A stretch of DNA of 64,000 nt from Perkinsus marinus ATCC 50983 (lineage: Eukaryota; Perkinsozoa; Perkinsida; Perkinsidae). Shown here piece by piece: positions 1 through 64,000 of the stretch. Numbering within the stretch: the stretch's first letter is position 1; each line of letters starts with the position of its first letter. The notes below the pieces were generated by a model, which saw only the letters and a list, made by a program, of their open reading frames with translations, searched no databases and had not been told where the DNA came from. The position numbers were made by a program, and so were the translations under genes. Where the stretch lies: assembly GCF_000006405.1 (NCBI RefSeq), contig NW_003215453.1, positions 35,426 to 99,425 of the forward strand, read 5' to 3'.

Positions 1-180
1 TGATAGTATAATAAGATCAACAACAACAACAACACTAGTAGTAGTAGTACCATATTATAAACTGGAACCAGGTAGATATATCATCCTGCACATATTGATG
101 AGGACCATCATAGAATCGTCCTAACATCCATAACAACATAAAGGGTATAATGATGTACCTATATAAGTAGTAAGTATCAG

Positions 181-1052
181 AAGGTTGAGGTTGAAGACTA
201 CAGAGTAAAGGCATGGGCTGCTACATACATTAATGCTGAATGGATAGACCTAGAGGAGAGGTAATAAGATATATAAGGTGATGATGTTGTTATTATTATT
301 ACCTAGCTAGGAAGTGTAGTAGATTAAGAGTAGTCCTAATAGGGGCCTTAGTAAATGTTATATTCTTCCTATGTTCCCTCATCCTCATCATCATATCTCT
401 AGCATCATTATCATCACAATAATAATGATGCCTACTATCAGATAATGATGATGATGATGTCCTACTCCTAGAGAGAGGATGGTGATGATGTATCCCTGCT
501 GTTGTAGTAGTAGGGCTATTAACGGTATCACTGCTGTCTCTCCGAAGAGGTGTTGGCATTAGTAGTGTAACACAGAGTAGTAGAGATAAACAAGAAGAAA
601 ACTGATAGGGAGAGAAAAAACTCCTGCTATCCATATCCCTCATATCATCTCAAGAGTAGTAATGATGATAGAAATAACAGTAAGCATATGTGATAAGAGG
701 TGTGGTATAATGAATAGTGTTAATTATCGTCATAAAGAGGCGCCCTACTAGATATCTAACGTATCCTTCATAACAACAGCAACAGCTTCTCCAACTGCAT
801 ACAAGTGCATCAGTTGTTGATGATGATGATGATGATGATGTCGAAAGATTATATTGCCGAGTGGATACCATACCAATCGTCATTACTGATGATGGTAGTA
901 GTAGTAGTAGTAGAAGTGGTAAATCGAGGTTAGTGATTGGTGATGCGAATCTAATGTCAATTACACCTATCGCCATAGAGGTGATAGAGTTGAGGCCTAC
1001 CACTAGCCCGCCTTACCTATGTATCAGAAGGCAGGTATATTTAGTATGCTGA
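181..1052 (+). CDS. membrane protein, 5' part cut by window start
   Basis: Not recognised. An exon ending at 260 reads ...AWAATYINAEWIDLEE and joins in frame, across an intron of about 50 nt (261-310), to an exon starting at 311. That exon encodes a strongly hydrophobic membrane span (VVLIGALVNVIFFLCSLILI). The last exon, about 790-1052, has a poly-Asp run followed by VERLYCRVDTIPIVITDD, a Ser run and a C-terminus ending at TGA 1050-1052. The middle exons (430-780) are unresolved; a second hydrophobic stretch sits near 510-560. The start lies before or near the window edge. The two-exon splice is convincing; that all parts belong to one gene is inferred from strand and order. Confidence 0.45.
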
Positions 1053-1447
1053 TGATTATGATAAAAATTAAGAGATTAATAAAAACAGAGTATAGGTATA
1101 ACTATCCCCCCAAACTAAAGCTTAATATTAAATACAGAAACTTGTCACGCGCATTATCAAAGGTATCACGTAAATGTGAATAGAGGCAGATGCGGTAGGA
1201 TGATGATAGGATTGGCAGGATATTGTTATAGTTCTTGTTGTTGTTAATGGTGCTGGTGCTGCTGCTGGTCATTGAATTATGGTAGAGATGGATAATCTAA
1301 ATGGACAAGCATGATGATGATGATGTTCATCATCATCATCATCATCAATCGATATAATGCCTACAAAATAAAGATTATGTACAATCAATACAACGATTAT
1401 CAACTGCTTCTATTCTTCTTCTTCTTGTCAATCTTTATATCTTCTCC

Positions 1448-4400
1448 CTATTGTTGTTGTTGATGTTGACAAGCCTTAACCCTCATAGCCACTATAACCG
1501 TCTCCAAATGATTGATCCTCTCATTAAGGTTCCTTATCACTAGCTTACATCGTCTATCTATTTCCTCACCATTACGTTGGGCATATATTACCTAATAATA
1601 CTACCAGCTAATCCTAAAGAGGGAGTAGTGATAACACTACTACTTACCTGTCGTAAGGCATCTACAAGTTGATCTTCTATTCTTTCACCACCCTCTACTG
1701 CTTTCAATTGACATTGTTTTAATACTTCCTCACGCTCCAACATAACAGCCTATGATAATAATTAGTATAAAATAATAAGGGATATTACTACATCCTCCAA
1801 TGATGTAGATGATGATGATGATGCATCATCATCATCATTATCATCTATATTATTATTACTGTGACTATCCTTATTCCTACGTGTGAAATAGCCTTTATAA
1901 GTTCTAGACCTCATATCTAGATGATAATAGAAGTAGTATGATAAACACTATTTTAAGCACTACTATTACCAGATGTGAAGGCATTCAACTGAGTTAGATC
2001 GGTAAGCCTATCATTCAATGATGCTATATGCTCCTTTAACATAGTTATCTCTTCTCTATGAACAACAAGAACTCTATTGTTAACAACATCGTCATACCCA
2101 TGTACACCATCATTATCACCTTGAGAACAATAATAATAACAACGTATCACCATTACTACTATTACTACTATTACTACTACCTGATGATCTACTTGTTATA
2201 GAAGCTAGTTTAGCATTGTCTATACATGCCTCTGTACATATGTCCAATAAGGATCGTACTAATCCTGGGAGTATGGTGAACTAGCAAGATTCAACAACGA
2301 GAGAAGTACTGATTATATTAGAGTTAGTATTATTACCATATGGTAGATATCTTCCAGATCGTTACCAACCCAACGTCTTATCATTATGGGTAATGATGAT
2401 GGTGATGAGGGTGGTAGGGGGGAGTAGGTAGAAGGACTATCTACATCATCGCTAGTATCCACATCTATCTTATCCTCCCTAACATTAATCTATCATCCTA
2501 AGTACTATAGTTTATTATTATTGATATTACAATGCTAGTATCCTCCTTTCACATTGAGCAAAGCTATGTGCTATAGATCTCTTCAATGCATTTAACCTAT
2601 CTATACTAGGGGAATGTGTATGCTTTCTATCCACTATAGACCCCTTTCCTGACAACAACTGTTGTTCTTGTTGTTGTTGCTGAACCATACCTCGTGCTGA
2701 ACCATAGGTATCATCTAAAGAACCTTCATCAGTACAACTAAGACCACCAAGATGATAATGTTTAGAGATAGTACCTAGCATTGACGTATAGGGATTCCAG
2801 CTTGTAGTAGTTGATGTTGCTTGTTGGTGTAATATCTGATAATAATAAGAACAAGATTATATAATGATATTAGTAATAATAAATATGTACTGGTGATAGT
2901 ATAGGCATGAGATGAGGATATTCTGATTCTATTACACTCTGTACATCTCTACATGCATCCAATAAACATCGGTATCTACATAGACTCGGTAGTAGTACTA
3001 ATAATGATAAGCATCATCATCATGCACATCATCATCATCACCTCCGTTCACTCTTTACTAACATCTCTTTAGTCGAGTGTAACTCTGTAGTTGTAGCTGC
3101 TATACACTGCTTTAATGATGCCATATTACTCACTCCATTATCATCATTGTCATCGTTGTTGTTGATATGCTGGAGAGTATGACAATGATATGATCATAAA
3201 GAGGGTATATAGTACATCCTTATTAACTCCTACTTCATTATTATCATCAGTATTATCAATCCCCTTACGTTGACGTATAGATTGTTGTTTGATATACCTA
3301 ATATCACCATTATCATAAACTACCTTAATACATATGATAATAATAATGAATATTACTGTTCTAACAATTCTATCCTATCCTCTGCTAATGATAATTTATC
3401 TCTACTGTTTTGTAAATCAATTGATAATGATCTATTATTATCATCATCATGTTGCTGTTCTTGCATATGCTTGATCTCAGCCTTTAAGACATTATTATCA
3501 TCCGTAAGTCTAGCTGCTCTATCCCTCTCTCTCTTTACCGCATCCCTGCACATCATCATTATCATCATCACCCATCTACCACCATGATTACTACCTTATA
3601 TGCCCCTGTAGATCATCTATCCTCTTGATAAGGTCCTCAGGTGTTGTTATTCCTACATCTTCATTCATCATAATCACCTACTTATACTACTATCAATAAA
3701 CTCGATTAATAATAGTAGATATACCTCCTCTTTATCACCATCATCATTAGTTTGAAGTATATCATTATTGATATCATATTCAAACTGTGCTAATCGACGT
3801 TGATAGAATAAGCAATTATCATTAAGATGTGTATAATGTTTAGTTAATGCATCTATCTCAGCATCACGTGCTACTAACTGGGTCTGTAGTGCATCTCTTG
3901 AATCTAATAATGCCTTATTCAAGTCAGTATCTAAGTAGTAGCTACTCAGAACTACTATATTATACACTATTCTTTATAATCACTACTACCTGGTGATGAT
4001 GAAGATGACAATACTACATTACCCATGGCGCCAGAATGGCCTGCTGCTGCTGCTGTTGCTACTACCCCTGATGATGATGATGATGTAGTAGCATGATGAT
4101 GAGCTTGAGGTTGAGTTATATCTAAGTACTATACGTAGTGTGTGGTGATAATATATAGAATACCCATATGATGAGTATTAGGAGTTTGTTGTTGTTGTTG
4201 CATAACAATAGGGCTAGTAACCACTTGTTGTTGTTGTTGTTCTTGTTGTTGTTGTAGCTTTAGTGCAGCATAACTTAATAATTGTGTTAACTGTTGTATT
4301 TGTTCAGAGTATCTATCTTGAATATTCATCATATTCTTTATTATTATACTATTACACTTTCTTCATCTCGCCCTTTTCTTCTTGTACCCTATCAAACTCT

Positions 4401-5319
4401 TGTTGTAAATCTCTAAGATCCTCATTTAATCGTTTATCCTGTTGCATTCTAGGTATCTACTATAACATACAACATAATACTACAATACCACCACCACCAG
4501 CTCCTCCTTTTGTTAGTACCAATCCCCCACCGGTATATCCACGCATACCGTTTGAGTTGAGCTGTCTTTGATTATGGACTTCCACCTCCAATTGTTCGAT
4601 AAGGCGTTGTAACTCACTGTTCTCGAACATTAATCCTGTTAACATGGATCCCTCTAGTAATCTAATACCTATTATTACTTTCCAATGTCTTCCTACTCTC
4701 ATACAACTCCAACCTAGTGCTCACTAGATCATCATCCTCATCTCTTGATGTAGTAGTACTACCACTGGTAATCATTACCATATTTGCTGTTGGTGGTGGT
4801 GGTGGTGGCTGTACCTACTCTATAATGTATAGTGAGTAGTACTATGAAGACCTTACTGTGAGGCCTAGTGCACCAGGGGTAGAGGCAACTTCTACTATAG
4901 GGGACATGTTATCAGTAGTAGGGCATACTGCTGGAGTGTTATTACCCGTAGTATCCTATAATAATAGTATATACATATAAAACTGTATGATAGAATTACA
5001 TGATTAGTATCAGATGGTATTGGAAGACCTGGGGGTAAGTGATGATGACTAACATCATACCCAATATGAGGTAACATCACATTATCTGATAGGACCATCA
5101 CCTCAACTGATAATGCATATCATTGATACCAGTAGTGGTTCCAGTATTAGTATTGGTAGTAGCATTATCATTATTCATAGATTGATGTAATGCTGCTGCC
5201 AACTCTAAACTAGCAGTAGTAGCATTCTTCTCATCATTACCAGCAGCTATCAATGCTGCTGCTGTACTAGATGAGGGCTTACTACCCCCACCACAACCAC
5301 CACCTACTACTGGATCCAT
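1448..5319 (-). CDS. long coiled-coil protein, many small exons
   Basis: No family recognised. Minus-strand exons run from a Gly/Ser/Ala-rich N-terminus (MDPVVGGGCGGG at 5319) through a Pro-run exon near 4800, coiled-coil exons near 4700-4460 (FENSELQRLIEQLEVEVHNQ), 4455-4370 (DKRLNEDLRDLQQEFDRV), 4320-4130 with Gln runs, 3970-3670 and 3570-3350, and 2150-1960 (EEITMLKEHIASLNDRL). The best-defined end is exon 1749-1648 (AVMLEREEVLKQCQLKA) joined in phase to exon 1591-1448, which stops at TAG. Introns at this end are 42 and 56 nt; two others need only about 22-27 nt to keep frame. A cytoskeletal or centrosomal role is possible but unsupported. The N-terminal exon assignment is the weakest part. 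Confidence 0.6.
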
Positions 5320-5431
5320 TACAAGTGATGATAATCCTACAATGATAATGTTAGAGACATGAGAACTGTGTATAGTGATAGCAGTAGCGATAGTAGTTTA
5401 TGATAATACCCTTCACTACCACCTGGTGCAC

Positions 5432-5457
5432 GTTCGATCCCGGCACTTGATGTTTTT
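5432..5457 (+). repeat. tRNA 3'-half-like element (copy a)
   Basis: Intergenic, between the coiled-coil gene and the Fes1 gene. It has T-loop TTCGATC, strand CCGGC, then ACTTGAT, G and TTTTT, which is exactly seven bases, one discriminator and an oligo-T run as in a tRNA 3' end. Its tail closely matches the copy at 47516. No tRNA 5' half is visible upstream. Confidence 0.55.
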
Positions 5458-5657
5458 CCGTCCGGAAAATGACCACTTCTCAATATTAGACCTTCTTCTG
5501 TAAGGACTTAGATCGGCAGGATTTGTATATTCCAACGCTGTGATTATTATCGATGATTGCGTTTAGTGGTATCCATCTTGGAGAGGTTAATATGCATTAC
5601 TATCCCCTTTGAACACATACAAGATGTGTTGTTGTCCTCTACCATGTTGTGATGTAG

Positions 5658-6680
5658 TTGGTAGTTACCATGTCTTCATCATCATCATCATCATCACTAG
5701 GAGGAGTTGATTGGTCAGGTCTATTAGCATGGTCAACTAAGTATCATGATAATACTAACACTAGTACTATGCAGCCTATGTCTGATGAACGAAGAGAGTT
5801 CTTACAAAAGGCTATTGAGGAGACATTAGGTAAGGATAGTAGTAATAGTGTAAAAGCAGTGACTGTGTACTCAGGTACACAAGAGAATCCTAATGATCTT
5901 ATGAAGGAGTCTATTACTAAGTTGAATACTATTATTACATCAGCTGATAATGGTGATAAGACTAATCCAGAACTATGTGCTGAAGCTATCACTGCATTGT
6001 CGTTAATGGATAGATGTACAGACTTTCCTGATTGTCCTAGGAATTTAGAGATATTGGGTGGTACTCAGCCTCTATTATATCTTGCTACTACTACTATGTT
6101 GGATACTACTGTGAGGATTCAGGCTGCAGAGTTACTGGCATTGATGTTATCTAATAATACACAAGTACAGGAGGCGTGTTTTATCAAGTATGATGGGTTG
6201 AATAAACTACTTATTAGAATACAACACTTGATGATGTCATCACATAATGATGAAGAGATAGCACCATTATTGAGTGCATTAGGAGCATTAATACGTAACT
6301 ATCCTCAAGCTGAATCAGCTTTTATTACTACTAATGGTACTCAGTTGATAGCTCATCTACTTACTAATGACTATTCTATCAGAGTACAACAGAAGGTTGC
6401 TAGTCTGTATAGATACCTTTTGGCTGATGGTAGGGCTACTATAGTAGATTCTCATGATATTGCTGAGGCATTGATTCAATTGTATAAAGCTACTACTACT
6501 ATTGGTGATATACAATATTATGAGATATTGGCTGGTTTATCGTATGAACTAAGGGAATACCCTGGTATGGTAGATGCTGTTAAGGGCCGTATTAAGGTTA
6601 TACTAGAGAGTAGTAATAAACAGGATTATCAACCTGAGCTAACTACACTTATACAGACTGCCAAATATACCCCTAAGTAG
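5658..6680 (+). CDS. FES1: Fes1/HspBP1-like Hsp70 nucleotide exchange factor
   Basis: Predicted cytosolic nucleotide exchange factor that releases ADP from Hsp70 through an armadillo-type helical fold. After a Ser run (residues 5-13) the protein shows the family's opening, GLLAWSTKYHDNT followed by PMSDERREFLQKAIEE. It continues as repeated alpha-helical units (LSLMDRCTDFPDCPRNLEILGG, then IRIQAAELLALM and LLSALGALIRNYPQAE) that match Fes1/HspBP1 armadillo repeats; these are residues seen in the translation. Its 340 residues are in the usual range. It is one uninterrupted exon, unlike nearly every neighbour. The start could be Met1 or Met5. It is followed 72 bp later by the SLD5 gene on the same strand. 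Confidence 0.88.
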   Translation: MVVTMSSSSSSSSLGGVDWSGLLAWSTKYHDNTNTSTMQPMSDERREFLQKAIEETLGKDSSNSVKAVTVYSGTQENPNDLMKESITKLNTIITSADNGDKTNPELCAEAITALSLMDRCTDFPDCPRNLEILGGTQPLLYLATTTMLDTTVRIQAAELLALMLSNNTQVQEACFIKYDGLNKLLIRIQHLMMSSHNDEEIAPLLSALGALIRNYPQAESAFITTNGTQLIAHLLTNDYSIRVQQKVASLYRYLLADGRATIVDSHDIAEALIQLYKATTTIGDIQYYEILAGLSYELREYPGMVDAVKGRIKVILESSNKQDYQPELTTLIQTAKYTPK

Positions 6681-6752
6681 AAGTTATCAATGTACTACTT
6701 AGCAATGTTATGTTTATAGTAATGTCAATACTACTGATACTAGTCCATTATT

Positions 6753-7789
6753 ATGTCATCATCATCATCATCACAGTATAGTAGTCAGGATGGTGGGCAT
6801 AGTAAGGATGGTGATGGAGGAGTATTGTTAATTAGGATGAGTAATTATATCATGAATAGCATCATTATTATTGATGTTATTGGATAGGAAGAGCCTATAA
6901 ACAGGAACTAAGATGCCCTGAGATCCTACTATATGAGAATGAGCTTATTAGTGATGTAACTCAAGCTATGGATGCTATGGTAAGGAGTATAACTATTATC
7001 ATCATAACCAATTATGTTACAGCATGATAATATCGAAAGACCTGGCCAGAATGATGATGTGTTGTTGGAAGTTATGAGAATTGATGTAATACTATTAGTA
7101 TGGGGTAATAGCGATATCCATCTCCCTTAGTTAATGAGGACCCAATACATGGTAAAATCATATCTACGTCAGAGGCTATGGAAACTACAGAAGTATCCTC
7201 TATATTATCTTAAGTATTAGTAATATTGATAATAGTTATTATTACTGGTCGTCAGGTATCATCTAGACAGGCTCAGCCCATTAGAAAGGAAGTTCACTGA
7301 AGGGTAGTAGTCATTGGTTTAGTAAGTAGCTGATGATTAATATCAGTGTCACTAAAATGACAGAAGAACATATGAATGAATCATTCCTACATACAATGCC
7401 TGCTGGACCAGGTTTCGAGCCCTTTACTGTAATATCATTACTACTACTACTACTCTATCATACATAGGCTCACTATCATCATCATGATCATGGTCAGAGC
7501 CTTGATAACCCATGTGACACTATGGGTAATATGATACGTACACCTAATATCGATACTACGACTGTTGTGGCTAAGATAGTAGATGATTTATCAAGTGATG
7601 GTGGAATAGGGAATAGTATTAGGGTTTGGAATAAGTAATAGTGATAGTATACTGTATGATGAATATTGTTATTAGTATAGGGCAGCTAGAGATTACATAG
7701 ATATGCAGCTTATCAAAGGGAGGACCTATATAGTGGGTTATGATGTGGTGAAACGTTATGTAGAAGAAGGTAAAGTTGAACTGGTCTAA
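6753..7789 (+). CDS. SLD5: GINS complex subunit SLD5
   Basis: SLD5 is a subunit of GINS, which joins Cdc45 and MCM2-7 in the CMG replicative helicase. Exons read MSSSSSSSQYSSQDGG...LLIRM, then AYKQELRCPEILLYENELIS, then NIERPGQNDDVLLEVMRIDV, then LMRTQYMVKSYLRQRLWKLQ. Next come DRLSPLERKFTE, TEEHMNESFLHTMP, TPNIDTTTVVAKIVDD and the last exon RDYIDMQLIKGRTYIVGYDV...VELV, stopping at TAA 7787-7789. The helix around MRTQYMVKSYLRQRL, the RLSPLE motif and the C-terminal beta domain (GRTYIVGYDVV...GKVELV) match the SLD5/GINS4 family layout. Introns are about 40-50 nt. Boundaries of the TPNID region are uncertain, and an intron near 7409 contains a degenerate T-loop (CAGGTTTCGAGCCC). Confidence 0.85.
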
Positions 7790-7795
7790 AATTGC

Positions 7796-7996
7796 TAGTC
7801 CCATGGCCACTAATAATAATATTAAGAATAACATTGTTGTGTTACACTAGTAGCGTTAGTTTGATGGGTTATCCACGAGTTACCATATCAACTATGGTAG
7901 AATATGAAGAGACCGTAGACCTATCTCACAGGTTCCTACAATAATATGATCCGCTGAGGTTACCAACCATGCACTCAAAAGAGGGGTCGATTAGTA
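7796..7996. repeat. 201-bp direct repeat, left copy
   Basis: By visual comparison every base is the same as 8439-8639 (offset 643). It begins seven bases after the SLD5 stop codon. It contains the 5' part of the small gene described at 8507, cut off at 7996 where unrelated sequence starts. Confidence 0.95.
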
Positions 7997-8166
7997 CTAG
8001 GTCTTCGGTGCGAAGGGGCGGAGCTCGCTGAGCTTCTTATCAAGAATTCAGCGGGCTGTTATTGAAATTATTTTGGAAATTAGGCGACTAAAAGCAAAAA
8101 GTTGTCTTACATGTAACATCTGATTTAAAAACATCTATCATGGAGCAGCAACAGAATTCAGCGGGG

Positions 8167-8421
8167 TTAACCAGTAGCCATGCCCCGTAGTCGGTTCTCA
8201 AAGGCGCGTCTTTCTTCAATACCCTTCCCTTTTCCAACTCTATTCCATCTCGCCAGTCTCAAGTTTCGTTGATCGGCGACATCCAGAACAAAACTTGATA
8301 ATGAGCGGGCGCGGGATAGAGCAACGTAAGTGGACCCGGTACCGATTTCTTTTGATCCAAAGTCAATTCTGTACCAAGAGGGTACCACAAACAGGGTATC
8401 ATTCTGTCCCTCGTTGACTGC
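8167..8421 (-). pseudogene. PIF1/Helitron-type helicase C-terminal fragment
   Basis: The minus-strand reading contains NEGQNDTLFVVPSWYRIDFG and then GSTYVALSRARSLSSFVLD. The latter is the conserved C-terminal motif (TYVALSRxRS) of PIF1-family SF1B helicases, also found in Helitron Rep-Hel proteins. Only about 85 codons remain. A TGA lies just upstream in frame at about 8422, and the 201-bp repeat begins at 8439, so no ATPase motifs are present. It sits in a 442-bp segment (7997-8438) between two identical 201-bp repeats. It is read as a remnant of a mobile or captured helicase gene. Confidence 0.7.
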
Positions 8422-8438
8422 TCATCAGCGTAAAAATA

Positions 8439-8639
8439 TAGTCCCATGGCCACTAATAATAATATTAAGAATAACATTGTTGTGTTACACTAGTAGCGTT
8501 AGTTTGATGGGTTATCCACGAGTTACCATATCAACTATGGTAGAATATGAAGAGACCGTAGACCTATCTCACAGGTTCCTACAATAATATGATCCGCTGA
8601 GGTTACCAACCATGCACTCAAAAGAGGGGTCGATTAGTA
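8439..8639. repeat. 201-bp direct repeat, right copy
   Basis: Identical to 7796-7996. The right copy continues into sequence that completes the small reading frame at 8507-8743, so it probably represents the undisturbed arrangement. Confidence 0.95.
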
Positions 8640-8743
8640 TTGTTGGTTGTGATGCTATGTCCCTTATATACCTATCACTTTCTAAAGAGGGTTTGCAGCT
8701 ATATAATGAGTGTCGAAGGCTGATGCAGCAGTGCGATGTATGA
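8507..8743 (+). CDS. small protein, two exons, unidentified
   Basis: Not recognised. The reading MGYPRVTISTMVEYEETVDL continues in frame across a possible 27-nt intron (GTTCCTACAATAA...GCTGAG) into LPTMHSKEGSISIVGCDAMS and YLSLSKEGLQLYNECRRLMQ, stopping at TGA 8741-8743. About 70 residues. Most of exon 1 lies inside the right 201-bp repeat, and the left repeat carries a truncated copy. An upstream exon starting at the ATG near 8446 is possible. It may instead be the tail of a larger gene. Confidence 0.3.
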
Positions 8744-9119
8744 GGATATCATATGAATTGGCTTCGAATACTCCACTCCCTGCGTGTTGTTCATCATCAA
8801 GTGTGTAATCTATACATTCCTTTTCCTACTCAATTGTGTTACAATCATACTATCAGTATCTTAGATATGGATCACTAGCATCCACCTGTGAATAATAGCA
8901 ATATCAAATGATTGATGTGCTTCGAATCTAACGACCAGGGACCATTCATCACTTATTCTGTCTGAAGGTTCATCCGTGCATGATGTTCCATTCCTCGATC
9001 AATACGTGTTGCTTTTAAAATGTTGTCCATATCCAACGGAATTTCATATGCAGCATTGGGTGCTTATTAACACAACGAAGGATTTATTGTCGTCAATGAT
9101 ATGAATGCATTAAATGTAA
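8744..9119. other. no gene seen
   Basis: Short frames only, with frequent stops on both strands. It separates the duplicated region from the minus-strand gene that ends at 9120. No repeat or structured element was noticed. Confidence 0.5.
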
Positions 9120-11794
9120 CTATATGTTAAAGTCGCCAAGGCCGGCACTGCTTGTGCTTCGCCATAATATCCCTAATAAGGACCAAATGATCGTACTCGT
9201 ACGAACGGGTTCTTTCCTACCTCCTCCGATACCCATAATGATGATTACGATGAATAATATGATAACATCTCGCAATGCATAATGAGTCAGCCCTTTCCGC
9301 CCCTCCACCACATCATTGTCGTTATCACTATAGAATAGGTTATGATACATCAACCTTAATGAGTTTAAACGCCTGACCTTTCTTTCACTCTCATGCCAAA
9401 TGTTATCATACCCCAATACGCTATCGCTGGTAGCCAGATATAACAAATGACCGGTAGCAACAGGCCACGTACACATACCCAATCCTTAGCTGCGGTATAT
9501 AACATCTGATGATAATGTCGCATCAGATCACTCAGAATAGGGACACGGGCTTACCTCTGCACTACTAATATGATCAAATGATGAGGAAGTTGCTAGAAAA
9601 TCAATAAGTTTTGTAGGCATATATTTCTGTGTCCGAAGGGACAATAATGGCAGAAGAGTTTCGTGATACCACACTCGAACTTCATCCAATACGGTATGTA
9701 TACTGTAGTAGCGTAATAATGTAATGGATGATAATATTAGGATGATGACGGTGATGATATGTCGAATATGGCATGGGCGACTGAATGCTATGAGGGGTAC
9801 GACTAAGAGTACTGTTGGAACGGCCAATGACCTGTACATGGATAGAGGAGATGATAGGGTTTATAATGATAATTACCAATTGATTAGTATAAGTGGTAAT
9901 AACATAGTGAGGTATACGAGGGAGGTTGCCGATGATATACTAATAAAAGTATCTGATACGAATTATTGGTCAATTCTTCCTACACACAAATATCCCTACC
10001 CTTATCATTATACTGTACATGCCGATATATCATTGACATAAGTACTATCATTCCCAATGATAGTGCTAGACCATAATACCATACATGGTAGTGGTTACTA
10101 TCATCATCTAAATGCATAACTGAATCGAATACCGCAATACGATCCCATACTACCTAATTGGTCACCTCTACACTGTGAATCCTTGACACTATTGATGAGT
10201 AACAAGAATAGAGGAGAGCCAACTATTAAGTTGAAGGATAACGCCAGTGTTATAGACGTTAAGAATGATGGTAGAGACTAAGACGATGGGACACATTAGC
10301 ATAATACATTACTTACTTCTCATTACTCGTTTCCTTATAGGGAATGCTCTCACTATTAATGGTGCAATAATGGCAATGACAGGATATAGGAATATGCCAT
10401 TGGAGACGTGGGTAATTGGAGTATTATAAAAGTATACATTAAAACTATGATGAAGTTGTTGTAGCATTGATGATGAAGAATGTACGATACCTGTTCACAT
10501 ATTGATATACCCAACTTGATATACTATCTTGAATATTACCTTCAATTGACTTAGCCATATTCCACATATTAGTAGCAGCAAAGGTCGTTACAGTGAATGC
10601 TGGTATTTGTTGCGATAGGAATGGTGAATGTAATGAATGTACATTACCATTCCTTGCTTGCTTCATAACAGATTCCCATACATCAACCACTTGAATATGA
10701 CTAATACCACTCCCTAAAGGTATGATGATAATGGATGATGATGATGATGATAGTAATGGAATGTCTCACGTCTAGCCTCAATAATATAGGCATTGGGCCA
10801 GTCTTGATTAGGCTGCATACCGTTGATACCATCCACTTCTATTAACACACCATCTCCTCTGAACATAGTCAATGATAGTAGTATTATTACTATCATAGTC
10901 ACCCTCCTCACCTTTCCAAGGTAACATTAACAACTATACATTGCCGTATAATACCGATTGATGGTATATCATAATCATCATCATTACTATCATCAGGGTG
11001 ATCCCATCCTTGAGTGCTTGAACTGCTGACAACGAACCTCATATCCGAGTAGTTGTTGACATTATTACTATTCACGTAGCCATTTCCGAACACCGGAGGC
11101 ATATGATGCTGGCCTCAAGTTGGTGGAAAATAGTATTATAACGTCCTTAGACAGCCACTCGACTGTGGTAAAGAACCTCGTGAGGGTAGAACCCAAGGCC
11201 TCAGCATGCCTAGCATCGCCGGTTACCACCTGACCATCGGACCTGATTGTGTTGACGATAGTGACGCCTTACCACTACAACTGCTTCTCGACCATCACCG
11301 CGTTTGCTCGTGATCATTGAGAATGGTATGGATGAATCTAAGGTAGTGTGTATTGCGGCTGTTGATATCCATAGCAGTAGTAGTACTTGTGAATTGATAT
11401 GTCTTCACTCCATAAATACCGTTCTCATCATCCTCATTATTACTATACCTACGTAATGATTGTTCATACCTGATATGATACTATTCATGATGATGATGAT
11501 ACTAGTATGAGTAGTGTTATTATCATTACATTGTTAGATTATCCAAACCAAATGATGCTAACCCAGGGAGTAATGAATGCTCCTCAATCTCAGTAGGCCT
11601 GATGATAGTGATGATAATAATAAAGAAGGAGAAGAGGTATACCAATGATGATGATAATGATAATGTTACCTATCCAGTTGATGGAACATTGATAACCATA
11701 CCATACCAGACATCCATAATGCTAGAGATAGTAGCCACAGATGATGAGGGGATGATATAATAAATCGACCTATACTGTCTATCAACCTGGACAT
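9120..11794 (-). CDS. GAA1: GPI transamidase component GAA1
   Basis: GAA1 is the ER-membrane subunit of the complex that attaches GPI anchors to proteins. Exons in order: MSRLIDSIGRF with an N-terminal span (HHLWLLSLALWMSGMVWLSM) at 11794; RPTEIEEHSLLPGLASFGLD; YEQSLRRYSNNEDDENGIYG; KRGDGREAVVVV; then HAEALGSTLTRFFTTVEWLS followed by KDVIILFSTN. The luminal signature is next: GVLIEVDGINGMQPNQDWPN, then MLQQLHHSFNVYFYN and SNGIFLYPVIAIIAPLIV. These match the GAA1 order (RTY..EN, RGDGTEA, GLNGELPNLDL, FHQSFFFYLL). Several further membrane spans follow down to a TAG at 9120. One intron is only 34 nt (10524-10491). The last exon (9120-9400) is least certain. Confidence 0.85.
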
Positions 11795-11969
11795 AGTGGA
11801 AAACCTTGTTAATGATAATAATAATGTGGATGATGATTATAACGACGACGACAGTGGCCGCCAACACTCTCTCCCTCTACCACAGTCAAGAATGAACTAC
11901 ATCATATTGTCCTTTGAGTACTTAACCACTCAAAGCATCGTATTAAAGTAACTTTAGGAATTCTAATTG

Positions 11970-13007
11970 CTATCTACCTAATAGACCCAATGATTGAGCA
12001 ATAATACGTAACCACTGTATAGCACTCCTCTTCTCGATATCATCAGGGCCCAAGTCATTATACTCCTCCCCATCATCATCATCTTCTTCATGTCGTCGTC
12101 GTCGTTGTCCACTACCTCTGAAATGCTTAATGAATCTATTAGGCATAGCTTGCTGGTATCTAAGGTTACTATCATGTCTACTATAAGGATATAACTACTA
12201 CTACTCACCCTCTACTCCACAGTATAAGGGATAGTATATCAGGATCACCACATAGAGCATAACCAGACATTGGATCATATCTACTATTAAAGTAATGTTA
12301 GTATTGTTGATAATATTACATGATAGGTAGAGTTAGTTTACCATGACCACATAGAATATGAGATGCCTGCCGCCATAACCTCTCGTTCAAAGGGTTCACA
12401 GATACATCCAATATCCTAGGCTTATCCACTACTACACCACTATCCCTTAATTTGGATAATACATACTTACATTGTGGTACCTACGACAAGCATCGATAAC
12501 TATCGCTGTTGTAATAGGTAACACCTGTGAGCTGTAAAACATGATAGGACGACGATCGTCCCCAAGATGGTTACCAAGCAGTGATGATGATGATGATATA
12601 GCAGTATCCTGACTCCCTCTCAATGCAGCAGTAGCAGCAGCCCACAGTGCTATAAACCCCGCTGCCATTCTACGATCATTAGATGTGGAATCAGATACCA
12701 CATATCCCGATGATGTGATGTTCTTATGTAATGATGATGTTGGTAATGTGATAATACTACTACTACCATAAGCATCATCATCATCATTCATAACATTATT
12801 AGTAGTGAACTGCAGGTTGACTAGTGCACAGTTATCTCCAGAGAGGCATGTATGTAGGGTAGTGTCTGGGGTAGTAGATGTTGCTAGTAGTAATAGACTC
12901 TTACACCATGTGTAGGTAGTTTGGATATTGAGGATTGCTAATAAGGTGATGACAAGCAATATTCCCAAGGTTAAGTATCTACTCCTTAACCGTCTGTGTA
13001 TGGCCAT
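11970..13007 (-). CDS. type II membrane protein, unidentified
   Basis: No family recognised. Exon 1 starts MAIHRRLRSRYL and has one N-terminal membrane anchor (TLGILLVITLLAILNI), typical of a type II ER/Golgi protein. A probably luminal region follows with AAGFIALWAAATAALRG and IMFYSSQVLPITTAIVIDAC. Later exons read YVLSKLRDSGVVVDKPRILD, NERLWRQASHILCGHG, RYDPMSGYALCGDPDILSLI and RHDSNLRYQQAMPNRFIKHF. The last exon ends DIEKRSAIQWLRIIAQSLGL at TAG 11972-11970. A 28-nt intron (12208-12181) is needed to join LILWSRG to RHDSN in frame. It lies 176 bp upstream of GAA1 on the same strand. A secretory-pathway enzyme is a guess. Confidence 0.65.
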
Positions 13008-13212
13008 AATGATTCATTGATAACTGATAAACATTGTGAATATATAACATGATAATACTCTAACACAAATGCTTGTATCAACGATAAGAGCGTCATCATC
13101 TGAGTTATTAGTATCACTACTCCTGCTTCTCCTCACTATACTTGAGTTGACTCAACTTGACGAGACCTCTGATATGAACAACACGATAATGCCAATGGAT
13201 GGTATGACATTA

Positions 13213-13980
13213 TTACAAATGAGCATCGTATATCGCATGTTGGACATAGCTGGCAAACAATACTCCAACCGGGGGTGCACATAATAGTACCCAAGATGAT
13301 GCTCTAGGACCAGTACCATCAGCACAAATCCTAATAACCATGATCATGATCAGTGATAATAATACACTATTATTACCATATAGATATTATCCATGATAAT
13401 ATGTATATACCAATCGGTATTATACTATCCCTAATGATACTAGGGTCTTTACCATTATACTCCTCATTTCGTCTTATTACAGCTTCCTCGTGATCCATTA
13501 TAGATATATCATAGGTTCTATTAAGTGCCCGTAAGAGAAGACCACAACCTAGTAATGTAACTGGTAGGTAGTAATATGATGACGATATTAATGTTGATGA
13601 TGGTGATGCGAAGAAGCCTACTAACTGACATAAGGAACTATAGATAGTTATAGGGTAACAGGATGAATACTACTAGTGATAATACAGCAGAATTAGATTG
13701 TAGTGCTACTGTTAGATGAATACCAGTAACCTGCTGTATTATTGCAGTTCCATACCATCCCATGCACAACATAGTAAACATCAATTCATATTCCCGCCAT
13801 CGCTTCGTACACCTATAATGGAGGTTGGTATTGATGACACTAGTAATAGTAGTATTACTCTTGTATGATGTTGTTCATATTCTTAATGAATTCACGTTGT
13901 GTGTTCTCATCCATAGGGATAACCCTACTCCCATTACCCTCTCGATCAGGGGTTTTATTACTGCTTTTCGAGGTGGTCAT
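13213..13980 (-). CDS. small polytopic membrane protein
   Basis: Not recognised. It starts MTTSKSSNKTPDREGNGSRV at 13980, then ENTQREFIKNMNNII. The next exon reads TKRWREYELMFTMLCMGWYG, followed by hydrophobic segments (VALQSNSAVLSLVVFIL, then LCQLVGFFASPSS and YYYLPVTLLGCGLLLRAL) and the soluble loop IMDHEEAVIRRNEEYNG. Further membrane stretches follow (IIPIGIYILSWIISIW and SSWVLLCAPPVGVLFASYV), ending YDAHL at TAA 13215-13213. Roughly four or five membrane spans. A 22-nt intron (GTTACCCTATAACTATCTAG-like) is the simplest way to keep the second and third spans in frame. Confidence 0.6.
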
Positions 13981-14084
13981 TGACAATAATAATAATCACT
14001 ATCACATATTAACCATCAGCATTCATACTATACAACACAATGAACAATAAGTAAACAACACTATCGTGATGATAGTAACTTCTA

Positions 14085-14952
14085 TTACTCTTGCTTAGTA
14101 TCATCAGTAGTCTTATTATCATCTATAGCTTTATCAGTAGTAGTGATATTATCACTCTTATCTTTCTCCTCCTCATCATTAGTAGTAGTAGGGTTTTCCA
14201 TGAAGAAGTACTTGAGTCTATAAGCATCGGAGCCATTAAGATAGTATCTAATAGCATATAATTATTCCTATACTTGACCACTACTATTACCGGGTCAAAC
14301 GCTTGGTCTTAATGAATCCCAGCTTCCTGTATAGTCCCAATGCAGCTGTATTAGTGATCTCAGCTTCAAGTACACACTGAGGGGGGATGGATAGGCAGGA
14401 GGAGGAGGAGGAGGCACAGGTTCGATCCCCGGTACTACCTCATCAGCACCCATCTGATGCATCCTTTCCAATGCTAATTGTACCATATGCGATGCAATAT
14501 GCTGACCACGATACGAGGCTTCTACTGCTAGCATTGCTATGTAACTATAGTATTAATATGATACTAGCCACTACTGTAACCATTAGTACCCTCTTTGAGT
14601 AGACTGCTGCTGCTGCTTTACATCATTATTAGTAGTATCATTCAACTTGGGATGATGCTCATCCAATTTACATACTACACATCCTATTATCTTATCCACG
14701 CACCGATCGATACACTACATACAATGATAATGATGATCAAGAAGGCTAATAGCCAGTTATTACCATGATGCATAGTTCTGGCCATTTATTGAGGAAGTAG
14801 CGGTAAGTGAATATTGAATAGGGCTCTGATAAATCCTTCTCTATAAGCTCATTCAATGCTTCTAGATCGTGCTCATCTCTATACGATATATACTCCAAAG
14901 TTGGTGGAGGAGTGGTATGAGCAGATTCAGAAACGACAGGAGCAGTGGACAT
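14085..14952 (-). CDS. NAA30: N-alpha-acetyltransferase NAA30 (NatC catalytic subunit)
   Basis: A GNAT-fold enzyme that acetylates N-terminal Met of nascent proteins from acetyl-CoA. Exon 1 contains YRDEHDLEALNELIEKDLSE followed by PYSIFTYRYFLNKWPELC, the family's peptide-binding signature. Exon 2 gives DKIIGCVVCKLDEHHP and a Gln run. Exon 3 gives GYIAMLAVEASYRGQHIASH, the acetyl-CoA binding motif (RGQHIA, family Q/RxxGxG/A), then MGADE. Exon 4 gives VLEAEITNTAALGLYRKLGF and exon 5 YYLNGSDAYRLKYFF with an acidic tail, stop TAA 14087-14085. All junctions keep frame. Start: Met at 14952 (MSTAPVV) or 15003. The intron between exons 3 and 4 holds a tRNA-like motif. Confidence 0.9.
14377..14438 (-). 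repeat. NAA30 intron with antisense tRNA-like motif
   Basis: A 62-nt intron fixed by frame on both sides (GADE before, VLEAEITN after). From the 5' splice site it reads GTAGTACCGGGGATCGAACC. On the plus strand this is TTCGATC, CCCGG, TACTACC: a T-loop, T-stem and 7-nt acceptor-like strand, but with no oligo-T. The rest is a CCT repeat leading to CAG. Confidence 0.8.
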
Positions 14953-15270
14953 CCGAAGACAAGGAGGAGAAATAGAAATTGAACTGGTGATAATGTTGAT
15001 CATAACCAGTTATTATTAGTACAAAGTAATAACGTATAATCGTGGTGGAGACGTTGTTAATGATACCTACTACTATCGTTATGATTATACTAGTAGTAGT
15101 AGATCTGTGCTGCTATACAGAGCAATATAACTCCTTGTGAATAGATAAGACCCTACTTCATCATCAATCATGCTGCGTCTATCTATCTGTCTGCTGCTCT
15201 GCTTGATGCTATCATCATCATCAAGTCCAAGTTGGCGTATTATACCTTCTCCTCTTCCTCCTTCTCCTTC

Positions 15271-15942
15271 TCATCCTCCACGACTACTACTATTACTACT
15301 GCTACTATCATTATCAGTAGGTATTCTAGCTCTCTTGAACTCACAACATAGGTCCTTTACTGGTATATACTCATTAATACAATCCACCCATTCCCTGGAC
15401 CATCTTACTATTCTACCTTCATAACCCATATGACTGAATATGAAGGATATGCTATCGATAATACTAAAGTTCTTCAATACCTTCCTCGAGATTGATGGTG
15501 TTGATTGCCTTGTATCAATACATAATTAGGCCTAACTGCAGCAATCTCTGTTCTCTCCCTGAATACCAATGAGTATTGATGATGATGATACTAGTAGTAC
15601 TGCTATTACCGACAGAATGGGCATCTAATAGTAACATCAGGGCTCAGCTTATTCATACCAGTATCGGGATCATATACATCATTGTTGTTAGAAGGATCTT
15701 CCAAAGAATGAGCAACAAGAGAATCTAGACATATCTCGCATAGGGTATGACCACAATTAACCAATACCTGCAATATGATGACTTATTCTCTACCTTATAA
15801 GTAGTAAGGATATCATGTTGTTGTTACCTACCATAGGGCGTCGATTGATAGGAGTAAATCCTTCACAACATATCTCACATGAGGAGCATCCTGATGGGGT
15901 AAAGGGTGTACCCCATCTTGATAAGTAATATGAGGTCAGCAT
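15271..15942 (-). CDS. RING finger protein, probable E3 ubiquitin ligase
   Basis: It starts MLTSYYLSRWGTPFTPSG at 15942. The RING is split by an intron: exon 1 gives CSSCEICCEGFTPINRRPM; exon 2 gives VLVNCGHTLCEICLDSL, a spacer of about 25 residues, and IRCPFC. This is a C3HC4-type RING (CxxC...CGHTLCxxC...CPxC), known to recruit ubiquitin E2 enzymes. Downstream exons read RERTEIAAVRPNY, then, across a 41-nt intron, VLKNFSIIDSISFIFSHMGY and VRWSREWVDCINEYIPVKDL. It ends at a TGA near 15271 after a Ser run; a further in-frame stretch (RQLGLDDDDSIKQ) beyond that stop may be another exon. The substrate is unknown. Confidence 0.7.
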
Positions 15943-16058
15943 TATACAATAATACTAAAAGGATAATACAGAGAGGCAAACAACACTACCCGAGAGGGAT
16001 CAAACACACACTGGTCGTAGTAATGATGATACACTCTTGTCGTTGTTGTATCATATAA

Positions 16059-17939
16059 CTACTCCTCCTTCTTTTTAGTATCCTTGACTGTAGATTGTAA
16101 TGATAATGCCTTGATAATAGTATTAATAACAATAATAGTAGCCAGTACTACTATACATGCTGATGACCATAGTACTACATCACGTATCTGTTGATAATAT
16201 TAATACCCAATATTATACGAAGGTGTATTACCTCAGTATTACCACTAGGTATTGATAAATCTATTGGGGCAGCAGGCATAACCTGTTATAATACATACCC
16301 ATAATAATAACGATGATAATGATGATACTAGTCTTATTACGGATAATGGTACAACACGATTGGTGTGTTGAGAGCCTGCTTGTATGATGATGGAGTACAT
16401 GGTGTTTACTATGCTATCCTCTGCTATACCAAGTTCGGTAAATACATTACCCTTTTCCGCAGCACATGATGTTGTATTACTAGTAGCAAACCATATAGGA
16501 GATCCAAGCCATGCATCTAATGAAGATAAAACATATAATAGGTATTTTATACTTGTTATTATTACGATAGTAGCCCTGGCATCTATGAGCATCCAGCTGT
16601 GACCTATTAACTTCAAAGGGCTTCTGGCAGTCTGGTCTAGTATAACGTGTATGTACTGGTATAGGGTACCTTGCATTATTAATATGACTGATAATAGTAG
16701 TGATAATAGTTATTACGTATCAGTGATAACTGGCAAGGGGTAGTTCATAAAGGATGGTACCTCTATATCCTGATAACAACGACATGCTGCACTATTACCG
16801 ATACGGCTATTGTTGTTATTACCACTCTCGCCAATGGATATGTACCCATCATGCTATGATCATATAGCTCATCAGGGTCTACGAACAGCTCTGATGGTAA
16901 CCATTCGAATGCTCTTACTGGGGCATCTAACATCAAGGGCAAAAATTAGAGTATATTACTCCACTACCATTCAACTGTACCTATCGATGCATTGAGGGTA
17001 GCATAGAGTTGCTTATGAGCACCTTCATTAGCTATATCTGACAACAAGGATACTCATGTAACTATCACAAGTCATACCCCTCCGTTGGTGCTCGAGCGCA
17101 CAAGTCTGTGTTGGCCCCTTCAGGTGGTGTATATGGCACATAGGGGATAGTAGTGAACATGACTCGGCTAGTATCTATAATTACTAATAACTGATAATAA
17201 TATATTCGATGATTATGCTTACAGTAACACCCTTCTGGGTTTGGGTATATGATAATAGCCTCTGACATCCGTATTTATTTCGGACATCAGTTGTATCATC
17301 CCTGGCAGCTAACTCGGATATTAGTCTTGATAATGGCATACCAGTTGCTGATGCAACATCTGGGCTTTGGACCTAGGAATAGTGATAAGCAGTAATCTTA
17401 TTAGAACTATACCTACGATGATGGCTGATATATTATTAGACAATTTGAATGTATTCGGTAGGCTACTAAGAAGCCTTTCTTTGAAGGGGAATATGCTTTC
17501 TGTAACGGACTTGTCGTATGATAGACCTGATAAGAACTGATAGATTGTCGAAACATATATGGTTAGTACAGCTAAGGCCTTGCGGCAGGGGTGCAGGGGA
17601 CCAGTATGGGCCCTCTCCAACAGACAGTACCGATGCATGCAACATAAACGGAGTGGACGATCGAACAATCGGGGATACCGTATTGAAGTGGAATAAGGTC
17701 TGATAATGGTATAAATAAGGAGGGAGTAATAATCCATATCACAACAATACCACACTTGAGTAATATGAATACCATACCCATACTACCACTGCAGGACCAT
17801 CAGGTTTCCTTATATCCCCTCGTGCTACTATTGCGGCTCCTAGACATCTGTCATCATCATCATAAGCCAAGGTTTGATCTACATTAAACATGAGTATTAT
17901 CATGCACAATGATAATAATGTATGATGATAGACTGCCAT
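16059..17939 (-). CDS. PIG-X/Pbn1-like GPI mannosyltransferase subunit (tentative)
   Basis: The N-terminus (MAVYHHTLLSLCMIILMFNV...LAYDDDD) looks like a cleaved signal peptide. Later exons include VIWIITPSLFIPLSDLIPLQ, VTESIFPFKERLLSSLPNTF, LAARDDTTDVRNKYGCQRLL, FEWLPSELFVDPDEL, PVHTRYTRPDCQKPFEV and AWLGSPIWFATSNTTSCAAE. The last exons give VMPAAPIDLSIPSGNTE, a C-terminal membrane span (VVLWSSACIVVLATIIVINT) and a Lys-rich tail ending at TAG 16061-16059. PIG-X/Pbn1 proteins have a signal peptide, a luminal domain with a conserved PVH.RY..P stretch and one C-terminal span; they stabilise the first GPI mannosyltransferase. The identification rests on that motif, the topology and the last exons. 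Exon joints in the middle are approximate. Confidence 0.42.
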
Positions 17940-18877
17940 TTATACGGACATAAGCATACGGAATAATAATACTGGTAGTAATAACAATGTATAGCGGAGT
18001 AGTTACTGTGGATATGAAACATTAATGGATAAACACTTAATGTGGACGAGTTGTGGTAACAGCTATCATGACTAGATACCCCGATTTATGTATCATAGCA
18101 AGTAATAGTGATAGGCATACTCGCACAGGAGCCTATCAGTACCAGATGAATCGGTTGACATTATCTCAGTGCTTGTTGCAGACACAGACTTATCAATTAA
18201 CTGGACCAAGTATTTGATGATCCCGGAGTGGGATGCTGATGGCATGCATACCACCCGTAACGCAATCTACGTAGTTGTTATAATGTGTTAGGTTCATGAC
18301 GCTAGACGATGTATGTTGGCAACTACACTTCCCTTAACAATCCTCTAAGTATATAGCTATGCAGGTTGTTGTCCAGGCTTAGCATTCGAACCACTCGAGT
18401 TCAACCCTCACCCTCGGCATTTTCTCAGCTGATGACTTTGCAAGCGATTCTAATGTCGTGTATCCCCGTCAGATTATAGTAGCTATGTGCTTGCTATGTG
18501 CCACCATAGCAAGCACGAACTCAAATAATGAAGAGGGGTCGCTTAGCAAACGAGAGGTATTGAGGCTGTCGATTGCCCATGAATATTCCATTTCGATATT
18601 ATTAGCCGATAAATATGTATATTAATACTATCATTCGCTAGTTTACAGTATATATCGATAGTAGTCTAGTTTATTAGAAACGCTCAAACGCGGAATTACA
18701 GCCTGTTCTGCAGTGAAGAGTATAAGGTAGAATATATGAACACAAGCTCATAGAGTTAGTAGCTCATAGACATACCACTGCCATACCATGTACAAGATAA
18801 ATCAATGGTGGATGATGATGACAGTAGTGCTTTTAATTATACCATGCGATTGTCTATGAGAGAATGAGCAGCAAATA
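17940..18877. other. no gene seen
   Basis: Between two minus-strand genes. Stops are frequent in all frames. No repeat or tRNA-like motif stands out apart from a weak GAGTTCAACCC near 18399. Confidence 0.5.
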
Positions 18878-21846
18878 CTAAATAGTTGATATATCGAATG
18901 CTGACAAGTCCACATCAAATGATTCACCACCAAGGTAGGAGTGACCAGATACTCCAGCTGTGACCTCAGCGATAGCAGCTGCTAGCTCAGTACTTGTAAA
19001 GGAGGTAGAGTCTCCTTCTGATAACATAAGTGTGGTATCAGATATCTAAATACAACAACATCTCCTCAGTTGGTTGATATCAGCTGTTACTTCTGCACTG
19101 CCCTTGGTACTTCCCTTACCGTCATCTGCTGCTGCTGCTGATATATCGGAATTGTCCAAACGTGATGTATCAGCAAATGAGGCATATATCTACTTGTCAA
19201 GGATCTTGTCAGAGATGTTAATAGGATATGACCTCATCCAATTCCTTCTTTAGATTGTCCAATTGTGCTTTCCAATCATCCTCTCCCTCCATCATCACCA
19301 TTGGCTCCTCCTTCTCAAGAGATGGCATCTCATATTGTCGAATCTAAGTATGTATTTCCTCACACCATGAGCACATCCCTCCCCTTACCAGTTGCTCAAT
19401 ACTATCTCTAGTATCGTCAGATGGATAACTCAGTAATGATAGAGATAACCCATCGACCCCCCTCCCCATCATGGACTCATCCCTATAGGCTCTATCCTGA
19501 ATAGGCAGTATACTACCTCAGACTAATCTACGTAGTACTACCTCCCCAGATAGGAAGGATGTTATGGCCGCCGCCCTAGTCGTAGGAGGGCATACGTCAT
19601 CGTGTATAGGCCGCGATGGTTGCTGTTGTTGTTCCTCAACCATCACCTCCACCCCAAGGACTGCTCCCTCATGCTTATCAACCTCCTTAAGCACATCAAT
19701 ACTCCCTTTGTCCACAGTAGGATCAACAGTAGGAGTCCTATCCCCATCCTTCCCTCTAACCACTACCCACAACTCCTCTTGAGATACTCTACCACTAGAC
19801 TGTTGGGTACCGATCACATCCGATCGCCGAGGACATGTCCCCTGTGGCCTCCTCTTTACCTCCCGTTCTTGACTCTTCCTTACTCCATGCTTTACCGCAT
19901 TGTTCACTCCACGCGGTTTGCCATTCATCGGCCTAAGCCTCACCGATGACCCCTCCACTTCCTGTTGATTGTCCTTTGGCCTCTCCTTTACACTAGCCCG
20001 TAGTCTCATCTCCTCCTCCGATTTCCCCTGGGACAGCCTCTTAGGTGCTTGGGAGGCCTTCCTGAGGTACTGTGGTCTCCTCTCCACTTCCTGTTGCTGT
20101 CTCTTCCCCTCTGATGGCCTCTCCTCAGCCTCATTACTCTCTTCCTCCACAGGACCCTCCTCACACAGTTTCTCCACCTCAGCTCCACCCTCCTGCATAA
20201 TACTCCCCTCTACTTCCTCCACCACCACCTGTGGCCTCTCCGACTGTTGTTCCTTCCTGTCCTCTAACTGTCCTTCAACTCCTACTCCCGAGCTCCCTTC
20301 CTTCGACTCCTCCTCTACCCCCTTTGGGCTCCTCTCCTCCGGCCCTTGTACACCCTCCCCTATCACAGGGACCCTCTCTCCCGTCTCTATACCATTCCTT
20401 TCAATCCCCTCTTCTTTTCCCTCCCTCAGGCCAGCAGCATCCAACCTTGGCATCCGACCCTCTCCTTCATCATCTATCACCTGCATGTAACACACAGTAC
20501 ATAATCCTAATGGCACGTCCTTACCTGCTCTACCACCTCATCCCGAGCCTCTTGTGAGATAGGAACAGCATCCTCCTTCCCCGGTATCCTAGTATATAGA
20601 CATCATCATCACACGAAGGACCGCATACAGTACATACGTTGTAATGGTGGCAACCTCCACTAGTGGTTGCTTCCTCTCTTCACCAATCTTCCTAGCTCTC
20701 TCTGTCACTATAATATCAGCCTTAGCTTTACGTTGCATGTAGCGTTGTAACTGCTAACTACCTTCGACTGTGCTTTACAAGGGAGGTCTTTACATCAATG
20801 TCCCTTTCGGCCTCCTCACACCTTATTCTATCCCTCTCCTTCATTAGAGCCTTCCTACCTAGACAATCACCATTACTACTACCTGCATGACCCCCTTCCC
20901 TCCCTACCCCTATCAGCAACTATACTATCCCAATCATGAGGGAGTACTGGCTTCCTCTTCCTACAGCTATCTTCTAGTATCGAATCATCTGCTACCTCCC
21001 CAGGATTATCGTATGCATGGAAAGCTGTCTCAGCGTATTGAGTCAATAGATCATGGCTCATCCATGCACCTCTAATACACAATATATTCATCCCCCAAAG
21101 CCTTCTATACCCTACTACCTCTTATTATCCTTTTCATTCTTAATAAAAATATCATCAGATGGAAAGAATTGAGTATTTTTAGGCTTGAAACTGCTAGACA
21201 ACCTGAACACTAGAACATATCATCATTGTGTTAGCCTACCACACTACTTATTAGCCTTATCCCTAGCATCTATAATCCTCTTTACAACCTCATCATCCTC
21301 CCCTCTTCCCCTCTCCTGGTGTATAGCATCCAATGCATGTTGATACCTTAACGATGATATCATATACCAATACTATAGGCATACACTATTACCGTAGCCA
21401 TACCAACTCCTCATCCCTCAAACCTTGTTGTTGTTGTTGACGTAAACCCGAAGACAATGCTGTTGTGAAGGCATGAGCATTCCGCCGTCCCTGGTCTAGT
21501 GTAACCTGCTGAGTACCAATACCCAGCTTACGATCATATGTTCTATTACCTCTATATCCTCCTTTGCCTGTATCAAGGCCCTTAACTCTTCCTTATAGCT
21601 ATTGATATTATGTATTATGCTATGCTTCTTATCCTCTTTACACTGCATATCCTCAGCCAGCTTCATTCGGGCTATTCTAAAGCAATACGTCATACCACTC
21701 CACCGTGAACATTATGATGATTACATCCTCTTAGACCGTATAACCTCACCATGCCTGACTGCCATCATCCTCTTGATCCGCTCTCTATGAGCATGCTGCC
21801 TCTTTATGGCCTCTTCCTCGGCAGGTGATAGCCTCAACTTATTCAT
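18878..21846 (-). CDS. charged coiled-coil protein, unidentified
   Basis: It starts MNKLRLSPAEEEAIKRQHAH at 21846, followed by basic helical exons (KLAEDMQCKEDKKHSIIHNI, DQGRRNAHAFTTALSSGLRQ, YQHALDAIHQERGRGEDDEV, ALMKERDRIRCEEAERDIDV, YMQRKAKADIIVTERARKIG). A long exon of about 330 codons (about 20490-19510) is very rich in Glu, Lys, Arg and Gln. Terminal exons read EDDWKAQLDNLKKELDE and SFADTSRLDNSDIS, then ELAAAIAEVTAGVSGHSYLG, ending at TAG 18880-18878. The opposite strand also has long open frames here, but only the minus strand gives charged, helix-prone exons with consistent splice joints. It could be a cytoskeletal or flagellar protein; no domain was recognised. Confidence 0.62.
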
Positions 21847-22282
21847 ATTATTAACAACTACTGCCGATAGCAATCGTAATAAGTCTGCAACGACAACATA
21901 CTAACCGACCTATAGTGTTAACACAGCAACGTGTATGAGAGGCAAATAAATTACCCATACAAATATGCACAACATTCTGGCAAGCATGACTGCCGCCGCG
22001 CGGCGCGCAGAGGCCTATTTCACAAAGTACAAAATCCGTGAGGCGGTTAGGCTGAAACACAAAGCCACGATTCGGGGTCTAAGGGCAAGGAAGAGAACGG
22101 TATAGGGTATGGTGCACCTAAGAGCGCCTTTAGGAGACTCTGTGGAATAGTATGCAGCAGTATGCTACTACAGGCTCATGCTCGGAGTAACAAGCAAGGT
22201 GCATCAGTGGCAGACTACCGTTATGTGGAGTGGGAGCTCCCCCCCTATTACGGTAATTTGATAGTTCCTCAACGTTTTTACA
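21847..22282. other. divergent intergenic region
   Basis: Separates two genes transcribed away from each other, so it probably holds both promoters. It contains a GC-rich self-complementary stretch (GCCGCGCGGCGCGC, near 21993-22007). No TATA-like element is convincing. Confidence 0.4.
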
Positions 22283-23720
22283 ATGTCATCATCATCCACC
22301 CCTAAGGAAGAGGAGGAGGATGAGGCTCTCTTTATAGTAGTACAGCGTATATCGGGTGGGAGGCTACTAGTGAATGAGGATGATGATAAATGGGTACATC
22401 TTGTTAACGAGCCCGGCCTAGTGAATTATGTTGCATTTGGCAGGAGGAAGGGGTAATAGACCTCTTGGAGGCAGGTTATGCATCATTCATGTAGGAATAA
22501 GTCATCATCATCAGAGGAGGAAGCGGGATCATCACCAAGTACTGCTTCCCCTATTACGAAGGATAGGATGGTAAAGGCAGCCAAAAGCCTATTGACCTGT
22601 AAGCTAGGTAATACCAATACTAGGATAGTGACAGTCATCATCATCATCACTCCTTATTGTCAGCTACAGCATCAGGATGGAGCGCTGATCACAGCGATGC
22701 TGAAAGCCTTATCACACTATCAAAGGTCACTCAAAGGGCTAGTCTAGTGACCATACCTCAGGCTAGTCTAGTAGGGAAGTGTATTCCTGGTGATAAGTGA
22801 GTGATGATGATGGTGGTGTTGGGTAGAGTAGGGATATGTTGTAGGTATATGAAATATCATCATCAAGTAGATAAAGACAGGAGTGAAGACTTATATCACC
22901 AATGGGTTGATGTACTACATGAAGAAGCACTCAAGTTAATAAACCCGATGAAATATGATGATAAGAAAAAGGTAGCGGCATGATGATGATGGTGATAATA
23001 GTAAGATAGTAATCATTGAGTAGAAAGGAATGGAGAAATACCGTCGTCGGGCTGAGGGGAAATTAGTTAACCCAAAGGATATGTTCAAAGAGGGTGAATA
23101 CGAGGGGAGGTAATAACATATATAGCAGCAACTGGGGTATTGTCGAAGTGTACCTATCTTAATGCATACCATGTTCGTCGGCTAGCAAATGCTGTGAGGA
23201 GGGAATGCTCCATTGAGTCGTTGGTGATGCAGATATGGTAAGTATGATGAGGAAGGCTTCCCTCTACTACTAGCAGACGGCTCTGATATACCCAAAAGCC
23301 AAGTGAAGAAGCTTACTAAGATGTACAATGCCCAGAAGAGGAAGTGGGATGTAGCAGATAAGGCGGGTAAGATTAATAACGAGAACGGGAATAATAATAA
23401 TAATACAGATGAGGTGATGATAATTATACTACTACTGACAGATCATGTTTGTGTTATCAATCAGGATATTACTCAGAGTAATGCATCAATAGAGGCGGGT
23501 AGAGCAGAATTGGTAGAGCACCAAGCACCAAGAGTAGTAGAGAACGAGGTTATTATAGATGAAGGGGACCTAGGTGAGTATTATGATGAAGATTATCACG
23601 CTAAACATACCGAGTTATCAACCTCTAGGGCGGCTTCATATGGCTAATGGAACGTTTAGTGGACGTCAAGGATGGGAGATGATCAGTACCGGACCATTCA
23701 CTCATCAACTCGTGTTCTAG
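22283..23720 (+). CDS. DTD2/ATD-like D-aminoacyl-tRNA deacylase with CysRS-tail-like insert
   Basis: The enzyme family removes wrongly attached amino acids from tRNA. The N-terminal exon has ALFIVVQRISGGRLLVNEDD and WVHLVNEPGLVNYVAFG. Later exons give DRMVKAAKSLLTCKLG, VTIPQASLVGKCIPGDK and YHHQVDKDRSEDLYHQWVDV. The last exon gives NGTFSGRQGW and STGPFTHQLVF, stop TAG 23718-23720. The PQASL and GPFTH motifs match the PQATL and GPFTH pair of the animal protein called DTD2 or ATD. Between the helix and the last exon are extra exons (23024-23111 and about 23260-23413) with NPKDMFKEGEYEG and EEGFPLLLADGSDIPKSQVK, like the tail of cysteinyl-tRNA synthetase, then an acidic stretch. The join near 23111-23260 is unresolved. 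Confidence 0.78.
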
Positions 23721-24110
23721 ATGCTTTCTATTACTACTAGTGGTGTTAGGAGTGTGTTGTTAATTTCTCCCATCACCACACGCAACTTGTCAAGCACAAG
23801 AGATCAGTGCTAATACTACGAGGGTGGTAGTACGAGGGTCGGGCCATTTCTTTTGCACCGCCCTGTAGGTTATGTTGTCATCATCGAACTGTAACGCCCG
23901 ACAGTCGGTCCGACATGCCTCCACAGTATTACATCTCCATGAACCCAACTATACCCACGATTCACCAGTAGTGATCCCTACCGAACTAAGGGAATACTCA
24001 ATGGTATTAGGATGCATGAACCTCGTAACGATATGATATCAGCAACACAACAGTGAGGAATAGAGATCAAGAAAGTATGAAAACATTCAAAGGCATCATC
24101 ATCATTATCA
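23721..24110. other. convergent intergenic region
   Basis: The 3' ends of two genes face each other here. No reading frame or repeat worth noting. Confidence 0.5.
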
Positions 24111-25111
24111 TCACCAGCTTCCACCAGCACCCCCTCCAGAAGCTCCTCCTCCACCAAAGCCACTACCACCACCGAATCCACCACTTCCAAGATGACCACG
24201 TGATGATGATGGGGGAGGGGGGTTGATAGATCTATCTTGAGATGGTAATGGACAACCAGATGTACCTCTACTCCCAAGACTTGTCCAACTATACTGTTGG
24301 ACAAAGCCATCACTAATAACACCGGGATAATGATGTCTTAGACGCATCATCTGGAAATCCCACAACGGACCATATTCATATCCTGGATAATAGGGTCCTA
24401 CATACATCATACCACTCCTTCCTGAAGATGTCGTCGATGATGATGAGGAGGAGTGCTTAGGCCTGCCAGTATTAGGATCATTACCACCATCTTCATCATC
24501 ACTGTCAGTGTCCTTGTTAACATCCTTCCTGCATACAGGACATCGTAACCCATCACGTACCCGATGAATGCCTTGCTCCTGCCATTCTTGAAGGCATGCC
24601 TTATGGAACTTATGACCACATCTCAGGAGTTCACATTCTTGTCCAGTGAGAGGTGCTGCTTCAGTGGTCTCATCAGTCTTCTTATTACTAGAAGGATGTA
24701 CCTCAAACTCTTCCAAACATATCGGGCATGATGTTTGTCGGAAATGTCCTTGTAATGCTTCAGCACGCTCATTCTCCATACGACTAAGTTGACGCCTTAC
24801 TGCTGATGTACGACGGTTCTGTAGACACGTCTTTATGAACATGAATATAATCAGTCCAAAGATACCGAAAAATACGATGAAGAATAATATGAGGGGGAAG
24901 GTGATCCTAAGGAAGGATGATGACGTTACTGGGGAGTACCCGATAGTCACTACCCGCTCAATTGCTTCCCGGTATCGATGACTTGTCGTATAAGTGTGAG
25001 CCCTTCATAAACACCTTGAGCATACTTGAACTCTCTTAAAAAGGACCGCATATGATCAATGACAGCAGAAGCACTAGTGGTGGACATGCGTTCATTGGCG
25101 GCTTTACCCAT
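24111..25111 (-). CDS. membrane RING-H2 finger protein, probable E3 ubiquitin ligase
   Basis: Exon 1 starts MGKAANERMSTTSASAVIDH at 25111 and ends GLTLIRQVIDTGKQLSG. It joins in frame to a membrane span in exon 2 (ITFPLILFFIVFFGIFGLII), then a basic stretch (TCLQNRRTSAVRRQLSR). The RING-H2 is complete: CPICLEEFEV, then LLRCGHKFHKACLQEW and RCPVCRKD, with two His ligands in the centre. The C-terminal third is Asp, Ser and Pro-rich and ends in Gly-rich GGFGGGSGFGGGGASGGG, stopping at 24111. Membrane-anchored RING-H2 proteins typically ubiquitinate membrane or secretory cargo; the substrate is unknown. An alternative in-frame Met lies within the intron. Confidence 0.82.
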
Positions 25112-26017
25112 ACTGATGAACCTGTTATGACGATAACCCTCTGCTTACCAAACCATGAGTGATGATGATTATACTACATTTCACGATTGCCGATATCCAA
25201 GGCCATAACTATCCCACTATCACAGGGAGCATGACCAACACCCCAAGCGTTATGGATCTATGATGACATTGGTAATGACTCATATAACGTTTATACTGCT
25301 TGGGTTTACATTCCTAGCAAACCTCTCAACACCTCCTACTGGCCATGTATTCCTACTGATGGCCACAGCTACTTGATAAGGCCCTGTGATGAAGGATGAT
25401 GACTATGATCGTCATAGTCCCTTACCACACACGCTTTCTACAGCAAAGTCCTTCCTCAACTCCTTATCGAGGAAATCCATCTCATCCCGCGAGAGGTAGC
25501 GATCGGGATCACATATCCATCCAGGAGCCGACAGACCTGATGATCATAACTGATTATCGAAGTAGGCAATGGTCATTACCGCATCTCTCGGGATCACGTT
25601 GTGGGTCGGGATACTCGAAGGCAATAACGTGCAGTAGGGGTAGTAACAGAATTAGCCGATAGTTGAATATCATTCAAGGTAAGCTATGGAGATCCCACGT
25701 TCGAATCCCAGTCACTGGTAATCTAAACTAAACTCATTCGAAAAGAGAGAGAAATGATATACTGCTAGCTCTGAGCGGACCCCACTGAATTCATTCATGA
25801 TATTCAACATATACCCTGTGTGATCACATACCACTTAGCTGTGATGATCCTCGTGGACTGATAATAGCCGATGCCTGCTGCTGCTGCTGCTGCTGTTGAT
25901 GTTGTATTAGGCTACTCTGACTATTCATCAACCTTGATATGTCGTTCGTAGAGGAGGTGGGAGCTGGTGGCCTCAAGGTTCTGACAACATAGTCATAGTA
26001 TGGTAACAGGAGGAGCC
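25112..26017. other. no confident gene; one tRNA-like motif
   Basis: Open frames are short. At 25695-25715 the plus strand reads ACGTTCGAATCCCAG then TCACTGG, resembling a T-loop and acceptor strand, preceded by AGATC. Upstream TAGCCGATAGTTG is vaguely A-box-like, but no matching acceptor 5' strand is present. A CTG/CAG run lies at about 25875-25895. Confidence 0.4.
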
Positions 26018-27784
26018 CTACAATGATGATGGTCTTGGTATTTGTGTCATGGAAGATGGTAGGGGTATACGGAACATGTGATGTGATGATGATGAACCCT
26101 CATAGAAAGAGGAGGCGGATGGCAGTCTAGGAGTTGGTGCCACTCTAGGAGGTGGAGGGGTAGAGGCTGATAAGGATATTAGGAAATCACTCCAAAGGGT
26201 AGTTATCATCACCTCCTGCCATACTTTTACCGGGTAGTATAGTCCGTGGTGAGAAGTGATGATGGAGTGGTTGGAAAGGACGAGGGGCGAGACAAAAAGA
26301 TCGGGATTGGGCCGGAGCTGCTAAGACAGTGACAGGAGACAACCTTTCAATTCAAGTGAGGCACGGACTTATAGGCATTCCTGTAGACCCTCGGAGGCTG
26401 CCATTCCCTTGTTGTTGGCCACCACCAGTAGTGAACCCTCCTCCTCTTCCTCCTCCGGGTATGCTCGAGGCAAACGATGCAGTCCAATGCTGGGACTTAC
26501 TACCACCTCCTATCTTAAGATGCTCCAACCTACTCAATGGAGAGATCCCTACCTCCATCTCTAGATCTAGGAGTAATAACAACGTCCTGGGCTTTGCCTC
26601 GAGTCGATGCATTGAGGTTGAAGCCAGGAAGCAAGACCTGATCGTCCCAGGTTCTATCCCCGGTGAGGTTATTGTATCACTCTGCTTGATGTATCCCCAC
26701 TGTCCTTGATCCCTGTTTGGGGTGTGCCTACTGAACCACTTCATCAATGATACTTCCTCGCACTCACCTATCGCTGAGCCTACCCTACTGGTAACAAGAG
26801 GAGCACTAGATGGTGGTGGGGTTAATGCTTGCTCCTCCTGCTGTCCATGATGAGGAGGAGGATGATCCTGGGGTGATGACTCGGGTGATGCTACTACTAC
26901 TGCCCTGAGAATAGACAACAATAGAGGAGTGTTCCCCGACATTAGTTATACCCATCATCCGAGCCCAATGACCTCCGTCCTTCAGCTCTAGTCGGTCCAC
27001 GATACTCGATAATCCCACCACCATAGGATGCCCTCCTACTGTTACCACCAGGAGGCTTCCTCGATGCCTTCCTCCTGGATGGTGGATGAAACCCCATCCC
27101 ATGTTCGATAGGAGGAGTCCTCCGATTAGTCACAAAACCATTACCTTGTATACAGATAGGCTCCTTAAAGATAAGAGTAATCATATTACGTAGTGGTTCA
27201 TGATCATGATGATCAGCCTTCTTCGAACGTAGCATCCTAGAATGTATCTCATCCTCGAGTAGATCCTTAACTCGTTGTTGTAGAGCCTCTTTATCAGCCT
27301 CTAATTCGAGGATTCGGGTCGATAAACTGGTTAAATGAAATGTCAGACTTTCTAGTAGTGGCCTCACCCTTCTTGCATCTCGACAAACCTACTCTGTGTC
27401 TCCTCACATAGTGCTCGATAAGCCGCTTCCCCTTTAACGGTAGAGCGTATTCGGGCAAGATCGAAACCTGCTTCGCTCTCATCCGAAAGGTCGTGGGATC
27501 GAATCCTCCCTCACCACATCCCTCAACACATAACATAATCATCTCCCCGCCATCCACATACATCCGGTGGTCTACTTTGACTAGGATTTGAGCAAGTTAC
27601 GGTACATCCACTAACCTTTAATCTCCTCGAGTCGATATATCCTCACCCTCTCCCTCTCTATCACCTCCTCTTGAATCAAACAAGAATTGACCTCGGCAAC
27701 AAAGTGTGTGAGTAGATCCTGTGCCAATGCAGGACCTTGATCGTCGAGGGGCTTCATCGGCAAGCCCCAGAAGCGACAAGACAT
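26018..27784 (-). CDS. globular N-terminus plus coiled-coil protein, unidentified
   Basis: It starts MSCRFWGLPMKPLDDQGPAL at 27784. Exon 1 runs to RVRIYRLEEIK; exon 2 gives KVDHRMYVDGGEMIMLCVE; exon 3 gives FDLARIRSTVKGEAAYRALC. Exon 4 opens a coiled coil (STRILELEADKEALQQRVKD) and continues with TLIFKEPICIQGNGFVTN and a basic Arg/Ser/Gly-rich stretch. A further exon is Pro/Gln-rich (ESSPQDHPPPHHGQQEEQ), then MKWFSRHTPNRDQGQWGYIK and Gly-rich sequence. The 3' end is uncertain (frames end between 26018 and 26190). A compact domain ahead of a coiled coil recalls the XRCC4/SAS-6 layout, but no motif confirms it. Confidence 0.55.
27468..27514 (-). repeat. intron with antisense tRNA-like element
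   Basis: A 47-nt intron (GTGAGGGAGG...GAAGCAG) whose removal joins LCVEGC to FDLARIRST in frame. On the plus strand it reads CCGAAAGGTC, then GTGGG, ATCGAAT and CCTCC, then CTCACCA: a variable loop, T-arm and acceptor-like strand. It shares TTCGCTCT and CCGAAAGGTC with the copy at 58666-58721. Confidence 0.75.
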
Positions 27785-28461
27785 GGTTACTGGGTGTCGA
27801 TGAGTTGGCATTGCGGTAATAATCGACACTGTCGAGCGGGGGCATTTACAAGCCTTCAATTTATCGTCATAAATAGTAGGAAGGAATTTCAAAAGGATGT
27901 TGCATAATCATGGCTGAATAGCACCACAATAGCAATGCATAATTGAGTTAGATCATGCATCAATAGTAGAATAACTGACCACTGCATCATCACAGCTGCT
28001 GTCGTCGAAGACAGGTGGTGGAGTACTTTTCCCTGGAATATATTTGTATCCTCGATACGCCAACCTTAAACCCCTCTACTATACAACCTACCAGTCCTCG
28101 TAGATCTACGGTTGCGGTAGATGGTGACAATGGAAGTGAGAATCTGATAGGTTGAGAAAATGCAAGAATAGCAAGATTGTTTCTCAATCTTGTACGTGTG
28201 TTGAACAACACCTTACAACTACTCGATTACCGACAACATGACATTAATCCTGTATCAGTACTATCATTGAGCGCTCTTTTTGAGCGTGTTACATGTTTAT
28301 TATCGACCTGAGTACCTTCTTCCAAGGAGTCCCTCTACGTGCTAATACTACTAGATCATCAGCTTACACCAAGCTACATAGTAACCATATGAGCTCGTTA
28401 TTACTATCGATACTATGTTTACTTATTCAGCCTGCGGTAGATCATCATTCAAGCTAGTTAT
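27785..28461. other. no confident gene; one GAGGAAATGCAAGATT-like element
   Basis: At 28151-28179 the plus strand has GTTGAGAAAATGCAAGAATA followed by GCAAGATTG, a diverged copy of the second intron element. A minus-strand frame overlapping it (28211-27990) is not convincing as coding. Confidence 0.4.
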
Positions 28462-29327
28462 ATGAGAGAAAACATGTTGAGATCATGGTGGAACAGGTTT
28501 ATTAAGGAGTCTACCATAAATAACAGTATAAGTGGCTCCTATAGTGTATCTTCATCATGCTCAACAGATGACGATAAGAGTAACAATGTAGGCAAAGGTT
28601 CTCCTAGGAGCTCAGTTAGGTCTACCAAGGATTCTTCTCCACAGCAAGTAAGTGATGATATGTGCATGGTTCATACATGGATGGTATCAGGCTCCCAATA
28701 GTGATGATAAAGGTGTCATTGAAGCACCATCTCTTGAGGATGCAGCATTCGGGTTAATCACTACTTCTTACTGTAATCATAAAGTATCTTATCACAGGTG
28801 CCGCTCAAGTGTCCACACTTCTCGACGTATCACATCTCATTATAGGCCAGTGGACTGCTGAGTATACATTATCATCATCTTTTCTGTGTATCATCCCATC
28901 TTGTGTTGACAGTTGTAGTACAGTTGTACTAAGCTTACCTCCCCAACCTCACTATGCGCCATCTACCATTAACAAGTAGACGATTGTTCACGACGGAGGT
29001 TTTCTCAGATCAGAAAAGAAGGTCCGTTTATCGTCCGAGTTACGGTGTATGACTGTCTCAGCAGGCCTAATGCATTGATACGATGGACTCGAACTAAGTT
29101 CTGCCCAGAATGTGGACGATACAAAGTTGGAGACACCAAGGGTGGGCATCCTACGAGGTGAATACGCTGAGTCCTCCTTCACTTCAGAGGAGATGATCAA
29201 TGCTTGTGACAAGATGTGGCGTAAGTACATGAGGCTGAGTGACGCTCACTGCCCTCTATGGACACAGTGTCGGGTAGGCTCCTTAATATCTTGGAAAGAT
29301 TATTATGGCTTCTCTAGATTAAAGTAA
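28462..29327 (+). CDS. unidentified protein, several exons
   Basis: Not recognised. Exon 1 reads MRENMLRSWWNRFIKESTIN with a Ser/Asp-rich stretch ending SSPQQ at a canonical GTAAGT site. After a 43-nt intron it continues APNSDDKGVIEAPSLEDAAF. Downstream frames of exon type include STLLDVSHLIIGQWTAEYTL and, ending at 29327, VGILRGEYAESSFTSEEMIN followed by ACDKMWRKYMRLSDAHCPLW. That all belong to one gene is an inference. No domain recognised. Confidence 0.35.
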
Positions 29328-30120
29328 TAGATGGTAATGATAAGGAGACCTCCTTGTGGGAGCGCATGCCACGAATCATTGGTCGCAGTTGACTTCATCT
29401 ATGATCACCTCACGTTTCTGTGAAACTAGTATGAGTTTTCATTAACCAATCTTGCTAGGTGGCAGTTGATGATAAAGGCTGTAGTATGTTATGAAGTGTG
29501 GGCGACTGATTCTCAAGCATCGAAAGGGGTAGTTGCTGAGCTGACGGATTAACCGTCCAGGATACGGTCACAATATCGCCCCCTACCCGCCTGGATCCAC
29601 CCGAGGGTTTAAACATCGCTCGCCGCGAGAGTCGCTGTCCCAATACCTGACCTTGGCGGCGCGGGAGGGGGGGGGGGGTCACAGAAATGGTTGGATCGAA
29701 GCTGACGCTACTGGACCGCTACATGGACAGATGAGCTACCACGATGTGTTGTCTTACGGCATCATATACGGTTCAACAATTTACCCCCTGGGAGTTCGTG
29801 AAATCGATCCTATGTTCCTTTCTATTCCTACGTTGGGGGGTAGGTACGCAATAATAAGAAAGTTCACCGAGCCTCCTCCTAATCGGCTATTGTATCAGAG
29901 GGTGATAAGTTACTGAGCCGATAGTGCCCCGCAATGGATACACACACCGACTCATCTCCGATACACGTTACTTCATATGTGACTGTCGGAATATCCCCAC
30001 AGTTGTCGTCATTAACGGCTATGACAGCAGCCCAACGTCCACGTGGGAGAGCTGCTGGAGCAGGACACAAATGGCATACGAGTGAGAGGCTTTAAATATA
30101 ATTGTCCGTACCATAATTTC
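29328..30120. other. no confident gene; G homopolymer
   Basis: It contains a run of more than ten G near 29665-29680. Short frames on both strands are not persuasive. It could hold 5' exons or the promoter of the following EF-hand gene. Confidence 0.4.
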
Positions 30121-30890
30121 AGCACATCCACCACCGGGAAGCAGCCGATTCATAACTGATCGGTTCCAAGATATGAGGACCACGTTCGAGCTAGCAGATA
30201 CGGATGGTGATGGTTACTTAACTAAGCCACAAGCCGTAAGCCACAATAGAGGACCTTATTAACACGATGCCCTCTCAGGCTGATTGGTTCAGGACAGTTG
30301 GTTTCTGTATGACTACAATGGCCATTGAAAGCCTCATCCTCTCACGTATCGTCACTAACCATGGTTTAAACAAGTACAACGATCACTAGGGTTACTCGCC
30401 ATTTGAACACTGAGATAGCATTCAATTGCCCCTCGAGCAACTGTATGCAGGAGCCTGCAAACTCCCTATTCATTGATATACGTATAGACCTGGCTGCGAT
30501 CATGCATAGATCATACCGTCATAACTGTGGAGTAACGATAGGTTTAACTTCCGTGAAATGCTCCAAGCGGCAGATAAGAGCCAGAAGCTCCATGGTTTCA
30601 ATATGCAAAGTGTTGAAGATGCTCTCTGTGTAGTAACATACAGTAGCTCAACTCCTATTCATGCGACACTTGCTGCTGCCACTATGACATTAATCTTATC
30701 GTATTGCGTGGTGCAGGCCCTTTCCTCCTCCTCCTCCCCAAAGGGTACCACGGCTGCTTCTGCTGGACGGATCGCTCGTTCACGTTTGAAAGAAGCCTTG
30801 ACTAGTCTTGGCGATGAGCCATTGAGCGAAGAGGACTTTGATTGCTTGATGAGGGTTGCCACTCATATTGATCATCATAACCGACACTGA
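30121..30890 (+). CDS. calmodulin-like EF-hand protein
   Basis: One exon gives FITDRFQDMRTTFELADTDG followed by DGYLTKPQA: an entering helix and an EF-hand calcium loop with Asp at loop positions 1, 3 and 5 and Gly at 6, though Gln replaces the usual Glu at position 12. Later exons give FNFREMLQAADKSQKLHGFN and a C-terminal exon with RLKEALTSLGDEPLSEEDFD, which resembles the helix opening calmodulin's third hand. Stop TGA 30888-30890. A Ser run precedes that helix. Intron joints are not fully resolved and the start is not fixed; upstream exons may exist. Predicted calcium sensor; partner unknown. Confidence 0.6.
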
Positions 30891-31392
30891 CCTCCTCTAG
30901 ATACTTGGAGTCGGTGAGTCGGACTTCCCATCAAACCACTTAGACCGACGGAAGATTAGTGAACAGCTTATAGGTGACTGTCAACCTCATCTACGCCTAC
31001 GACAGCCTGCTTTACAGGGATCCTTGACGGCAGTATTAAGCAAAATCACGAGGGGATCGATAACATGTGAATTTACTCCATATCATGATGTTAGTGTGGT
31101 AGTTGCCTATACAGCATTGATTATAATGACAACACTTGCTGCTCACGCTGTTCATGAGATAGGATTGTGTTTACGCTGCGTCGGGAAGCATTTGAGACAA
31201 CACAGTAGACCTGTTGATCTAGCTTGATCAACAACAAGAACACAAAGTATTACACAATGGTAAATGAGAGCAGGGTCCTTGACCATGCCTCCATGAGTCC
31301 TTCGAGTAGCATCATCTAAAGCATCGTTGAGAATGCTTGGTGAGTTATAAGTATGTACCAGTTGGTTGGATTTTGAACTATCCGTGGTGTTT
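30891..31392. other. intergenic, no confident gene
   Basis: A short plus-strand frame (31024-31227) and overlapping minus-strand frames are present, without recognisable motifs. It is the promoter side of the first MFS gene. Confidence 0.4.
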
Positions 31393-33036
31393 ATGGACAA
31401 TTCCGGTCCGTTGTCGACTGAGGAGTATTACAGTTTAAAGCGGCTAGCGAGACTTCGATATAGATTGAAATATGAGCCACGAAGGATCATTGATTTGAGT
31501 TTGATATTCATAAGTATCTTCATTGAATGGTTAGGCAATACTCTGTTGGCCCCCATTACTCCATGGTAAGTATATGTACAACCAACGTAAGTCGATCCAT
31601 GAACTCGATAAGGTACATCGATAAGCTAGCATCAGGCATGGACGAGGGTGCAGCAGCGTCTATTCTTATGGCTTCCTATGCAGTAGGGACATTCTTATCA
31701 TCTCTCTTCACTGGACCTTTATCAGATAGGTATCAATAGTAGTATCTTCGATGATGTATGAATGGTTGTTAGGATTGGTCGACGACCAGTCTTGGTAGCA
31801 GCTATGTTCCTCTATACCTCCTCACAGTTCGCTGCTGCTAATGCATGGAATATTTCTTCCTTTGCAATCTTCCGAGCAATTGGGGGAGTCTCGGCAGGTG
31901 AGCTCCCTTTTCCTTTCCATCATACCTATCTAATCTTCAGGCACGAGACCGGTGGTAATGGCATTCCTTACAGATACTAGTAGACCTGATGATATGAGGC
32001 TTTATGGTGTGTTAATGGGCCTCTTTGTTGTTACAGGCCAAGCTTTGGGACCAATGGTTGGTAGGTAGTTTCATTTGCATTTGATTATGTTGTATAGGTG
32101 TTTGTCTCAGGTGGTGCATTGGCTAGCATTACTTTATCTTTTCCTTTTTATTTTATCGGTGGTGTCTCTGCCGTATTGTTGGTGCTCGTATTTATCTTCT
32201 TAAGAGAGTCTCTCATAAAAGATGCTAATGGTCGGCCCAAGTGTCGTTGGAATTCGAGTAATGTTGAGCCCCGAAAGAACAAGTATTTGATCCCAACTGT
32301 GCTTTGCCTGGCAACAGCATCCTTCAGCGGACAGTAAGTCACCAATAACCGTTACCATTAAGATCCTAATCAGATACGTCTTCTCAAGTTGGACGACAGT
32401 TCTTGGTCTACTAGGTGTAGATCGATATAACCTATCATCATCATCCAATGGTGCGGTATTGGGTATTCAGGCAGTAGTGGTAATCTTGGTGAATCTGGTC
32501 TACCTACCGATCACTCGTAAGTTATCCAATGATATCTACGTCGTCTATACTTGTCATCATCATCATCAGATTATATCGCTCCTGCCTTAGTTGGTTGTAT
32601 GGGTCACGTATTGTGTATATTTTTGGTCATCGTTCCCTTTATCTACAACATTTATCTTACAGTAGCTCTTGGTATGCTCATGAACGTTGGATGTACGTCG
32701 ATATTCAGTATAATCGTCGTCATGCAGCAGTATCATACTCAGGTGGTCTGTACTTCGCAGGGATGGCCTACTTTAATTCGGTGGTAGCCCCACCTAAAAA
32801 GAGGGGTCTTATCAATTCATTACTAATGAGTATGGCCAATTTAGGTATGTATCCCCACATCGATTCATACTCATATCTCCTCCTCCTCAGGGGGTATCTC
32901 TGGACCTCTACTAGCGGGTCAACTATACGACATGGACCCATACCATCGAGCTTACCCCTTCTACATGAGTGCAGGTGTATCAGTTATGGGCAGTATCGCT
33001 TGTAAGCTACTAGTATCTATGTTCAATGGTATATGA
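31393..33036 (+). CDS. MFS transporter, first tandem copy
   Basis: A major facilitator superfamily permease with about ten small exons. It starts MDNSGPLSTEEYYSLKRLAR and enters TM1 (IIDLSLIFISIFIEWLGNTL, then APITPW). Exon 2 gives LASGMDEGAAASILMASYAV and GPLSDR, joined to IGRRPVLVAAMFLYTSSQFA, which together form MFS motif A (G-x3-D-R-x-G-R-R). Exon 4 gives YGVLMGLFVVTGQALGPMVG, exon 5 SFPFYFIGGVSAVLLVLVFI, then the cytoplasmic loop. The second half has YVFSSWTTVLGLLGVDRYNL, VGCMGHVLCIFLVIVPFIYN, APPKKRGLINSLLMSMANLG and GPLLAGQLYDMDP, stop TGA 33034-33036. Substrate not predictable. It closely resembles the next gene, exon for exon. Confidence 0.85.
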
Positions 33037-34198
33037 GAACATCAGGTCTAGGCATCTACAGGGCGTTGTTACATGCCCTATCGCTACTGGTTCCAGCAGT
33101 GAGCAGCCCTTCAAGTGAGGTCAAAACGGAGGAAGGAGTAGAGGTCGGCAGGTCTCCAGTGTGATAATGACTATGTCAACCGACCATTTACAATCATAAC
33201 AACACTATTCCTATTTGCTCACTAATCTGTCAACAATATTCTATCTGGACGACGGTGCTCAGCCGCCGTCTCGCAGCCAGGGGCAGTCCTTTTTTCTTCA
33301 ATGTTATTACCAGTTGTCCATGTTAGGTCTAAAAGTTTCCACATATGGTCTGGATGTATTGTGTTGGTGAACATGCATTCACCGGGACTATGATGCCTTT
33401 CGAAAGGCTCTCAGTTTACTCATGGGTTTCAATGTAACGTTGTTTGGTAGTGTAGTGCTTGATGAGGTTAGTGAGGATCTCAAGGCAAGCAGTGTATGAT
33501 ACGTTATGGAATAGCATGTCTGGTGATTGTGTCCTTATCATCATTGTGATGACCGACGGTCATCACACGACACGGTCATTGACCGTGTTGGCAGGCCTGT
33601 TCCTTGTCGTGCATATTCTACCATCCAGAATGATAAGAACAAACCGTAATGGCTACGGTGGGATATGCATTATTAGGGAGCCCTCTTGGGAATTCCGCAG
33701 ATGAATTGCGCCGCATTTTGATCGCTTCGCGTGGCCTTGGTGGGAAGGTTTAACATTGGGTCAAAGGCATTAGGAGATGCCTGGCGTTTAGATTCATGAC
33801 CATTCGAAGTTTGGAAACAATTATCCAACTCGGAGGATATCGTAGTGTTGGGCTGTATGTTTCAGGTTGGTACTTAATCACCGAACCCCGGTAGTACCGG
33901 TAGGCCGGTACTCTCCCATTCCTAGTAGAGTATTATTATTCACCGAGATAATAGTTCAACAACAACAGCAGCACCAGCAGGGAAGTTGAGCGGCTAGTAT
34001 TGAAGGTGTACTGCTGCTCATCTTGGGTAGTATAACCCGTCAATAAAGGTTGCTGCCTTCCTTGCCACCATGAAGCATGCCATATATGATGGGGTATTGG
34101 TGCTCTATTCTCAAGGTGTTCATTATGTTGCTACTTAACACTATAACTACAGTTTCTTCATTTCTTCTCCCCCTCATACTTCCCCCCCATCCGTTCCT
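33037..34198. other. intergenic between MFS paralogs
   Basis: It holds the paired palindromes at 33545-33590 and CCGGTA/TACCGG hairpin-like sequence at about 33890-33912. No confident coding exon. Confidence 0.5.
33545..33590. repeat. two adjacent perfect palindromes
   Basis: The first has 11-bp arms around a single base (33545-33555 and 33557-33567: TGTGATGACCG, A, CGGTCATCACA). The second has 9-bp arms around a single base (33570-33578 and 33580-33588: ACACGGTCA, T, TGACCGTGT). Both share GACCG or its complement. They could be cruciform-prone DNA or a dimeric factor site. Confidence 0.9.
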
Positions 34199-36168
34199 AT
34201 GGTATACGTCCATAAAGGCCCTAAGAGTCTTGATGAGTACGTCAAGTTAAATAGATTTAGCCGACTAATCTACCAATTGAAATATGATCCACGTAGAGTG
34301 TTGGACCTCACCCTACTACTAGTGAGCCTCTTTGTTGAATGGTGTGGTACGGCACTAGTGGCACCTCTAACACCATGGTAATACCACACCTCCTACACAT
34401 TTCCCCCTGTATACCCGTTCTCAGGTTGGTAGAAGATCTCGATCCTGATATGGATGAGGGTAGTGCTGCATCCATATTCATGGCATCATTCTCTATTGGT
34501 ACTCTCGTAGCCTCTCTAGTCACTGGACCCTTATCCGATAGGTATTATATTCAGTACCATATCTTCCTATATTCATGTTGTTCAGGTATGGTAGGCGTCC
34601 AGTGTTCATACTGGCTATGTTTCTCTATACTATATCCTATTTCCTTGTAGCCAATGCGTGGAATATAGCTAGTTTTGCTGGTTTCCGTGCTATCGGTGGA
34701 GTTTCTGCCGGTAATAATAATGCTCATCATGAGTAACACGGATGTAGATTGGAGTAGGTACACGGCCAGTTTTGTATGCCTTCATTACAGACAGTAGTCG
34801 TGTCGAAGACATGAGGTTCTACGGTTCTTGTATATCAATCTGCAATACTGTTGGTGGAGCACTGGGCCCTACGATAGGTGATGATGGGAAGATGGAGTTC
34901 CTATGATGTCCTCATATGTTCAGGTGGTTGGTTGGCAAGTGTTGGTATATCATTTCCTTTTTACTTTATGGGTGTACTCGCGGCCATACTCTTCCTCCTC
35001 CAGCTCTTCTTCCTACGTGAGACCAAGCCAAGGGAGGACAAGCCCGAATGGCTCAAGTGGGAGTATTATGAGTGTTGGAAGCATCAACATCAACAACAGC
35101 AAGGACGGGATCAGGCCAATGACGTCAGCAGTAATACCAATTCACTTAAGTTATCGAGCTGATACAGTGATAACACGACAGCAGGTTCGGATAACCTGCC
35201 GCCGCCGTTGCCGCCCTCTGGCTCTATTGATGCTCCACCGAAGGGTATGTCCCCAATGGATGAAGCTAAGGATATGGGTCTTGGGGCATGGTCGAAGAAG
35301 AACAAATGGTTTATAACTACTCTTGTATGCTTGTGCTTGGCAGCATTCGCTGGACAGTAATAACTATTGTATGTGTGGCTTTGTTACAGCCTTGTCATCA
35401 GGTACGCTGGTAATTCATGGGCCACAGTATTTGGTGTACTTGGAGCAGATAGATATGACCTTACTGAACAACAGAACGGTGAAGCTATGGGAATTCAAGC
35501 TCTTGTCGTCATCATTTGCACTATACTATATATGTATATATCCAGTAATAGTCGATCTAATTCGTATATATATGTTGGGTCATTGCTGTGTTGACAGATA
35601 AGATTAAGCCAGGTTTGGTAGCAGCCTTCGGCTTCTGTCTGGTAGTCTTAGCTGTGATAGTGCCATTTATATACTCAATATGGGGTACCATTATAATAGG
35701 AATGTGTGTATATGTCGGAAGTAAGCTGAAATATAGTACTACCCTGCCTACTATGCTACTCATCTTTAGTCACATTCTTTTTCGCGGGTATGGCCTATTG
35801 CAGTGCGTTGATATCGCCTCCAAAGAGTAGAGGCCTTATCAACTCGATAACTATGGGTGTAACCAACGTTGGTAAGCCGATAAGTGATGGAGGTCCTTGT
35901 TGTCTTCTTATCCCACCTCCCATTCATAGGTGGTGTGCTGGGCCCTCTAGTAGGAGGTCAACTATATGATGTTGATGTTGCTGATCCCTATTATGTCATA
36001 TGTGGATTGGGTATTCTCGGTATAGTCTCAAGTGAGTTGTTAAAGCCATTATTGTGTATAGTAGTACCATGCTTAGGTCTAGTAGTCAATGCTGGATGCA
36101 CATATACAGAGATGTTATTGACCTCTCCTCACCTGGCCAGCCCCCCTACAACACCAGAAGCATCATAA
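34199..36168 (+). CDS. MFS transporter, second tandem copy
   Basis: It starts MVYVHKGPKSLDEYVKLNRF with TM1 VLDLTLLLVSLFVEWCGTAL. The next exon reads DPDMDEGSAASIFMASFSIG and GPLSDR; the motif A remainder is YGRRPVFILAMFLYTISYF (reading across a phase change near 34586). Then come FVTDSSRVEDMRFYGSC-type sequence, SFPFYFMGVLAAILFLLQLF, a long hydrophilic central loop (about 35020-35300) with a Pro run, and WATVFGVLGADRYDLTEQQN. Then FGFCLVVLAVIVPFIYSIWG and GGVLGPLVGGQLYDVDVADP follow, ending at TAA 36166-36168. Exon order and splice positions track the upstream copy, so this is a head-to-tail duplication. The residue string across the 34586 joint is my splice reading and less certain. Confidence 0.82.
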
Positions 36169-37591
36169 TGATGATGATGATGATGGTCATCATCACATTC
36201 AAAGGGTCGTTGTATCCTTGAAGTTCTTCTATCCATATGGTTGTCAACCATTGTCTTTATTTTATAGCCTATAGGCATATATCATCACTTTATAAACTAG
36301 CAACACCATAGCCCTGTGATGTTAGAGCTGTTGTTAAATCCTTATCACCATAATACCGCTCCGTACTATCTTTACGGATATCGTTCCTATTCGAGGACTC
36401 GTTGAGGTCCGATAAGCTCATCGTACCATGGTCACTGCGATTGCACTCTTTATCTGCTTGTCCTCAAGTCATCCGCATAAAACTCGAGTTGTTCCTCGCA
36501 GCGTTTCTATGTGCTAATAGTTACATTTTGCGTTGGTGTTGATGTGCAAATTTGTTATTTGAAATTGTTGCTCCCTCTGGAAACAAAAAATGCATTGCAG
36601 AACTGGTTCGAATCAACCTTTTATACAAAACGGTTACTTGATATACACCCAACCACCACGAGACCTGATCCGCTTGCCCCTTCGACACCACACAAGCCGT
36701 TGCTGACCTCATTCTCGTTATTGCCATCGGATATTGTAACCACTCGAGTGTCTATGTTAACAGTTAGAGTGGGCCCAGGAAATGGTGGTATCGATTTCTG
36801 TTATTTCTGCCGTCTATTATCCTCTATCACTTGCGAAAAGCCAAATACGTAGATGACCATCTTCTACACTCTTGAAGAAGTTTCCCTCAACAGTAGTTGT
36901 TGCCTCTATGTATTTATAGCCCCAACATTGTCAAACTAGCATTTTTTGTCAATGTCCAGAGGCATTAACCTTCCTCCCAGGTGATAGACCGTCTCATTGT
37001 GTCGAGACGGCACGCACTGTTGTTACATTGACACCACTCAGTAACTCCAAGACTTGCTGTGATTGAAGGAGAAAAGGATCGAGCTCAGATCAACGAAGTT
37101 GTGAGTGTTGATGATAAAAGCGATAGTGGAGATAATTCGGTACATAGCTGAGCTAAGGGTACTGATAGTAAGATCGTTCCAGTATCGTCTATCAGGGATA
37201 TTAGTTCAATGATAAGTGACAACAACCGTGCATGCTTGGAACACTGTAAGATAGCTCGATGAACGAAAATTGAGCTGAAGTACTCCAAACCTTTAATGAG
37301 GCGATTGTTGTAGCCGCGAGGCGTCGATAATAGGGATTGTTATCAAAAGATAACAACAATGTTATAGTTAAAGACGAAAACAATGATGATAGCAAGCAAT
37401 TGATGGTACATGTGATAGAATACCCCTCATCATCTCAAGATTGGAAGGAATGCTCTATACCTCTCCTGGGGACAAAAACCAATTCACAGACTTCGCTACC
37501 ATATGAGTCAGGAATGGAAGGGCTGTTGCTACCATGTAAAGTGGGAGTCGCCATGTTAGGCATATGTTAACAACTAATCATTGCTTATAAC
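36169..37591 (+). other. possible exons of an unidentified gene
   Basis: Exon-like plus-strand stretches include PEALTFLPGDRPSHCVETAR at about 36957-37020, the acidic LAVIEGEKDRAQINEVVSVD up to about 37150, and NNVIVKDENNDDSKQLMVHV at 37337-37570. Their frames and order suggest a gene, but splice joints could not be settled and no domain is recognised. A GAT run lies at 36165-36185. Confidence 0.3.
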
Positions 37592-40576
37592 TCACGTTCT
37601 CCTTACTCCACCATCAAAACATCTCGATACAATTATATTATCTGGATAGGATTGAGCATCAGGAAAAAAAGACCCCTCTAACCCATTTCGAGGGTAGGGA
37701 GACACCAAGTCATGTGAAGCTCTCCTTCCCTGTATAGGTACCACAGGGATCATATACATCATACAAGGAGCTCGTTGAGGATGGAGTGGTACCGAACCTT
37801 CAGAATACATAGAGTAACTTCGTCTCATAGTAGGGGGTAGTGGGGCTATAGGTGCGAATGGAGTGGTATTAGAAAAAGGGCCTCCAGGTGGGATAAACCC
37901 AGGCAGAGGAGATGGGTAGTAATAGTACATACGAGATGATGGTAAGTCGATAGTCCCACTACCCGGAGTTGCAACAACATCCTCCTGGAAAATACAAGAA
38001 CCATTTCTGCTTGGTCCAGTGGTGCATGTATTTCTTTCAGATGGTGTCATCAATGAATATGGAGGGGAGCGCACAATCGGGCTCATAGAATCAGGGCCAG
38101 TGTAAACTGGTGGAGGACGTTCAAAACAACGGTTACTCTGTACTGTGTTCTTATCAGTAGCAGTGGTATGACCGGTATCTACATGCATGAATAACTAACT
38201 CTAATGCTACTGCTATGACCATTACCACCATTATTCTGATTCTTAATCGTAAGTTCGAGACACGGGGTTGTCTCACTCTTAGTGATATTCTTACCACCCC
38301 TGAAGGGATATGAATCCATCACTACGAAGTGAATTTATTTACCTGCGTCGACGTTTATGTATGGCATACATCTTCTTGCCTTCTAAGCCAATATCGGCAG
38401 AACCTGGCTGAATCGGCTTCTTCGAGTCATCTGCTTTTGGTGAATAGTCAACATCTTGGATGATTTCACTCCCGGAATGGGCGTATCGACATCTACGAAT
38501 GAATGGCGATATTCAGAGCTAACAATAGAAGCACTTACCTATTTCCTAGTTTGCAAAAGCCTTGCTTTGCAAAGTCGCACATCTTAGTGCGGAAAAACGC
38601 GTTGGACGATCTAACCTGTGTTGAAACAGTTCCAATGACAGCGATAAGTTTGTCCAGGATGAACGGAACAGCCCAGGAAAGCAGGTGATTGAAGGAAATT
38701 CAAAATCGACTCTGAAACTCGATGAGACAATCAAGCTACTCACGGAACTACTATAAGATGATACCCAAGGCGAGCGGACGACCAAGAGTCCCTAGATATT
38801 CAATATCCGCTGGATTTTACCATAAACCCGTAATGCATTATTCGATACACTTACTGTTTCCAAGTCGTGTGCATAAGGACACTGAGAGTCAGCGCAATGA
38901 CCAGTTTGAAGGAAAACTCGGCACATACGACACTTAGCTAGGTCCGGCTGACTGTTGAGCTCTTCAACACCTGATATCCAGAGCTCCTACATCAAAGTGC
39001 TATCATAACATATCTTACTGTGCGCATGCGTACAGTTATCACCACGATTGCAAAACCCATCTAAGTGGTATCTGAAGAAATTCAATACTATTCCACTCAT
39101 TAACTGTCGAGGATTCTCTCCCAAGTTGTATGCGGCATATCCTAAATCAACCGGTGAGAGGGGAGAGATGACTCCATGAGCGATGGACCATCTCGGCGAA
39201 GTGTCGGAGCCGCTCGTTACATGTCTAACGAACTTTGCTATATAAAACTCCATGGGTTCAGAGTATCTGTCGCGCTTTCCCCTACAGCGAGGGGTAGGTC
39301 TCCTGCCCAAATTCCAGGATCGGTACTATTCATGACACAAAATGTCTTATGTGCATATATGGCCAGGAAGGCACCGCATGGAGATTTGCATATCCTCTAG
39401 CGTTTATTTATTTTTCGATCGGTTCTTTCGTCGTCATCAAACTCTCCCTGATTCTGGAGATTCGTACGCACGCACTCTCGGAATGAGCCGAATTGCAAAT
39501 GACTCCGCGACTAATGACTTGTGAAACCGAATAACTATATCCATTTCTAACAGAGCTTCGGTAGTACTAAGTTGCCCAATACCCACACACTCACTTGCAT
39601 AACTTCGTCTTGTAAAATTGACTCAAGTATCTGGTGTAGATAGAGCTGTGACCACTGGTCTTAGAGGTGTCCTCAGATCCTCTACCAGAGTCGGTAATAG
39701 TCGAATCACTCGCCTAAGCATAAATCAGTGATAGTGATGATGAAGGGATGGGCTTACCTGTCGTCTAGTAGCTACATATGAGGATGACGAAGGCATGATT
39801 ATCGAGGAAAAGATAAAACTACTACTATCATCAATATTGACCATAGAGGAACTACTACTATCATCAATATTGACCATAGAGGAACTACTACTATCATCAA
39901 TATTGACCATAGAGGAACTACTACTATCATCAATATTGACCATAGAGGAACTACTACTATCATCAATATTGACCATAGAGGAACTACTACTATCATCAAT
40001 ATTGACCATAGAGGAACTACTACTATCATCAATATTGACCATAGAGGAACTACTACTATCATCAATATTGACCATAGAGGAACTACTACTATCATCAATA
40101 TTGACCATAGAGGAACTACTACTATCATCAATATTGACCATAGAGGAACTACTACTATCATCAATATTGACCATAGAGGAACTACTACTATCATCAATAT
40201 TGACCATAGAAGAACTACTACTATCATCAATATTGACCATAGAGGAACTACTACTATCATCAATATTGACCATAGAGGAACTACTACTATCATCAATATT
40301 GACCATAGAGGAACTACTACTATCATCAATATTGACCATAGAGGAACTACTACTATCATCAATATTGACCATAGAGGAACTACTACTATCATCAATATTG
40401 ACCATAGAGGAACTACTACTATCATCAATATTGACCATAGAGGAACTACTACTATCATCAATATTGACCATAGAGGAACTACTACTAATGAATGTACGCG
40501 TTGGTATGCGTAGGATGCTCATGAGGCCTCGCGAGACCTCACGAGGCTTGTTGCCTCTTCTGTGCGGCACGCACAC
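37592..40576 (-). CDS. multi-CCCH zinc-finger protein with Ser/Asp repeat N-terminus
   Basis: The N-terminal exon (from Met at 40576 or an internal Met) holds 20 copies of SSSSSMVNIDD, ending PSSSSYVATRRQ at a canonical GTAAG site. Next is ASDSTITDSGRGSEDTSKTS, with YTRYLSQFYKTKLC opening a first, atypical finger. Later exons give three clear CCCH fingers: HLDGFCNRGDNCTHAHS, CRMCRVFLQTGHCADSQCPY followed by AHD, and MCDFAKQGFCKLGNRCRYAH, matching C-x7-8-C-x5-C-x3-H. The family binds RNA. The final exon is Pro/Ser-rich (PLPGFIPPGGPFSNTTPFAP) and ends at 37592. The assignment of the repeat exon to this gene rests on strand, splice site and spacing. Confidence 0.68.
39827..40486 (-). repeat. 33-bp coding minisatellite, 20 copies
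   Basis: Twenty head-to-tail 33-bp units, essentially identical; one unit near 40207 has AGAAGAAC in place of AGAGGAAC. On the coding (minus) strand each unit encodes SSSSSMVNIDD. Because 33 is a multiple of three, several other frames stay open too. There are no unique spacers, so it is not CRISPR-like. Confidence 0.95.
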
Positions 40577-41887
40577 ACATCAGTTGTGCTTGCGTACCTA
40601 CGTATCCATTAGTCTTGAGTGCGTGTAATATGACAACTATTTCCATTTGTCTTGTCCTACTTCTCTACACTACCTGTTCGGGCTGTCTTAGTACGTATTT
40701 CACTACCAACTACGTCTAGAGTTGCCAGTAGAACAAACCCAGTGGGCTCGTACCCTGTTGTCTCATCCTAGTGCTGCTCCTAGTGGCGATCAACACTATC
40801 GACTCCCCTGTGGAAGCTGAGCACACAAGCTCGTTAGGTGAAGCGGAACCTCTCGTAGCATCTATTAGAGACTCGACAAGATCGAGTCCGTCTCACACGG
40901 GGTACCTCACATCGTGAGGTATCTTCTCGAAATAGGAGTTCCTAAATACGAAATTGATTCCACTAAAACAACTGTATCGAACTTCCTATGTTATTGCATT
41001 GGGATTGGAGTTCCTATTGTCATACGCGGTCGAAATTGAAGTTCTTGTTAACATCTCTTGTCGAAATTGAAGTTACTGAACGAGACTCTCCAAACCTATC
41101 TCGCCGGCCCCTTCAAATGGGAGTCACTATTTTACAGATGGGCGTTGAAAAGGTGTAGTTGTATTTTGAAAAGGTTCATAATACAACACTCTGGTACTTC
41201 CTGGATTATGTATATAGATGGTAATAGTTGTGAGTTGTTGATCACGCAATGCACGTGATTGCGCACGTTCTCAAAAACGTACTCATATGTGGAGCGATAG
41301 ATGAGAGATGACTCAAGATATCAATAAGTTACTCGTTGGCCGAGTACACCAGAGAGTCTAATCAAAGGGGTCCATATTATGGCTATTAATAGATTTCTAT
41401 GAGCCCCTCCAAGAAGTTCATCATTTCTAAGGGACTTAGCCCTCAGTAAAGGCGCTCGCCCCACGAGACGGGACGTATTTTCTTAGAGACCGTCTCTGAT
41501 TAGTAAATGTGATTAAAGTGATTATTATGTAATCTGGCCCCACTCGTGGAATAGAAGAACGGATCCTGAGTTGATATCCATTCTAGATCCGTATGTCGGC
41601 TTATCATTTCCGAGATACTGATTGGGCATTCCCCCTTGTGTAGGTCCCTGTCAACCTTATTACACTCGGAAAGTTCAAGGAGTGATTCATAGAACATCTT
41701 ACGTGCTTACCTGTTATAAATAATCAATTATCAGTATTGTCATTCACTTAGCCGTATCTTAGCGGCTCGCTTCCCCGCAGTATGCGAACTTCACCACATC
41801 TACTCCTACTATTGCTACTACTAACCTCTCTCTTACCCCTGTAGTAACTCTATGAACCGCACCGATGTCAGCATTTGAGTATTTCAG
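40577..41887. other. no confident gene
   Basis: It contains repeated short phrases such as GTCGAAATTGAAGTT at about 41028 and 41060, and a small hairpin near 40906-40923 (TACCTCA and TGAGGTA). No protein family recognised in any frame. Confidence 0.4.
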
Positions 41888-43631
41888 GTTGGAAGCTCGA
41901 GGACGTAGAAGGAAAGGGAAAAACAAGACCGGCACTGAGGGTGGTTTGACCAATCCAAGACCGCCTAATGCTGATAGAGTTAGGCGTAGTCTACAACAGA
42001 GAGACGAATTGTCGAGAGAGAGGTAAGACTAGAGTTACTCATCGATTCTGGGGGCTAAGGTGAAAATACAAGGAGGTTTGTGTATATTGCGTACTCGAGT
42101 GGGAAATGGTGATAGTAGTTAGTTCGAGGACATTTCTGGATACGGGGTAGAGTTCATCGTGTGGGCACGTGTGACTCGTATAATTTACCGTGTCATGTTT
42201 GATTCTGTTCCCACCTGGAAAGGCATGTAATCTACGATATCATTCAAATTGCTACTCTGGTCTTAACATGTAGTTATTAATGCAATTTAGGCCCAGTGAT
42301 GATAGCACTCACGAGTCGATGCCACTGAAGAGGAAGAGGGAAAATGAAGACGGAGAATTGTAGGGGGATTCTGATTGTTATAAATGTGATGACCATCTCA
42401 TTAGGTTCATGCCAACTGATATTCAAAGACCTGATGATCCTGCTATGTAGGGTAGAGGGTTGAAGGGGCGGTATTCAAGTTGTATCTTATTATTTCAGCG
42501 AAGCCTTACCGGTAGTCAGCACAGGTCGATTCAAAAACCATCAACAGAAAACCATAGAAGAGCAAGCAAGACACATACAGTAGGAATACTAAAGGCTTAC
42601 TACACGATGCGGTCTATCTAGGTCCAATTTGATAACGCAAATGGAGAATGCGCACTCTGATCCAGATGCGGGGGAATGGCTACTGGAAGATGAACTATGT
42701 GGTGGAAAGGGGTGCACAGATCCACAGGGAACTACCAGTCTCAGGGGTGCTGATAATTCTTTGGTTTATACCTCGGATATGTAATATAGATTATAGTTGT
42801 ATGTTTTGTTGATTCTTGCTTTGTAGAGACTGGAACGCTAAGCACTTGGATGAGAAAGCTTGCTGTAGGACTCGTGCAGAGTTCTATGTTAAACATACAC
42901 ATCTTTTTACTAAGTGCACTGAATGTGATGATAACGGGAATATAATCAATAGAGGAGAGGAATGGAAGTCTGAAGCACATCATAAAGGATCGTCTGAGTA
43001 TGGCAATAATAAGAAGAAAATGACGCCTACTTCTACTAGCAATGACGAGGGAAATGATATTGAGAATACTTCTGCATCACTCAATAGTGGTGGGTCGCAA
43101 GGGAGAATTGATGAAGGAGTGGTAAGGAATGAGGACGCAATGGAAGAGGAAAAAGGAGAGGAAGCCAACGAGGATAGGAAGGAGGGAATAGACGGATCTG
43201 CATCGGACGACTCCGAGAAATTGGCCGATAATGATGCTAAGATACTTCCCCTGCCCGAGGGGGAAGATACAAAAGAGGTTGGAGCGTTCGATAGATCTGC
43301 TGATGCTACCCTACCTTTGAAATCTGCGCCGCCAGCTAAGGAGACGAATAATGAAGGGGAAAGTGAAGGTCGACAACAGGCTAACCCCAGTAGTAAAAGG
43401 CAGATGAAAAGAGCGGCGAAGAGAGCTCGAAAGGCAGCTAGAGCTGATAAGTCGGGGGGAAAGGGGAACTCAGGGAAAGCAGAACCGATAGAAAGAATGC
43501 AAAAAGGGAGGAACAAGAATAACAGGCAAGCGGCTAATCCTAATAGTAAACGGCAAGTGAAGAGGGCTGCGAAGAAAGCTGCGAGAAAGGCTCGTAAGGA
43601 AGCTGCTAAGAAGGAGAATGGGAAAAAATAA
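41888..43631 (+). CDS. Lys/Arg-rich nuclear-type protein with Cys-rich segments
   Basis: Exons in order: LEARGRRRKGKNKTGTEGGL ending DELSRER at a GTAAG site; PSDDSTHESMPLKRKRENED; CYKCDDHLIRFMPTDIQRPD; AHSDPDAGEWLLEDELCGGK; and a long last exon beginning DWNAKHLDEKACCRTRAEFY, then VKHTHLFTKCTEC. The last exon becomes acidic and ends in two similar basic blocks (NPSSKRQMKRAAKRARKAAR and NPNSKRQVKRAAKKAARKAR), stopping at TAA 43629-43631. The Cys pairs (CYKC, KCTEC) could bind zinc and the basic blocks look like nuclear or nucleolar signals. No known family was matched. The start lies upstream of 41888 and was not found. Confidence 0.6.
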
Positions 43632-45342
43632 AGGAAAATCTTTACCAAATTTTGGATTTAAATGACTAAAATGTTAATTGTGATGAAATATAGTGTTGGT
43701 GATTGTGGTGGTCATGACTTAAATGATGCTGTTATTGTTATTACTGCTAGTAGTAGGTGTTGAGTTAAAGTATATGATACACAACAGGTCTATAGGGGTT
43801 GATATAGAATAGGTGGGGGAAGATACACAACAGGTCTATAGGGGTTGATGATACAGAATAGGGCCGTGGGAGGAGGTACACAACAGGTCTATAGGGGTTG
43901 ATGATACAGAATAGGCGTACAGTGTAGGAAGCGAGGGATTTGTGGTATCGACAATAAAATGTATTTTCTTTCTGTTAAATTGAACTCGGGTTCATGCTCA
44001 AGTTTACCAAATCCCAAACCAACTAAGCAATCTTCAGGTGTAATCATTTATTATTGTAATTACAATGAGATCGGCTTATCCCTCGCAATCCAAAGTATAT
44101 TCAGTGATAGGTGAAGATGGCGATGATAATACCACAGGTACTAGCAGTAGTTGACAACTCCTTACATATTTATTCCATGTGTAACAGATGATACTAGTAG
44201 GATTCCTATGGTCGATACAGTGAAGTTCAACGCGATCATAGGCGTATTCATAGTAAGTCTTATAAGGTATGATACGCTACTGACTCGAATTTGATACGGT
44301 AATGTGCTGAGTGTATACGGGGTTATAGCAGTCAGCGAGGCGCATATTCATATTATAACTAATGACTTTATATATTTCTAATTCATGATGATATATCCCG
44401 ATATACATGGGTAATATGATACTATGATGATTATATAACAACATTGGATGAATATATCTTACCACTCCTTTGATGATTCGAATGATGCAATATTTGCAAT
44501 ATGCGATCAAGACTGTCTTTAACTAGTATATTATATCTAAATTTTCTGAGAGTATTAAACTACCACATCACTTATCACCGACCAACAACATTGGATATTT
44601 GGATAAGCATGCACTATAATATGTCGTTGGTCGATAATTCCTACGATGTGATTAAAAGAGATGTATACCACCAACCTTGTATAGTATTTATCATTCAATT
44701 GTGTGAGGGTCGGAAGGTATAGTGAATATGAAGCATCATCACCTTTGAAGACAATTAAATAAATTCTCATCCCATTAACTCTTGTTCATCACTGATAGTT
44801 GAATGAGGAAGTCCATACACACCAAGGATTGAACCTTGTTGAACTAGGCTATGGATCTGCATATATGCACAAATAGTGCTCTATATTAGGTCCTCAATAT
44901 GCTCTTCATTGGTCTAGAGGCCGATACTACTACTACAGCATCAGGTGTGTATTGACTGTGTATTTTATAGTAGAAGGGTTACGAGTAGATGCACTTTTCG
45001 GGAATGCCTCGACAAGCAGTAGCGTTGAAGCGCAGAAATGCAAAAGTGTGTCGGAAGACATCCAGGTATGCAGAGGGTTTGGAAAGTGACGGATGGATGG
45101 TATGATGCTGATCTATATAAAATTGTTTCCGATCGCACTACTCCTATCTCCTGAACGTTTTATTTTAGATGAATATTGATGCGGTATGACGGATGCGAAT
45201 CGCTTTTTTCATATCTGTTCACAATTTATGAACAGACATGGAAGATACATAACTGGTGAAATTATGTTCATAAATTATGGATAGTAGTATGAAAATATTC
45301 TTCCCTCCCTACACTCGCAAGGTCGTATTGACTTATTTTTAG
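43632..45342. other. mostly non-coding; may hold 5' exons of the channel gene
   Basis: After the tandem repeat at 43776-43914 the sequence is AT-rich with short frames. The S1 exon of the downstream channel should lie between about 44890 and 45340 but could not be identified. MLFIGLEADTTTTAS at 44899 is one candidate start. Confidence 0.4.
43776..43914. repeat. three-copy tandem repeat, 46-55 bp unit
   Basis: TACACAACAGGTCTATAGGG followed by GTTGAT occurs three times, starting near 43778, 43824 and 43878, each followed by (GAT)ACAGAATAGG or ATAGAATAGG and a variable G-rich spacer. It lies in the 3' flank of the basic protein gene. Confidence 0.85.
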
Positions 45343-47453
45343 GAGCGTTTATTTTGGTACATCAGTGAAAACATCTTCACCATAGTATTCCTCCTAGAGA
45401 TGGGGTTACGCCTCAAGACTCACAGACTATCATATTTCATGGACCCATGGAACCTCATCGATTTCGGATTGGTCAGGGCTTCTATCATGACCTTGTAATA
45501 CCTTCTTATCAGGTTTGGCTCGCCATAGTTGATACATGGATACTACCTCTAGTCAGCGAATGTGCTGCATCTGACGTCAGAGCTCTGGTGAGAACATCAT
45601 CTCAGTGTAGGGGGAATTGATTCAATGCATATGGTTGAGTAAATGTTTTGGTGACAATCCTCGGGACATTTTGGAAGTTTCTGTACACTTCTACCCGAAT
45701 TCGTGTGTTAACTTGATAATATTCGAGGAAACTCTTGAGCTCAGCAGCTGAGGAAAGCTAACATATATTACAACACTGTATCATTCCCACGACTTAGATT
45801 AGGAGTGTATGAAAGTCAACAGGAATATCCCCAGAAGTTGCCTATTGTCATTCATACTCGTTGTTGAGCATGTGCATGATGTTTCCCTCTCTTGTTCTTG
45901 TATGATCAGACAGCTTTGCGAGTGGTTCGAATGTTGAGACTCGTTCGTTTTGTACGCTTATTGAGGATGTTCAAAGAACTCTGGCTTATCGTTGAAGGCC
46001 TTATTCATAGTGTAGGATTACTTAGTGTAGTAATTTGGGTAGGATAGAAATCAGGTACGCACCCTAGCCTGGGTAGCTGTCTTCTTGGTCTGCCTTATCT
46101 ACGTTTGTGCTATCTTCCTAACGATACAAATTGGTCATAATCACAGCACATACTTCGGAGCATCTTCTTATGATGGTATTGCTTCATCACCATGCGTGTG
46201 GGTTGATTCGGACGTGTGATCTACTACACTCATGCGAACCGATGAGATGAACTAGGAGGCAAAGGGGTAGAAGTTCTAGTATACCCCTTATGCAATTATG
46301 CAATACTTAATGGAGTTCTAGTCTAGAACTCCATTGAGTATTGCATAATTGGGAACAATAATATAATACTGTTATTGGTACAGCACCTGCATAATTCCAT
46401 GATAAATTTATACATGCAATTTTCACAGTATCGTAATCATCTTGGCTTGCAGGCACCGAATGGGATTATTCGACCTACTTCGGAACAGTACCTAAGTCGA
46501 TGCTTACACTATGGCAAATAATAACCCTCGATAACTGGGCTGATAGCATCGTCCGACATGTACGATACTCACCTTGTCATCAACGATCAGCCTTTACATT
46601 AGATTGTCTATCGTCAGCCAGTTTTGGGTCTGCTTTTTATTCTACTCATCCTATCGACCACTTACGGTCTTCTCAATATTGTCGTAGGAGTAATCGTGGA
46701 GAACACATTAGGAACAGCAACACGTACATGGTGATGATAGCGTTGAGGAAATGCAAGATTGCAAGATTTCAAGGTACACAGGAGCAAGTTGAACAGGAAA
46801 AAGAGGAGGAAAAGAAGTCTGCTGCGAATTCTCTGAGGAGGATTTTTGAACTTTCTGATGTTGACCAATCCGGCACGCTAAGCGAAGAGGAGTTTCGGGC
46901 GGCGTGGCGAATGCGCGAAGTGAATTTTGAAACGATTTTTTATCAACCCTTAAGCGTGTATATCAGGTCCAGGAGAAATTCGAGACTTTGGGAATACCTA
47001 TGAAAGATGCTGAACAGTTGTTCAGGTTAATGGATCCCTCAGGACTGGGAGAAATAAAACTCACTGAGTTCCTAGCATCGTGCATGCAGCTCGTTAGTAA
47101 GACTACGGCACACTCCTTTTCTCAACAGCCTCTGGACTCGGGCGATTTCAATAATGTTGTGGAGAGGTTTCCTGTATACTTGTGAACTTTGTATGCACTT
47201 CCTGACAGGTACCACCCAGATGGGACGTAGAGATATAGTTCAGCTCTCGATGTTGGTGGAAAACTCAAGTAAAAAGGTGGACTCACTTGGACGGAAAATC
47301 GAGTCCCTCGAAAGAGCTCTAAAAATATTCAATACGGGTAAACAACATCTAATGAGAATAATAGAAACCTCGTATTAGCCCCCACGTCTGCTACAGAACA
47401 CCATGCGGACGAGAATGGCATCTCAGGGAGGCGGCGACGATGATAGCGTCTAA
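45343..47453 (+). CDS. single-domain voltage-gated cation channel with EF-hands
   Basis: A plasma-membrane ion channel. S2 is WYISENIFTIVFLLEMGLRL, S3 begins YFMDPWNLIDFGLV, and S4 is RVVRMLRLVRFVRLLRMFKE with regularly spaced Arg. S5 is VRTLAWVAVFLVCLIYVCAI. The pore has STYFGTVPKSMLTLWQIITL then DNWAD, so the filter region is TLDNW where Ca/Na channels have T-x-E/D-x-W. S6 is PVLGLLFILLILSTTYGLLN then IVVGVIVENTLGTAT. The cytoplasmic tail has a helix (TQEQVEQEKEEEKKSAANSL), EF-hand 1 DVDQSGTLSEEE (canonical), EF-hand 2 MDPSGLGEIKLTEF (degenerate) and a coiled coil, ending at TAA 47451-47453. Only one channel domain is seen. The S1 exon was not found. Confidence 0.85.
46294..46350. repeat. 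57-bp palindrome inside a channel-gene intron
   Basis: Arms of 28 bp (46294-46321 and 46323-46350) pair with a single mismatch around one central base; arm 1 begins AATTATGCAATACTTAATGG. Just upstream, AAGGGGTA (46262-46269) and TACCCCTT (46282-46289) form another small hairpin. It lies between the S5 and pore exons. It could be a miniature inverted-repeat element or an intron structure. Confidence 0.9.
46731..46773 (+). repeat. 43-nt intron carrying GAGGAAATGCAAGATT element
   Basis: The intron reads GTGATGATAGCGTTGAGGAA, then ATGCAAGATTGCAAGATTTC and AAG. Removing exactly 43 nt joins GTATRTW to TQEQVEQEK in frame, and left in it would shift the frame, so it is an intron. The same core appears in introns at 55990-56032, 59505-59542 and (reversed) 53237-53277. 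Confidence 0.85.
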
Positions 47454-48036
47454 CTATGACCATGTTGTATGTTGATGGTACACTGATTCAATGGTGTTGA
47501 GTTATTGCAGAAGGCGCAGGTTCGATCCCGGCACCTGACGTTTCTTAAAATAAGTTTTATTATTCCACTACAATGTACGTTCCCGGAGTGTCGACATCCT
47601 ATCAGCTACCGAGGTTTAAGGCCAAGTTCATTGGGAACAACTCCCAGGATGGGTAAACTCTGATAACCACGCTCAACCAAGTTCAATACGCACAGCACGC
47701 GTAGTCCTCTGTTAGTCGTAATGTTAGCGACAATATGCGAATTGGATTGGATCTTGGGGAAATTGCATATCCATTCACTAGTCGTTCTTTGGGAGTACCT
47801 TATTTGTATCCTTCTTGCGACGATCTATGGTACTGAAATATATTGAGTATCGATTCTGATAAAGCTTTCTTGAGAAGAAGGTTACTCACTTCCCTGAGGT
47901 GGCACTAGCATTGCTCACTACCAATATCATCGAAATCCGTATGTCATTCGCAGTGTCCACCGGCAGCGGCAATTATGTTTCCCATTATTTCGCAGGAGTA
48001 AACGAAATCGATTTATGGTTTTTCTAATTCTTCAAT
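47454..48036. other. intergenic with a tRNA-like element
   Basis: At 47508-47540 the plus strand reads AAGGCGCAGG, TTCGATC, CCGGC, ACCTGAC, G, TTTCTT: T-arm, seven-base strand, discriminator and T-rich end, nearly the same as 5432-5457. No 5' tRNA half precedes it. Nothing else was recognised. Confidence 0.55.
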
Positions 48037-49789
48037 ATGAGCTGCTTATCATCGATCAGTTACACTGAGTACTTCATAGAGGTCTCCAACCTGGCTAATG
48101 GTGACAAGTGGACGGTTAGTAGGAGGTATCGTGAAATAAGGGAACTTCATGATCATCTCAAGCTGAAATATCCCGATCGCATACCTAAGGTAGGCAATCT
48201 CATATATAATAAACATCCGATTCGTATGAGCACTTCGGTACTCATCTGGAGTGCTGGGGGTATGACATTTGAAACCTGAGTGACAATTCAATTCGTAGCA
48301 GGAGTTAACACATGTTTGTATATACCGGTTTGTGGGGTGTAAAGCAGTCCTTCAATTTCAGTAATATCAACTTATCTTACTAAACGTATTCTCGTTATTT
48401 TTACACTATGTAACTATTCACAGTTTAATCGATATCTCTATAGATCCCTAGTAAGAAGTTATGGGGTACCATGGACCCTCAATTCATCGAGGAACGCCAG
48501 AAGGGCCTCCAAGCGTGAGTGCACTTCCTCTTCCCTTGTAGATATACTTGCTAGGTACATGGACGGTGTGTTAGCTATCGAGCCAGATGTTCGTACAAGA
48601 GTACTGCAGAAATTCCTGGAAGTCGATGTAAGGAGGGCTGTGTAGCTCAAAAACAACATCAACAACTCAGGAGGAGGGTGTCCTTATCGTACATAAAACT
48701 CCTCAAATAGTTCTACCAATATAAGTGAATTTGGTGTAGGTGGAGGCCATGAATTTGTACAGTTACATGCCTTAGTCGAAACACAGTACTAGGATGTGGT
48801 ATCAGGTTTTGATACCTTATTTCCCTCAAATTATCCCTATCGAACACTCAACCAATCGCAATAGACTGTCTCTTGGAATCACTTCAATTCTTTACTATTA
48901 TTACAGGCTTCTTCAAGTTGGTAATTATTGATGTTTTCTCAGTCTCGACAGGCCGCAGCTCTCCGTGCAGGGTCAACATCACCCCCACCGCCACCTCCTC
49001 CTCCTCCTCCAATCGAGCCACTATCACCACCCCAACAACCGAGCCCGATAGTGTCCAAACAACAACAAGGTGGAGTAGAGCAACAACAACAATCGCCTAA
49101 ACCAGTGAATGTGAGGAGGTTGAGATTGTTGGTTTTTGGTATGTTTATAATTATCAGTCTTCTGTACCCTCTGTTGTGGTGGGGCCTTCGGGAAACAGCC
49201 CTTTACTAGATCCGGTAACACCACAAGTAGAAGAGGTAAGGATGGTCCCACCATTGATGCTAAAACAGTTGTGTATTAGGAATGTCCTATTCCATTCACT
49301 TCGATAATCCCAATACTTCAACAATTGGGTAAGAGTCTACCATGTGTTTGATGCTCATTCCACATATAAGGTCCGGAGGCAGCAAACCAACTGGATGTGT
49401 ACGGTATTGTCGATCGGGCCAGACAGAACTATTTTGATCTCAGTGCACAGCCCTCGCTTATTGATGGTGAGTTACCTCTAGTTACACTTGTTCCGATTGT
49501 ACTTCTTGTTTCAGCTGATGAAGTAACGTCGAGGAAGCAACGTTACGCTCAACTGTTGTCATCAAAGATCTTCACAGTGCGTTAGAATGATCCCTTTGAT
49601 GATGATGGTTGGTCAACTTGTTATGTTCTCAAGGTAGCAGATGAAATTGCAGAGAAGTACGCTAATGGGCCAATCAAGTTTGAGGTGACGGAATCAGAAA
49701 AGACGATTCAGGAAGAACCAGTGAGGGGACGCGACGTGGCGATAGATGATGCCAATTTGGAGTGTTTTCTCTCAGATCGGCACGCGTGA
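48037..49789 (+). CDS. PX-domain protein (sorting-nexin-like)
   Basis: The first exon (MSCLSSISYTEYFIEVSNLA) gives the PX core WTVSRRYREIRELHDHLKLK and YPDRIPK, where the RRYRE motif binds phosphoinositides. A second exon gives DPQFIEERQKGLQA and a third YMDGVLAIEPDVRTRVLQKF, completing the PX fold. Later exons hold a Pro run and Gln runs (PPPPPPPPPPIEPLSPPQQ), SSVPSVVVGPSGNSPLLDPV, QLDVYGIVDRARQNYFDLSA, DEVTSRKQRYAQLLSSKIFT and the last exon VADEIAEKYANGPIKFEVTE, stop TGA 49787-49789. An apparent membrane span near 49105-49190 is better read as a 47-nt GTGAG...CAG intron. Likely endosomal membrane targeting. The start may lie further upstream. Confidence 0.75.
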
Positions 49790-50374
49790 TAATATATATG
49801 TCGTTAACATTGACTTATCATCGTAATGCTCGTCAGTGCTGATGCTACTATCATTTCTATCCTTGTGCGTGTTTGAGTTTGAAAACAGGGCTCTGGAATG
49901 ACGCATTTGGAAGCGATTCTTCCATAACAGATTAAGTATATATTCATCGTTACAAAACGAATACTTAAAACACTCTTTATGAATGAGACGTCCTTCCTAG
50001 CACGATCAGACGTGCTTGCAGAGCCTACCTTGTAGAATCATGGCGAGCGCTATATGAATTGTGCACGAGTATTTAGCGCGCGCCCTTAATTCAGATGAGG
50101 TCGTTGCCAATGGTGGTTAGTGTGTGGCATATGCCAATTAAACTAATCCTGTAGCTAATACTTGTTAATGATACTCAATCGGTCTTTACTAAGCATTGCA
50201 TTCCTCCTTGTTACTGTTAAGGCATTGGTGAGGTTAAAGGTTAATACCAAAGTAAGGTGCTGCTTTCCGATGTGGTAGGGTCATGATTGTATTCATAAGG
50301 TTTTGACCACATTGAAGAGCACTAATGCATCGGGTAGGAATAGTCTCTACTTGCTCTTCTCATTCCACACTCAG
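49790..50374. other. no confident gene
   Basis: Short frames only. It probably holds the promoter or 5' exons of the Thr-rich gene that follows. Confidence 0.4.
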
Positions 50375-51047
50375 GACCTGGTGATAATGACCAACCACAT
50401 CCAGAAGAATACTGGGATAGCACGCTCCCTCAGGCTGATAGTAAAAACAATACTGTAGTCGATACCAACACTACCACGACTACTACCTCTATTACTAGTA
50501 CCCCTAGTAGCACTACTACGAGCACCCCAAGCACTACTACTACCACGAGTACTCCAACTACTACTCCCATTACTACGACCAACCCAAGCACTAGTATCAC
50601 TACCACGGGCACCCCAAGCCCTACTACAAATGCTCCCAGTCCAAGTGATACCCCCAATACTAGCAGTGCTCCGAATACTAATATAACAATAGGTAACTAT
50701 TGCTGCATCTGTTGCGGCGGCTGATAACTGCCCCATAGGTGCTAAGCCACCGGGTTCAGTATTCGAGTTGATATCCCGGAAGTCAACAATGAACCATGCC
50801 CGTTCCAGTAGCATATACGAGTCAGGTTTGTCCGCTATACTTCTGGTAGATCGGGATGCGCCCGAGCCTGGTGCAGCAGAGAGGTCGAATGATCAACAAC
50901 AGGGTGGAGTCGACAGTAAAAGTGACCATTCTTCACCTCGCTGAGACAGCAGTCATATCAGATTCTGAGAGCGTCGTCGATCCAGAAGGTCCGGAACCTG
51001 AACAACAAGGGAGCACTAAGACCAAGGAAGTTGAGGCGCACTCGTGA
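50375..51047 (+). CDS. Thr/Ser/Pro-rich protein, 5' end not found
   Basis: Not recognised. The first visible exon starts PGDNDQPHPEEYWDSTLPQA and runs into about 70 residues of Thr, Ser and Pro (TTTTSTPTTTPITTTNPSTS and similar), a mucin-like stretch expected to be O-glycosylated if secreted. After an intron of about 40 nt it continues AKPPGSVFELISRKSTMNHA, then GLSAILLVDRDAPEPGAAER, and, across a 32-nt intron, SDSESVVDPEGPEPEQQGST, ending at TGA 51045-51047. Whether it is secreted is unknown because the N-terminus was not identified. The opposite strand shows an artificial Val-rich frame. Confidence 0.5.
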
Positions 51048-51710
51048 GGTGGCACATGCTATTGGTGTACTGGTGTCGATCATTGTTGTGTTGAAGGTGT
51101 ACTAACGTATTCGGGTCGTATATATTACATGTGCAATATGAGTGTTGTACATTTACTGCATATCCTAGAGCTCGTATGAGGAATTCAACTCAGTCGTTGG
51201 GTTCCGAGTATATCATCCTAAGGAGATAGTGCTATTCAGAACGCTAACTGGGTGCGATATTATAGCGCGTCTACTCCACTGAGTAGCTGTTCGGCATTTT
51301 TGTTCATAATAATTGATCCTAGGGTGAAGCTCTCAGCGGCTAAATGAAATAATATTGAATTTCCAGACAGTCGATACTTAGTAACTCAGTAGCAAACAAG
51401 TAGAAAATAATTTGAATGCCTTGCGGAGTTACATTACTCTTCCAGCAGTATGCGCGGCTGTTGCATAGTGTAAATCTGCATCATCGGATTCGCAACCCGA
51501 GATGGATGTCCTTGTCCTCGAAATCAATTTCTCCATTCGATCAGCACCCCAAAATTGATGTCCATAGTCGTGAATATCATTTATTCACTCCCGACCTCAA
51601 CCACCAAATAGGTTTCTGGAAGGTATAGTGAGGAACGATAACATCAACCTCAGAATTGTTCTGACGGGCAACTTGTTCGCCTTGCATCACTGTGTACATA
51701 TCATCCGCCG
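51048..51710. other. no confident gene
   Basis: One open frame (51416-51628) reads MPCGVTLLFQQYARLLHSVN and onward without a recognisable motif and is not called as a gene. Confidence 0.35.
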
Positions 51711-52968
51711 AAAAATGCTACTATTGCTATTTGGACTTATTGTTTATGTGAACTGCAACAAGCAACTTCATAATGAGCTCTGAGTTGGGTTATGTACTTG
51801 GCACAGCGATCGAGCATGGATCGAATCAACGAGGATTTCTCGGTATAAGAATCGTTGATGAGTTGATCGTGATGGAACAACTAATATTCAATACATTAAA
51901 TCCTCCAAGATGATAGATACTAATACTCACATGTCATAGAAATGAGAGTGTTGTCGTGTTCCTATCACCGACCTATCGCATACGTCAGTTTATCAGGTGC
52001 ACGCAAACCCATAAGATTCCCGGAGATATCCCCACACGTCTATTGATATCTATATACCATACTGATCTATTATATACTGCATCGCAATCCCTGCTCGTAG
52101 TGGATCATAATGTCGCCTCCCGATGCACATACCAGAGCACATCAGAGGTTACCATCATATCACTAGATACGTTCAAGTAACCAGCTGGTTCATCTACCCA
52201 GATAAGGCGAACGAAGCCTCGTGAGCTTTAAGCTGAGCTCGGGAATAATCGATGTGTTATTGGGCCTATTTCGAATCTTGTCTAGGTCGACCGAAGATAC
52301 TTTTCACAGCTGGATCTTTCTCAATACTATTTGAATCCCTTCTAAATCAATAGATAATCCTGTACACGCAATAGCGACCCCACCATAAGCCTCAGGTTGC
52401 TGACTTCGTTATCATACGCCCATCAACCCTTCTAGGACGGTCATACAAGTTGAGATCAAAATGGAGTCTGAAAACCCTGGATGAGCTGTCATCTCGAATC
52501 ATTCATATGAAAATACACCTTCAATTTGAGCCCAACTTCAGAGAACAGGCCAATAAATTTCGATTACCCTGTAACTGTTCGAATGCACAGAAGCGTGGCT
52601 GTAACGAGAAGAACTATCTTTGATCCGAGTGAATTTGCAGAGAGGATGATGATGATGAAGTTGTACATCAAAGTCATTCCGAGCGATTATTCTCCAGGGA
52701 ACTTAAATGATCTCCAAATTGACTCGATATTCTCCCTAGAAAATTATATCCCCCAATTCCCTCGATAAGTAAACTTTCCATTCGTTTTTCTGTTATACCT
52801 TACATACTCTGTAACTGGAATGGTGGTAGACTTACCTATTACATTTACCTCTGTCCATTAGGTGCTGGTCTAACCACATCGACGTCCACTTCGGTATGGC
52901 GGATTATGATGCAAGGATCTCTTATTATTGAGGCCGTCCTCAAGGAGGTCTACTACTAGTACTACTAG

Positions 52969-53000
<32 letters not shown>

Positions 53001-53012
53001 TTACTACTATGA
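51711..53012 (+). CDS. unidentified, possibly secreted protein, fragmentary exons
   Basis: Exon-like readings in order: MLLLLFGLIVYVNCNKQLHN near 51715, which looks like a signal peptide; ELGYVLGTAIEHGSNQRGFL then GIRIVDELIVMEQLIFNTLN (to about 51915); VVFLSPTYRIRQFIRCTQTH (to 52180); NFDYPVTVRMHRSVAVTRRT then FDPSEFAERMMMMKLYIKVI (to 52768); and LTTSTSTSVWRIMMQGSLII near 52870-52945. The joints are not all solved and the signal peptide needs a frame change to reach the next exon. A (TAC)n run follows at 52946-53010. No family recognised. Confidence 0.35.
52946..53010. repeat. TAC/TAG trinucleotide microsatellite
   Basis: About 20 units of TAC with a few TAG and TAT variants. It follows the last exon-like reading of the preceding gene. 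Confidence 0.9.
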
Positions 53013-53236
53013 CGGGTGAGTAATGTTCATTGTAAACTGAGATTGACATTTATTTTAACCATCGACGTTGTAACCTGATATCAATCATACAAATCAGTTG
53101 AGGTAAGACAATTCGGGCGGAAAAAATTGTAGAGAAATCAACATCTATCGAAGTCGCCGATTGTGAATTTCACTATTTATTTGGTTAATACTCAATTCAC
53201 GAGATAGTCATCGTTCTCAGTCAAAGGCAATTGTCG

Positions 53237-53277
53237 GTAAGAATCTTGAGTAATCTTGCATTCTCACACTTCCTCAG
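53237..53277 (+). repeat. probable 41-nt intron with reversed GAGGAAATGCAAGATT element
   Basis: GTAAGAATCTTGAGTAATCT, then TGCATTCTCACACTTCCTCAG, with good 5' and 3' splice signals on the plus strand. The complement contains GAATGCAAGATT and CAAGATTC. It lies about 270 bp upstream of RPS29, so it may be a 5' UTR intron or belong to another exon pair. Confidence 0.5.
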
Positions 53278-53547
53278 ATCTATGCACCCTTTTATAGCGC
53301 AATCGATTGCCATTCTCCTTGGTGTGCTCAGAGGCCCTTAGGGAGGTAGAGCCTTGGATGGTCATGTCTGACTGTGATACGGTTATTCGTAGAGGATCAG
53401 AGACCTGTTGAGGAGGCAGTCTTGGCGTTAGATCGATCTGCGTCGTCCTGCTGTTATTAGTCATTGGGAGGTATCTTAGGGGTGATGCTGATAGATCTTA
53501 CGGATTATGTCCTCCATCAGAGAGTTCGCTACCCAACCTAATCCACT

Positions 53548-53706
53548 ATGCCGGATCTCTACATGACTCGTCCTCGTAACTTCGGGCCTGGCTCTCGTCA
53601 GTGCCGTGTGTGCTCCAACCAGCACGGTCTTATCCGCAAGTACGGCCTTATGATGTGCCGTCAATGCTTCAGGGAGAAGGCCAACGATATTGGATTCCAC
53701 AAGTAA
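53548..53706 (+). CDS. RPS29: 40S ribosomal protein uS14 (RPS29)
   Basis: A complete 52-residue protein in one exon. It binds zinc in the head of the small ribosomal subunit. The sequence shows [20 protein letters not shown], then [20 protein letters not shown] and KANDIGFHK, with the two CxxC zinc pairs (CRVC and CRQC) and the invariant HGLIRKYGL motif. The start Met at 53548 gives the usual short N-terminus before [10 protein letters not shown]. It is slightly shorter than the 56 residues typical of animals. GC-richer, codon-biased sequence compared with its neighbours fits high expression. A probable intron at 53237-53277 lies upstream. Confidence 0.95.
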
Positions 53707-55262
53707 TAATATTAAATGCATTCATGCTTTACTATATTGTTATTGTTAGGTACCGATAAACATCGAGACGGACTGGTATCACAGTTGATAGAGCTCAAGT
53801 TGGCTAGAAAGCGATATCCTCTTGAGTGTTATTCTTCTTGTTGTGTTGAGGTTTATTCATCTAAGGGAAGGGAGAAATGTGCTGTTTGCATTCCATTAAG
53901 AGTAGTCGCAGTCATCTATTCCGTAGTGATTTGTTCGACTTGTATTATTTTTCTCTTCGAATAGTATTATACTGAATCATCTTACTGCTTATATTATTCA
54001 GATGCCACGTGTCGGCGGGCTTTGATGACCATGTGCTTTGAGTGTCCCCATCAGAATTACGTCTGGGCATGCGTTGGCGAATTCATTACTCGTTACGATT
54101 CAACGAATGAGTGTGTACGTGAGATGAAATACGGAATAGCATAAAATCTTTGGATTGCCTGAGTAGCTCAGTATGATCATCATATTATGATATTATGTAG
54201 TCATATCCGCTAGGAATTAGATTCGCCCTTATTATCAGCTCCACCGTAGTAATCTCGAATTCCATTGATTCGTTGTTTGATCTGTGTATCACTTTGATCT
54301 GATGTGAGGATACCCGCCGTGTTACACTAACCAACATCAACATACACATGATGATCATGAGAAAAGAATTTATTTCTCTGTTCAGGATGATTGACATTAC
54401 CTCATTATTAGAGCATTCTCAGCATATATGACAACAGTCGATAATTAAACTTCGAAGCTTTCAGCTCAAATGTGATTCTAACATCTATCCATTTCCGTAA
54501 CTGCTATTGAATTCATATACAGGCTCTATCGAATAACGGTAATCACTCCTGAGTGGTTCAGCCCTGTAATATCGAATGATGCGAGTTGATTCTCAGATAA
54601 ATAACTCTAGGTGGTAGTACGTGTCTAGCTTCGAAACTGCAAGCAACATCACTATTGCAACTTCGTGAATTCATCCCTGACGACTTCCATACTGCCTCTC
54701 GCCGTCCATCCGATGCGTTGTACTTGTGCAACTTTTATGACTTTCACGCCTGGTTTTATGGTTATTCATCTCAATAATGACCAAGAGCTCAAGTAGATAG
54801 TTCGAAATAGTTCTCAATGTTAGTCCGTGTATGCTCAATGAATGCGAATAACACACACATTTTCATCTGGAAAAGTACCGCAGATCGAGCCGTGCTGTTT
54901 TATAAGGTGGAATCTCGAAGTACTTTAGGATCTGCTGGTTCACTGGTTATTGAGCGACGTTAAAAAACACACCCGAATGCATCCTCTTCCCATTTAAACA
55001 TATCCGGTCGGCGCTACCTTTCCAGGGACGAAATCTGACGTAAATTCTCACGAGGAAAGTTGCGGTGGTGATGCTCGGAACGCTAAATATTATTTCTTAT
55101 GTGCTCTCATTTCGGCCATTACCTCTCCTCGATGATATCATTCACTCAACTTCACATACCACATTTCCAATACTTAAACCATACCCCTCATCGCTAACAC
55201 TAGTCTATCTTCCATTCAAGAAACATAAGTTGTACTCTAATATTAAAACAAACGTCGTCGAT
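53707..55262. other. largely empty; one Cys-rich exon candidate
   Basis: A plus-strand exon candidate at 54002-54144 follows a TTATTCAG acceptor and reads ATCRRALMTMCFECPHQNYV then WACVGEFITRYDSTNECVRE, ending at TAA; its five Cys suggest an extracellular domain. Its upstream exons were not settled (KHRDGLVSQLIELKLARKRY near 53759 is possible). The rest, to 55262, shows nothing. Confidence 0.3.
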
Positions 55263-57696
55263 TCATCTGTTCCTCCTGCTTAGCCCTCTGTTGCCTCTTC
55301 CTTCGTTCCCTCCTTCCTCGCGTTCTCGCATTAGCTCGATTGCTACCATTGGTGCCTCCCCTGCTCTCTGCTGATTGCAAATTTACCGGACTAATTACAA
55401 CCAGTCCCATCACCCAAACCAACAGCCGTTTCCTACCTGTTATTGTTCCCCTGTCGCCTTTGACGTTTCCTCGCTTGAACTGGCTTCCGATCTTCCCACG
55501 ACTTTCTACCGTTGCGGGATGCGCCCTCAGGAGGTAGCTAAGACACGAAAAACAATCGATGCCGGAATCGAACCGACCACCTTTCCATTCCCAGCACTCA
55601 CGTTATTATCCCTCACATGTGCACCTCCTTCCCTCATAACTAAGCCACTTGCTTTGGCGACACTCGACTTGCTCGGCGAGGTTCCTCCCTTTGCAGTCGG
55701 CATTTCATTCTGCAGAGATTTTTTCGCGCGCCACAAAATTCATAACCACTTGAAATTGTCAATAATCCCACATATTCGACATTCGACCAACCCTAGCATA
55801 TTTATACATCTGAATGATTCGCCGAAAATAATACCACAGAAGGGAAGAACGTCGCCCGACCATTCATCGAACCCGCGCCCGAAACCACCTCACCTCATCA
55901 TGAGAATTAGTCCGGCCTCTCTCCGCCACACCAGATACCCCATCTCTGGCTCGTCTCCACGTAAGGGACCGCTCAGCCGCCAAATAGTCCTGAGCATAGA
56001 ATCTTGAAATCTTGCATTTCCTCAACGCCTACCTGTGCCGTGAATCTACTACTAGGCGGTATCGGCTTATTGGAGCGGATCAGCTGCATGACCAGGTGGT
56101 TGCGCAAACGTCTAAAGGAAACCTTGTGATGTAGCGGAGGAGTGGTATGAGATCAGTACGCATGCACATACCTCTTATACAGGCCTCCCGGATGCCTAAC
56201 ACCAGTCCCCGAGGCAAAGGCCAGTCCGCCACCACCAACTGCCGAGGCGACTCGTGCACCTCTTCTCCTACCCCTCACCGAACCCTCGCCACCAGCCACA
56301 CTGCCTGAACGAACGATTACACACGAGTAAAAACGACCCGAGAGATATCAGCATAATGGATTCGCATTTGCTTTCTGACCACAACGGATCAAATCGCTAT
56401 TGAATCCACCCCAGAACGAAGACTCCTTAATCTCAGCATCTAAACCAATCCGAATCAAATTCCCAAACGAGTACTGAATGATGAAGGGAATAACAGAAAG
56501 TTGGACGAAATAGAAATCTTCATAAATTTCGGCGAAGTTCGATTCCGCTCTCCCCCAATATTCAAGTTTAATTACCTTTCGATCCGCCACCAGCAACACT
56601 CCACCCTCCGGGGCGACGTCTTCGATTCTGCTGTCGCATTTTATCCACCAAAGATTGTATGCTCACTCGGTGCAAATGGGCCGCGCATCGGCGCTCTGTT
56701 TGATTGAGGCCATATCTAATCCCGCACAGGTTCAATCTCGGCACATCACATTTTCGAATTACAATTTCCCAGTTCCCGGCGGTCTCCACTCCTTATTCCC
56801 ACTTGCACAATCCGTCCACGCAGTCGGCTTACCTCCACCACATCCGTCATCATCAGCTCCTCGAGGGCCACCGATCACCCGTGGGAATGGCTGAGCACGT
56901 AACATTCACGGATACCACTCGCGAGGTCCCAGGTTCGACCCACCACATGGAAAGTTTCTTTAGCCCCTTTAAAGCGTCTCGGCGGCACCACCATCCGATG
57001 ACCACCTCCACCCTTCTCCTTCTTCATGTCCAACACCTTCCAAAGATACGACTATTTTTGAAGTCTATCCAGCTGGAATTAATAGTTTCCTCACTACTAC
57101 ACGTATTACAACAAAAACTTCCCAAAATTTCATCAACATGCACCACAGTTGACCATGCGCCTATTTTCCAACAATGCGCGGGTATCTTTGCGCAGCCGGA
57201 AGATTCTCCATCCCATTACCTCTTTCCAATACTGCGTGCACTCCGCAGCATCCAACTTAGTAATCGCCGGCCGTACCAATCCATTCACAGTCAGTAACGG
57301 GCCCGAATTTCTAAACCAAACAACACACCTATTCCTCATCGCCACAACCGCGCTCGCCCATCTAATCGATTATCCAAAATATCGTCTACCATCTTACTGC
57401 AAATCCATAGCGGCAAAGTCTCTTTCCTTTTTACTCCGCAACCTTATGTATGCTTCCCAGTTATTACCACCTCTATCTGATAAAATAATAAAATACCACT
57501 ACCGGGGATCGAACCCGAGACCTTCCGCATAATAACCAAACTCACCTCCTATCGGAGGGCGAATGTCAACATGCTGCGTCACTGTACTATGCCCTGCCCA
57601 TTGCCGCAACTGCAGCAAACTAACCGGTGGTAATCCAGTTAAATGAAGCAACTGCGAAAAGCGCGCGCGCCCGATCGATCGATTGATTACATTCAT
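55263..57696 (-). CDS. unidentified gene with four or more tRNA-like introns
   Basis: No family recognised. Minus-strand exons: LLHLTGLPPVSLLQLRQWAG near 57650; WEAYIRLRSKKERDFAAMDL (from 57476); LDAAECTQYWKE near 57240; VVPPRRFKGAKETF and FPRVIGGPRGADDDG near 56990-56850; FGNLIRIGLDAEIKESSFWG near 56440; VSFRRLRNHLVMQLIRSNKP then DYLAAERSLTWRRARDGVSG (56120-55895); and an Arg/Ala-rich end near 55530-55270. Introns at 57477-57545, 55538-55601, about 56870-56930, 56735 and 55815-55895 all carry T-loop-like motifs, and 55990-56032 carries the other element. Two genes rather than one is possible. Confidence 0.45.
55538..55601 (-). repeat. intron with sense tRNA 3'-half-like element
   Basis: A 64-nt GTGAGTGCTG...CTTAG intron. 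Reading 5' to 3': AAAGGTG, GTCGG, TTCGATT, CCGGC, ATCGATT, G, TTTTT. The five-pair T-stem is complete (one G-T), followed by exactly seven bases, one base and T5. The T-run also serves as the pyrimidine tract before the 3' splice site. Confidence 0.75.
55990..56032 (-). repeat. 43-nt intron carrying GAGGAAATGCAAGATT element
   Basis: GTAGGCGTTGAGGAAATGCA, then AGATTTCAAGATTCTATGCTCAG. Removal joins PIPPSSRFTAQ to DYLAAERSL in frame. It has the same length (43 nt) and core as the channel intron at 46731-46773. Confidence 0.8.
57477..57545 (-). repeat. intron with sense tRNA 3'-half-like element
   Basis: A 69-nt GTGAGTTTGG...TATCAG intron that joins DIRPPIG to RGGNNWEAY. It contains GCGGAAGGTC, TCGGG, TTCGATC, CCCGG, TAGTGGT, A, TTTT: variable loop, perfect five-pair T-stem (one G-T), seven bases, discriminator and T-run. 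The upstream TTTGG and GCGGA can pair over four positions around TTATTAT, an anticodon-arm-like hairpin. Confidence 0.8.
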
Positions 57697-57777
57697 TCAC
57701 TCACCGAAAGTTTCCTTATAACCGATGGCACTTCCTGTTGAATCTTCTCATTCTAAAAATACACAAAAAATAAAATT

Positions 57778-60224
57778 TCAGCTCAGAAAAATTCCAGACA
57801 GCCTCACTGTATCAGCATAACTAAATATATCATCCTGGGGTTTTGGCGCCACCCCCGCGCCGTACTGTGTATCCGATTCACTCTCCGACCCCGAAGAAGA
57901 CGGCGACGATGATGACGAGGATGAGGATGAGGAAGAAGAACTGGAGCTATCGGACGACGACGAGGAGGAGGAGGAAGAGGAGGAAGATTCATCGTCCCCA
58001 CTCGAGGAGATTGATGTTGATGATGAACTGACGCGTGCAGATAATGTCAAATTAGAAGAGGACGAACTTTCGGCGGACGGCACTGCAGCTGAAACGAAAA
58101 GACATATGAATATTCATATCCTCACATTTTTATGAATGATAAGTTTTATAGATCGCCCGACGTCATGCCGTATGGTTCCTAAAGCGGTTTTATTTTGGGA
58201 TTTTTTCATGGTAGAAGATGCGAAACAGTTGAGAATCGGTCCGATAAAATACAGTACGCGACATGTAAGACGCGCAATCCTTATCAGATAGTTTTTCCTA
58301 CATCACATTTAGAGCTAATTCCTGTATCAAACATCTCAGATATACATCGATACTGAAATCGAAGCCGCGCATTCAAACGCTAAAAAAATTTCAACCCCCT
58401 GCGCGCATATACCTCCATAATTCTCTGATGCCGTTATCGATGGATCATCATAATCGACCTTCCGCCTCTTCCGATCATCTTCCTCCCGCACCTCCTTCCC
58501 GGGTGGCGGTACCGTACTAGTGCTACCCTCGGATCTAAAAACACCCCTGCCGGGGATCGAACCAGGGACCTCCGCTCACCTCGGTTCTTCATCATCAACT
58601 ATTGTCCACTTCGTCGGATCGAATCCCTCTGCATACGCGTGATGATTGTCGATCTTATTCACGTTCTTCGCTCTGACAACCGAAAGGTCCCCGGATCGAT
58701 CCCATCACCCCGCATTTTTACCTATAATATGTTTCCCGCAAAAACCTAAATTTCCCCCCAGTGATTACTCTCAGACGCCGCCCGTCCGAGCGGATCTCCC
58801 AATCTTTTGGCCATCTCCCTAAAAATTAATTGATAATGGAAAAGTTGCATAAAATCCTAAAGACGAATGAAAAACGACTTGGATATTAACCATTGCGCAC
58901 AAATTTTTCACCCGAAATTTTTGGAATTTTCTCTACATGCTTCAAAACGGACAGGAAATCCAAAAACGTTATAAATTTTGCATAAACGGTAAGTCTGTAG
59001 AAAAGCATATCTAATGTAAATACAAAGTAGACTAATTTACCATCCAATTGCCTCTTCGCCGTCCGGGCTTCTTCCTCCGTATTATATTCCACAAAACAGT
59101 ATGCAAGATTCACACCTGACACACGGCGACGCAGGTTCGATCCCTGCACCTGTTATTTTTAGTCACCTGTTCGTGGATGGTTTGGAATCGCAATATAATC
59201 AACTGTAACAGCAAAACCAAACTTCTCACCAGAAGCCACACTCTCTGAAACAAACACTCATGCAAACTCGTTTTTCCATTCTCCAATTTTCAATATTCAA
59301 ACTCCGACTTCTACTGAAAAGGCGATGCAGGAGTCGATATAGCGAACGCCCCCCAGGCAGTGATCACTCTATAGGACGCAATAAGCAACTACTGATATGC
59401 GTGAGTAGAGCGAAAGTGATATCCATCGATCGGATTAGCGATAGGACCACAAGACCTTTCGTTGTCGCCGTCGTCTATGAGGATATTAATTCATCCCTCT
59501 TCATCTTGCAAATCTTGCATTTCCTCAACGCCATGTTATTACTGATCATTTCCCTGTCAACATTATATGGTAAATTTTCCATATAAATAGTCCGTCTCTC
59601 GAAATCGGCGACTTGTCCATCGATTATGATATTGCCCAGCATCGGATAAAGCCGGAAATTACGACTCACATACCTTTTCCCCCTGAATAATGGAAAATCT
59701 TCGCCGTGCGCAAGATACTTTTTCCTACCCCTTCTCACTCCATACCAATACCTCACTATTATCAATAGCAGCGAGCAACTCCGTTTCAGTGCATCTGGAA
59801 AAATATAACTATTTTTCCGAAATTATTATTGTCATTTACCCTAATTTTCGCAGTTCACCCCAACTCATAATATCATCAATCGCGACCCACGGTTGGCCGT
59901 CCCCCTGTATATCGCGCTGCGCTAATTCCTCCGTAATATAACGATCTCGACGGAGATTCGCATCCGAGAACTGAACAACAATAGCAACAATTGGACCTGA
60001 TCCGTATCTTGCATGCATGAACCTAAGATACTCACATAGAATTCCACTTGCTCTTGTATTTTTTCCAATCTGTTCATCTGTGCTCCTATAGAAGTAGCAA
60101 CACTCCTCGACCGACTCGCCCGATGGTGATGCCTTCGACTATGACGACCCGTCGAAGGTATCTTTAGGTCCCCTCTACCAAGATTCAAACGAGGTTCATT
60201 CCTGTCCACTTGCATCACCACCAA
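57778..60224 (-). CDS. La-related protein, LARP7 type (La motif plus RRM)
   Basis: An RNA-binding protein. An N-terminal exon from Met at 60224 ends MNRLEKIQEQVEFY. It joins to the La motif FSDANLRRDRYITEELAQRD and WVAIDDIMSWGELRKL. An RRM follows: RRTIYMENLPYNVDREM (RNP2), VDYIAIPNHPRTG, and NLAYCFVEYNTEEEARTAKR (RNP1). Later exons give EMAKRLGDPLGRAASESNHW, IDNHHAYAEGFDPTKWTIVD, EGSTSTVPPPGKEVREEDDR then KRRKVDYDD, and, after an intron of about 330 nt, a Ser-rich C-terminus ending at 57778. The La plus RRM order with a conserved IYMENLP matches LARP7, which protects pol III RNAs such as 7SK or telomerase RNA. The downstream RRM2-like domain was not identified. Confidence 0.72.
58535..58579 (-). 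repeat. LARP7-like gene intron, sense tRNA-like element
   Basis: 45 nt: GTGAGCGGAGGTC, CCTGG, TTCGATC, CCCGG, CAGGGGT, G, TTTTTAG. The whole intron is essentially the tRNA-like piece, with the 5' splice site just before the variable loop and the oligo-T run directly forming the 3' splice site. Exon reading continues from VDDEEP to SEGSTSTVPPP. Confidence 0.85.
58666..58721 (-). repeat. LARP7-like gene intron, antisense tRNA-like element
   Basis: 56 nt GTAAAAATGC...GCGAAG. On the plus strand: CCGAAAGGTC, CCCGG, ATCGATC, CCATC, ACCCCGC, A, TTTTT. It is opposite in orientation to the neighbouring intron at 58535-58579, so the oligo-T run is an A-run at the 5' splice site. It shares TTCGCTCT and CCGAAAGGTC with 27468-27514. 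Confidence 0.75.
59116..59166 (-). repeat. LARP7-like gene intron, antisense tRNA-like element
   Basis: 51 nt GTGACTAAAAATAAC...TGTCAG. It joins IPNHPRTG to VNLAYCFVEY inside the RRM, so its limits are firm. On the plus strand: GCAGG, TTCGATC, CCTGC (perfect stem), ACCTGTT, A, TTTTT. Confidence 0.85.
59505..59542 (-). repeat. probable LARP7-like gene intron with GAGGAAATGCAAGATT element
   Basis: GTAATAACATGGCGTTGAGG, then AAATGCAAGATTTGCAAG, about 38 nt, just after NLPYNVDREM in the RRM. The 3' limit is not fixed because the next exon was not resolved. Confidence 0.55.
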
Positions 60225-61170
60225 ACAACCGAATAAACATACGATCCAGAATCAAATTAACTACAGAAAAAATAAAATGAAGCCAACACGAGTGACAAGG
60301 AACCTCTGTTAAACCCTTCAACATCCGAATACCATCCATAGCCCAACATGCGAGATGATTCAAACCAGCTTGGAACTATGTAATAGAGAAAGATATCTCC
60401 TTACGCACTGTGAAGATTTTTCAAACAACGATCCCCGTACATATTTGCATGTCCACTCATCACTGTGGACATACAAATCCTCAGCAGAAATCCTAATGAA
60501 ACCGGGCCCCAACACGTGGAAATGCCACTCCTGGGATTCGAACCAGGGACGGTCGATATAAAAAGCCACACACAGACGCTACCCCGATCACACCAAACAA
60601 TGCAGTGGTAAACAGACCGGACCGAACGGAGATGAGATGAATGAAACTAGCCCCTCATGAGAGCTGTTTTCTGATAGCGTGTATACTTGATAAAGAAGTA
60701 AAGCGAAATTTTCACCCGAGAAAAACATTCAAAATTTTTCCACCACCCCTCTCCCATAAAACCTGTCAACTACAACTCACATCTGCTGATCAGAAACGAT
60801 ACATGAAAACCGTCAAATCAATTTCCACACTTGCGCGTGCGTGCAAATAATTATCCAGAATCACTCATAAAAATGGTCTAATTTTGCCCAGTAATAATTC
60901 CTCCAACATTCCAAGAGGAAGGCCCATCACACTGTCGCTTCCCCCTTCAATTTTCCTCACAAACTGAGGAAATGCAAGATCGAGCAAGATTGCAAGATTC
61001 GCCCCATCCACTCACTGGTCCCATAACATCATCTATACAGAAACTCCCGGCACAACGATACACCAAACTGTGTGGGTCAGCGACTATCGCGTCGATGAAA
61101 TGCTCGCGGATGGGATTGAACCTGTGCGGGTTTTCACACCACGGGTGTCAAAGCGATAATGACGAAATTA
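60225..61170 (-). other. possible 5' exons or a small gene; two intron elements
   Basis: An exon-like minus-strand reading (ISAEDLYVHSDEWTCKYVRG, 60490-60360) follows a possible intron containing CTGG, TTCGAAT, CCCAG, GAGTGGC, A, TTT at 60525-60557. At 60963-60999 the plus strand carries CTGAGGAAATGCAAGAT with GCAAGATTGCAAGATTC. At about 61109-61130 there is a further T-loop-like motif (minus strand ACAGGTTCAATCCC). No domain recognised. Confidence 0.3.
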
Positions 61171-62270
61171 GAGTCTGGGGATCTTCCTCAACTTTATCGT
61201 TGCCGAGAACTTCTGAATAGAAATTTGATTGTCGAGCAAGTGTAATCCAAAAGAACTTGAAGAAACCTTTGGAAAGCAAACAATACTAAATTCAGGTCTC
61301 AGATGCGAAAGTATTCCCAGAAATTGTCGCTCCTGAACGAGTGAGAAAGTATACACACCGTCATTTACGATGATAGTTTTGAGAGTATTTGAAACCCCCT
61401 GTTTGTACACTCTTATCCCGAATGGTGTGTAATCTCTCATAATGTAAACCAAACATTATCACCATGTGATCGCCTTATGGCATCCAACTGCTCTTGTGCC
61501 ATTCAGACAATCCACCACTACAATAGCTGTCCACGTTATAACTCCCTTACCCTGAGCGTAGTCCTTTATAAACCTACAACGACGACAACTATACTCCGAA
61601 TAGGAAGCGCCGACACTACGCTCACGTATACTTCAGAACTTTATAGGGAACGACTAATTTTCCCACCAAACTTCCATCATCAAAGAAACAAAATAATTTT
61701 GTTGTCGTTGAGTCCCGACCCACATCATCGTAATAGTCACCTTCTGGCTTCCTCTGAGCCTTCCGGTTTCTCACGCAATTCATCTTCACAAACTGCCACC
61801 TGTAAAACGGCAGAATCGAACCCGGGACCTTCCACTGGTCAATCATGAACAATTACAGACTCAACTACCCACTCTATGTCTTCTTCCTCACCTGATCCCC
61901 ACATAACAAAACGACATCCAAACCCTTCAACTGACGCTCCAGCACATCAGCCTTGCCGCAAGCGACCGCAACACATGTTTCCTAAGACAACAAATCCTAT
62001 GTATCCTCCAGTCGTATCTCCCGACCTCAGGTGAATCTTTCCGAAACGCTTTCTCATCAATATCGGGATCCATAGTCGCTATGTATCGAGAGCCACTCAT
62101 ATCCAATACCTTCCGCCTGCCCAGTGATTGACTCCCTGATAACATCAACGCACTGTGAAGATTTTGTGTCGAAATTCTGCATTATTATTACCCAACACTA
62201 CATCATTATATTTCAACCACTCCTTCAACCTAGTCGATGCTTCCGGCAGAGGAAACCTCAAAGCCGACAT
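61171..62270 (-). CDS. unidentified gene, several exons
   Basis: Not recognised. A likely start is MSALRFPLPEASTRLKEWLK at 62270. Further exons read RRKVLDMSGSRYIATMDPDI then DEKAFRKDSPE, TCVAVACGKADVLERQLKGL, EEEDIEWVVES joined across the 57-nt intron 61800-61856 to VAVCEDELREKPEGSEEA, and a C-terminal exon DYTPFGIRVYKQGVSNTLKT, then QERQFLGILSHLRPEFSIVC, ending near 61171. The intron with the tRNA-like piece is well supported by frame; other joints are tentative. Confidence 0.45.
61800..61856 (-). repeat. intron with sense tRNA-like element
   Basis: 57 nt GTAATTGTTC...TTTTACAG. It contains AGTGGAAGGTC, CCGGG, TTCGATT, CTGCC, GTTTTACAG. The T-stem is degenerate and the acceptor strand is missing: the T-run follows the T-arm almost directly. 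Removal keeps DIEWVVES and VAVCEDE in frame. Confidence 0.7.
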
Positions 62271-64000
62271 TTCCCAAGAAGTAGCTCACAGAGTGCTAAT
62301 GCAGGATCAATGTCTCTGAATACCAGCAGGAGAACAATACCCGGTCTATATATGGCTACAACTACCCTCAACAAGACGGTTCGAAGATGTCGGCAACACA
62401 ACTGGCTAAGACCTTTTTCCCCGTGGGAACAGAATGATACGCTCAAGTCTGGCATAGCCTATTATAGTATAATCAGTATACGAGTCACAAGTGAAATGTT
62501 CATTAACCTTAACCAGTTGAATAAACATATTGGAACCGCAGAAGGACGGGGGGAACATACCACGCACTTGAGAAATTCATTGACCTCGCTCGCCCGACAG
62601 TTTCGGTATATCACTTCCAATTAATACTTCTATGCTTCAATTTCAGGGGAGGACATCTAGATTATCTCCATTTGAGTGGCTTCACAACACCCTAGTTTAT
62701 TGACCTTCGTGGTTGACTTGGTGTTATAACTAGGATGTTGTATATAGGAGATAAAGTTTAGAAGCGCCACGGGTTTGATAAACCAGTGGCAACCACCCAA
62801 ACCTCCATATTACTGAACACAATATAGGTGGTTACAGTAAATCCGTAAATAAGGAGTTGAATGAAGGTCCATTTACATCGTGCGTGATTCTGTCCCTCAA
62901 TGTCATGCGAATCCTGTACTTGGGTAATTTGTTGTCGAACATCACTCTCGATAGAGTCAGTCGGAAATGATATTGTATACTCTTGACACCCCGATGGTCA
63001 ATTTGGAAGCATGACTGAGAGAAGCATCTCTCACTCTTACCTTACGATGTTCGCTAGCAAAGAAGAGCATGGGTGCAGAGTGCACAACTATGGGATCTTA
63101 ACTTGAGGTTGAAGCTAGTTGATAATTTTATGAATATGATTGTGATAGATTCTCTGGATTCCTTTGGCCAGGGCCTTGATTCCCTAATGATTAGCAACAT
63201 CGTGATCGTGAGCAACAGCAGACGTGTCGGCAGCTCTCAACCTTACAGCTGATGCCCTGTCGGGTATCGATCCGTCACCGAACTCTCGACAGGTCGTACG
63301 ACTACGTCTACTCAAGATAGGTGACTTGGTGATGGAGTGAATCCGGGACGTCGACGCTTTCATGGGAAGGTCCTTCACTGGTCCAAGTTGGACCGTCCAA
63401 CAAGTACTTGACGAGTCTACTTATGAGCTTAAAGCTTGTAGGTAGAATCGACGATTCTACGCAAAGTTCTGAGCTTTGCGAAGGCACTGTTCAAGTTTCA
63501 GGGAATGTGCGGAAGTATTTCGGCAAATCCCACGAAATGAACCTCATTGGTATGCCGAATATCCACCATATTTAACCCATTCTCGATATTACTGCCGATC
63601 TTACAGGGGGAAGAGATGATACTATTCGGCAGCCATTCAAACATATGACGTTCGCTCTGTGCAGAATTTATGGGAACGTTACGTCTTGAACCGATGAATG
63701 GCTTGCACTCCATTGGAGCGACTCCAACAACGTTGGGTAGGCGTTGAGGTGGGACGAGTAACTCATCATGAGTGGAATTTGATCAGCTACGGCTGCACTA
63801 CCATGGCGTTCCTTTCCCTACTAAACCAGTCATCATCGATTCAAAATCCCCAACTGACACAATCTCACGATGACACTCCGTCTTGACGCAAGATTCTTGA
63901 GGAAAAGTTAGAGAATAAACCTTCGTTTCGCCCCCCCCCATGTGGCCGTCGGTTCGTCGTTCCAAAGTAACTCATCCTACAACGTGTCTTTTGCAACAAT
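62271..64000. other. mostly no gene; one exon candidate
   Basis: At about 63212-63340 the plus strand reads ADVSAALNLTADALSGIDPS then RQVVRLRLLKIGDLVME, which is exon-like but isolated. An imperfect inverted repeat spans 62655-62762. A C-run lies near 63930. The rest shows only short frames. Confidence 0.35.
62655..62762. repeat. imperfect inverted repeat
   Basis: TCTAGATTATCTCC (62655) pairs imperfectly with GGAGATAAAGTTTAGA (62747-62762), and inside it CAACACCCTAGTTTA (62684) pairs with TAACTAGGATGTTG (62727). The loop is about 27 bases. It resembles a decayed foldback element. Confidence 0.6.

Follow-up and report, generated by a model that had tools for sequence, protein, structure and literature searches.

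The oyster parasite Perkinsus contains a dispersed family of short DNA repeats that resemble the 3′ end of a tRNA, and comparison with homologous proteins shows that some copies fill nearly all of short predicted GT-AG introns in conserved genes, in either orientation. It appears rather likely that decayed tRNA-derived repeats became introns by recruiting splice sites, and intron gain was probably de novo. The broader proposition, that tRNA-derived DNA in either orientation repeatedly made spliceosomal introns de novo in Perkinsus, with the RNA polymerase III (pol III) terminator acting as the pyrimidine tract in the sense orientation and contributing to the 5′ splice site in the antisense one, is evenly balanced between acceptance and doubt. 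The origin of new introns is an open question, and a tRNA-related source would widen the known range; the data suggest that tRNA-end-like repeats are such a new source.

Across the 54.46 Mb Perkinsus genome, the family has the core AGGTC-NNN-GGTTCGATCCC-N11-TTTT, an order that matches the tRNA 3′ end with a pol III terminator. An initial annotation of the window, i.e. the whole 64,000-nt stretch of DNA analysed, had described tRNA-like motifs with exact tRNA 3′ geometry, and both the motif and the geometry are borne out. Genome-wide, GGTTCGATCCC occurs 924 times versus 5 for the reversed control and, when followed by N11-TTTT at the exact tRNA spacing, 323 times versus 0, while AGGTCNNNGGTTCGATCCC occurs 279 times versus 0. 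Among 30 loci for which AGGTCNNNGGTTCGATCCC was the sole selection criterion, 11 have a T-run beginning at offset 11, and no other offset from 0 to 40 accounts for more than three. Within the window, a 36-base weight matrix trained on 65 copies (4 of them from the window, and omitting L019 (one true tRNA), repeats and copies close to locus ends) gives 16 matches scoring ≥0 and none in 10 shuffles. Also in the window, GGTTCRANYCC with no more than one mismatch is found 26 times versus 8.4 by chance, and a plain scan for TTCGANN with at least 4 of 5 stem pairs is weakly above chance (14 versus about 6.3). The usual form of the element, approximately 36–40 bases, consists of a variable loop, a B box, seven acceptor bases, a discriminator base and the T-run. 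Window copies that belong to the model alignment, which comprises 100 of 116 listed copies, include those at 5420–5458 (plus strand, matrix score 23.5, model match 5428–5457), where no intron is shown, 26639–26677 (plus strand, score 25.2, model E 7.8e-6), 47508–47546 (plus strand, score 35.4, E 1.4e-7) and 60517–60555 (minus strand, score 19.2, E 2.8e-5). The median pairwise identity among copies is 64 %, and the closest pairs reflect haplotypes, paralogues or a longer repeat; thus, there is no sign of present activity.

A compact test case is the LARP7 gene on the minus strand, which hosts four protein-verified element introns, two sense and two antisense. The LARP7 region covered by the Perkinsus olseni protein P0007, with its La domain and RRM, extends over 57397–60077 (PF05383 3.1e-11, PF00076 1.6e-8; tblastn blocks 60077–57397), and no second LARP7 copy was found. 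The 69-nt intron at 57477–57545 carries the element in sense, with AGGTC at about 57523, a T-run and an ATCAG end (model match 57490–57525, copy in the model); its predicted splicing yields RPPIG/DRGGNNWEAY, which matches RPPQGDRGGNNWEAY of P0007, and its retention would introduce an in-frame stop. The second sense intron, 45 nt at 58535–58579, consists of GTGAGCGG, a tRNA-3′-like stretch and TTTTTAG; P0007 spans the junction with an adjoining one-residue gap (DDEEPRSEGS versus DDEG-KSEGS), and retention would bring a stop. In the 49-nt antisense intron at 58673–58721, the GTAAAAA at the 5′ splice site is the reversed T-run, the spliced product reads ETYYR/AKNVNKIDNHH against DTYYKAKNVNKIDNHH of P0007, and retention would cause both a frameshift and a stop; this intron, previously placed at 58666–58721, is fixed by protein, with its limits corrected here. 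Finally, the 51-nt antisense intron at 59116–59166, the one case with CAGGTG at both junctions, is supported by IPNHPRT/GVNLAYCFVEY against IPNHPRTGVNLGYCFVEY of P0007 as well as by a solved LARP7 that aligns without gaps across the junction, and its retention would lead to a TAA.

Similar introns lie in non-homologous genes, those of LARP7 (four), an NAA30-like gene and an RCHY1-like gene being fixed by proteins, with candidates at more loci. The NAA30-like N-acetyltransferase gene has a 62-nt intron at 14377–14438 (minus strand) that holds an antisense element without a T-run (model match 14413–14434 on the plus strand, E 5.7e-4, copy outside the model); the spliced MGADE/CVLEAEITN is gapless against solved NAA30 (6yga_A, E 1.1e-15), and the 62 nt would shift the frame. 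In LARP7 and the NAA30-like gene, removal of the predicted GT-AG introns restores the conserved protein. The RCHY1-like gene (L059) provides the sixth protein-supported intron, of 56 nt and frameshifting, with a one-residue gap just past the junction. For the introns of a DHX15-like gene (57 nt) and a beta'-COP-like gene (51 nt), the spliced product is gapless across the junction; both are multiples of three that stay open if retained, and an in-frame insert is possible. Of the eight introns that the initial annotation regarded as fixed by reading frame, five are fixed by homologous proteins, whereas the other three, all on the minus strand, are candidates with open frames and no protein support. 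These are a 64-nt candidate at 55538–55601 with a sense element, past the end of P0007 and possibly within the 3′ portion of LARP7 (frames open for 46 and 34 codons across the splice), a 57-nt candidate at 61800–61856 with a sense element (frames open for 30 and 20 codons, with a stop on retention; model match 61813–61832, E 5.3e-4, copy outside the model; no relative in a PDB search), and a 47-nt candidate at 27468–27514 (frames open for 27 and 33 codons, phase 1; only an insignificant match in a PDB search), whose element was read as antisense by eye and falls under the thresholds of both the weight matrix and the model. The element is antisense to the gene in three of the five protein-fixed introns (14377, 58673 and 59116) and, with 27468 as judged by eye, in four of the eight, an orientation that the initial annotation had not remarked on.

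In the proposed mechanism, a copy would land in an exon and be tolerated since element and flank together provide splice signals. In the sense orientation, the T-run would serve as the pyrimidine tract, the AG would come from the flank and a GT shortly upstream would open the intron; in the antisense orientation, the GT would come from the reversed T-run or the acceptor part and the AG from the far flank. If so, one short element would work in either direction, and a T-run plus a nearby GT and AG may suffice for an intron. Genome-wide, CAG is found within 13 bases past the T-run 92 times versus 26 for the scrambled GAC (one place being counted twice among the 26), and, among 30 loci unselected for AG, C/T-AG follows within 24 bases at 9 of 11 loci with a T-run and 7 of 19 without. 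In an open-frame test, a sense intron is supported for 28 of 96 copies (29 %), a set that includes loci chosen for CAG, versus 8.4 % of 1723 control positions; of the 28, 16 have lengths divisible by three and 9 are open if retained. Based on these counts, the initial view of introner-like or SINE-derived whole introns holds insofar as a dispersed tRNA-like family supplies, in part, nearly whole introns, but the family is not a SINE in the usual sense. For antisense introns, the same test gives 12 of 96 versus 7.8 %, with no clear excess, and a genome-wide search for an antisense 5′ splice site after the T-run, done with one pattern that misses introns with the GT inside the acceptor part (14377 and 27468), gives 8 versus 9, no excess.

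In LARP7, the element spans about 36 of 45–69 nt, so that approximately 9–33 bases remain, while ordinary introns in LARP7 and L082, read by eye, measure 44–65 nt; since the remainder is smaller than an ordinary intron, landing in an older intron is argued against, and de novo gain is probable because little non-element sequence is left. It is thus unlikely, albeit the best of the alternatives, that older introns came first, received tRNA-derived repeats and later lost their original sequence by deletion, no intron being created. Such a history would fit the copies that exist without intron signals (at 14 of the 30 AGGTC loci, the next 24 bases contain no C/T-AG) and the splice junctions without target-site duplication, but it fits poorly with element introns as short as ordinary ones and with a T-run that precedes CAG directly more often than it does GAC. 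The splice junctions gave no evidence of target-site duplication, as 37 hand-picked introns, with boundaries partly set by eye, show 1.95 matching bases versus 1.93 when permuted (P 0.45). No empty site was present in six haplotype or paralogue pairs, all seven copies being present in both members. De novo gain is therefore what we infer, as opposed to observe, from one Perkinsus genome and, for P. olseni, protein sequence.

Ancestry from tRNA is argued by positions 72 and 73, by the terminator spacing and by an A-box-like motif lying 34–37 bases upstream in 9 of 129 copies, where about 1 is expected (mean 0.31 per distance) at a threshold of 5, chosen after a first look at 6 (there 5 of 17 at 35–36). 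In L109 and at 61830, this motif falls within a supposed exon. The earlier statement that no 5′ half lies near any copy accordingly fits most copies but goes too far, given these nine with the A-box-like motif. Rfam found no tRNA in seven A-box-bearing copies (L053 and L075 are outside this set), ARAGORN found none in L031, L033, L037, L046, L058, L061 and L063, and neither program found a tRNA cloverleaf within the window. An acceptor 5′ strand upstream of copies was rejected (5 complements versus 8.0 expected by chance), the source string GCATGCGGAAGGTC, which we take to be tRNA-Ala-like, has 0 matches, and an 'A box' read by eye upstream of the 57477 intron is actually LARP7 coding exon.

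The T-stem pairing that the initial annotation thought was often kept, and whose failure it had listed as one of several refutations, proved no better than in shuffled sequence, with 76.6 % of cells paired versus 76.2 %. The outer pairs, like the variable pairs 49–65 and 51–63, are at chance and vary independently, which counts against recent copying from real tRNAs. One such test used 74 strings, obtained from 91 printed by removing 7 exact repeats and 4 L055-type rows by eye (leaving 80) and then 6 further L055-type strings. Likewise, no RNA-fold constraint on the copies was found. These results are read as the signature of DNA repeats that have decayed free of constraint at the RNA level, and not of spurious introns. 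They also bear on a second, quite improbable explanation, that the resemblance to the 3′ end of a tRNA reflects not descent but a B-box DNA motif kept by a bound factor, whether TFIIIC or the splicing machinery. The core GGTTCGATCC does vary less than its flanks, the T-stem is not kept paired, and five of seven window introns fold no better than shuffles; however, the constancy of the core is partly due to the copy-finding method, a B box alone does not explain positions 72–73, the T-run at exact spacing or the A-box-like motifs at 34–37, and antisense intronic copies count against a splicing signal. A true introner spread as intron RNA by reverse splicing would account for whole-intron likeness between unrelated loci, but it is very improbable given elements in both orientations within introns (the verified antisense introns in particular), copies without intron signals and the variable GT-to-AGGTC stretch.

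Decayed tRNA-derived repeats that recruited splice sites would share features with several known elements. tRNA-derived SINEs have a tRNA-like B box and high copy number, as does the Perkinsus family with its many copies; unlike in SINEs, an A-box-like motif is limited to the nine copies, the T-run adjoins the acceptor bases, and no duplication was found at the introns. tRNA pseudogenes and 3′ tRNA fragments follow the order of a tRNA gene from the 3′ half through the discriminator to the T-run, which the Perkinsus element also does; unlike in tRNA pseudogenes, its outer T-stem pairs are at chance, and it occupies at least hundreds of places, part of which are introns. If the de novo reading is true, this would be a tRNA-derived introner-like family, from which LARP7 took at least four introns. 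Introners, as treated in parts of Gozashti et al. 2022 (PMC9860276), are linked mainly to DNA transposons, and that main text never uses the terms tRNA, SINE or Perkinsus. According to the same parts, introners resemble the Perkinsus introns in placing similar introns at many unrelated loci and in having splice sites that are part element, part flank; the methods there allow for insertion in the opposite orientation (compare the Perkinsus antisense copies), and certain families have neither duplications nor inverted repeats, much as the Perkinsus introns lack junction duplications. They differ in that the Perkinsus core is tRNA-like, de novo gain being only inferred there. The introner elements of Amoebophrya (sections of PMC7789003) likewise combine an alveolate parasite with repeated introns, but have inverted repeats of 8–20 nt, direct repeats of 3–5 nt and mostly non-canonical splice sites, whereas the Perkinsus introns are GT-AG with junction direct repeats not above chance. 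Among the papers listed by a literature search, with bioRxiv and most subscription journals outside its scope, none apart from the Amoebophrya paper dealt with tRNA-derived introns or Perkinsus introners. L039 and L074 were considered as empty sites and rejected, the missing inner part looking like a deletion instead; together with L055, L051 and L064, they belong to a longer repeat, which measures about 310 bp and encloses the core.

Four introns of a LARP7 gene (La domain, RRM), which extends downwards from about 60.1 kb on the minus strand and whose protein is 88 % identical to that of P. olseni, contain a short repeat made up of an AGGTC variable loop, a B-box core, acceptor bases, a discriminator and a T-run. 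The alignment with P0007, the P. olseni LARP7 protein, is gapless through the junctions of the minus-strand introns 59116-59166, 58673-58721 and 57477-57545, and matches that of 58535-58579 (minus) with a one-residue gap beside it; retention of any of the four leads to a stop or a frameshift. The second of these had been placed at 58666-58721 in the initial annotation, and is real by the protein, but the 58666 limit was seven bases off. As read from where the P0007 alignment breaks, there are at least 10 introns in this gene; those without the element that were measured (by eye) are 45, 46 and 65 nt long. An NAA30-like gene has an intron at 14377-14438 (minus) whose 62 nt are not divisible by three and where the alignment with solved NAA30 is gapless, and outside the window a 56-nt intron of an RCHY1-like gene (locus L059) has a one-residue gap shortly past its junction. 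A DHX15-like gene (57 nt; L082, which is the copy aligned, and its near-identical partner L086) and a beta'-COP-like gene (51 nt; L097) align across the junction without a gap if spliced; since the introns of L082 and L097, as read, stay open and have lengths divisible by three, they may instead be in-frame coding inserts. The family is real, its introns are real by protein evidence, and its likeness to tRNA is one of layout. LARP7 proteins are known to bind pol III transcripts at their U-rich 3' ends, and the presence of four such introns in a gene of this family (57397-60077, minus) is possibly a coincidence.

Within the window, there are 26 matches to GGTTCRANYCC with at most one mismatch, versus 8.4 in shuffles, and a 36-base weight matrix (65 training copies, four of them from the window) scores at least 0 at 16 places, versus none in 10 shuffles, with 12 of the 16 concentrated in 55.5-61.9 kb. 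Genome-wide counts, which cover 54.46 Mb in 347 contigs, are 279 for AGGTCNNNGGTTCGATCCC (0 for the reversed pattern), 924 for GGTTCGATCCC (5 reversed), 323 for GGTTCGATCCC with TTTT at 11 bases downstream (0 reversed) and 151 for the GTC form with TTTT (0 reversed). In 30 loci picked for AGGTCNNNGGTTCGATCCC only, the T-run starts at offset 11 in 11, and each other offset from 0 to 40 accounts for at most three. Among 65 copies selected for core and T-run, 62 have C or T at position 72, 62 have A or G at position 73, and 54 have T at +5. These parts follow one another as they do where a tRNA gene ends in its pol III terminator, and the T-run of the element is a putative terminator of this kind. 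The matrix finds 17 matches besides the target tRNAs, four being other true tRNAs, in 142 kb that had not been selected by motif, made up of 30 tRNA loci plus a single 50-kb run; extrapolated from this small sample, which includes haplotype pairs, decayed copies may very roughly number several thousand genome-wide. At L039, L051, L055, L064 and L074 the core is part of a longer repeat (about 310 bp) that opens with ACTAGG and ends near CTCCGC; its inner part is missing at L039 and L074.

No tRNA gene is found in the window by ARAGORN or Rfam, and acceptor 5' strands show no excess upstream of copies (five full complements versus 8.0 permuted). The initial annotation saw no 5' tRNA half near any copy, which holds for most copies but not all, as 9 of 129 non-tRNA matches have an A-box-like motif (score of at least 5; an earlier first cut-off was 6) at 34-37 bases upstream of position 44, the mean over distances 14-100, 34-37 included, being 0.31 per distance. 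With the cut-off of 6, 5 of the 17 best motifs lie at 35-36; the A box of true tRNAs in this genome is at 36-37. Decayed full-length tRNA-like copies, with the motif at tRNA spacing, lie at L001 3013 (minus), L042 1777 (plus), L076 2772 (plus), L077 4539 (minus) and L110 102 (plus), positions being on the named strand. The motif falls within an apparent intron at L110 and L077, and in a supposed exon at L109 and window 61830, where it may be due to chance. Of the nine A-box-bearing copies, which also include L053 and L075, Rfam detects a tRNA in none of the seven that it scored (window 61830, L109, L110, L001, L042, L076 and L077). The element likely descends from a tRNA-like sequence whose 5' half was lost or decayed in most copies.

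No RNA structure is kept among the copies. T-stem pairing, initially described as often kept, is at the level of shuffled sequence (76.6 % of stem cells paired versus 76.2 % in 100 aligned copies), the variable pairs 49-65 and 51-63 are at chance level in two copy sets, and pairs 52-62 and 53-61 belong to the core by which copies were found. Folded singly, seven window introns give z-scores of -1.80 to 0.94; about 94 % of shuffles fold less well than the introns at 59116 and 55538, and the remaining five are unremarkable. In 74 copies, columns are linked inside the 3' part (69-71, 65-66), but linkage across the core, between the 5' flank and the 3' flank, is weak at best. The two flanks look as if exchanged or altered independently.

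Among the five protein-fixed window introns, the element is sense in 57477 and 58535 and antisense in 14377, 58673 and 59116; one strict pattern gives no antisense excess genome-wide (8 versus 9). CAG follows within 13 bases of the T-run at 92 sense copies genome-wide, versus 26 for GAC, and, in 30 loci picked without regard to CAG, C/T-AG occurs within 24 bases at 9 of 11 copies with a T-run and 7 of 19 without. An open-frame test of 96 copies supports a sense intron at 28 (controls, 8.4 %), a figure inflated because the sample takes in loci picked for CAG, and an antisense intron at 12 (controls, 7.8 %); of the 28 sense introns, 16 are multiples of three and nine stay open if retained, so there are probably false ones among them. 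In a sense copy, the T-run would serve as pyrimidine tract, an AG from the flank as 3' splice site, and a GT directly before AGGTC as 5' splice site, e.g. GTGAGCGG-AGGTC at 58579. In an antisense copy, the reversed T-run would supply GTAAAA (58721) or GTGACTAAAA (59166), or else a GT within the acceptor part would be used (14438), and the flank past AGGTC would supply the AG.

Minus the 36-base element, the four LARP7 introns retain about 9-33 nt, versus 44-65 nt for ordinary introns (L082 and LARP7, by eye), a remainder below ordinary intron length that speaks for introns created by the element rather than older ones that it entered. Counting against gain, the junctions of 37 introns show no target-site duplication (1.95 matching bases versus 1.93 permuted), though 59116-59166 has CAGGTG at both ends. 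No empty site occurs in six haplotype or paralogue pairs, 7 of 7 copies being in both members, and no second LARP7 copy was found. Contig pairs that are 91-98 % identical over 1-3 kb (L001/L002, L003/L005, L004/L006, L015/L016, L017/L018 and L082/L086) represent either haplotypes or recent duplications that the assembly lists separately. The median pairwise identity of 64 % among 100 copies gives no sign of recent insertion. De novo gain, though putative, is the likely origin of the element introns. The antisense introns, and the copies that lack intron signals, speak against reverse splicing of intron RNA as the sole mode of spread.

The main text of Gozashti 2022 (PMC9860276) has zero occurrences of tRNA, SINE or Perkinsus; an Amoebophrya paper (PMC7789003) and a Perkinsozoa spliced-leader paper (PMC9399869), in the portions available, concern subjects other than tRNA-derived introns, of which no report was found as far as searches of partly accessible literature reach. 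Elsewhere in the window, 5676-6680 encodes a protein that shares 95 % identity with one of Perkinsus marinus (over 91 % of its length) and 69 % with one of P. olseni (over 65 %), and 39795-40576 is a tandem repeat with three frames open, one of which reads as SSSSSMVNIDD units.
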